Assembly (NCBI GenBank): GCA_900320255.1
Contig: ONRS01000056.1
Coordinates: forward strand, 1-36,173
Direction: 5' to 3'
Source: an uncultured Prevotellaceae bacterium
Lineage (GTDB): Bacteria; Bacteroidota; Bacteroidia; Bacteroidales; Bacteroidaceae
Length of the DNA stretch: 36,173 bases
Shown piece after piece: positions 1 through 36,173 of the stretch. Numbering within the stretch: position 1 is the stretch's first letter; each line of letters begins with the position of its first letter. The notes beneath the pieces were generated by a model. That model made no database searches. It saw only the letters and a program-made list of their open reading frames with translations, and was not told the origin of the DNA. The position numbers were made by a program, and so were the translations under genes.

Positions 1-1
1 G

Positions 2-3000
2 GGTACTGTATCTGATGCTGAGGGACCGGTCATCGGTGCCACGGTAACAGAGAAGGGTAACCCCAGTAACGGTGTGATTACCGACATTGACGGTAACTAT
101 TCTATTAATGTGAAGCCCGGTGCTACGCTGGTTATCACGTACGTGGGCTTTGTGACGCAGGAAATTCCTGTTGGTGACCGTTCAGTGATTAACGTTACGC
201 TGGTTGAGGACAGCGAATCACTGGATGAAGTAGTTGTCATTGGTTATGGTACCATGAAGAAGAAGCTGGTTACCGGAGCCACTGTTCAGGTAAAGGGTGA
301 TGAAATCGCCAAACTGAACACTACTAATGCTCTTGAAGCTATGCAGTCAAGCACTCCTGGTGTACAGATTACCCAGAGTTCTGCTCAGCCTGGTAAGGGC
401 TACAAGGTTTACATCCGTGGTATCGGTACCACAGGTAATTCTACACCTCTTTATGTAATAGACGGTGTAGCCGGTGGTAACCTTGACGGTATTAACCCGA
501 ATGACATTGAGAGCATTGACATTCTGAAGGATGCTGCTTCTGCTGCCATCTACGGTGCCCGTGCTGCCAACGGTGTGATTCTGGTAACTACCAAGCAGGG
601 TAAGGCTGGTAAGATTGAGATTAACTATAATGGTGCTATAGGTTGGTCAAACGCCTACAAGCGTCCGCAGTTGCTCAATGCAAAGCAGTATATGACCATC
701 TTTGACGAGTACACCTTCAATACTTCCGGTACGAAGCTGAACTGGGCTAATTATGTTCCTGCTGACATTCTGGAGAAGGTGAACAAAGGCTGGGAAGGTA
801 CTGACTGGTGGGGAGCATTCGAGAACAAGAATGCTGTTCAGCATAACCATTCTGTAACCCTGACCGGTGGTTCTGACCGCTCGAAGTTCGCTATGTCTTA
901 CACCTACACTGGTAACGAAGGTATCATGGGTGCTGACATGGCTTCTTACTACAAGCGTCACACCATCCGCGTTAACAGCGACCACGTACTCTTGAGGGCT
1001 AAGGACTTTGATGCCATCACCATCGGTGAGAACATATCTATCGGCTATAACAAGAGTCACGACCTGGCTGAGGACGGCATGTACTGGAGCTACATCCACA
1101 GTCTACTCCAGACCACACCGCTGCTGCCGCAGTATGCTGATAATGGCGATATCTATTTCTATCAGAATCTTGACGATACCCCCGCTTACGGTCAGGGTTG
1201 GAACCCGGGTCTGTTCAACAACCCATGGGAGAACCTTACCAAGGGTGGCTTCAACTCGTTGGCTGAGAGCCGCAACATTAATACCAGTGCTACGGCATTC
1301 CTGGTTATTCAGCCTATCAAGGGTCTGAGACTCCGTTCACAGTTCAACTACAACTGGGGTTCTGGCTCATATCGTAACTTTGGTATGCCGCGTGCCGTAT
1401 CAGAAGGTACTGGTGTAACGAAGTCTTACAGCGTCAGCCAGAGTGCTTGGTTGAATACTTCTTTCTCTATTGAGAATACCCTTACTTATGATCTTCCTAT
1501 CCTGAATGGTCACAAGATCAGCGCCATGGTTGGTCAGAGCTACCAGAGCAGTGCCTGGAGCTTCAACGTAGGTGGATCTAACAAGGTTGCTTACGGCGAA
1601 CAGCTGGCAACACTGAAGGATTGGGATTCTGCTTACCTGTCGAACCTCAAGCTGGTAAGTGCTACCGATGCTTCCCTGACCGGTAACCCCAATGACGAAG
1701 AGTACCTTGCTTCTTGGTTTGGTCGTGTAACTTGGGACTACAATGAGAAATACATGGCTACTGTAACAATGCGTTATGATGGTTCAAGTATCTTTGCCGA
1801 TGGTCACCGCTGGGGCTTCTTCCCCTCTGTATCTGCAGGTTGGGTTATCAGCAACGAGCCGTTCATGGAGAAGACCAGAAGTTGGATGGACTTCTTTAAG
1901 ATCCGTGCTTCTTGGGGTCAGAACGGTAACTGCTCAATTGCTAAGTACCAGTATCTTGCAACTATCGCTATGTCAAGCGACGCTGGCGACAATGGTTACA
2001 AGTTCGGTTCTGACATGAATACTTCTACGGCTGGTACTCCTCATACCGGTGCATACGCTAACATCGTACCGAATGCAGATCTCACTTGGGAGACTTCTGA
2101 GCAGCTCGACTTTGGTTTCGACGCCCGTTTCCTCAATAACCGTCTGGGTGTCAACTTCGACTGGTATAAGAAGACAACGAAGGACTGGCTGATTACAGGT
2201 CCGCAGATTGCTATCTACGGTACTAACCCTGCTGCCATCAATGGTGGTGACGTGCAGAATACCGGTATTGAGCTCGCTCTCTCTTGGAACGACAGAATTG
2301 GTAAGGACTTCAGCTACAATGCAAGTGTAAACTTTGCTACGAATAAGAACAAGGTAACCCGTATTGCTAACCAGAACCACTACATCAATGGTAATGGTGG
2401 CGTGCTCTCACAGGGAACTGAGTACATCTTCCGTGCTGAGGAAGGCAAGCCCATTGGCTACTTCTATGGTATGTCATACAGTGGCATCTGGCAGAACCAG
2501 GAGCAGATTGATGCTGCACGTACAGCAGGCAAGGCTGTTCTTGACAACGCACAGCCCGGTGACTGCATCTGGGACGACTGGAATGGTGATGGTGTGATTA
2601 CCTACGCAGAAGGTGATAATTGCGACCGCCACGAGATTGGTAATCCTAACCCCGATGTAACCCTCGGTGTGAACCTCGGTCTCGAATGGAGAGGACTTGA
2701 CTTCTCTGTCAATGGTGCAGGTGCATTTGGTCAGCAGATTATGCGTTCTTACCGTTCATTCGGTGATGACCCCGACCAGAACTATGATACCACTATCCTG
2801 AATCGTTGGCATGGTGAGGGTACTTCTAACACCCAGCCGCGTATCTCAGCTACTGGTCACCAGAACACCATCTGGATTTCTAACCGTTACATGGAGAATG
2901 CTGGTTTCTTCAAGATCAAGGCCATTACGCTTGGCTACGACTTCAAGAACGTGTGGAAGTCTTGCCCGTTCCAGCAGCTCCGCTTCTATGTTCAGGCTCA

Positions 3001-3145
3001 GAACCTCGTCACATTCACCAAATATACCGGTCTCGATCCTGAGGTGGGTTCATCAGGTGGTGCACAAGGTTGGGCATCTGGTATTGACCTTGGTCTTTAT
3101 CCAACAGCTCGTACCTACCTGGTTGGTGCTAGTATCAAATTCTAA
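2..3145 (+). CDS. SusC-family TonB-dependent outer-membrane transporter, 5' end outside window
   Basis: The reading frame is open from base 2, so the signal peptide and true start lie upstream; 1047 residues are visible. The visible N-terminus is the end of a carboxypeptidase-regulatory-like beta-sandwich domain (GPVIGATVTEKG, later YVGFVTQEI). A SusC plug follows with EVVVIGYGT, PLYVIDGV and IDILKDAASAAIYGARAANG, then a long beta-barrel ending in YLVGASIKF, the usual aromatic C-terminus of an outer-membrane barrel. Proteins of this family import oligosaccharides or peptides across the outer membrane using TonB energy, with a SusD lid. The susD gene starts 46 bases downstream, so they are surely one transcription unit. 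The substrate cannot be read from sequence; no surface endoglycanase or peptidase is encoded on the same strand next to it. Confidence 0.97.
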   Translation, partial: GTVSDAEGPVIGATVTEKGNPSNGVITDIDGNYSINVKPGATLVITYVGFVTQEIPVGDRSVINVTLVEDSESLDEVVVIGYGTMKKKLVTGATVQVKGDEIAKLNTTNALEAMQSSTPGVQITQSSAQPGKGYKVYIRGIGTTGNSTPLYVIDGVAGGNLDGINPNDIESIDILKDAASAAIYGARAANGVILVTTKQGKAGKIEINYNGAIGWSNAYKRPQLLNAKQYMTIFDEYTFNTSGTKLNWANYVPADILEKVNKGWEGTDWWGAFENKNAVQHNHSVTLTGGSDRSKFAMSYTYTGNEGIMGADMASYYKRHTIRVNSDHVLLRAKDFDAITIGENISIGYNKSHDLAEDGMYWSYIHSLLQTTPLLPQYADNGDIYFYQNLDDTPAYGQGWNPGLFNNPWENLTKGGFNSLAESRNINTSATAFLVIQPIKGLRLRSQFNYNWGSGSYRNFGMPRAVSEGTGVTKSYSVSQSAWLNTSFSIENTLTYDLPILNGHKISAMVGQSYQSSAWSFNVGGSNKVAYGEQLATLKDWDSAYLSNLKLVSATDASLTGNPNDEEYLASWFGRVTWDYNEKYMATVTMRYDGSSIFADGHRWGFFPSVSAGWVISNEPFMEKTRSWMDFFKIRASWGQNGNCSIAKYQYLATIAMSSDAGDNGYKFGSDMNTSTAGTPHTGAYANIVPNADLTWETSEQLDFGFDARFLNNRLGVNFDWYKKTTKDWLITGPQIAIYGTNPAAINGGDVQNTGIELALSWNDRIGKDFSYNASVNFATNKNKVTRIANQNHYINGNGGVLSQGTEYIFRAEEGKPIGYFYGMSYSGIWQNQEQIDAARTAGKAVLDNAQPGDCIWDDWNGDGVITYAEGDNCDRHEIGNPNPDVTLGVNLGLEWRGLDFSVNGAGAFGQQIMRSYRSFGDDPDQNYDTTILNRWHGEGTSNTQPRISATGHQNTIWISNRYMENAGFFKIKAITLGYDFKNVWKSCPFQQLRFYVQAQNLVTFTKYTGLDPEVGSSGGAQGWASGIDLGLYPTARTYLVGASIKF

Positions 3146-3175
3146 AATTGAAAAATTGAAGAATTGAAAAATTGT
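3144..3175. repeat. Octamer repeat in the susC-susD spacer
   Basis: Four consecutive 8-base units (AAAATTGA, AAAATTGA, AGAATTGA, AAAATTGT) begin at the susC stop codon and fill most of the 45-base spacer before susD. The unit length is constant although the letters drift. This is the first of several short-period arrays in spacers of this window. Confidence 0.75.
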
Positions 3176-3190
3176 AAAAGAATTAAAGTT

Positions 3191-5086
3191 ATGAAGAAAT
3201 ATATTTTATCATCGTTAGCTGTTCTGTCAGCAGCAACTTTGTTTACGTCTTGTAATGACGCGCTGGATACCGATCCGCGTGTGACCGAGATGACGCAGGC
3301 TACTTTCCCTGGCAAGCCGGGAGACGTTGAGGCTTTGAATGCAGCAACCTACAGTATCATGAATGCCATGGGTGGCGGCGACTCTGATAACCAGAATCCC
3401 TTCTACTGGTGGGAGATTATGTCAGATAACTGCTACGGTAGTGGTGGCTTGCAGGACAACAAGGTGAAGTCTCTTCATCACCTTGTAGAGATGAGTGTCA
3501 ACCAGTATGAGCAGACGTTCATTCTTCTTTATGGTGGTATCTCTCGTGCCAATAACCAGATTGAGACCATTGACAATGTGCCCTGGTCTGAAAAGGAGAA
3601 GAGCCAGCGTAACCAGCTTCTTGGTGAGGGTTACTTCATGCGCGGCCTCTACACCTTATGGCTCACCCAGCTGTATGGCGATGTGCCCCTGATTACCTCT
3701 ACCACTATTACTCCTGAGATGGAGAAGCAGGCAAGTGCCGAGGATGTTATCTATCCGCAGATTCTCTCTGACTTCGTGTCGGGTATGAACCTGATGGGTA
3801 CTGAAACTGGTCGTGGTGACGGTCATGCCAACAAGTATGTGGCTGAAGCTTTCATTGCCCGTGCATATATGTTCTGGGCCGGCTTCTATAAGAATGTCAG
3901 CGAGCTGGCTTCTGGTTCTGCTCCCGCTATGGAGCTTGTAGAGCAGGAAGGCTGCGCTGGTGGTTCTCTTTCTCAGGCTGATGTTGTCAACTACCTGAAG
4001 GATATTATCAATAATGGTGGCTACAAGCTCTGCCCGGATTTCCGTTCACTCTGGCAGTACTCTAATAGTAAACTGTGGGATGAGGCTCACGATGGTGAAG
4101 GACATGCTTATGCCTTCATTGCCGACATGGACCGTAACAACTGCTTCGACATGCCTGGCATGGGTAACGGAAACACTGAGGAGATCTTCCAGATTCAGTT
4201 TATGAATGCTTCTAAGTGGGCCATCGGCGGTACCTATTCTAACCCTCGTATGTATTCGAACTATATTTCAGTGTTCTGGGGACTTCGTAATGGTGCTTCC
4301 AATCAGAATGGTGACCGTAACCTGACTTATCCGTTCAACCAGGGTTGGGGCCAGGGAACTCCTTCTTGCAACCTCTGGGATGACTGGACAGATGCAGAGA
4401 GAAGAGGTGGCTATACTGACATCCGTAAGCTCGGTTCTATGATTGACCTCGAGAATGAGCTCGCAAGCTATACCTTCGAGAAGGATGACTGCGAAGAGTC
4501 TGGTTATGCAGTGAAGAAGTATGCTGAGGTTAACCTCGATGCTTGTGCTGCTAACAACGACACATGGTGGTCACAGTGTGAGGGTTATACCAGCAGCTCA
4601 CTTGACAACAAGATGCAGGGTGACCACTTCGAAGACTTCTACCTGATGCGTTATGCTGACGTTCTGCTGATGGCTACCGAGTTGACTGGTGATCCTTCAT
4701 ACATGAACCAGGTTCAGGCCCGTGCCGGTGTTCCTCAGACAGGTTATTCTCTGAAGGCTGTTCAGGACGAGCGCCGTTGGGAGTTCGCTTTCGAGGGACT
4801 TCGTTTCAACGATATGCGTCGTTGGACAGGCAACCATCCCAGCGAGACCTCTTACGCTCCTGCAGCTCTGCAGGCTCAGGCTGGTAAGAAGATTGTCTGC
4901 CTCGGCGATAAGTCTAACAAGCGTACGATGCAGCACATGACCTGCTCATGGGCTAAGCGCTACGTTGCTACTAACGGTTTCCTGGCTAAGCCGCAGGCTC
5001 AGATTACGCTGATGAACGGTAATCTTGAACAGAACCCTGGTTGGGATGCTGCTGATGCTGAAACACAGTATAAAGTACTTTATTAA
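3191..5086 (+). CDS. SusD/RagB-family nutrient-binding outer-membrane lipoprotein
   Basis: This 631-residue protein is the surface lipoprotein partner of the upstream SusC. The ATG at 3191 is chosen because it opens a clean lipoprotein signal (MKKYILSSLAVLSAATLFTSC, lipobox ending at Cys21). An in-frame ATG at 3164 would only add nine charged residues in front of it and lies inside the octamer repeat. SusD features include an N-terminal TPR-like helical region (RNQLLGEGYFMRGLYTLWL), the segment FEDFYLMRYADVLLMATEL, and the C-terminal ERRWEFAFEGLRFNDMRRW characteristic of the family. SusD acts as a hinged lid over the SusC barrel and binds the ligand. It is followed after 39 bases by a third lipoprotein gene. 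Confidence 0.96.
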   Translation: MKKYILSSLAVLSAATLFTSCNDALDTDPRVTEMTQATFPGKPGDVEALNAATYSIMNAMGGGDSDNQNPFYWWEIMSDNCYGSGGLQDNKVKSLHHLVEMSVNQYEQTFILLYGGISRANNQIETIDNVPWSEKEKSQRNQLLGEGYFMRGLYTLWLTQLYGDVPLITSTTITPEMEKQASAEDVIYPQILSDFVSGMNLMGTETGRGDGHANKYVAEAFIARAYMFWAGFYKNVSELASGSAPAMELVEQEGCAGGSLSQADVVNYLKDIINNGGYKLCPDFRSLWQYSNSKLWDEAHDGEGHAYAFIADMDRNNCFDMPGMGNGNTEEIFQIQFMNASKWAIGGTYSNPRMYSNYISVFWGLRNGASNQNGDRNLTYPFNQGWGQGTPSCNLWDDWTDAERRGGYTDIRKLGSMIDLENELASYTFEKDDCEESGYAVKKYAEVNLDACAANNDTWWSQCEGYTSSSLDNKMQGDHFEDFYLMRYADVLLMATELTGDPSYMNQVQARAGVPQTGYSLKAVQDERRWEFAFEGLRFNDMRRWTGNHPSETSYAPAALQAQAGKKIVCLGDKSNKRTMQHMTCSWAKRYVATNGFLAKPQAQITLMNGNLEQNPGWDAADAETQYKVLY

Positions 5087-5108
5087 AATTAAAGTAATAA
5101 ATTTAAAA

Positions 5109-5124
5109 AGTTAAAGAGTTAAAG
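5109..5124. repeat. Octamer repeat ahead of the third lipoprotein gene
   Basis: Two perfect copies of AGTTAAAG sit directly before the ATG at 5126, preceded by looser AT-rich relatives. It occupies the same place as the octamers between susC and susD. Confidence 0.6.
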
Positions 5125-5125
5125 T

Positions 5126-5863
5126 ATGAAAAAGATATTTTTGTTTATTGCTGCGGTTTGTGCGCTTGTAGCTTGCGATCCTACTCATGAGGATATCGGC
5201 AATGCCGGTCACATCTCTCTTGACGAGCTCAAGGCGAAGACCAGTGTCACTGTTGACAAGGCAGCCGATGGCCAGAATGGCAACGTTATTTCCTGTCAGA
5301 CCTTAGCCCCAGTTAATGCAAAGTGGGACATTGGTGGCAAGGAGTTCATCAGCAATTATGCAAAGAAGAAGATGAAGCTTGGTGATTACAAAGTCATCCT
5401 CACTGCTATTTGTGCCGATGGTACAGAACTGACAGCAGAATATCCTGTCAGCTGTCAGACCATTACTGACCCGCTTACTAAGTACTGGATTTATGGTGAG
5501 GATCCCGCAGTGGAAGCACCCTTCAGCCCCGGAGCATGGGACGCTGCTGCTATGCGTTTCAGCTCAACGGAAGGTGCTCACTTCCCCACTATTTCTGACG
5601 ATGTCTATTTCGGACTGAAGACGCTCATCATCGATGTTTCAGATGCCAGCCCCGACTGTAAGGCTCGTATCATGAATGGTTGGTGGAGTGCCCGCTACGA
5701 TGACGACCAAGACGTTGAAGTGAAGAGCGGTTTGTGGGAAATCCAGATTACCGAGAAAATGGCAAAGGACTGCGCAAAGGGTAACGGTGGTGAAGGTAAG
5801 GACCTTGACCTCATGCTTACCTCTGGTTCTTGCACCATCAATTCTGTATATTATGAGGAATAA
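5126..5863 (+). CDS. Small surface lipoprotein accompanying SusC/SusD
   Basis: This 245-residue protein begins with a lipoprotein signal (MKKIFLFIAAVCALVAC, lipobox Cys17). The rest has no motif I can name with certainty. A middle segment (KKMKLGDYKVILTAICADG) reads like a beta-sandwich or PKD-type strand pattern, and the last third is rich in Trp and Asp. Third genes of SusCD loci are usually surface-exposed accessory lipoproteins (SusE/SusF position) that bind ligand or dock on the SusCD complex. By that context it is probably an accessory binding protein, but the family is not assigned. A hairpin follows the stop. Confidence 0.85.
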   Translation: MKKIFLFIAAVCALVACDPTHEDIGNAGHISLDELKAKTSVTVDKAADGQNGNVISCQTLAPVNAKWDIGGKEFISNYAKKKMKLGDYKVILTAICADGTELTAEYPVSCQTITDPLTKYWIYGEDPAVEAPFSPGAWDAAAMRFSSTEGAHFPTISDDVYFGLKTLIIDVSDASPDCKARIMNGWWSARYDDDQDVEVKSGLWEIQITEKMAKDCAKGNGGEGKDLDLMLTSGSCTINSVYYEE

Positions 5864-5889
5864 TCATTCCTTATAGGTATAATTCTAAT

Positions 5890-5920
5890 GGGCTGGCTCA
5901 ACGAAAATGGGCCAGCCCTT
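5890..5920 (+). terminator. Hairpin after the SusCD lipoprotein genes
   Basis: GGGCTGGC at 5890-5897 pairs perfectly with GCCAGCCC at 5911-5918, leaving a 13-base loop. A short TTTAAA follows rather than a long T run, so termination may be partial. The next gene starts 13 bases after the hairpin and no TAnnTTTG promoter is visible in the 69-base gap. Attenuated read-through into the membrane-protein genes is therefore plausible. Confidence 0.6.
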
Positions 5921-5932
5921 TAAACCTTAAAA

Positions 5933-7672
5933 ATGACGACACAAAGTAAAGTTTCTATTTCCGTCCTCTGTGTAAGCCTTTTCGCTTTCATTGCGTTTGT
6001 TGTATATGTATTGTACATCAATCAAGAGGTACTTTATACGGCTCATGAACGTTCTGAATTTCTTTTTGGCAGCCCCTTTTTCCTTCGATTAATAGCTAAG
6101 CCCTTCGGCCTGATGCAGTATGTGGGCGCCTGGCTCACACAACTCTTCTATTATCCGGCCTTGGGCGGAGGCGTGTTGGTGGCTATCTGGGCGCTTATAG
6201 TCCTTGTGGGTGTCAAGGCTTTCCGGTTACAGGCAGGCGCCTCTGCGCTGATGCTCTTGCCTGTAGCCTGTCTGCTCACTTCCATAGTCGATCTTGGCTA
6301 TTGGATTTATGTATCCACCATCCGAGGCTATTGGTTCTCACAGTCGTTAGGCTACCTTGTCATGTTGCTGCTCTTGTGGGCAGCTCGTAGTACCCCGCGC
6401 AAATGGCATCTTGCATGGTATGTGCTGGGATTTCTCCTCTATCCCGTTTTGGGGTGGTTTGCCTTGCTCTTTGTCATATGCCTCTTACTTATTGAAAAAC
6501 CCAGTTGGCGTGAACTGGCAGGTTTTGTCCTGCTTCTCTTTACCGTAGGCATCTGGCATACTCAGCTGTATTCGAACTTGAAGTTCGACGACGTGATGCT
6601 GGCAGGCTTGCCGCGCTTTGAAACTCCCAGTGACATCACCCCACATCTTTCCATCCCGTTCTGGGTGCTTGGTGCTGTCTCTGTACTCATTCCCTTATGT
6701 GCACGTTTCCTGACCAAGTGGTTTGTTCCCGTGCTGTGTGCTGTAGCAGGTATCGTCTTTACTTGTTCGTCCATGTTTTACGACCGTAACTATATTGACG
6801 AGATGCGCATGGTGCGCTATGCTTCTGATGACAATTGGAAGGAGGTCCTTCGTTTGTCAGCAGAGCACCCCAAGCCAACCACCACGATGGTGTTTCTCAA
6901 GAATATTGCCTTGATGAACGAGGGCGGCCTGCTTGACCGTTCGTTCAAGATGGGCAACAGCGCAGAAAACATTTACAACCCCGATTCAGTCCATGTCTCG
7001 CTGTTGGACATCGCATCGCCGCTGGTCTATTACAACTACGGCATGTTGAATGAAGCCATCCGTCTGAGTTACGAGAATGGCATACAGGCAGGTTTCTCGC
7101 CTTTCTATCTGAAGATGCTCTCCCGCTGCTCTCAGGCAACAGGAGAAGAAAGGCTGGTAAAACGCTATACCGGTCTGGTGAATCATCACCTGTTCTATCG
7201 CGACTGGCGGCCTGCACCGGTCTCACCAAAGATCATTGAACTTTCCAAATCCTACCCCGATGAGCTTACGGGCGTTGAGAATAGTGACAGTTATATTGTT
7301 AACAGTATCAGTCTCTGGTATGAGTCCAATAGTAAACTGACTTCAGAACAGGCTTTGCTCTATTCCATGTTACGTTGCGACTCCCGCCGTTTCTGGGCGT
7401 CGCTGCATAACTACGTGGCGTTGCACATGAACGAGCAGTTCCCTGTCGAAGCACAAGAGGCCTATATCCTGTTTATTGACAAGGCCCCTGAAGAGAAACG
7501 GATGATGCTACCCGTCGAACAGGCTGTTTACGACCGCTATAAAAAGTTCTGGGAGACCCTTGAACACCAGGCTAAGCCTGGAATGAAACTGGAGGATGTA
7601 GGCGAGGGAATGCGTAAAGAATGGGGTGACACTTACTGGTGGTACAACCTCTTTGGACGAAAAATTTATTAA
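5933..7672 (+). CDS. Polytopic membrane protein with C-terminal helical domain, module copy 1 (DUF6057-like)
   Basis: This 579-residue protein has about eight hydrophobic segments in residues 10-280, including the runs around 12-30, 75-118, 130-186, 192-210 and 238-280. A soluble, probably helical-repeat C-terminal half follows. From memory it resembles the Bacteroidetes family DUF6057, whose function is unknown to me. Shared with the second copy at 9174 are the NWKEVLR-type helix after the last membrane span, the N-IALMNEGG-type segment and LFYRDW. Its stop codon overlaps the next start (TAATG), so the two genes are translationally coupled. The constant pairing with a CxxCH propeller lipoprotein suggests they work together in the envelope. 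Molecular role not inferred. Confidence 0.85.
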   Translation: MTTQSKVSISVLCVSLFAFIAFVVYVLYINQEVLYTAHERSEFLFGSPFFLRLIAKPFGLMQYVGAWLTQLFYYPALGGGVLVAIWALIVLVGVKAFRLQAGASALMLLPVACLLTSIVDLGYWIYVSTIRGYWFSQSLGYLVMLLLLWAARSTPRKWHLAWYVLGFLLYPVLGWFALLFVICLLLIEKPSWRELAGFVLLLFTVGIWHTQLYSNLKFDDVMLAGLPRFETPSDITPHLSIPFWVLGAVSVLIPLCARFLTKWFVPVLCAVAGIVFTCSSMFYDRNYIDEMRMVRYASDDNWKEVLRLSAEHPKPTTTMVFLKNIALMNEGGLLDRSFKMGNSAENIYNPDSVHVSLLDIASPLVYYNYGMLNEAIRLSYENGIQAGFSPFYLKMLSRCSQATGEERLVKRYTGLVNHHLFYRDWRPAPVSPKIIELSKSYPDELTGVENSDSYIVNSISLWYESNSKLTSEQALLYSMLRCDSRRFWASLHNYVALHMNEQFPVEAQEAYILFIDKAPEEKRMMLPVEQAVYDRYKKFWETLEHQAKPGMKLEDVGEGMRKEWGDTYWWYNLFGRKIY

Positions 7673-9177
7673 TGAATATGAAAGGAATGAAAACAAAACT
7701 GCTAATTATTGCCTTGTGTATCGGGTTACCGCTGCTCATGTCATCGTGTGTCAGTCACCCCGACGTGCCCTCTTCAGCCAAAGAGGCCAAGAGTCTGCCT
7801 GCCATATTCCCCGATTACTGTAATGTCACCGTGCCTTACAACATAGCCCCGCTCAACTTCATGCTTCCTGCTGACCAGTACGAAGCTTGTGTGGCACGTT
7901 TTACCACACCCGACGGCCAGCAGCAGACTTACGGTGACGGCGTGAAGGTGCAGATACCTGAGTCTGAGTGGCATGCCATGCTTGATGCCTCGAAGGGCAG
8001 AACCCTTAAAGTTGAGGTGTGGGGGAAAAGAGTGGAGAGTGGAGAGTGGATAGCGTTTGACCCGTTTGAAATACGCGTCGCCGAAGAGCCCATCGACGAG
8101 TACGTGTCGTATCGACTCATTGAGCCGTCGTATGTCGCATGGGACTTCATGGAAATAGCCCAGCGCAACGTCACTTCGTTCGAAGAGTCGCAAATCTTCA
8201 ACAACGAGATTACCTGTAACGACAGGGAGAAGGGCCAGTGCATCAATTGTCACAGCTATCAGAACTATAAGACTGACAATATGCTCTTTCACGTGCGCCT
8301 CTCGAATAGCGGTACCGTTATAGTCAACGACGGCAAAGTCTCGAAAGTCAATTTGAAGCGTGACTATACCATTTCTTCGGGTGTTTATCCTGCGTGGCAT
8401 CCTAAAGCCAAGCTGATAGCCTTCTCGACCAATAAGACGCGCCAGGCGTTTCATACGGCAAACCGCAACAAGCTTGAGGTTTACGATGAGGCCAGTGACC
8501 TTATTCTCTACGATGTAACGACCGACTCGGTAAGCGTTATCTGTGCTGACCCCGAGCTTCTGGAAGTCTATCCCACTTGGACGCCCGATGGCAAATATCT
8601 CTATTACTGCAAGTCCGTTCCGCTTCCCGAGGAGTTGCGCGACAAAGATATCAGATCTACCTTCGAGAAAGTGCAGTATAACCTTTATCGCCGTTCGTTC
8701 GACGTGGCGTCTCACCAGTTTGGTGAAGAGGAACTGGTCTATGATGCTGCATCTGAGAACAAGAGTGCTACCCTGCCACGTATCAGTCCCGATGGGCGTT
8801 ACCTGCTGTTTGCCAAGGGACAGTATGGCTGTTTCCATATCAGGCATCACGATGCAGACATCTTCTGCCTGCCATTGGCCGAAGACGCTTCTCCCGACGT
8901 CGATCTTTCCCTTTTGAACAGCGAAGGCTTCCAGGACAGCTACCCGTCCTGGTCGAGCAACGGCCGTTGGATCATGGTGGCCAGTCGTCGTGAAGATGGT
9001 AACTTCTGCCGTGTCTATTTCTCTTATTTTAACAATGGGAAAGTAGAAAAGGCCTTTATGCTGCCCCAGGAAGACCCCGAACAGAACACCTTCCTCCTGA
9101 AGAGCTATAACCGTCCGGAGTTCATGATTGAGCCAGTCCGAATCAGCGTCGATGAGTTTAGCAAGGTATTCCAATGA
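7672..9177 (+). CDS. TolB-like (PD40) beta-propeller lipoprotein with CxxCH haem motif, module copy 1
   Basis: About 501 residues. The start at 7672 overlaps the previous stop; in-frame ATGs at 7678 and 7687 (the latter preceded by AAAGGA) are also possible and all keep the lipoprotein signal ending LLMSSC. Four PD40/TolB-like blades are recognisable by their motifs: YPAWHPKAKLIAFSTN, YPTWTPDGKYLYY, LPRISPDGRYLLFAKG and YPSWSSNGRWIMVASRR. Before the propeller lies C190-I-N-C193-H194, a classic c-type haem attachment site, followed by NMLFHVR, which is conserved in copy 2 and may supply the distal ligand. The predicted product is an outer-membrane- or periplasm-facing lipoprotein with one covalent haem. 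Three AGAGTGG heptamers (8029-8049) encode part of KRVESGEW. The end overlaps the next gene by ATGA. Confidence 0.88.
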   Translation: MNMKGMKTKLLIIALCIGLPLLMSSCVSHPDVPSSAKEAKSLPAIFPDYCNVTVPYNIAPLNFMLPADQYEACVARFTTPDGQQQTYGDGVKVQIPESEWHAMLDASKGRTLKVEVWGKRVESGEWIAFDPFEIRVAEEPIDEYVSYRLIEPSYVAWDFMEIAQRNVTSFEESQIFNNEITCNDREKGQCINCHSYQNYKTDNMLFHVRLSNSGTVIVNDGKVSKVNLKRDYTISSGVYPAWHPKAKLIAFSTNKTRQAFHTANRNKLEVYDEASDLILYDVTTDSVSVICADPELLEVYPTWTPDGKYLYYCKSVPLPEELRDKDIRSTFEKVQYNLYRRSFDVASHQFGEEELVYDAASENKSATLPRISPDGRYLLFAKGQYGCFHIRHHDADIFCLPLAEDASPDVDLSLLNSEGFQDSYPSWSSNGRWIMVASRREDGNFCRVYFSYFNNGKVEKAFMLPQEDPEQNTFLLKSYNRPEFMIEPVRISVDEFSKVFQ

Positions 9178-10754
9178 AGTACGTTCAACCTTTATGCACG
9201 CTCCTTTTCGGTGTAGCGGTTCTGCTTTTCTTCGGACTGGCCTATCCGCATCACCTGCATTACCAGGAGCAGTTCCAGCTCTTCCTCTTCGACAGCACCT
9301 ACATGTGGGAAGTGGTGAAGTTGCCTGGCGGGCTGGCTGACCTGCTGGGGCGCTTCTGTACGCAGTTCTTCCTGTTTGCCTGGGTGGGCGCGCTGATCAT
9401 TGCCCTTCTGCTCTCAGTGGTGCAGCTCCTGACACTTGGAGGGCTAAGGTCTAAGGGGGGAGGTCAAAGGTCAAAGGTCAAAGGTCAATGGTGCTACGGC
9501 CTGAGCTTTGTGCCTTCGTTCCTGCTTTGGCTCTTCCTGCTCGACGAGAATGCCCTTTTAGGTGGGGTATGGGCAGTTCTGCTCACACTCCTTGCCTCAT
9601 GGCTTTTCGACCAGCTGCCGCGTGGTTGGGTGCGTCGCATCCTGCTTATTGTTGCCGTGCCTGTGCTCTATTGGGTGGCGGGTCCCGTCTGCATAATATT
9701 TTTCCTCCTGCAGGTATCGCGCCTCCCCATGGCTCTCCTTATGGCAGTCATGGTCTTCATCCTGTCCTTTTTTCTGCCTGTGCCATCCCGTAGCCTTTGG
9801 CTTGGCATACATTACTATCGCTACCCGACGGAGATACCAGTCATGCTGTGGGCTGCCACCCTGTCGGTCTTGGTCTATAGGCTCCTCGCTCCTCGCTCCT
9901 CGCTCCTCGCTCAACGCTCAACGCTCCACGCTCCACTCTCCTCTCTACACTCTCCTCTCTCCACTCTCCTCTCAGTCGTGCTTGTAGCCGTCGTTATGGG
10001 GGGCTTTGTTTGGAAGAACAGCAACCTCAAGGCAGAGCGGGTGATGCATTACGACTTCATGGCCCGTCACCAGCAGTGGAACCGCATTATTGAAACCATC
10101 AATGCCGAGCCGCCAAACAATGCCATTGGCTGTACGGTACAGAATCTGGCTTTGGGCATGCACGGAGCACTGGTCTATCAGTTGCTCGATTATAATCAGA
10201 ACGGCACGTTAGGCCTGCTGCCTGATGTGCAGAGCGATGCCTTCAGCCCTTTACCGACAGCAGAGGTCTTCTATCAGTTGGGCATGGTTTACACCACCCA
10301 GCGTACCGTGTTCGAGGCTCAGGAGTCCATCTTGGACTTCCAGAAAAGTGCTCGGTGCTACAAACGACTGGCGCAGACCAACCTCATCATCGGTAGTTAC
10401 GCAGTGTCACGCAAGTACCTTACGGCCTTGCAGAAGACACTCTTCTATCGTGATTGGGCCAATGAAACACTAACGCTTCTGGGCAACGAAGAGGCCATCA
10501 GTAAGCATCCCGAATACGGACGTCTGCGCAAGTTTGCCTATCATGACAACTTTTTCTTCAGCGACCATGTGACCGTCGAAATGCTGCAGAGCCTTTTCCT
10601 CAGCAATACGGAAAATCGTCTTGCTTACGAGTATCTGATTGCCTATTGCCTGCTGACGGGTGACCGTGAGAACTTTGCCAAATATGCCGAGTGGGGAAAG
10701 AAACTGGGCTATCCTACCGTTCCCCGTCGGATACAAACTTCCATGCAACAATGA
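9174..10754 (+). CDS. Polytopic membrane protein, module copy 2 (DUF6057-like), with two in-frame heptamer arrays
   Basis: This 526-residue paralogue of the protein at 5933 has the same plan: hydrophobic N-terminal half and helical C-terminal half. Shared motifs include QQWNRIIE after the last span and TLFYRDW. It starts in an ATGA overlap with the upstream propeller gene and ends in an ATGA overlap with the next. Two stretches look foreign to a membrane protein. LRSKGGGQRSKVKGQ is encoded by a heptamer array at 9441-9489. LAPRSSLLAQRSTLHAPLSS and the residues after it are encoded by thirteen heptamers at 9881-9971. Both fall in loops between hydrophobic segments and neither breaks the frame. 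Function unknown. Confidence 0.85.
   Translation: MKYVQPLCTLLFGVAVLLFFGLAYPHHLHYQEQFQLFLFDSTYMWEVVKLPGGLADLLGRFCTQFFLFAWVGALIIALLLSVVQLLTLGGLRSKGGGQRSKVKGQWCYGLSFVPSFLLWLFLLDENALLGGVWAVLLTLLASWLFDQLPRGWVRRILLIVAVPVLYWVAGPVCIIFFLLQVSRLPMALLMAVMVFILSFFLPVPSRSLWLGIHYYRYPTEIPVMLWAATLSVLVYRLLAPRSSLLAQRSTLHAPLSSLHSPLSTLLSVVLVAVVMGGFVWKNSNLKAERVMHYDFMARHQQWNRIIETINAEPPNNAIGCTVQNLALGMHGALVYQLLDYNQNGTLGLLPDVQSDAFSPLPTAEVFYQLGMVYTTQRTVFEAQESILDFQKSARCYKRLAQTNLIIGSYAVSRKYLTALQKTLFYRDWANETLTLLGNEEAISKHPEYGRLRKFAYHDNFFFSDHVTVEMLQSLFLSNTENRLAYEYLIAYCLLTGDRENFAKYAEWGKKLGYPTVPRRIQTSMQQ
9441..9489. repeat. Phased heptamer array inside the copy-2 membrane gene
   Basis: Seven consecutive 7-base units keep register: GGGCTAA, GGTCTAA, GGGGGGA, then GGTCAAA three times and GGTCAAT. 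It encodes a basic hydrophilic loop (LRSKGGGQRSKVKGQ). Confidence 0.8.
9881..9971. repeat. Thirteen-unit phased heptamer array inside the copy-2 membrane gene
   Basis: Ninety-one bases divide exactly into 13 heptamers: GCTCCTC four times, GCTCAAC twice, GCTCCAC twice, then TCTCCTC, TCTACAC, TCTCCTC, TCTCCAC, TCTCCTC. The period never slips although the letters change in blocks. It encodes a Ser/Leu/Arg-rich loop just before a transmembrane segment (VVLVAVVMGGFVW). Confidence 0.88.
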
Positions 10755-12289
10755 AAATTTTTCGAAATATGTCAATGATAACGTCAACGTCAACGAGAAC
10801 GTCAACGTTAGCGTTAGGGTTAAGGTTAGCGTTATTGTTATCGTTCCCGTTGACGTTAACGTTATCATCCTGTTCGCCGACCCCAGAGAATGCACGGCAG
10901 GAAAACGTGCTGCCCCAGATTTATCCTGACTACCTTGGGGTCACCATTCCCGTGAATATTGCTCCACTCTGCTTTAACATGGCCGATGAGACGGCACAGT
11001 ACGTTGATGCTGTCATTACCGACCGTCACGGAAACAGCCTGCATGGTAATGGCGAAGAATCCGTTGACTTCGACCTCGACGACTGGCGGGCGCTGCTGGC
11101 CCAGAACCGGGGCGACTCACTCAGCGTCACCGTTTCAGCCAAGTATGAAGACGGGTGGCACACCTATCGTTCTTTTACTATATACGTCAGTCCCGACAGC
11201 ATCGACTATGGCATTTGCTACCGTCTTATAGAGCCTGGCTACGAAGTGTGGAGCAAGATGGGCATTTACGAGCGTGACCTTTCCTCGTTCGACGAGCGGG
11301 CATTGATTGAGAACACACAGTTCGAGGGCTGTGTCAACTGTCATAGCTTTAATCGTGGTAATTCTGCCGATATGAGTCTGCACGTTCGTGGCGCGCACGG
11401 TGCCACGCTGCTGCGCCATGCCGACGGGTCCTTCACCGCTTACAACACCAAGACCGACCAGACGCTCGGCTTCTGTGTCTATCCCTACTGGCACCCCTCG
11501 GGTCGCTATATTGCTTATTCTACCAATACCACGAACCAGCTGTTCCATGCTGCCGACCGCAACCGCATCGAGGTCTTCGATACCGCTTCCGACCTTCAGG
11601 TCTATGACGTTGATAAGAACGAGCTGCTGCTTTCACCACTCCTCAAGCAAGACTCCATCTACGAGACCTATCCCGTGTTCTCGTCCGACGGCCGTTCGCT
11701 CTATTTCTGCTCGGCCCGCGCATTGCCGGAGGGCAGTCTCCAGCTTGACTCCCTCCGCTATAACCTCTGTCGCATTGATTTCGACCCCGCCACGGGCACC
11801 TTCGGTAACCGTATAGACACCATCGTTGATGCAGCTGCCCAGCACAAGTCTGTATCCTTTCCCCGTCCCTCCTACGACGGACGTTTCCTTTGCTATACGC
11901 TCTCCGACTACGGACAGTTCAGCATCTGGCATCATGAGGCCGATCTCTATCTGCTTGATTTCTCTACCGGAGAAAGCCGCCCCATGACTGAGGCCAACTC
12001 TGACGATACAGAGTCGTTCCACAACTGGAGCACCAACTCACGCTGGCTTGTTTTCAGCTCGCGTCGTGACGACGGGCTCTTCACCCGCCCCTATTTCTGC
12101 CATGTTGATGAAGAGGGGCGTGTCAGCAAGCCCTTCATGCTGCCGCAACGTAATCCGCGCCAGTTCTACCGCGGGCGTTTCCTGTCTTTCAATGTGCCCG
12201 ACTTCATCATTGGCCCTACTCGCTTCAATAGCCATGAAGCCAGTGGGCTCATCAATGATGAATATCGTAAGGACTTCGGTGTGCGTTAA
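10751..12289 (+). CDS. TolB-like (PD40) beta-propeller lipoprotein with CxxCH haem motif, module copy 2
   Basis: This 512-residue paralogue of the protein at 7672 starts at the ATG overlapping the previous stop (ATGA); an upstream in-frame ATG at 10691 would lie deep in the membrane gene and is rejected. The signal peptide is unusual: residues about 8-39 are encoded by a hexamer array and read as alternating Leu/Thr/Ala/Ser before the lipobox LSSC. The haem motif is C194-V-N-C197-H198 followed by DMSLHVRG. Propeller motifs are YPYWHPSGRYIAYSTN, YPVFSSDGRSLYFCSA, FPRPSYDGRFLCYTLS and HNWSTNSRWLVFSSRR. The two copies share the order lipobox, NVTVPYNIAPLNF-type strand, CxxCH and blades, so they are duplicates of one ancestor. 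The stop lies in TTAA, shared with the convergent GH9 gene. Confidence 0.88.
   Translation: MKIFRNMSMITSTSTRTSTLALGLRLALLLSFPLTLTLSSCSPTPENARQENVLPQIYPDYLGVTIPVNIAPLCFNMADETAQYVDAVITDRHGNSLHGNGEESVDFDLDDWRALLAQNRGDSLSVTVSAKYEDGWHTYRSFTIYVSPDSIDYGICYRLIEPGYEVWSKMGIYERDLSSFDERALIENTQFEGCVNCHSFNRGNSADMSLHVRGAHGATLLRHADGSFTAYNTKTDQTLGFCVYPYWHPSGRYIAYSTNTTNQLFHAADRNRIEVFDTASDLQVYDVDKNELLLSPLLKQDSIYETYPVFSSDGRSLYFCSARALPEGSLQLDSLRYNLCRIDFDPATGTFGNRIDTIVDAAAQHKSVSFPRPSYDGRFLCYTLSDYGQFSIWHHEADLYLLDFSTGESRPMTEANSDDTESFHNWSTNSRWLVFSSRRDDGLFTRPYFCHVDEEGRVSKPFMLPQRNPRQFYRGRFLSFNVPDFIIGPTRFNSHEASGLINDEYRKDFGVR
10771..10866. repeat. Sixteen-unit hexamer array encoding a signal peptide
   Basis: The 96 bases divide into 16 hexamers in one register. 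Examples are GTCAAC, GTCAAC, GAGAAC, GTCAAC, GTTAGC, GTTAGG, GTTAAG, GTTAGC, ending GTTGAC, GTTAAC, GTTATC. The consensus is roughly GTYANC. Units drift from GTCAAC to GTTANC from left to right. Read in frame they give two-residue repeats (Ser-Thr, then Leu-Ala, Leu-Gly, Leu-Arg, Leu-Thr). Confidence 0.88.
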
Positions 12290-14643
12290 GGCCGTATTCC
12301 GTAGAGGTAGCCCAGTAGTGCCATCTTGCCGCGCATGGTTTCGCGAGGCGTAAACTCGCCGTTCACCCAGAAGTAGCGTTGGTTGAAGTACGACTCCTGT
12401 CGGGGCCAGCCGCCATCCGTCCACGACGGATACATGCGGTTGGTGAGCAGTCGGGCGTCACCGCCATTGTCGGGTGACCATGTCTCAGTACCGTTGAAGG
12501 GTGTCTGCCCCGGGTGTGTGCCTGGCTCGCCGTCGTTGCGGCCCGTAGAGTAGCAGTCGGTGATGTGGCGTTCGCCCAGTCCCGTCATTTCCACGATGTT
12601 GCCGGGGTTACGTCCTAACGCCCAGCCCGCTTCCGTAAACATGATGCCCTCTAACTGTTGCCGCTGCTTCTTGTCGGCTATGTAGTGAGCCATCATCACC
12701 AGTTGCAGGTTCTGTGAGGTCTGCCACCGGCTGTCGTTGGCCGCACGGCGTGAGGGGCGAAGCGCAGCATGACTCATGTTATACTGCTCAGCCTGATGGC
12801 GTACACTGGCCTTCAGGTTCTGGTAGAGTTCGCCATAGTGTCGCTGGTGCGGACAAGTCAGGTAGGCTGCTGCCGCCCATAGCTGGCAGAAGGGAATCTC
12901 ACCCTCGTTGTATTGGTTCGTCACGCCAGTGCCGAAGTAGCCTTGGCGCCCCTTGCTGAAGAGTGGCGAGTCGGTGCCTTTTATCATGTTCTCTTCTGCC
13001 ATGATGCGCTCCCATTGTTCGTCGCCAGTAACATTATACAGGAAAGCCGCCGCCATCTGGCGGAAGTCACGGCCGCGCATTTTCATGCTGCCCACGTCCT
13101 GCAATTCGTCCAACTGCTGGTCGTCCTGTCGGCTGGCAAAGCGGAAGGCCCGAATGGCCTCCTCCGTATAGTACGTGCGCAGCGAGTCGTTGCCCTGAAT
13201 CCTGAAGGCATCGGCCATGATGGCACAGTTGGCTGCGTTGGCCCATGCCGCCATAGTGGTGCAGCCGGCTTGGAACATCACCGTCCAGTCGGCACTGGGG
13301 TTGGTGACTCCCTGCGAATAAGCCTCGCCGTCGCGAATGCTCAGGAAGAAGTCTGCCTCATTGCGCGCTTCATCAATGATGTCGGGAATGCCATTGCCGC
13401 TCTCGCGAATGCCCAGGTTGTCATCGCTGAGCCGTCCGTTGGTCAGCAGGTAGGGCAGCAGCATGTCGTAGATGTTGCTGACATGGGCCAGATGGCGGTC
13501 CCAGTCCATGGCGTCGGAGTGTCCGCCCTTCACCTCTAAGGCCACGGGGTTGCCCGGCAGTCGGTGCTGCCAGAAGACCGAGGCGAACACCGGCTTGAAG
13601 TGCGGCTCGTCCCACACGTCGCCACGCAGTTCGCGCCATGCCGGGCTCCAAGGCTGCAGGTCGGTCTTATAGATGGTAAAGCCCTTCGGGTCAACCTCAG
13701 AGATGAACTGAGGCTGACGCGGAACGGGGAATACATGGGTGGGGTCATTGGGCTCGCCCAGTCGCATGTAGTAATAGCCGCGTACTGAGTAGCGGAACGG
13801 CTCGTAGTAGATGTCGTCGCGGATTTCAAAGTCCATGCTGCAGCCTACGTCCTCCACCACCAGGCGGTAGCAGCCGGGCTTGGCAGCCTTGAAGTCGATG
13901 TTCCACACATCGCTGCCCACCAGGTCTTTCCTGCCGGCTTCGTGCTGGGCATCGGCCGCAGACTTCCAGAACCTGACGGAGCCTACTTTCTGCTTCTTCT
14001 TCGTGTTCACGTTGTAGAGCCAGACGCTCCGTCCTTCCCAGGCCTTGTAGCTACGAATTCCTCCGTCGCCTAACCACTGGTAGAGGTCGGCGGCGTGCAG
14101 GGCCTCCGTCGGTGAATAGCCAATGATGTTCACATGCACAGCCTCCGACTGACTGTTCCAGATGTCGAAGCAGATGCTGGCTGAGGTCTTGTCTGAGCCA
14201 ATGCTGCCGGGAATCTCCACGGTGTAGGTGCAGCCCTGTCGCATCGGTTTGGGCATCTGCAGAAACAGCCAGTGGTCCAGTTCGCTCGTCAGGGTGTGGT
14301 CGGTATTCATGGGCTTCGACTTCCGCCAGATGGCGAGTGGAGCAGCCGCTGCAAACGCCTTGTCGTCGGCAGAGCTGATTCGCCACAGACTGACGTTCTG
14401 CGCGTCGGCAACCCTCAGCCGTTCCCCGAAGACGAAGAGCGTGTCGTCACCCTCGGCAAAGGAGTGTCCCAGGAATGCGCTCTCACCAGTTCCGCTATCG
14501 CGGTAGTGTACTTCACCATCGCGGAAGTGCAGCATCACATAGTCTTTGTCAATTACCTGAATACCAATTAGTCTTGTAGCGTTAACGGTCGTGGCAGTCA
14601 GCAAGAGCAGCCCCGCCAAAGTTACTTTCATTAGCTTCCTCAT
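12286..14643 (-). CDS. Secreted glycoside hydrolase, GH9 type (cellulase/beta-glucanase-like)
   Basis: This 785-residue protein has an N-terminal signal peptide (MRKLMKVTLAGLLLLTATTVNA). A beta-rich region with an Ig-like CelD_N-type domain follows, recognisable by the VNIIGYSP motif. The (alpha/alpha)6-type catalytic domain starts around residue 300. GH9 marks are GGHSDAMDWDRH, where D377 and D380 would be the catalytic-base aspartates of the usual DAGD motif, ALGRNPGN, and the C-terminal GEFTPRETMRG, with E768 as candidate acid. GH9 enzymes cleave beta-1,4-glucans and related glycans by inversion; the exact substrate is unknown. No lipobox is visible, so it is probably periplasmic or exported. 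The gene has its own promoter and its 3' end overlaps the propeller gene by four bases, so it is not in the SusCD operon. Confidence 0.8.
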   Translation of the reverse strand: MRKLMKVTLAGLLLLTATTVNATRLIGIQVIDKDYVMLHFRDGEVHYRDSGTGESAFLGHSFAEGDDTLFVFGERLRVADAQNVSLWRISSADDKAFAAAAPLAIWRKSKPMNTDHTLTSELDHWLFLQMPKPMRQGCTYTVEIPGSIGSDKTSASICFDIWNSQSEAVHVNIIGYSPTEALHAADLYQWLGDGGIRSYKAWEGRSVWLYNVNTKKKQKVGSVRFWKSAADAQHEAGRKDLVGSDVWNIDFKAAKPGCYRLVVEDVGCSMDFEIRDDIYYEPFRYSVRGYYYMRLGEPNDPTHVFPVPRQPQFISEVDPKGFTIYKTDLQPWSPAWRELRGDVWDEPHFKPVFASVFWQHRLPGNPVALEVKGGHSDAMDWDRHLAHVSNIYDMLLPYLLTNGRLSDDNLGIRESGNGIPDIIDEARNEADFFLSIRDGEAYSQGVTNPSADWTVMFQAGCTTMAAWANAANCAIMADAFRIQGNDSLRTYYTEEAIRAFRFASRQDDQQLDELQDVGSMKMRGRDFRQMAAAFLYNVTGDEQWERIMAEENMIKGTDSPLFSKGRQGYFGTGVTNQYNEGEIPFCQLWAAAAYLTCPHQRHYGELYQNLKASVRHQAEQYNMSHAALRPSRRAANDSRWQTSQNLQLVMMAHYIADKKQRQQLEGIMFTEAGWALGRNPGNIVEMTGLGERHITDCYSTGRNDGEPGTHPGQTPFNGTETWSPDNGGDARLLTNRMYPSWTDGGWPRQESYFNQRYFWVNGEFTPRETMRGKMALLGYLYGIRP

Positions 14644-14678
14644 AGTCGTATTTCGTTTTAGTTATTGAGATGATGTGG

Positions 14679-14709
14679 CAAAGTTACGAAATAGTAATGA
14701 CAATGCAAA
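14679..14709 (-). promoter_or_regulatory. Bacteroidetes-type promoter of the GH9 gene
   Basis: Read on the minus strand, TTTG (14706-14709) is followed after 19 bases by TAACTTTG (14679-14686), which matches the -33/-7 consensus TTTG and TAnnTTTG. The -7 box is 35 bases upstream of the ATG at 14643. Confidence 0.7.
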
Positions 14710-14734
14710 AGGAAAACAGGTTTTTTCTTTTTCC

Positions 14735-14766
14735 TTTGCCTGTATGCGAAATTTTACATACCTTTG
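14735..14766 (+). promoter_or_regulatory. Bacteroidetes-type promoter reading toward the small ORF at 14832
   Basis: TTTG at 14735-14738, a 20-base spacer and TACCTTTG at 14759-14766 match the consensus. It points away from the GH9 promoter, with the two -33 boxes about 26 bases apart, so this is a compact divergent promoter pair. Confidence 0.6.
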
Positions 14767-14831
14767 CATTGGATTATTCATAAAGAAGAAGACGAACGTA
14801 TTCAAAAGTAATATGTATATAAGGTGAAAAG

Positions 14832-15074
14832 ATGATGAGAAAAATCATGCAATGGATGTTGGCCGCCACCCTGCACGACACTATCACCATCACCGTATCG
14901 CCTGAATTCCATGTCCTCGTGGACACTGGCTACGGCGCTTCGGAATATCCGCCATACAAAAACTTTATCAACGTGGGTGACATCCATGGTTGTGAGCCGT
15001 GGCTCTACAAGGAGTGCATAGCCAAGAACATTGCCGCCAGGGTCGAAGAATGGAGAAAAAGAACTAAGGAATGA
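14832..15074 (+). CDS. Small hypothetical ORF (80 aa), possibly a remnant
   Basis: It is not recognised. The first residues (MMRKIMQWMLAATL) resemble the start of a Bacteroidales secretory signal of the WMLAAIL kind. The stretch breaks off into charged sequence (HDTITITVSPEFHVLVDTGY) and there is no full hydrophobic core, so it may be a chimera or decayed gene. It has a convincing promoter about 65 bases upstream. Its start is partly repeated at 15082-15135 (see that entry). Confidence 0.4.
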   Translation: MMRKIMQWMLAATLHDTITITVSPEFHVLVDTGYGASEYPPYKNFINVGDIHGCEPWLYKECIAKNIAARVEEWRKRTKE

Positions 15075-15246
15075 GATATATGAACAAATAATTGATTTGG
15101 ATGCTCGCCGCCATCCTGCGTGAATACCAATAAGCATTTCGCGTTAACCGTCGAAGTTCACTGGCCAGCCACTCTTTGTTGCTGGTGGTCAGAGGCATTG
15201 AGCGGATGAGGCTTAACAGGTTATTCAAGACAATTGTCGTATCCAT
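15064..15246 (-). CDS. Small ORF (60 aa), antitoxin-like N-terminus, probably truncated
   Basis: The first ~35 residues (MDTTIVLNNLLSLIRSMPLT then SNKEWLASELRRLT) recall, from memory, the N-termini of short Bacteroidales antitoxin-like proteins with a TSNKxWLA motif. The remainder runs antisense through the broken signal-peptide fragment at 15082-15135 and looks unnatural, so the gene is probably cut short. A TATATTTG -7 box lies 27 bases upstream. No toxin partner is seen. Confidence 0.35.
   Translation of the reverse strand: MDTTIVLNNLLSLIRSMPLTTSNKEWLASELRRLTRNAYWYSRRMAASIQINYLFIYLIP
15082..15135 (+). pseudogene. Broken signal-peptide fragment related to the ORF at 14832
   Basis: An ATG at 15082 reads Met-Asn-Lys-stop, then Leu-Ile-Trp-Met-Leu-Ala-Ala-Ile-Leu-Arg-Glu-Tyr-Gln-stop. 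The DNA around GGATG-T-GCCGCCA-CCTGC is nearly the same as at 14855-14880. This is a decayed second copy of the same start, in the style of Bacteroidales lipoprotein signals (WMLAAIL). Confidence 0.4.
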
Positions 15247-15272
15247 TGCTCTGTATTATTTTTGTACGGCTG

Positions 15273-15280
15273 CAAATATA
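15273..15280 (-). promoter_or_regulatory. -7 box upstream of the small antitoxin-like ORF
   Basis: On the minus strand this reads TATATTTG, matching TAnnTTTG. No good -33 TTTG is seen at the right distance, so it is a weak call. Confidence 0.4.
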
Positions 15281-15456
15281 CAATTTTTTTCGTAATTAAA
15301 TCGATTTTGCTGAAAAAATCAATCGACACAACGAATTGCCGGATTTTGAGGCTGAATGCGACCTTCTCTCATTGCAAGTAAATAGTTTTTTCCTTAGGGT
15401 GGAGAATGAACAAACTTCTATAGAATTTAGAACACTGAATTGTCGGAAATTCGTCG

Positions 15457-15464
15457 TACCTTTG
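15457..15464 (+). promoter_or_regulatory. -7 box of the MBL-fold gene
   Basis: TACCTTTG lies 37 bases before the ATG at 15502. A clear -33 TTTG at 19-21 bases is not seen. The preceding 200 bases are AT-rich with no ORF. Confidence 0.55.
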
Positions 15465-15501
15465 CACTCGAAAATAGAAAATTAGTAAATCATAAATAAT
15501 C

Positions 15502-16341
15502 ATGGTGAAGATTCATGTTTTGCACACCGGCGAAGTCCGTGTATCACCCTATCTGCCCTTTGGCGGCGATAACTGTAATTTGTTGAAAGCATCGGGCATG
15601 ACCACCCCGAAAGAGAACTGGATATGGCTGCCCGTATCGGTCTATCTGATTGAGCATCCGAAAGGACTTATTCTCGTTGACACGGGCTGGCACCGCGACA
15701 TGTCGCCCGAAGGCGTCTATGACAAGGCGGCTCAGATTAAGAGTCTCGGCTCACGTGTGTTATACAATGTAAATCAGGGACAGATTCCGCTTGGTGAGGC
15801 TGTCGATGAGCAGTTGGCCACGATGGGCATCAAGCCTGCCGACCTCGACTACGTGCTGCTGACCCATCTGGACTGCGACCACGCTAACGGTCTGCGTGCC
15901 GTAAAGGATGCCAAGCACATCATTGTGGCTCAGGAGGAACTGGACTGTGCCCGCAAGAACGGCTTCATCCGCTACAAAAAGAAGTGGTGGGAGGGCTGCA
16001 ACCTGGAAACCATCGAGTGGAACGGTACAGAAGGCCCCGTCCAAAAGTCGTTCGACCTCTTCGGTGACGGCAGCATCAAGATGATCAACATACCAGGTCA
16101 CTGCGACGGTCTCTGCGCCGTGAAGATTACCCGCGAGGATGGGAAATACGTGCTGCTCTTCAGCGACGGCGGCTATGCCACAAAGTCGTGGAAGGAGATG
16201 ATTACCAGCGGAGTGTCGCTCGACAAGGAGATGCAGAAGAAATCGCTGATGTGGATTCGTGAACAGTCGATGGATACCAACTGCATCGAATCGCTTGCTA
16301 CTCACGACACCGACATCAAACCGCACGTGATAGAGCTGTAA
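15502..16341 (+). CDS. MBL-fold metallo-hydrolase, AHL-lactonase-like
   Basis: This 279-residue protein belongs to the metallo-beta-lactamase fold. The zinc-binding motif is H122-L-D124-C-D126-H127 in THLDCDHANG, with further ligands in IPGHCDG (His), LFSDGG (Asp) and LATHDTD (His). The N-terminal VSVYLIEHPKGLILVDTGW is typical of the N-acyl-homoserine-lactonase-like subgroup. It has no signal peptide, so it should be cytoplasmic. The family hydrolyses lactones and other esters; quorum-quenching activity cannot be claimed from sequence alone. It is a single gene with its own promoter, followed by the 22-bp repeat array starting 31 bases after the stop. Confidence 0.88.
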   Translation: MVKIHVLHTGEVRVSPYLPFGGDNCNLLKASGMTTPKENWIWLPVSVYLIEHPKGLILVDTGWHRDMSPEGVYDKAAQIKSLGSRVLYNVNQGQIPLGEAVDEQLATMGIKPADLDYVLLTHLDCDHANGLRAVKDAKHIIVAQEELDCARKNGFIRYKKKWWEGCNLETIEWNGTEGPVQKSFDLFGDGSIKMINIPGHCDGLCAVKITREDGKYVLLFSDGGYATKSWKEMITSGVSLDKEMQKKSLMWIREQSMDTNCIESLATHDTDIKPHVIEL

Positions 16342-16371
16342 GAGAGCTCCATAAACAATCATAGGAAGGTT

Positions 16372-16547
16372 TCAAGAACAAGGCGGCGTACTTGTCGAGA
16401 CGAAGTGGCGCAGTCGAAGGGAGCAAGTGGCGCGATTGTCGGGAGGAATCGCGCCACTCTTAGGGAGCGATCGGCGCGATCGTCGGGGTAAGGGCGGCCG
16501 CTCTAAACGGATAGAGCGCCCGCTCAAAGTAGATAGAACGGCCGCTC
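16372..16547. repeat. Eight-unit degenerate 22-bp tandem repeat array
   Basis: The 176 bases divide exactly into eight 22-base units with boundaries at 16372, 16394, 16416, 16438, 16460, 16482, 16504 and 16526. On the minus strand most units start GAGYGG or GAnYGC, for example GAGCGGCCGTTC, GAGCGGGCGCTC, GAGCGGCCGCCC and GATCGCGCCGAT, and the three units at 16416, 16438 and 16460 share a central CTCCC. Neighbouring units are partly complementary: AGTGGCGCGATT (16426-16437) and AATCGCGCCACT (16447-16458) form a perfect 12-bp stem with a 9-base loop. There is no spacer, so it is not a CRISPR. A frame cannot persist through 22-base units and stops occur, so it is not coding. Confidence 0.85.
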
Positions 16548-16646
16548 AATTCCTTTCAAAACTGCTCCTTCTGTAATTTATTGGCAGATAGTGTATTGCG
16601 GAACCCGCTTGCGTGGCATGGTCCTGGTTGTTAATTGTTTCTTTTG

Positions 16647-16677
16647 CAAAGGTAATAAATTTCCATCAAAAAAGCAA
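16647..16677 (-). promoter_or_regulatory. Promoter reading leftward into the 22-bp repeat array
   Basis: On the minus strand TTG (16675-16677), 20 bases and TACCTTTG (16647-16654) match the Bacteroidetes consensus. No minus-strand gene lies downstream before 15246; only a 13-codon ORF (MPRKRVPQYTICQ, start near 16618) and the 22-bp array do. The transcript would be a non-coding RNA containing the array, or the promoter is what remains of a lost gene. Confidence 0.5.
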
Positions 16678-16689
16678 GTTTTCAGGAAA

Positions 16690-18462
16690 TTATTTCTTCA
16701 TTTTGTTTGCATTTGCGCTTTGTGGCAAAACGGAGTATGCCTTTTGGTGTACGCCTTTGACGGCACGGCCGCTGGGGTCGTTCATGCCGAGGAAGGCGGC
16801 ATCCCACTGGAGGGCGACGGCAGTGGAGCAGGCTACGCTGGCCTCTGAGGGCACGCTGCGGGCGGCTGAGTCACTGGGGAAGTGTTCGGCAAAGATGCTG
16901 CGATAGTAGTATTCCTCCTTGTTCTTCGGCGGATTGACGGGGAAACGCTCGGCGGCATGGGCCATCTGTTCGTCGGTGACAGCCTGCGAGGTGACGGCTT
17001 TCAGCGTGTCAATCCACGAGTAGCCGACGCCGTCGGAGAACTGCTCCTTCTGCCGCCAGGCCACTTCGCCAGGCAGCAGGTCGGCAAAGGCTTCGCGTAC
17101 TATTTTTTTCTCGATGACGGTGCCGGGGCACATCTTCGCTTCGGGATTTGTACGCATGGCCACATCGAGAAACTCCTTGTCGAGGAAGGGCACGCGGCCT
17201 TCTACGCCCCATGCCGAGAGGCTCTTGTTGGCGCGCAGACAGTCGTAGAGGTGGAGTTTCCCTAACTTGCGCACCGTCTCTTCGTGGAAGTCACGGGCCG
17301 ACGGAGCCTTGTGGAAGTAGAGGTAGCCACCGAATATCTCGTCGGCACCTTCGCCCGAGAGTACCATCTTGATGCCCATCGACTTGATGACGCGTGCCAG
17401 CAGGTACATGGGCGTGGAGGCTCGGACGGTGGTGACATCGTAGGTTTCAATGTAGTAGATGACGTCGCGGATGGCATCGAGACCCTCCTGAATGGTGTAG
17501 TTGATTTCGTGGTGGACGGTACCGATGTGGTCGGCCACGAGTCGCGCTTTGGCTAAGTCGGGGGCACCCTTCAGTCCTACGGCGAAGGAGTGCAGCCGTG
17601 GCCAGTAGGCACGCGTACGGCTGTCGTCCTCAATGCGGTGCTCCGAGAACTTCTCGGCGAGGGCGGAGATGATGCTGCTGTCGAGTCCGCCGGAGAGCAG
17701 CACGCCGTAAGGCACGTCGGACATCAGCTGGCGGCGGACGGCGGTGGTGAGAGCGTCGCGGATGGTCCCGGCGCTGGCGGGGTTGTCTTTCACGGCGTCG
17801 AAGTCGAACCAGTCGCGGCGATAATATCTTTTTAATGAAGATTCTTCACTCCATAGGTAGTGGCCGGGCAGGAAGGGCTCGTAGTGTTCGCACTGTCCTT
17901 CGAGGGCTTTCAGCTCTGAGGCGACATAGACGGTGCCGTCGCTGTCGTAACCAATATAAAGAGGTATGACGCCGATGGGGTCGCGGGCTATGAGGAACTC
18001 ATTGCGCTCCTCGTCGTAGAGTACAAAGGCGAAGATGCCGCTGAGCTGCTCTAACAGGGAGCCCACCCCTAACCCCTCCCCAAGGGAGGGGGACTGCTGG
18101 CGCTTTTCCTCAAGGGAGGGGGACTGTTGGCGCCACTTGCGATAGAGTGCCAGGATAACCTCGCAGTCGCTGCCCGTCTGAAATTCGTACTGCCCTGCTT
18201 GTTGGCGACGGATTTCCTGATGGTTATAGATTTCGCCGTTGACGGCCAGCACCTGCTTTCGATCAGGGCTGTAGAGGGGCTGCCCACCCGACTCAGGGTC
18301 AACGATGCTCAGCCGTTCATGGGCCAGGATGGCAGAGCCACCGCAAAAGATTCCACTCCAGTCAGGTCCGCGGTGACGGATTTTCTGACTCATTCGTAAT
18401 GCTTTCTGACGCAGTTCCGGCGTCTGCTTCTTCGCGTTTAATATTGCTACTATTCCACACAT
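16690..18462 (-). CDS. asnB: Asparagine synthase (glutamine-hydrolysing), class B
   Basis: This 590-residue enzyme (E. coli AsnB is about 554) makes asparagine from aspartate, glutamine and ATP. The N-terminal glutaminase begins MCGIVAI with catalytic Cys2. The synthetase domain has the PP-loop S257-GGLDSS and the segment VLSGEGADEIFGGYLYFHKAP. Extra length comes partly from an in-frame insertion near residues 110-135 (QQSPSLEEKRQQSPSLGEGL, then GVGS), where the E. coli enzyme passes directly from ALYQ to the FAFALYD strand. The DNA there is a palindromic repeat element with a 30-base duplication. The gene starts 28 bases after the carA-carB fusion and closes the leftward nitrogen gene run. 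Confidence 0.96.
   Translation of the reverse strand: MCGIVAILNAKKQTPELRQKALRMSQKIRHRGPDWSGIFCGGSAILAHERLSIVDPESGGQPLYSPDRKQVLAVNGEIYNHQEIRRQQAGQYEFQTGSDCEVILALYRKWRQQSPSLEEKRQQSPSLGEGLGVGSLLEQLSGIFAFVLYDEERNEFLIARDPIGVIPLYIGYDSDGTVYVASELKALEGQCEHYEPFLPGHYLWSEESSLKRYYRRDWFDFDAVKDNPASAGTIRDALTTAVRRQLMSDVPYGVLLSGGLDSSIISALAEKFSEHRIEDDSRTRAYWPRLHSFAVGLKGAPDLAKARLVADHIGTVHHEINYTIQEGLDAIRDVIYYIETYDVTTVRASTPMYLLARVIKSMGIKMVLSGEGADEIFGGYLYFHKAPSARDFHEETVRKLGKLHLYDCLRANKSLSAWGVEGRVPFLDKEFLDVAMRTNPEAKMCPGTVIEKKIVREAFADLLPGEVAWRQKEQFSDGVGYSWIDTLKAVTSQAVTDEQMAHAAERFPVNPPKNKEEYYYRSIFAEHFPSDSAARSVPSEASVACSTAVALQWDAAFLGMNDPSGRAVKGVHQKAYSVLPQSANANKMKK
18061..18133. repeat. GC-rich palindromic element with internal duplication, in frame in asnB
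   Basis: CCCCTCCC (18073-18080) and GGGAGGGG (18084-18091) form a hairpin with a CAA loop. The 23-base stretch at 18081-18103 recurs at 18111-18133 with one mismatch, a period of 30 bases or ten codons. The first 30 bases (18061-18090) match 29659-29688 in gltB at 29 of 30 positions, but lie in the opposite orientation relative to the host gene. Confidence 0.85.
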
Positions 18463-18490
18463 AACTTTTATTTTCGATTTACGATTAAAC

Positions 18491-21433
18491 TTAGAGGTAA
18501 GAGAGGTAAAGATAATTGGTCTGGGCAGGGTATTCTGCTGCGAGGGTGTCTATCTGGTTGATCAAAGGCACTACATTCAACTCTTTTCGCCACTGGCGGA
18601 TGGTGAGGCCTGCCTGCTCCATATTCATGTAGTTTTCCAGTCCTACGGCACGGCCTATCTGGAAGTCGGAGAACCCATAGGCCTTAGCCTCACGCAGCAG
18701 TTGGACGAACGCTGGTGCTTCAAGATATTCCAACAGTTCCAGCGGTTCCATGAATGCTGTCATTTCTGCTAATTGGCTGAACTCCTGCAATTGGCGGTCA
18801 ATCTCGACAATGTGCTTCAGCTTTTGCAGGAACCAGCGGTCAATCATTGTCTGTTGGTGAATTTGTTCAACGGTATAGTCCATCTTCAGAGCCTTTGACA
18901 CCACAAAGATACGCATGTCGGTGGGCTCATGTAGTGACTGGGCTATGTCTTTGATGATGATTTCATGATTTTCCACGAATCCGTGCATGCCCTGACCTAT
19001 CATGCGAAGTCCTTTCTGCAGCCCTTCCTCAAAAGTACGGCCGACGGCCATCACCTCGCCAACACTCTTCATGGACGACCCGAGTTCGCGCTTCACTCCG
19101 TGAAACTTGGTCAGGTCCCAACGGGGAATCTTGACGACCACATAGTCGAGGGCAGGCTCGAAGAATGCTGAGGTGGTCTTGGTGACGCTGTTCTTCAGTT
19201 CGAAGAGTCCATAGCCCAAACCTAACTTGGCAGCAACAAAGGCCAGGGGATAGCCGGTTGCCTTACTGGCCAATGCCGACGAACGGCTGAGGCGGGCATT
19301 GACCTCGATGACGCGGTAGTCCTCGCTGTTGGGGTCGAGGGCATACTGCACGTTGCATTCGCCTACGATGCCTATGTGGCGGATAATCTTGATGGCCAGC
19401 GCACGCAGTTTGTGGTACTCACTATTTGTGAGCGTCTGCGATGGAGCCACCACTATAGACTCGCCGGTATGAATGCCCAGCGGGTCGAAGTTCTCCATGT
19501 TGCACACGGTGATGCAGTTATCGTAACGGTCGCGCACCACCTCGTATTCTATCTCCTTCCAGCCCCTGAGCGACTTTTCCACTAACACCTGTGGCGAAAA
19601 CGAGAAAGCTTCTTCGGCCTGTGCCAGCAGTTCGCTTTCATTGTCGCAGAAACCGCTGCCAAGACCTCCCAGGGCATAGGCTGCCCTCAAAATAACGGGG
19701 AACCCTAATTCGAGGGCTGCCTGTTGCACCTCTTCAACACTCTCGCAGGCATGGCTCTTGATGGTCTTCACGCCAATCTCGTCAAGCCGTTGGACGAAGA
19801 GGTCGCGGTCTTCCGTGTCGATGATGGCCTGCACAGGGGTGCCCAGCACCTGAACGCCATATTTCTCCAGCACCCCGCGCTTATAGAGCTCCACGCCACA
19901 GTTCAAGGCCGTTTGTCCGCCAAACGAGAGCAGGATGCCATCGGGACGCTCCTTTTCAATGACGCGCTCCACGAACTCGGGCGTCACCGGTTGGAAATAC
20001 ACGGTGTCAGCAACGTCCTTCGATGTCTGGACGGTTGCAATGCTCGGATTGATGAGCACGGAGTGAATGCCCTCTTCTTTCAAGGCCTTCAGCGCCTGTG
20101 CACCGCTATAGTCGAACTCGCCGGCCTGACCGATTTTTAATGCACCGCTGCCAAGAAGGAGGACCTTTGAAGTACCCACAAGACCAACCCCCGAGAGACC
20201 CACCCCCTGCCCCTCCCTGTGAGGGAGGGGAGTAGATAGTTCTGCTGCAGAGTCCTCGTCTTGAGGGTAACCACTCCCCATTCCCGAGCAGAGCTCGCCT
20301 ACCCGTTGCCTTTCCCTCACAGGGAGGGGCAGGGGGTGGGTCTGCTGGGTGAGGCTTCTGACAAATTCATCAAACAGCCACTCGGTATCTGTGGGACCAC
20401 TACAGGCTTCGGGATGAAACTGGGCCGAGAACCAGGGGTTGGTCTTATGGCGGATGCCTTCGTTCGAGCCGTCGTTCATGTTCACGAAGAGCGGTTCCCA
20501 GTCAGTGGGCAGCGTTGAATCGTCAACGGCATAGCCGTGGTTCTGTGAGGTGATGTAGCACCTGTTTGTACCCACCTGCTGCACAGGCTGGTTGTGTGAG
20601 CGGTGACCATATTTCAACTTGTAGGTCCTGGCACCGGCAGCACGGGCCAGCAGCTGGTTGCCAAGGCAGATGCCCATGCACGGCCGTACGTTGTTACCCA
20701 GGAGGAACGTGCGGATATGTTCAACGGTCTTGCCGCATTGTTCAGGGTCACCAGGACCATTAGCCAAGAACAGTCCGTCGAACTCTAACGTGTTGAAGTC
20801 ATAATCCCAAGGCACACGCACTACCTCGACACCTCGTTTTGTCAGGCAGCGAATGATGTTGGCCTTCACGCCGCAGTCAACAAGAACGACACGTTTCCCG
20901 CCCCCTTTGTTATAGGTAATCGTCTTTTTGCATGAAACCTTCTCCACCCAATTTAAGCTGCCGTAGTCCTCCTGTTCCGTATGCTGCGACACCGTCGCAG
21001 CTCCATCAATGACGACACGTCCCGTCATTACGCCATGCTCACGGAGCAACTGGGTCAGCCGTCGGGTGTCAATACCAGTAATGGCAGGTACCTTCTCGCG
21101 TTTCAGCCACGTTGCTAACGACTCCCGGGCGTTCCAGTGGGAATACTGCTCGCTATAGTCAGCCACAACGAGCGCCTTCACATGGATGCGCTCACTCTCC
21201 AGCAGCCGTGGAAGACCGTCGTCACCCAACCCTATATCCGGTACGCCGTAGTTGCCTATCAGCGGATAGGTACTCACCAGTATCTGCCCTGCATAGCTGG
21301 GGTCGGTCAGACTCTCCGGATAGCCGGTCATGGCCGTGTTGAACACTACCTCGCCCACCGTGTCTGCATCGTAACCAAACGACCGGCCGCAGAACTCCGT
21401 ACCGTCTTCGAGTATTAGTCTTGCTTCTCTCAT
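18491..21433 (-). CDS. Carbamoyl-phosphate synthase: CarA fused to the N-terminal half of CarB
   Basis: One 980-residue frame. Residues 1-363 are a complete CarA (small subunit): glutaminase nucleophile C256 in GICLGNQ, SQNHGYAV, and the catalytic dyad in QFHPEACSGP. Residues 364-418 are a linker encoded by a palindromic repeat element. Residues 419-980 match CarB from SKVLLLGSGALKIGQAGEFD through the first ATP-grasp domain and the oligomerisation domain, ending VVPLINQIDTLAAEYPAQTN then YLYLSYL-stop. That is exactly where the second synthetase half should begin. The carbamate-phosphorylating half and the MGS-like allosteric domain (E. coli CarB about 554-1073) are absent; asnB follows after 28 bases. 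The CarB part reads, from memory, closer to eukaryotic CPSII/CAD than to E. coli. The start overlaps the purF-like stop (ATGA). Confidence 0.93.
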   Translation of the reverse strand: MREARLILEDGTEFCGRSFGYDADTVGEVVFNTAMTGYPESLTDPSYAGQILVSTYPLIGNYGVPDIGLGDDGLPRLLESERIHVKALVVADYSEQYSHWNARESLATWLKREKVPAITGIDTRRLTQLLREHGVMTGRVVIDGAATVSQHTEQEDYGSLNWVEKVSCKKTITYNKGGGKRVVLVDCGVKANIIRCLTKRGVEVVRVPWDYDFNTLEFDGLFLANGPGDPEQCGKTVEHIRTFLLGNNVRPCMGICLGNQLLARAAGARTYKLKYGHRSHNQPVQQVGTNRCYITSQNHGYAVDDSTLPTDWEPLFVNMNDGSNEGIRHKTNPWFSAQFHPEACSGPTDTEWLFDEFVRSLTQQTHPLPLPVRERQRVGELCSGMGSGYPQDEDSAAELSTPLPHREGQGVGLSGVGLVGTSKVLLLGSGALKIGQAGEFDYSGAQALKALKEEGIHSVLINPSIATVQTSKDVADTVYFQPVTPEFVERVIEKERPDGILLSFGGQTALNCGVELYKRGVLEKYGVQVLGTPVQAIIDTEDRDLFVQRLDEIGVKTIKSHACESVEEVQQAALELGFPVILRAAYALGGLGSGFCDNESELLAQAEEAFSFSPQVLVEKSLRGWKEIEYEVVRDRYDNCITVCNMENFDPLGIHTGESIVVAPSQTLTNSEYHKLRALAIKIIRHIGIVGECNVQYALDPNSEDYRVIEVNARLSRSSALASKATGYPLAFVAAKLGLGYGLFELKNSVTKTTSAFFEPALDYVVVKIPRWDLTKFHGVKRELGSSMKSVGEVMAVGRTFEEGLQKGLRMIGQGMHGFVENHEIIIKDIAQSLHEPTDMRIFVVSKALKMDYTVEQIHQQTMIDRWFLQKLKHIVEIDRQLQEFSQLAEMTAFMEPLELLEYLEAPAFVQLLREAKAYGFSDFQIGRAVGLENYMNMEQAGLTIRQWRKELNVVPLINQIDTLAAEYPAQTNYLYLSYL
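20196..20343. repeat. 148-bp palindromic element forming the carA-carB linker
   Basis: The ends form a perfect 31-bp inverted repeat (20196-20226 against 20313-20343). Inside, 49 bases (20275-20323) are identical, in inverted orientation, to 34395-34443 in dapF. On the coding strand it reads [20 protein letters not shown] and then MGSGYPQDEDS, while dapF has [20 protein letters not shown]. The element keeps the frame open from CarA into CarB. Confidence 0.92.
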
Positions 21434-23169
21434 AATTGATATCTTAACTCTTTTTCTACATAGTTGATAAAGGCCTCGTTACAGAGGCGTGTGCCACCTG
21501 GCGTGGGGTAATGCCCGGTAAAGTACCAGTCACCCGGATGGTCGGGACAGGCTGCATGCAAGCCGTCAATGCTTTGGAACACCAGCTCTATGGGAGCCTC
21601 CATGCCTTCCGGGCGAAGCATGTCAACAATTTTACGGTTGATTTCCTCAACGGTGAAGGGCTCGTAGATGGCACGTACATGATTGGTTACCTTGGACTCC
21701 GTCTTGCATTTCCGATAAGTGTCTGCCAACAGTTGCTGCAAGCCTCGCTCCATGATGAGTGCAACGGCAGCGCGAAAGGCACAAAGCTCTTCCAGCCGCG
21801 ACATGTCAATGCCGTAGTAGTCGGGGTAGCGAATCTGCGGTGAACTCGACACCATGACAATCTTCCGGGGATGCAGGCGGTCGAGAATCTTGAAGATGCT
21901 TTCCCTGAGTGTGGTGCCCCGGACGATGCTGTCGTCGATGATGACGAGGTTGTCCTCGTAGGGTCTGAGCGACCCGTAGCTGATGTCATAGACGTGGGCG
22001 GCCAGGTCGTTGCGTTCGCTGTTGTCGGCAATGAAGGTGCGCAACTTGATGTCCTTCCACACCACCTTCTCCGTCCGCACATGAAAGCCCTGCTGGCGGA
22101 AACCGTCTGTCATGCCGTAATAGGCTACCTCGGCGGTGTTGGGGATGTAGGAGAATACCGTGTTGGTCGCGTCGCCGTCAATGGCCTTTAGGATGATTGG
22201 CGTCAGTTGTTCGCCCAACCGCTTGCGCTCCTGATAGATGTCGCGGTCTGAGCCCCGGCTGAAGTAGATGCGTTCGAAACTGCAGGCACTGAACTGCCGG
22301 GCAGGCATGATTTGCTCCAGATGGCTCTTACCACTCCTGCGCACGATGAGTGCCTGACCAGGCTTCAGTTCGTGTATGTCGTCTGTCTTAAGATTGAAGG
22401 TTGTCTGCAGCACTGGCCGTTCGCTGGCCACAGCCACCATCTCGTCGTCATGATAGTAGAACGCAGGGCGGATGCCCCAGGGGTCACGTACGGTGAACAT
22501 CTCGCCGGAGCCCGTGAGTCCGCACATCACGTAGCCGCCGTCGTAGTGCTGCATCGTGGTCTTTAGCACGTTACCCATCTCTACGTGGTCGTCAATATAG
22601 CTCGTAATGTCAAGCCCTTCAAGTCCCTTGGCCTTAGCCGCTACGAAAAGGCGTTCTACCTCGCGGTCCAGTCGGTGCCCCATCAACTCGAGTGTGATAT
22701 AGGAATCGCCATTGACACGGGGCGACTGGCCTTGGGCGGTCAAGAGCTCAAAGACCTCGTTGATGTTGGTCATGTTGAAGTTACCGCACAGGCAGAGGTT
22801 CTTGGCCCGCCAGTTGTTGCGGCGCAGGAAGGGGTGAACGAAGGTCAGTCCGCTTTTGCCCGTCGTGGAGTAGCGCAAGTGTCCCATCAGCAGTTCGCCT
22901 GCCATCTCCTCCGTCACACGACAGAAAACCTCCGTGATGGCATCCTTCCCTTCTGCCTTTTCGCGGAACATATATTCCGTTCCGGGCTTCTTGTTCAGGC
23001 TTACCGACGCGATACCGGCACCCTCCTGTCCGCGGTTGTGCTGCTTCTCCATCATCAAGTAGAGTTTGTTAAAGCCGTATGCCCACGAGCCATACTTCTG
23101 CTCGTAGTACGACAGCGGTTTCAACAGGCGGATCATTGCCACGCCACACTCATGTTTCAGTTGCTCCAT
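21430..23169 (-). CDS. purF: Amidophosphoribosyltransferase-like protein (PurF family, divergent, long)
   Basis: This 579-residue protein has two PurF domains. The class II glutaminase has its nucleophile at Cys8 (after a propeptide MEQLKHE), with CGVAMI, NRGQEGAGIAS and MGHLRYSTTG. The phosphoribosyltransferase domain has the PRPP loop VIIDDSIVRGTT and the following SSSPQIRYPDYYGID. PurF makes phosphoribosylamine, the first step of purine synthesis. It is longer than the usual 470-505 residues, with an extra segment right after CGV and an extended C-terminus. It could therefore be a specialised paralogue with a second, canonical purF elsewhere. Its stop overlaps the carA start, so the pair is translationally coupled. 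Confidence 0.88.
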   Translation of the reverse strand: MEQLKHECGVAMIRLLKPLSYYEQKYGSWAYGFNKLYLMMEKQHNRGQEGAGIASVSLNKKPGTEYMFREKAEGKDAITEVFCRVTEEMAGELLMGHLRYSTTGKSGLTFVHPFLRRNNWRAKNLCLCGNFNMTNINEVFELLTAQGQSPRVNGDSYITLELMGHRLDREVERLFVAAKAKGLEGLDITSYIDDHVEMGNVLKTTMQHYDGGYVMCGLTGSGEMFTVRDPWGIRPAFYYHDDEMVAVASERPVLQTTFNLKTDDIHELKPGQALIVRRSGKSHLEQIMPARQFSACSFERIYFSRGSDRDIYQERKRLGEQLTPIILKAIDGDATNTVFSYIPNTAEVAYYGMTDGFRQQGFHVRTEKVVWKDIKLRTFIADNSERNDLAAHVYDISYGSLRPYEDNLVIIDDSIVRGTTLRESIFKILDRLHPRKIVMVSSSPQIRYPDYYGIDMSRLEELCAFRAAVALIMERGLQQLLADTYRKCKTESKVTNHVRAIYEPFTVEEINRKIVDMLRPEGMEAPIELVFQSIDGLHAACPDHPGDWYFTGHYPTPGGTRLCNEAFINYVEKELRYQL

Positions 23170-23186
23170 ATAGTAATAACCTCTTT

Positions 23187-23256
23187 ACTACGAATTACAC
23201 GAATTTTACAAATTAGTGCTCAATAATCCGTTTAATTCGTCAAATTCGTAGTCGTT
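23187..23256. repeat. Intercistronic palindromic nonamer repeat, copy 1 (pyrG-purF)
   Basis: Left arm: nonamers CTACGAATT, ACACGAATT, TTACAAATT. Right arm: the complement, TTAATTCGT, CAAATTCGT, AGTCGTT. The right arm covers the pyrG stop codon and encodes its last residues (TTTNLTN). The same structure recurs at 25650 and 26998. Confidence 0.82.
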
Positions 23257-24848
23257 ACACATTCTTTGATAAAGTCCATAAACAGCGGGTGCGGGTGCAG
23301 CACCGTCGATGAGTATTCCGGGTGGAACTGGGTGCCGATGTACCAGCGTTTGTTGGGTATCTCGACAATCTCCACCAGATTGGCGGCTGGGTTAATGCCC
23401 ACACACTGCATGCCTGCGGCCTCGTATTCCTCCTTATATAAATTATTAAACTCGTAGCGGTGACGGTGCCTCTCGCTTATAAGGGTCTTCTCCCCATAAG
23501 CCTCATAGACGCGGCTGTCTTTCTGAAGTTCGCACTCGTAGGCGCCCAGTCGCATGGTACCGCCCATGTTAGTAACCGTTTTCTGCTCCTCCATGAGGTC
23601 TATGACGGGATGAGTCGTGCTGTCAGACATCTCACGGCTGTTAGCATCCTGATAGCCTAAGACATTCCTCGCGAACTCAATGACCATCATCTGCATACCG
23701 AGGCAGATGCCGAAGGTGGGAATATCGTGTGTGCGTCCGTATTCAGCAGCGAGAATCTTGCCCTCGGTGCCGCGCTGGCCAAAACCCGGACAGATGATGA
23801 TGCCTGCCATGTCGCCTAACAGTGTGGCGACGTTTTCTGCTGTCACGTCCTCGCTGTTGACGAAATGGATTCTGGTCTTTACGTCGTTATAGATACCTGC
23901 AAGGTTCAGGCTCTCGCGGATGCTCTTGTATGCATCCTGCAGGGCGTATTTACCCACCAGTCCGATGTGTACCTCACGCGTTGCCTTGCGCTGTTTGTCA
24001 AGAAAAGCGTACCAGGAGGAAAAAGCCCCCTCTACGTCCCTGGCCCCCGATGCCGTTTTCTTTAGGATGGCTGCATCGAGTCCTTGCTGCTGCATGCTTA
24101 CGGGAACTTCATAGATGCTGGGCATGTCCTCACTCTGTACGACACAATCCAGATCGACATTACAGAACGATGCCACTTTTTGGCGTACACCGTCATCGAG
24201 GTGACGCTCGGTACGCAGCACGAGAATGTCAGGCTGTATGCCCATTGACTGCAATTCCTTCACCGAGTGTTGGGTGGGCTTCGTCTTCAGCTCGTCAGCG
24301 GCTTTCAGATACGGCACGTAGGTCAGGTGTACGCAGACGGCATTGCGCCCCAACTGCCAGCGCAGCTGTCGGATGGCCTCCATAAACGGTGCACTCTCAA
24401 TGTCACCGATAGTGCCGCCTACCTCGGTAATGACAAAGTCAAGTTCTTCGTCAGAACGCTCTCGCAGCATCCGTCGCTTAATCTCGTCCGTAATGTGGGG
24501 CACCACCTGAATGGTCTTGCCCAGATAGTCACCGCGTCGCTCGCGCTCAATGACGGTTTGGTAGATGCGGCCTGTGGTGATGCTGTTGTTGCGGGTGGTG
24601 CGGATGCCGGTAAACCGTTCGTAGTGCCCCAGGTCGAGGTCGGTTTCGAAACCGTCCTCCGTCACGTAGCACTCGCCGTGTTCGTAAGGGTTCAGCGTCC
24701 CCGGATCGATATTGATGTAGGGGTCGAACTTCTGAATGGTCACCTTGTAGCCGCGTGCCTGCAGCAGTTTACCGATGCTGGCGGAGATGATGCCCTTTCC
24801 TAACGAGGAAACCACGCCGCCTGTGACGAAAATGTACTTTGTTTGCAT
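23232..24848 (-). CDS. pyrG: CTP synthase
   Basis: This 538-residue protein, near the usual 535-550, converts UTP to CTP using ATP and glutamine. The synthetase domain starts KYIFVTGGVVSSLGKGI with the nucleotide-binding loop and FDPYINIDPGTLNPYEHGE. The glutaminase domain has CPGFGQRG, the nucleophile loop FGICLGMQ and the C-terminal IGTQFHPEYSS. It is probably cotranscribed with the upstream barrel gene (81-base gap, containing a hairpin) and the downstream purF-like gene (62-base gap). The last seven residues come from the intercistronic repeat, which suggests the repeat once replaced or extended the native end. Confidence 0.97.
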   Translation of the reverse strand: MQTKYIFVTGGVVSSLGKGIISASIGKLLQARGYKVTIQKFDPYINIDPGTLNPYEHGECYVTEDGFETDLDLGHYERFTGIRTTRNNSITTGRIYQTVIERERRGDYLGKTIQVVPHITDEIKRRMLRERSDEELDFVITEVGGTIGDIESAPFMEAIRQLRWQLGRNAVCVHLTYVPYLKAADELKTKPTQHSVKELQSMGIQPDILVLRTERHLDDGVRQKVASFCNVDLDCVVQSEDMPSIYEVPVSMQQQGLDAAILKKTASGARDVEGAFSSWYAFLDKQRKATREVHIGLVGKYALQDAYKSIRESLNLAGIYNDVKTRIHFVNSEDVTAENVATLLGDMAGIIICPGFGQRGTEGKILAAEYGRTHDIPTFGICLGMQMMVIEFARNVLGYQDANSREMSDSTTHPVIDLMEEQKTVTNMGGTMRLGAYECELQKDSRVYEAYGEKTLISERHRHRYEFNNLYKEEYEAAGMQCVGINPAANLVEIVEIPNKRWYIGTQFHPEYSSTVLHPHPLFMDFIKECVTTTNLTN

Positions 24849-24881
24849 ATATGATAGTTTATTTGACTCTTACATCACAAA

Positions 24882-24913
24882 CCCTCTCTCCCGCCTACAT
24901 GCGGAAGAGAGGG
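24882..24913 (-). promoter_or_regulatory. Hairpin between the barrel gene and pyrG
   Basis: CCCTCTCT (24882-24889) pairs with AGAGAGGG (24906-24913), with an inner CCGC/GCGG extending the stem. On the transcribed minus strand it follows the barrel stop by 16 bases and ends 33 bases before pyrG. No T run follows, so a mRNA-processing or stability element, or an attenuator, fits better than a strong terminator. It resembles the GC-rich elements found inside genes here. Confidence 0.5.
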
Positions 24914-24929
24914 GGGTACCTGGCGAAGA

Positions 24930-25634
24930 TTAAGGTTGCAGCGTAAAACCGAAAACCAGGTGGGCTTTTTGCGAACAGGGATTGCCTGTAACCTGTGCGA
25001 AGATGGGGACGGAGAACGAGTCGGTCACCCGGATGTCCTTGGTCGCTCGTAGAGACAGGTTGGTGACAGCGAAGCCTGTAGTTCCGTAGGATGTGGTAGC
25101 GAAAGGGACGGCACCAGCCGTAGCAGTCCAGTCTATGGCGGAAAGTTTAAATGGGACATTTACCTCAAAATAGCTGCTGTATGCGCGCTTGCCGTCCTTG
25201 TTAATTCCATCATTACCGGCGAAATTGGTGTACCATTGCAAGGCTGCAGGGCCGAAGTCATAGCCGATGTTAGCCTCAAACACATGATTGGTGCCGTGGG
25301 CGTTGTACTTGAAGTAGCGGCTGTCAGGATCGAGGCCCTCGCTGAACCAGTAGTCGGTCACGCCGATGTTGAATCCGCTGATGGAGTAGGCGAGTGTCAG
25401 GTCGAACTCCTTCACATCGTCATTGTTGGATAGTCCGTAACTGCCCCAGGCTGTCAGCGACAAACCTTTATAGCCCACACCGAGGGTCGGCTGTACGGCT
25501 ACATCACCCAACTTCTGCCCACGCCAGATATACTCATTGACGAAATCACCCTTGATGGTTGTCTCCACACTTTCCTGTGCAAGGGCGGTGCCACTCAGCA
25601 CCAAGCCCAATGCAAATAAAACAATCTTTTTCAT
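24930..25634 (-). CDS. Outer-membrane beta-barrel protein, TorF/Gcw_chp-like putative porin
   Basis: This 234-residue protein starts at the ATG at 25634 because that opens a clean signal peptide (MKKIVLFALGLVLSGTALA, cleavage before QES). A longer frame would add a lysine-rich stretch encoded by the intercistronic repeat. The mature part is alternating beta-strand sequence with GDFVNEYIWRGQKLGDVAVQ, SLTAWGSYGLSN and DLTLAYSISGFNIGVTDYWF. These resemble the Gcw_chp/TorF family, in which an early strand carries an S/N-x-Y-x-x-RG motif. It lies directly after amt and is probably cotranscribed. It may let ammonium or small nitrogen compounds through the outer membrane, but that is inference from position only. 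Confidence 0.75.
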   Translation of the reverse strand: MKKIVLFALGLVLSGTALAQESVETTIKGDFVNEYIWRGQKLGDVAVQPTLGVGYKGLSLTAWGSYGLSNNDDVKEFDLTLAYSISGFNIGVTDYWFSEGLDPDSRYFKYNAHGTNHVFEANIGYDFGPAALQWYTNFAGNDGINKDGKRAYSSYFEVNVPFKLSAIDWTATAGAVPFATTSYGTTGFAVTNLSLRATKDIRVTDSFSVPIFAQVTGNPCSQKAHLVFGFTLQP

Positions 25635-25649
25635 ACGCTTTTTTTTAAT

Positions 25650-25719
25650 ACTACGAATTTCACGAATTAATTTTATTTCGCGTAGCAATTCGTTTAATTC
25701 GTATAATTCGTAGTCGTTT
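25650..25719. repeat. Intercistronic palindromic nonamer repeat, copy 2 (amt-barrel gene)
   Basis: Arms CTACGAATT, TCACGAATT on the left and CAATTCGTT, TAATTCGTA, TAATTCGTA, GTCGTT on the right. It starts 5 bases after the amt stop on the transcribed strand and has the same orientation as copies 1 and 3. Confidence 0.82.
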
Positions 25720-25724
25720 ATAAA

Positions 25725-26978
25725 TTAGTTGTAGCAACTCTCTCCATGTTCGTAGATGTCCAGTCCTTCCTCCTCGATGCGACCATCGACGCGCAGACCG
25801 TGCAGACGCTTGATGCCGTAGAACAGGACGAAGCCGCACAGGGCTGCCCAGAGGTCGATGCAAAGGATGCCGAAGCACTCAGCACCGAAGAATCCCCAGC
25901 CGTGACCGTAGAAGGCACCGCTTGACGTAGATAGCAGTCCTGTCATCAGTGTGCCGAGGATACCACAGACACCGTGCACTGACGAAGCACCCACGGGGTC
26001 GTCGATATGCAGGCGATGGTCGATGAACTCGATGGCATAGACGAGTACCACGCCACAAACAAGTCCGATGACAACGGCACCGAGTGGCGACACCAGGTCA
26101 CAGCCGGCAGTGATGCCCACCAATCCGGCCAGCACACCGTTGAGCGTCAAAGAGAGTGAGGGCTTGCCGTACTTCATCCATGTGACGAACATGGTGGCCG
26201 TGCCGCCTGCCGCGGCAGCAAGGTTGGTGGTCAGGAAGACGTGACTGATGGCGATGCGGTTCACCTCACCCGAGGCTGCAAGCTGCGAACCGGGGTTGAA
26301 GCCGAACCAACCCATCCAAAGAATAAAGACGCCTAAGGAGGCCAGCGTCAGGTTGTGGCCGGGGATGGCACGGCTCTTGCCGTCACTGCTGTACTTGCCG
26401 ATGCGTGGACCGAGTGCCATTGCGCCAATCAGTGCCAGCACACCGCCCACTGAGTGTACGATGGCTGAACCCGCAAAGTCGTGGAACACGTCGCCGAAGG
26501 TCTGCATCATAAATCCGTCGGCAGCATCGTTGCAGAGCCAGCCGCCGCCCCATGTCCAATGGCCCTCAATGGGGTAGATGAACAGTGAGATGCAGGCAGA
26601 GTAGATAAGGTACATCGAGAACTTGGTGCGTTCGGCCATGGCACCGCTGACGATGGTGGCCGAGGTGGCACAGAAAACGGTCTCGAAAATCAAGAAGCCC
26701 TCCACGGGCAGGTCGCCTTTGTAGAATGAGAGGTCGCCCCAGTTGGGCATGCCGATGAATCCCGCGCCCTCGCTGCCGAACATAAAACCGAAGCCGAGGA
26801 AGAAGAACAACAGCGAGCCAAACATGAAATCGACAAAGTTCTTCATCAGGATGTTTGCCGTGTTCTTGCCACGCGTGAAACCTGCCTCACACAGCGCAAA
26901 TCCTGGCTGCATCCAGAAAACCAGCATGGCTGCCAATAGCATCCATACGGTATCGAGTGATAATCCTATTTCGTTCAT
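25725..26978 (-). CDS. amt: Ammonium transporter Amt
   Basis: This 417-residue protein has the eleven-span Amt/Mep/Rh plan. Recognisable blocks are FWMQPGFALCEAGFTRGKNT at the N-terminus, FETVFCATSATIVSGAMAER in the middle, DFAGSAIVHSVGGV with a conserved pore region, and DDPVGASSVHGVCGILGTL near the end. Amt channels take up ammonium through the inner membrane and are plugged by PII when nitrogen is plentiful. The gene lies 104 bases downstream of glnK, and glnK-amt pairing is the classical arrangement. The spacer holds palindromic repeat copy 3. Confidence 0.97.
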   Translation of the reverse strand: MNEIGLSLDTVWMLLAAMLVFWMQPGFALCEAGFTRGKNTANILMKNFVDFMFGSLLFFFLGFGFMFGSEGAGFIGMPNWGDLSFYKGDLPVEGFLIFETVFCATSATIVSGAMAERTKFSMYLIYSACISLFIYPIEGHWTWGGGWLCNDAADGFMMQTFGDVFHDFAGSAIVHSVGGVLALIGAMALGPRIGKYSSDGKSRAIPGHNLTLASLGVFILWMGWFGFNPGSQLAASGEVNRIAISHVFLTTNLAAAAGGTATMFVTWMKYGKPSLSLTLNGVLAGLVGITAGCDLVSPLGAVVIGLVCGVVLVYAIEFIDHRLHIDDPVGASSVHGVCGILGTLMTGLLSTSSGAFYGHGWGFFGAECFGILCIDLWAALCGFVLFYGIKRLHGLRVDGRIEEEGLDIYEHGESCYN

Positions 26979-26997
26979 AACATTTCAATTTCATTAA

Positions 26998-27074
26998 ACT
27001 ACGAATTTTACAAATTATACTAATTTCCTTTTTAGCGCAGCAATTCGTTAAATTCGTATAATTCGTAGTCGTTA
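26998..27074. repeat. Intercistronic palindromic nonamer repeat, copy 3 (glnK-amt)
   Basis: ACTACGAATTTTACAAATTA on the left, then AGCAATTCGTT, AAATTCGTA, TAATTCGTA, GTCGTT on the right. The right arm shares GCAATTCGTT and its continuation with copy 2. It starts 8 bases after the glnK stop on the transcribed strand. Confidence 0.82.
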
Positions 27075-27082
27075 AACCTTTT

Positions 27083-27430
27083 TTATTTCTTGTCTCTAAG
27101 TACCGTGTCGCCATTCTCACCTGTCCTGATGGACCACGTATCAATCATGTCGCTGACGAAGATGCGCCCGTCGCCTATCTCACCCGTGTGTGCGACCTTC
27201 AGAATGACTTTCACGGTGGGCTCCACAAACTGATCGCGGCAAACAATGGTTAATGCCACGCGCTCAATGACATCAGTCGAGTACTGGACGCCGCGGTATA
27301 TGCGTTCCTGCCGACTTTGGCCGATGCCATGCACGTTGTGGTATTCGAACCAGTCGATGTCCGATGACAGTAGTGCTTCCTTAACCTCTTCGAACTTGGT
27401 CTTACGGATAATTGCTTCAATCCTTTTCAT
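27083..27430 (-). CDS. glnK: PII nitrogen-regulatory protein (GlnK/GlnB family)
   Basis: This 115-residue protein has the full PII length. It begins MKRIEAIIRKTKFEEVKEAL. The T-loop reads GIGQSRQERIYRGVQY with tyrosines 45 and 50, the latter matching the site uridylylated (Tyr51) in proteobacterial PII, in a loop one residue shorter. The C-terminal block KVAHTGEIGDGRIFV is diagnostic. PII trimers sense 2-oxoglutarate and ATP/ADP and gate AmtB. Its place as first gene of the leftward run, next to amt, makes GlnK the best name. Its promoter region is shared back to back with that of gltB. Confidence 0.96.
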   Translation of the reverse strand: MKRIEAIIRKTKFEEVKEALLSSDIDWFEYHNVHGIGQSRQERIYRGVQYSTDVIERVALTIVCRDQFVEPTVKVILKVAHTGEIGDGRIFVSDMIDTWSIRTGENGDTVLRDKK

Positions 27431-27489
27431 ACCTTTTTACCTATTTAATTAATACTACATATTTGTATCATCTTGCAAGATTCTGGGTG

Positions 27490-27528
27490 CAAAGTTAAGG
27501 TGATTTATGAGAATGATTTGCATAAATC
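27490..27528 (-). promoter_or_regulatory. glnK promoter with overlapping inverted-repeat operator
   Basis: On the minus strand TAACTTTG (27490-27497) is a -7 box 60 bases upstream of the glnK ATG; no good TTTG -33 box is seen. At the -33 position lies a perfect 8-bp inverted repeat, GATTTATG (27502-27509) and CATAAATC (27521-27528) with an 11-base gap. This suggests a dimeric regulator that activates or represses here. Confidence 0.55.
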
Positions 27529-27687
27529 TTCAACTTTGTACCAACAAAAATCGGCGAAATGACAAAGTGTAAACCAAAGGGGAAGTCTATGACTCGTTTT
27601 GTTTTCATTTTGTTGCGGAAAATATTATTTTTAGAGCAAAATGTTAATTAAGTGCGATTTTAAAGTAAAATAATGTCATAATAATAA

Positions 27688-27717
27688 TTGTTTTAGTAAC
27701 TTTTTGTATTACCTTTG
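27688..27717 (+). promoter_or_regulatory. gltB promoter
   Basis: TTG (27688-27690), 19 bases, TACCTTTG (27710-27717) matches the Bacteroidetes consensus. Transcription should begin near 27724, 36 bases before the ATG at 27760. The region 27531-27687 is AT-rich with no ORF and no further strong motif. Confidence 0.7.
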
Positions 27718-27759
27718 CACCCGTAACACGACGGTGTGATAAGATTAAACGAGGATAAT

Positions 27760-30700
27760 ATGAAAAGAAGAAAACTAAATGGACTATATCAGCCACAATA
27801 TGAGCACGACGCATGTGGTGTTGGTATGGTGGTGAACATACGCGGAGAAAAGAGCCACGAACTGGTGGACCAGGCACTACGCGTGCTGGAGAACATGGAG
27901 CATCGAGGTGCTGAGACGCGAGATAAAACGGGTGATGGTGCTGGTATTATGCTGCAGATACCGCATGAGTTCATTCTGTTGCAGGGAATTCCTGTGCCCG
28001 AGAAGGGAAAGTACGGCACGGGACTGGTGTTCCTGCCGAAAGATGAAAAGGAACAACGGGAAATTCTCAGTGTGATGATTGAAGAAATAGAGCGCGAGGG
28101 TTTGCAGCTGATGCATATGCGCACTGTACCGACCTGCCCCGAAGTGCTGGGTGAGGCAGCCCGAAGAGTGGAGCCTGCTATTAAGCAGATATTCGTGACC
28201 CAGAAGACCCAGCAGACCCACCCTCAGCCCCTCCCTGTGACGAGAAGCCTCACCCCCAACCCCATTCCCGCTAACGCGCCTACCCGTAGCCTTTCTCCGA
28301 CTGGAGAGGGGAGTGGTTACATTCAAGACGATGACTTAGCGTTAAAGCGCAGGCTATATATAATAAGGAAAAGAATTGAGAAAAGAATAGCAGAAATGGT
28401 ATCTACTCCCCTCTCCAGTCGGAGAGGGGTTGGGGGTGGGTCTTCTGACTTTTACATCTGTTCGCTATCCAACACAAACATTATATATAAGGGAATGCTG
28501 ACCAGCGGACAACTGCGTCGGTATTTCCTTGACCTCTCGAATCCCTACCTGACAAGCGGACTGGCGCTGGTGCATTCACGATTCAGCACAAACACATTCC
28601 CTACGTGGTCACTGGCCCAGCCTTTCCGCTTGCTGGCTCACAACGGCGAGATAAATACCATTCGTGGTAACCGTGGATGGATGAAGGCGCGCGAGAGTGT
28701 GCTCTCAAGCGAGGCGTTGGGAGATATCAAGGAGATTTCGCCCATTGTGCAGGAGGGCATGAGCGATTCTGCCTCTTTGGACAACGTGTTTGAGTTTCTC
28801 ACTATGAGTGGCCTCAGTCTTCCTCAGGCAATGGCGATACTCGTGCCAGAATCGTTTAATGAAAAGAACCCGATATCAGAAGACCTAAAGGCGTTCTATG
28901 AGTACCACTCCATACTGATGGAGCCATGGGACGGTCCGGCTGCCCTGTTGTTCTCTGACGGACGCTATGCGGGCGGTATGCTCGACAGGAACGGTCTGCG
29001 CCCTTCCCGTTATACGATTACGAAGCAGGGTGTGATGGTGGTGGCATCGGAAGTGGGCGTCATGGACTTCGAACCGGGTGACGTGGTGAGTAAGGGACGC
29101 TTGCAGCCTGGAAAGATTCTGCTTGTTGACACGCAGGAGGGCAAAATCTACTACGACGGCGAAATCAAGGAACAGCTGGCTAAGGCACATCCCTACCGTG
29201 AGTGGCTCAGTGAGAACCGTGTACAGTTGGAAAAACTGAAGAGTGGCCGTCATGTTGACAATGCAGTGAGTGACTTGGAGCGGAAACTGGTGCTGTTCGG
29301 CTATGGCCAAGAGGACATAGACAAGACGATTATCCCCATGGCTACTATGGGGCAGGAGCCGGTGGCAGCTATGGGTAACGACACACCACTGGCTGTGGTG
29401 AGTGATCGTCCGCAACTGCTGTTCAACTATTTCCGCCAGCAATTCGCACAAGTGACGAATCCAGCTATAGACCCCATCAGGGAAGAACTGGTGATGTCGC
29501 TGACGGAGTACATCGGTGCCGTGGAAACGAATATTTTAACACCCGATGCGTCTAACTGCAAGATGGTACGCCTGCCGCAGCCGGTATTGACCAACACACA
29601 ACTCGATATATTATGTAATATAAAGTATAAGGGGTTTAAGACGATTAAATTGACATTGGCCCACCCCCAACCCCTCCCCAAGGGAGGGAAGCCGAATTGG
29701 CTGAAGGCGGGTGAAAACTTGCGGAATGCTTTGGACAAACTTTGTAAGGATGCCGAGAAAGCTGTTGACGATGGCTACAACTACATCATCCTGACCGATA
29801 AAACTAATGTAGCCCCCTCGGGGGCCGAAGGGGGGGCTCCGTGGGCTTTCATCCCCTCGCTGCTTGCCGTCTCTGCCGTGCATCATCATCTGATTAGCGT
29901 AGGCAAGCGTGTGCAGACAGCCTTGATTGTGGAGAGCGGCGAGATTCGCGAGACGATGCACGCGGCACTGCTGCTGGGCTACGGGGCCTCGGCGCTGTGT
30001 CCGTACATGGTCTTTGCCATCCTTGATGACTTGGTGAAACGTGGAAAGATTCAGGAGGATTATGCCACAGCGGAGGCGCACTACATCAAGGCGGTGGATA
30101 AGGGCTTGAAGAAGATCATGTCGAAGATGGGCATCTCGACCATTCGCTCGTATCGTGGTGCCAAGATCTTTGAGAGCATCGGACTCAGCGAGGACTTGCT
30201 GCGCCGTTACTTTGGTACGGAGGTAAGTACCATTGGCGGCATCGGACTGAAGGAGATAGCAAGGGACCAGATACGATTTAGTGAAGAGTTAAGAGTTAAG
30301 AGTGAAGAATTAAGAGTGAAGAATCACGGGCAGTTCTCGTGGCGCAAGGACGGTATTAAGCATGCGTGGAACCCGGAGACGATTGCGAAGCTGCAATTGG
30401 CTTGTCGCACGGGCGACTACGAGAAATTCAAGGAGTGGTCAAAACTGGTGGACGAAAAAGAATCACCCATCTTCCTCCGCGACTTCCTCACCTTTAAGAA
30501 AGTATCTACTCCCCTCTCCAGTTGGAGAGGGGTTGGGGGTGAGGCTTCTCGTCACAGGGAGGGGCAAGGGGGAGAGTCTGTGGAGCCTGTGGAAAGTATA
30601 GTGAAGCACTTTGTGACGGGAGCCATGTCGTTTGGTGCACTCAGTATTGAGGCCCACGAGGCACTGGCACTGGCCATGAACAGGCTCGGCACTCGTTCGA

Positions 30701-32517
30701 ACACGGGTGAGGGCGGGGAGGATAATGCCCGCTACCATACGGAAGTGGACGGCGTAAGCCTAAGCAGTAAGACCAAGCAGATAGCCTCTGGGCGCTTTGG
30801 TGTGACGGCAGAGTACCTGGTGAATGCCGAGGAGATACAAATCAAGGTGGCGCAGGGTGCGAAGCCCGGAGAGGGCGGACAGCTGCCCGGCTTTAAGGTG
30901 AATGACATCATCGCCAAGACGCGTAACGCTATCCCAGGCATCAGTCTGATTAGTCCGCCGCCCCATCACGACATCTATAGCATCGAAGACCTGGCACAGC
31001 TCATCTTCGACCTGAAGAACATCAACCCGACGGCAGCCGTCAGCGTGAAACTGGTGGCCGAGAGTGGGGTGGGAACCATTGCCGCCGGAGTGGCCAAGGC
31101 CAAGGCCGACCTCATTGTCATCAGCGGTGCCGAGGGCGGTACGGGAGCCTCGCCTGCCTCCAGTATGCGCTTCGCGGGCATCTCGCCGGAAATAGGACTG
31201 GCCGAGACGCAGCAGACACTGGTGATGAACGGTCTGCGCAATCAGGTACGCCTGCAGACCGACGGCCAGTTGAAGACAGCCAAGGACGTCATCATCATGG
31301 CGATGCTGGGTGCCGACGAGTTCTCGTTTGGCACGCTGCCTCTCATCGTGCTGGGCTGTGTGATGATGCGTAAGTGCAACACCAACACCTGCCCGATGGG
31401 TGTGGCCACACAGGACCCGGAGCTGCGCAAGCACTTCGAGGGCCGAGCCGACTACGTGGTGAACTACTTCACCTTCCTGGCTCGGCAGGTGAGGGAATAC
31501 CTTAGCGAAATAGGCGTGCACAGTCTGAAGGAAATCATCGGCCATGCCGAGTTAATAGAGGTCGATACTGCTAACGTTACTGATAAACAGAAGACCATCG
31601 ACTTCGGACGGTTGCTGCACAGGCCTGAAAGCGATAAGGCAATGTATTGGGACCGTGGAGCTTTTACGAAGGTGACGGGTGTCAAGGACGAAGAGATAAT
31701 CAAGATAGCACAAACGGCCATTGACAATCAGGAGGAGGTGACTCTCGACTACGCCATTAAGAATACCGACCGTGCCGTCACGACGATGCTCTCGGGTGTC
31801 ATTGCAAAGAAATATGGTGAGACGGGTCTTCCCGACAATACCATTAACATCAAGTTCAAAGGGTCGGCAGGTCAGTCGTTTGGCGCCTTCGCCGTTCGCG
31901 GTCTCAACATTCGGTTGGAGGGCGAGTGCAACGACTATTTTGGCAAAGGGCTTAGCGGTGGTCGCATCTCCATACTGCCCCCAGGCAGAAGCAGTGAGGA
32001 CTTCCGTGCCGAAGAGAATATCATTGCGGGCAACACCGGTCTTTATGGTGCCACCGGTGGTGAACTCTACATCAATGGCATGGTGGGAGAGCGCTTCGCC
32101 GTACGCAACTCAGGGGCCATTGCCGTCATTGAGGGAGCTGGCGACCACTGCTGCGAATACATGACTGGCGGACGCGTGGTAGTATTAGGAAAAACGGGGC
32201 GCAACTTCGCTGCGGGCATGTCGGGAGGCTTGGCCTACGTCTATGACCCCGACCACACGTTCGACTACTTCTGCAATATGGATATGGTGGAACTCTCACT
32301 GGTGGAGGACTCCGTGTCGCGCAAAGAGCTGCTCGAACTCATCCGTCAGCACTATCTGCACACAGGCTCAGCCTTGGCAGGCAAGATGCTTGACGACTGG
32401 CATCACTATATAGAAGATTTTATCCAAGTGGTGCCCATTGAGTACAAACGTGTGCTCGAAGAGGAGAAGATGGCGCGACTCCACGAGAAGATTGCCGATA
32501 TTCAACGTGACTACTGA
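27760..32517 (+). CDS. gltB: Glutamate synthase large (alpha) subunit
   Basis: This 1585-residue enzyme makes glutamate from glutamine and 2-oxoglutarate together with GltD. The ATG at 27760, preceded by GAGGA, is chosen over the GTG at 27736, which is only about 12 bases from the predicted transcription start. The class II glutaminase nucleophile is Cys19 (HDACGVGMV) after a short propeptide. The FMN/synthase domain contains GAMSFGALSIEAHEALA, the Fe-S cysteines C1200, C1206 and C1211 (CVMMRKCNTNTCPMG), and a C-terminal GltB beta-helix (GRISILPPG, GATGGELYINGMVGERF). At least six stretches are foreign to the family and correspond to repeat DNA (28199-28325, 28399-28449, 29659-29688, 29811-29838, 30280-30321, 30502-30580), yet the frame is intact. 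gltD follows after 151 bases. Confidence 0.97.
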   Translation: MKRRKLNGLYQPQYEHDACGVGMVVNIRGEKSHELVDQALRVLENMEHRGAETRDKTGDGAGIMLQIPHEFILLQGIPVPEKGKYGTGLVFLPKDEKEQREILSVMIEEIEREGLQLMHMRTVPTCPEVLGEAARRVEPAIKQIFVTQKTQQTHPQPLPVTRSLTPNPIPANAPTRSLSPTGEGSGYIQDDDLALKRRLYIIRKRIEKRIAEMVSTPLSSRRGVGGGSSDFYICSLSNTNIIYKGMLTSGQLRRYFLDLSNPYLTSGLALVHSRFSTNTFPTWSLAQPFRLLAHNGEINTIRGNRGWMKARESVLSSEALGDIKEISPIVQEGMSDSASLDNVFEFLTMSGLSLPQAMAILVPESFNEKNPISEDLKAFYEYHSILMEPWDGPAALLFSDGRYAGGMLDRNGLRPSRYTITKQGVMVVASEVGVMDFEPGDVVSKGRLQPGKILLVDTQEGKIYYDGEIKEQLAKAHPYREWLSENRVQLEKLKSGRHVDNAVSDLERKLVLFGYGQEDIDKTIIPMATMGQEPVAAMGNDTPLAVVSDRPQLLFNYFRQQFAQVTNPAIDPIREELVMSLTEYIGAVETNILTPDASNCKMVRLPQPVLTNTQLDILCNIKYKGFKTIKLTLAHPQPLPKGGKPNWLKAGENLRNALDKLCKDAEKAVDDGYNYIILTDKTNVAPSGAEGGAPWAFIPSLLAVSAVHHHLISVGKRVQTALIVESGEIRETMHAALLLGYGASALCPYMVFAILDDLVKRGKIQEDYATAEAHYIKAVDKGLKKIMSKMGISTIRSYRGAKIFESIGLSEDLLRRYFGTEVSTIGGIGLKEIARDQIRFSEELRVKSEELRVKNHGQFSWRKDGIKHAWNPETIAKLQLACRTGDYEKFKEWSKLVDEKESPIFLRDFLTFKKVSTPLSSWRGVGGEASRHREGQGGESVEPVESIVKHFVTGAMSFGALSIEAHEALALAMNRLGTRSNTGEGGEDNARYHTEVDGVSLSSKTKQIASGRFGVTAEYLVNAEEIQIKVAQGAKPGEGGQLPGFKVNDIIAKTRNAIPGISLISPPPHHDIYSIEDLAQLIFDLKNINPTAAVSVKLVAESGVGTIAAGVAKAKADLIVISGAEGGTGASPASSMRFAGISPEIGLAETQQTLVMNGLRNQVRLQTDGQLKTAKDVIIMAMLGADEFSFGTLPLIVLGCVMMRKCNTNTCPMGVATQDPELRKHFEGRADYVVNYFTFLARQVREYLSEIGVHSLKEIIGHAELIEVDTANVTDKQKTIDFGRLLHRPESDKAMYWDRGAFTKVTGVKDEEIIKIAQTAIDNQEEVTLDYAIKNTDRAVTTMLSGVIAKKYGETGLPDNTINIKFKGSAGQSFGAFAVRGLNIRLEGECNDYFGKGLSGGRISILPPGRSSEDFRAEENIIAGNTGLYGATGGELYINGMVGERFAVRNSGAIAVIEGAGDHCCEYMTGGRVVVLGKTGRNFAAGMSGGLAYVYDPDHTFDYFCNMDMVELSLVEDSVSRKELLELIRQHYLHTGSALAGKMLDDWHHYIEDFIQVVPIEYKRVLEEEKMARLHEKIADIQRDY
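28199..28325. repeat. Composite GC-rich element in frame in gltB, site 1
   Basis: It encodes THPQPLPVTRSLTPNPIPAN and then APTRSLSPTGEGSGYIQD. Bases 28227-28263 are identical over 37 positions to the reverse complement of 30529-30565 in the same gene. A segment related to the carAB/dapF core (CATTCCCG, GCCTACCCG) is spliced into the middle. The end (GGGGAGTGGTTAC, TCAAGACGA) matches the carAB element. Confidence 0.87.
28399..28449. repeat. GC-rich palindromic element in frame in gltB, site 2
   Basis: It reads VSTPLSSRRGVGGGSSD. The palindrome CCCCTCTCC / GGAGAGGGG lies at its centre. The first 40 bases match site 6 (30502 on) with one mismatch, in the same orientation. Confidence 0.85.
29659..29688. 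repeat. GC-rich palindromic element in frame in gltB, site 3
   Basis: It encodes AHPQPLPKGG. CCCTCCC (29672-29678) and GGGAGGG (29682-29688) form a hairpin. It matches asnB 18061-18090 at 29 of 30 bases. Confidence 0.82.
29811..29838. repeat. GC-rich palindromic element in frame in gltB, site 4
   Basis: AGCCCCCTCGG faces a run ending GGGGGGGCT with a short GC centre; it encodes APSGAEGGAP. The core CTCGGGGGCC and the following G run resemble 34748-34766 in dapF, which encodes TSGAKGA. Confidence 0.65.
30280..30321. repeat. Six-unit phased heptamer array in gltB, site 5
   Basis: AGTGAAG, AGTTAAG, AGTTAAG, AGTGAAG, AATTAAG, AGTGAAG: six units, 42 bases, exactly 14 codons, giving the doubled peptide SEELRVKSEELRVK. 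The same heptamer family appears in gltD at 33305. Confidence 0.88.
30502..30580. repeat. GC-rich composite element in frame in gltB, site 6
   Basis: It encodes VSTPLSSWRGVGGEASRHRE and then GQGGES. The first half matches site 2 in the same orientation. The segment 30529-30565 matches site 1 in inverted orientation over 37 identical bases. Confidence 0.87.
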
Positions 32518-32519
32518 GT

Positions 32520-32655
32520 AAATTTACGATTTGACGATTTACTATTTGCGATTTATTTTCAATTTGAGACTATTGAACTATTTCGTGGATAGGACTCAGA
32601 GAATCGTTAAATCAATCAAATCGTAAATAAATAGTAAATCGTAAATAGTAAAAGA
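32520..32655. repeat. Inverted-repeat spacer between gltB and gltD
   Basis: A perfect 14-bp inverted repeat, ACGATTTACTATTT (32534-32547) and AAATAGTAAATCGT (32629-32642), is flanked on both sides by looser repeats of the words ACGATTT and AAATCGTAAAT. The transcript would fold into one long hairpin between the two cistrons. No promoter-like TAnnTTTG is seen. Confidence 0.75.
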
Positions 32656-32668
32656 GTAAATAACAAAA

Positions 32669-34075
32669 ATGGGAAATCCGAAAGCATTTTTAGAGATACA
32701 CCGCCAAGAAGCTGGCTACCGCCCCATTCACGACCGCATTCACGACTTCGGCGAGGTGGAGCAGACGCTCAACACGCGCGAGCGCAAGTTGCAGGCGAGC
32801 CGTTGTATGGACTGTGGCGTGCCCTTCTGCCATTGGGCCTGCCCGTTGGGCAACAAGGCTCCCGAATGGAACGATGCGCTGTATAAGGGTGACTGGGAGT
32901 TGGCTTACAAGTTGCTTAACAGCACGAACCCCTTCCCAGAGTTCACGGGTCGCATCTGTCCGGCACTGTGCGAGAAAGCCTGCGTACTCAACCGTTTCAA
33001 CCACGAGCCGACGACCAACCGCGAGGATGAGTGCGCCATCATCGAGGCTGCTTTCCGCGAGGGTTATATCCAACAGCGGATACCTGCCAGGAATGGTAAG
33101 CGTGTTGCCGTCATCGGTAGTGGTCCTGCCGGACTGGCTGCTGCCGAAACCCTCAACCAGATGGGCTATACGGTTACCGTCTTCGAGAAGAACGAGGCCG
33201 CTGGCGGCCTACTGCGCTATGGCATCCCCAACTTCAAGCTCAACAAGGCCATAATCGACCGCCGCATTGCGCTGATGGAGGCCGAGGGGATAGAGTTCCG
33301 TTATAATGAAGAGTTAAGAATGAAGAGTGAAGAATTTGCTACCGCACATGGAAGCGAAAAAGATTCTTCACTCTTCACTCTTCACTCTTCATTTGATGCC
33401 TGCATCATCGCCACTGGTACGCCAACAGCCCGTGACCTGAAAGTGCCGGGACGCGAACTGAAGGGAGTGCATTTCGCCCTCGAACTGCTCTCTCAGCAGA
33501 ACCGGGTGCTGGCGGGTATGGAGTTTCCTATCGACGAGTGCATCACCGCCAAAGGCAAGGACGTGCTGGTCATCGGTGGCGGTGATACTGGAAGTGACTG
33601 TATAGGCACCGCTCATCGTCAGGGTTGCAAGAGCGTGACGCAGATAGAGATTATGCCCAAGCCAGTGGAGGGGCCTGACGACCCACAGAACCCCTGGCCC
33701 AACTTCCCCCGCACGCTCAAGACTACCTCGAGCCACGAGGAAGGCTGCACCCGTCGCTGGAACATCAATACGCTCGAGTTTCTGGGTGAGGACGGCAGAC
33801 TGACGGGTGTGAAGGTGCAGGAAATAGACTGGAAACCCAACCCCGAGGGCGGTCGTCCCATCATGGTGGAGAAGGGCGAGCCCTTCATCATTAAGGCAGA
33901 GCTCTGCCTGTTGGCCATGGGATTCCTGAAGCCAGAGCACCCGGAATATCCCGAGAACGTCTTTGTGTGCGGCGATGCCCAGAACGGTGCCTCGCTCGTA
34001 GTGCGCGCCATGGCCAGCGGAATAGAAACAGCCCGCCGCGTCCATGAGTACATCAATAGTAAAAACGTCAAATAG
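32669..34075 (+). CDS. gltD: Glutamate synthase small (beta) subunit, NAD(P)H oxidoreductase
   Basis: This 468-residue protein passes electrons from NAD(P)H to GltB. N-terminal cysteines for Fe-S clusters are C46, C49, C54 and C58 (CMDCGVPFCHWACPLGN), with further cysteines in GRICPALCEKACVLN. The FAD site is VIGSGPAGLAAAE and the NAD(P)H site is VIGGGDTGSDCIG. The C-terminal VFVCGDAQNGASLVVRAMAS is typical. A stretch of about 29 residues (NEELRMKSEEFATAHGSEKD and SSLFTLHSSF) replaces the short turn that normally precedes the DACIIATG strand; it is encoded by an inverted pair of heptamer arrays. The stop codon lies inside a 16-bp tandem repeat that runs into the dapF leader. Confidence 0.97.
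   Translation: MGNPKAFLEIHRQEAGYRPIHDRIHDFGEVEQTLNTRERKLQASRCMDCGVPFCHWACPLGNKAPEWNDALYKGDWELAYKLLNSTNPFPEFTGRICPALCEKACVLNRFNHEPTTNREDECAIIEAAFREGYIQQRIPARNGKRVAVIGSGPAGLAAAETLNQMGYTVTVFEKNEAAGGLLRYGIPNFKLNKAIIDRRIALMEAEGIEFRYNEELRMKSEEFATAHGSEKDSSLFTLHSSFDACIIATGTPTARDLKVPGRELKGVHFALELLSQQNRVLAGMEFPIDECITAKGKDVLVIGGGDTGSDCIGTAHRQGCKSVTQIEIMPKPVEGPDDPQNPWPNFPRTLKTTSSHEEGCTRRWNINTLEFLGEDGRLTGVKVQEIDWKPNPEGGRPIMVEKGEPFIIKAELCLLAMGFLKPEHPEYPENVFVCGDAQNGASLVVRAMASGIETARRVHEYINSKNVK
33305..33390. repeat. Inverted pair of heptamer arrays in frame in gltD
   Basis: Left arm, four heptamers (33305-33332): AATGAAG, AGTTAAG, AATGAAG, AGTGAAG. Right arm, four heptamers (33363-33390): ATTCTTC, ACTCTTC, ACTCTTC, ACTCTTC, the complement of the left. 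The 30-base loop between carries ordinary-looking sequence. A long hairpin is thus built entirely from 7-base words. Confidence 0.88.
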
Positions 34076-34102
34076 TAAAATCGTCAAATAGTAAAATCGT
34101 CA
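34055..34102. repeat. 16-bp tandem repeat across the gltD stop codon
   Basis: Three 16-base units: AATAGTAAAAACGTCA, then AATAGTAAAATCGTCA twice, ending 4 bases before the dapF ATG. The first unit encodes the last GltD residues (NSKNV) and the stop TAG (34073-34075) is in the second. Confidence 0.85.
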
Positions 34103-34106
34103 GATA

Positions 34107-35018
34107 ATGTTAGTTCGATTCACCAAAATGCACGGTTGCGGTAATGACTATATCTATGTCAATGCCATGCAGTACCCTATTGCCGACCCCTCTGCTGCTG
34201 CGATTGAATGGAGCGACCGCCACAAAGGTATCGGCTCCGACGGCCTGGTGCTCATCGACCGCAGTCCCGTCCCCGAGGCCGACTACTCCATGCGCATCTT
34301 CAATGCCGACGGCTCCGAGGCCATGATGTGCGGCAATGCTGCGCGCTGTATCGGTAAGTATCTTTATGAGAAGAAGACCCACCCCTGGCACCTTCCTGTG
34401 AGGGAAAGGCAACGGGTAGGCGAGCTCTGCTCGGGAATGGGGAATGGATACCAAGAGACGGAGATTCGCCTGCTCACGCTCTCTGGTATCAAGACCCTCT
34501 GTCTCCACATTATTAATAATATAGTAGAGTCCGTTACCGTCGATATGGGTGAGCCCGTCTTCGAAGACGAGTCGTTGTTCATCCCCGGACTTGCGCAAGG
34601 GGGCGGGTCTTTCGTCTCGATGGGTAATCCCCATTACGTCATCTTCACCGATGATGTTGACCAGGTTGGTGCGACGGGGCCCAAACTCGAACGTCACCCC
34701 GCCTTCCCCCAGCGCTGCAACATTGAGTTTGCAGCACCCTTGGCTACCTCGGGGGCCAAGGGGGCTCTCCGCGTCCGTGTATGGGAACGCGGCAGCGGCA
34801 TCACTCTGGCTTGCGGCACTGGTGCCTGTGCTACTGCCGTTGCTGCCTGTCTGACAGGCCGTGCCAGTCGTACGAGTGACATTGTGATGGATGGCGGCAC
34901 CCTCCACATTGAGTGGCGCGAAAGCGACAATCACGTCTATATGACCGGTCCTGCTGAGTTCGTCTTCGATGGTGAAATAGAAGCCCCGCTTAATCCCCCC
35001 TTAGGGGAAAATCAATAA
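34107..35018 (+). CDS. dapF: Diaminopimelate epimerase
   Basis: This 303-residue enzyme (usual length about 275) interconverts LL- and meso-diaminopimelate for lysine and peptidoglycan. The start [18 protein letters not shown] is family-typical. The two catalytic cysteines are C75 (MMCGNAARC) and C236 (LACGTGACA), and [11 protein letters not shown] is conserved. Extra length comes from an in-frame element after YLYEKK ([20 protein letters not shown] and then MGNGYQ), a second foreign patch ([12 protein letters not shown]), and a C-terminal tail LNPPLGENQ read from another element. The gene starts 31 bases after gltD and is followed 67 bases later by dapL. Confidence 0.96.
34376..34450. repeat. 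GC-rich element in frame in dapF
   Basis: Bases 34395-34443 are identical over 49 positions to the minus strand of 20275-20323 in the carA-carB linker, and the flanks are similar. Only one arm of the carAB palindrome is present here. The peptide is [15 protein letters not shown] in both genes. Confidence 0.9.
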
Positions 35019-35065
35019 CCCCAAAAGACCCAATGCCCCTGTTTAGGTCTTCCCCCCAAGGGGGG
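34995..35065. repeat. Hairpin elements at the dapF end and dapL leader
   Basis: CCCC-TTA-GGGG (34997-35007) sits inside the last dapF codons. CCCCCC-AA-GGGGGG (35052-35065) lies 20 bases before the dapL start. AAGACC (35025-35030) and GGTCTT (35046-35051) form another stem between them. They are of the same character as the elements inside genes. Confidence 0.7.
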
Positions 35066-35085
35066 ATAAGAGAGGGGCTCCCATT

Positions 35086-36173
35086 ATGGCTCTTGTAAAC
35101 ATTCACTTCCTGAACCTGCAGAACAACTACCTGTTCGCCGACATTGCCAAGAAGGTCAATGCCTTCAAGGTGATGCACCCCAAGGCCGACGTTATCTCAC
35201 TCGGCATTGGTGACGTCACCCAGCCGCTTTGTCCCGCCGTCGTTGAGGCTATGCATAAGGCAGTCGATGAGATGGCTACAGCCGACGGCTTCCGGGGCTA
35301 CGGTCCCGAGCAAGGCTACGACTTCCTGCGCGAGGCCATCCTGCAGAACGACTTCCGGCCGCGCGGTGTTCGTCTCAGCCTCGACGAGGTCTTCATCAAC
35401 GACGGTGCCAAAAGCGACACGGGCAACTTCCAAGAGTTGCTCCACTGGGACAACTTCATCGGTGTCACCGACCCCATCTACCCCGTCTATATCGACTCCA
35501 ACGTCATGATAGGCCGTTGCGGCACTTATCGTGACGGGCGCTGGACCAATGTGCGCTACATGCCCACCACCGCCGAGAACGGTTTCGTGCCGGAACTGCC
35601 CAAGGGACGCCCCGTGGATGTCATCTACCTCTGCTTTCCCAATAATCCGACGGGCACCGTCATTACCAAGCAGGAGCTACGCAAGTGGGTGAACTACGCC
35701 TTGAAGAACGATGCCCTCATCCTCTTCGATGCTGCCTATCAGGCCTATATCCAGGACCCTGATATTCCCCACAGCATCTACGAGATTCGTGGCGCCCGTA
35801 AGTGTGCCGTCGAGTTCCGCTCGTTCTCCAAGACCGCCGGTTTCACGGGTGTTCGCTGTGGCTACACCATCGTTCCCAAGGAGGTTAGCGTGGCCACCTT
35901 CGAGGGCGAGCGCATCTCCCTTAACCAGCTCTGGCTGCGCCGCCAGTGTACCAAGTTCAACGGCACCAGCTACATCAGCCAGCGTGCTGCCGAGGCCATC
36001 TACTCGCCCGAGGGCAAAAAGCAGGTGCAGCAAACCGTCGGCTACTACATGCAGAACGCCGCCCGCATGCTCAGCGTCTTGCGTGGCCTCGGCTTCGAGT
36101 GCTATGGCGGCGAGCACGCTCCCTACATCTGGATGCGCGTGCCCGACGGCACCACCTCGTGGCAGTTCTTCGA
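35086..36173 (+). CDS. dapL: LL-diaminopimelate aminotransferase, 3' end outside window
   Basis: About 362 residues of an expected 410 are visible. It begins MALVNIHFLNLQNNYLFADI and contains VISLGIGDVTQPLCPAV, GFRGYGPEQGYDFLREAI, CFPNNPTGTV, LILFDAAYQAYI and the PLP-binding Lys249 in FRSFSKTAGFTGVR, all typical of the plant/Chlamydia-type enzyme. It converts tetrahydrodipicolinate to LL-diaminopimelate in one step using glutamate as amino donor, which is DapF's substrate. Its place after gltBD and dapF links glutamate production to its use. The frame is open to the window edge. Start: ATG at 35086, after a GC-rich hairpin. Confidence 0.95.
   Translation, partial: MALVNIHFLNLQNNYLFADIAKKVNAFKVMHPKADVISLGIGDVTQPLCPAVVEAMHKAVDEMATADGFRGYGPEQGYDFLREAILQNDFRPRGVRLSLDEVFINDGAKSDTGNFQELLHWDNFIGVTDPIYPVYIDSNVMIGRCGTYRDGRWTNVRYMPTTAENGFVPELPKGRPVDVIYLCFPNNPTGTVITKQELRKWVNYALKNDALILFDAAYQAYIQDPDIPHSIYEIRGARKCAVEFRSFSKTAGFTGVRCGYTIVPKEVSVATFEGERISLNQLWLRRQCTKFNGTSYISQRAAEAIYSPEGKKQVQQTVGYYMQNAARMLSVLRGLGFECYGGEHAPYIWMRVPDGTTSWQFF

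Follow-up and report, generated by a model that had tools for sequence, protein, structure and literature searches.

Two families of short palindromic elements, probably non-autonomous and mobile, within reading frames of core genes in Prevotella-type bacteria

The stretch of DNA analysed here (the window; 36,173 nucleotides of an uncultured Prevotellaceae bacterium, contig 136 of an assembly of 2.75 Mb that is 83.5% complete) raises the question of how short palindromic sequences that are closely related at the DNA level came to lie inside several genes of core metabolism while the reading frames of these genes stayed open. The original prediction held that the sequences form one family of elements inserted in frame, that they resemble the Rickettsia palindromic elements (RPE) in principle, and that selection acts on an open frame rather than on the encoded peptide. 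The claim that frames are left intact in asnB, carAB, gltB, and dapF was borne out, as all four ORFs are open across the inserts and match the Pfam domains of AsnB, CarA plus the first half of CarB, GltB, and DapF; relatives of DapF are also present in the PDB (sequence search). The identities claimed between copies hold as well, with 49/49 bases identical between carAB (20275) and dapF (34395) and 37/37 between two gltB sites (28227 and 30529), both in inverted orientation, and 97% identity over 30 nt between asnB (18061) and gltB (29659); another pair of gltB sites (28399 and 30502) is 94% identical over 48 nt.

The idea of a single family stood in so far as the copies are related and palindromic, but the inserts belong to two families, with B nested in A (Table 1). 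Family A is a palindrome of ~115 bp composed of two inverted 40-nt hairpin units and a semi-conserved spacer, and solo units are also common; family B is a hairpin module of 33 bp (or 30 bp). The carAB insert, at 148 bp in total, is thus the sum of 115 bp (A) and 33 bp (B). B occupies the identical position in the A stem in carAB, dapF, and gltB (GGGA^GGGG or GGAGA^GGGG) and a similar place on two other contigs of the host genome (C25 and C98); otherwise B occurs solo. The two peptides that had been quoted as evidence for different reading frames turned out to be mostly different parts of one composite, VSTPLSS..GVGG being encoded by the second arm of A and the other, of 13 residues, by the nested B module, although truly different frames are used elsewhere (see below). 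When positions 18000 to 35000 of the window were searched against Rfam at E≤1, the inserts matched no model and the only matches were sub-threshold miRNA models on a gltD repeat; a reading of the inserts as an RNA family was rejected, with no match above the gathering cut-off.

Table 1. Inserts and nested modules in the window, with positions counted from its first letter.
Feature	Coordinates	Strand	Description
asnB insert	18061..18133	+	family A unit 18062-18091 (CCAAGG loop), then partial direct repeat 18107-18133
carAB linker insert	20196..20343	-	complete 115-bp family A palindrome with nested 33-bp B module
family B, 33 bp, in carAB	20280..20312	-	nested at GGGA^GGGG of A stem
gltB insert 1	28214..28320	+	A arm and start of spacer, split by 30-bp B module
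family B, 30-bp variant, in gltB insert 1	28264..28293	-	within A stem
gltB insert 2	28399..28446	-	single A arm
gltB insert 3	29657..29690	+	single A unit, CCAAGG subtype
gltB insert 4	30502..30579	-	A arm and fragment of second unit, where relatives mostly have 27 bp
dapF insert	34373..34453	+	A arm plus part of spacer, with B nested in the arm
family B, 33 bp, in dapF	34406..34438	+	nested in dapF A arm

The 40-nt unit of family A can be written as AGACYCWCCCCCARCCCCTCCCT-loop-AGGGAGGGGAGTRG, and its subtypes preserve the stem (CCCCTCTCC/GGAGAGGGG, CCCCTCCC/GGGAGGGG, and CCCCTCTCT/AGAGAGGGG). The original prediction implied further copies elsewhere in the genome, and profile searching found many. 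A single 171-bp query gave 38 rows in the host genome, some of which represent two arms or strands of one palindrome, and a covariance model of the A unit gave 51 rows at E≤0.1 (49 without two reverse-strand duplicates); 60 units fall into 47 clusters, some of them intergenic. Pairs of A units within 200 bp of each other number 11 in this genome, against 0.17 expected, and their AGACCC tails point outward in 11/11; in relatives (E≤1e-7), 8/8 pairs are likewise tail-out, with spacers of 34-47 bp in seven, which brings this orientation to 19/19 neighbouring pairs. Seven A dimers of relatives (113-128 bp) aligned with the carAB copy as one palindrome with a semi-conserved spacer.

Family B consists of GA followed, at the point of insertion, by AAGGCWACGGGTAGG-C-arm-NNN-arm-GGGAAT. 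Its stem arms covary (GAGC/GCTC in 72, GACG/CGTC in 26, GACC/GGTC in 17, and GAAC/GTTC in 10 of 138), its three-base loop takes 29 forms, and GTAG lies beside the stem, ~11 nt inside the conserved end. For the length count, 94 model matches were reduced to 93 by leaving out L319, which is the same copy as L148; four of these were without a recognisable start and seven without a recognisable end. Among the 82 copies with both ends found, 55 were 33 bp long, 19 were 30 bp long, and 8 had other lengths, and the length was divisible by three in 75/82. In longer loci, 12 of 15 B copies that were clearly non-genic (no long frame) were also 33 bp long, which argues that this length is not the product of coding selection alone. 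Conservation of the flanks was taken from model-found copies, themselves also found by score, rather than from pattern scans with fixed flanks; the dinucleotide before B was GA in 75 and CA in 7 of 89 such copies, with 14/89 differing from GA. GA also preceded B in 15/15 matches (12 distinct) of a viral scan, the pattern for which did not require GA. The pattern used to scan named genomes fixes both the 33-bp length and GA, and its matches were not used for claims on length and target.

Beyond the four genes of the window, 20 ORFs that contain a copy or adjoin one were tested; 19 of them match Pfam, the exception being one presumed transporter, so that the hosts are conserved genes. The genes concerned encode IspD, a KDO transferase, LeuA- and LeuC-like enzymes, Mfd, MutS2, MiaA, FolD, guanylate kinase, Lgt, peptidyl-tRNA hydrolase, helicases, and others; in several of these ORFs the copy lies at one extreme end, and it is uncertain where translation truly begins. 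For family B, 127 copies (including copies from the named-genome scan, drawn from the matches listed) were considered with 450-bp flanks and with the element removed, and a copy was scored as genic if it fell in a frame of at least 150 codons. As 89/127 copies (70%) were genic, compared to 8376/9597 random GA sites (87%; P = 3e-7), genes are only mildly avoided. The frame was open in 81/89 genic copies and closed in 8/89, whereas 39% closed were expected from random GA sites of the same loci combined with synthetic consensus elements (P = 2e-10); the predicted selection on an open frame has thus been measured for B. Open genic copies used five strand-phase combinations (44, 16, 13, 6, and 2 copies), and the commonest insertion phase, after the second base of a GAN codon, is consistent with the GA target. 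Eight A dimers of relatives all lie within frames of at least 342 codons, and for two of them (L425 and L426) the frame in use is not the usual one, which gives THPQPLP..STPLPHREG.

We consider it probable that both families represent mobile elements of Prevotella-type genomes that are palindromic, non-autonomous, and similar to REPs and REPINs. Family A would be a dimer of inverted 40-nt hairpin units, and family B a module seated after GA, often within a Glu or Asp codon. We tentatively infer that the elements may move as single-stranded hairpins through an HUH-Y1 enzyme (RAYT/IS200-like) that acts in trans. Genic copies would survive only with an open frame and with a peptide at a site that the protein tolerates; with a length divisible by three and roughly four of six frames free of stops, B would be unusually well tolerated. 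A more specific reading, which we hold more loosely, is that B could be a translation-neutral 33-bp micro-transposon, colonising Prevotella genes almost as readily as intergenic DNA and moved in trans by an unnamed HUH-Y1 enzyme; its length (a multiple of three in nearly all copies, and outside genes as well), its open frames, and a GA target that favours Glu and Asp codons would together let coding genes be colonised readily.

A different possibility is that no dedicated transposition is involved and that the sequences spread, aided by microhomology, through template switching at replication or through gene conversion between hairpins. Insertion of A is the less clean of the two, which counts against the REP/REPIN-like reading; at gltB 30502, ispD, and miaA the insert seems to have replaced 9-27 bp, and only gltB 28399-28446 is an exact site, with a net gain of 48 bp relative to G028 (one G034 copy bears a different A subtype there). 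Where gltB of the host has the 78-bp insert at 30502, 12 relatives have 27 bp (nine), 21 bp (one), or A units (two, both G034 copies), and the native sequence of relatives contains, by eye, the CTACTCC of the A border. Inserts also bracket native sequence in gltB and perhaps in miaA; the segment between gltB insert 1, which sits in a variable loop of the GltB alignment, and insert 2 opens like the family spacer and continues as native coding sequence, so that these inserts may represent either two insertions or one rearranged dimer. In addition, members of an A pair are more alike than shuffled partners (31 of 5000). While template switching would accommodate the shared CTACTCC, the bracketed native sequence, and the likeness within pairs, it fits poorly with ends, length, and target of B that are nearly constant across unrelated genes, and with the common spacer of complete A dimers, and we regard it as unlikely.

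Family B has cleaner empty sites. When the flanks of B were compared with other loci, 41 rows were unfilled; of these, 14, at 10 distinct sites, showed a gap of exactly 0, five were off by 1-5 bp (L143, L144, L150, and L247 twice), and 22 lay in repeats or other copies. The junction was extrapolated from flank alignments ending within ~30 bp of it; several of the gap-0 sites, plus a few others, were covered by gapless alignments across the junction. The check for target duplications that accompanied the original prediction came out negative at all 10 exact sites, and no target sequence was lost at them. Mobilisation of A and B as MITEs by a cut-and-paste DDE-type IS transposase, with terminal inverted repeats and target duplication, would account for the dyad symmetry of A over ~115 bp and for its AGACCC ends, but it sits badly with these undisturbed B targets, with the frequency of single A arms, and with the lack of terminal inverted repeats in B; for A, a single exact site (gltB 28399) bears on this trait. 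We therefore judge movement as MITEs to be quite improbable.

Orthologues in relatives mostly are without the inserts, as was anticipated for elements that are not ancient domain sequence. The dapF insert is missing in 8/8 orthologues, with 12 bp in place of 81 bp in 3/3 relatives that could be placed at the DNA level, and the ispD insert is missing in 14/14 fetched orthologues, with 12 residues set against 3 native residues (14 matching genomes were fetched for each of ispD, mutS2, and miaA). Empty sites were also found in miaA, and gltB and asnB are empty in most orthologues; at the first mutS2 site length varies among relatives, and we claim no clean empty site there. Opposite the 73-bp asnB site, seven relatives compared at the DNA level have 7 bp (five) or other inserts of 58 and 238 bp (two), and opposite gltB 29657, 5/10 relatives have 4-5 bp while L115 and L116 carry A-like units. 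The carAB linker holds A-like sequence in G028, G034, and G032 and none in G009; the G025 row, which consists of two separate pieces, was left out of this comparison. The protein alignment of GltB used 10 of 21 rows, with 11 minus-strand loci left out, several of which were covered at the DNA level. Sites occupied in several related species (the carAB linker, gltB 29657, gltB 30502, and mfd), often by other subtypes, may reflect either old occupancy or repeated use of tolerant sites. These shared sites are the one point in favour of reading the peptides as ancient lineage-specific protein features rather than inserts, which is highly improbable given that unrelated genes carry the same DNA in different frames, that copies also lie outside genes, and that the empty sites in most compared orthologues already contradict it.

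With regard to distribution, A was found at a strict cut-off (E≤1e-7) in the host genome, in 6 of 35 relatives of the genus, and in 0 of 24 genomes of other families. B was found in the host genome and in 16 of 35 relatives of the genus, with up to 35 copies; outside the genus, 1 of 24 genomes had a weak match (E = 0.004). A pattern scan of named genomes placed B in at least 120 stretches, mostly titled Prevotella or Prevotellaceae and many from the rumen (80 titles); other MAG labels among the matches listed were Bacteroidaceae, Bacteroides, Bacteroidales, Paludibacteraceae, and Muribaculaceae. The cultured species Xylanibacter ruminicola and Prevotella lacticifex are also among these matches. 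B is also present in 14 stretches of viral contigs, which could point to a phage origin, but 3/3 tested ORFs on B-bearing stretches had no PHROG match.

If the REP/REPIN-like reading is correct, an enzyme that acts in trans would be expected, and several candidates were considered. A resident RAYT of the known kind was rejected, as PF01797 had no match in the host genome (the control was positive in 5/14 genomes) and showed no correlation with either element family across relatives; 15 loci that surround PF01797 genes, searched for B only, contained no B copy. No transposase was found adjoining the elements, and a B-linked transposase was likewise rejected, as no neighbour gene recurred across 120 loci (at most 5/120). 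Searching with an NCBIfam RAYT model led to a divergent family of HUH-Y1 proteins, ~360 residues long, in which MPDHxH and the Tyr of the Y1 motif are invariant in 17/17 aligned members. Against Pfam, three of five members matched PF01797 at E 0.02-0.08 and two matched nothing; two members scored 35 and 41 bits on NF047646 (cut-off 80), and the family has an extra C-terminal part. The host genome encodes one member (361 aa; C151:8701-9774), and an alignment search of 60 genomes, with pieces of one ORF merged by hand, found the family in 18 of 36 genomes of the genus (host included) and in 1 of 24 others.

The divergent family was present in 7/7 A-bearing compared to 11/29 A-free genomes (one-sided P = 0.004, phylogeny ignored), with the match in A-bearing G027 being a fragment with a stop. 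G034 and G022 encode the most members (6 each) and have 20 and 8 A copies, respectively, but at the strict cut-off none was found in G014 (~5 members), G007, G009, or G033 (4 each). For B there is no clear association with either Y1 family (P = 0.09 and 0.24); the divergent family occurs in 11/17 B-bearing and 7/19 other genomes (P = 0.09), G031 has 17 B copies and is without this family, and G035 has 6 B copies and no match to any of three Y1 queries. Across 19 loci around divergent HUH-Y1 genes, A was not matched at all, and B gave a single clear match at a distance of ~1.3 kb from the ORF. We regard this family as a lead for A, not a demonstration.

If true, our reading would add one more widespread instance in which selfish palindromes alter proteins, here in bacteria of gut and rumen and with exact empty sites in named genomes. 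As many Prevotella-type species carry copies, one can now ask by which enzyme a 33-bp element is moved, how frequently conserved proteins gain ~10-40 residues in one step, and whether the protein merely tolerates the new peptide or makes use of it. Annotation is affected too, as the Pro- and Gly-rich stretches encoded by inserts in such proteins are not domains.

Among known systems, REPINs and BIMEs are reportedly inverted hairpin pairs with a spacer, mobilised by an HUH-Y1 enzyme, the RAYT. The present elements resemble them in that A units are inverted with a short spacer (in all 19 neighbouring pairs) and that GTAG lies next to the B stem, and differ in that none of the Y1 genes at the loci searched has a copy of A or B directly next to it; no REPtron (a RAYT gene flanked by the same repeat) was found in 15 PF01797 loci (searched for B) or 19 divergent loci (A and B). 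Through its hairpins, its short target 5' of the insertion, and the lack of target duplication, B might also be related to ssDNA elements of the IS200/IS605 type. TnpA-REP enzymes are reported to use GTAG for recognition, and a change of GTAG alters the cleavage dinucleotide of one such enzyme (PMC8266576), which makes the GTAG next to the stem of B suggestive. RAYT subclass 2.6 of Bacteroidetes comprises Y1 genes flanked by atypical hairpins with copies elsewhere (PMC6006769); our candidate 360-aa family differs in its sub-cut-off scores on NF047646 and its additional C-terminal part.

Intragenic GTAG/CGTC REPs have been described in O. terrae, Rickettsia conorii, and others by Di Nocera et al. 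2013 (PMC3733652); in the accessible sections of that paper, these intragenic REPs often encode 20-30 aa, loops are suggested as tolerant sites, GTAG/CGTC REPs are mostly intergenic, and Bacteroidetes are mentioned once, for CGTC repeats. GTAG/CGTC REPs and families A and B are alike as small palindromes with opposite-orientation dimers and intragenic copies, and the genic majority of B (89/127) is unlike the mostly extragenic classical REPs. Their sizes (33 or 30 bp for B, ~40 nt for the A unit) fall at the 20-40 bp of GTAG-REPs, which are likewise palindromes with many copies; the end tag outside the stem that marks GTAG-REPs was not found, as the GTAG of B lies ~11 nt from the end and A carries a partly conserved AGTRG on the opposite side of the hairpin from the REP GTAG tag. 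RPE (Ogata 2000/2002) are palindromes of ~150 bp found in frame in unrelated genes (PMC10969869, PMC3733652). The likeness to RPE in principle was supported in the main; the present families differ from the described RPE in host phylum and in length, at ~115 bp (A) and 33 bp (B), and are probably distinct from them. In the open-licence literature we recognised no description of such elements in Prevotella or Bacteroidales. The mode is thus already known from intragenic REPs and RPE, while the literature searched gives no description of the families themselves, of a 33/30-bp insertion placed exactly after GA, or of a frame-neutral length. A B length divisible by three, the GA target, and patchy spread within the genus look new.

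Several neighbouring genes of the glutamine and ammonium cluster are retained in relatives. Within this cluster, the CarB part of the CarA-CarB fusion has a single ATP-binding domain plus the oligomerisation domain and lacks the second half; three stretches from relatives (L115, L117, and L129) give matches across nearly equal length, so the fusion is not a local truncation.

In addition to the palindromic inserts, gltB and gltD carry a second in-frame repeat type, consisting of AGAGTGA/AGAGTTA heptamers. In gltD the heptamers make up an inverted pair (94% over 31 nt), which would fold into a long hairpin, and runs resembling these heptamers flank copies of family B (the 33-bp or 30-bp hairpin module) in relatives. 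A possible third insert type in gltB encodes the peptide APSGAEGGAP; similar APSGAVGG peptides are found in two other contigs of the same genome (C160 and C79) and in DapF of one relative. Among further repeats in the window, the AATTCGT-rich copies lie at the margins of, or in the gaps separating, the CTP synthase gene, a 252-aa ORF, and the ammonium transporter gene.

Repeat features and the gene cluster
Feature	Position	Strand	Remarks
Glutamine and ammonium gene cluster	16690-35018		asnB, carAB, glutamine-amidotransferase-like ORF, CTP synthase, ammonium transporter, gltB, gltD, dapF
carAB ORF	18491-21433	-	CarA fused to first half of CarB only
AGAGTGA/AGAGTTA heptamers	30283-30321 (gltB); 33305-33394 (gltD)		in frame
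Possible third insert type	29812-29841		gltB
Tandem heptamers GCTCCTC/CTCTCCA	9881-9971		in frame within ORF 9174-10754
AATTCGT-rich repeat	23218-23267; 25680-25729; 27035-27084		three copies; gene edges or intergenic
B within longer imperfect repeat	L134-L137, L143, L144		genome G034

Copies of family B were also present in 14 stretches of IMG/VR viral contigs (L305-L318), some of them in open frames; none of the three ORFs tested from these stretches had a PHROG match, and the copies may reflect either phage carriage or host contamination. In one relative's genome (G034), several B copies lie centrally in a different repeat that is longer and imperfect (GCACTCTGA^GAGAGTGC and similar), which is a further palindromic family.
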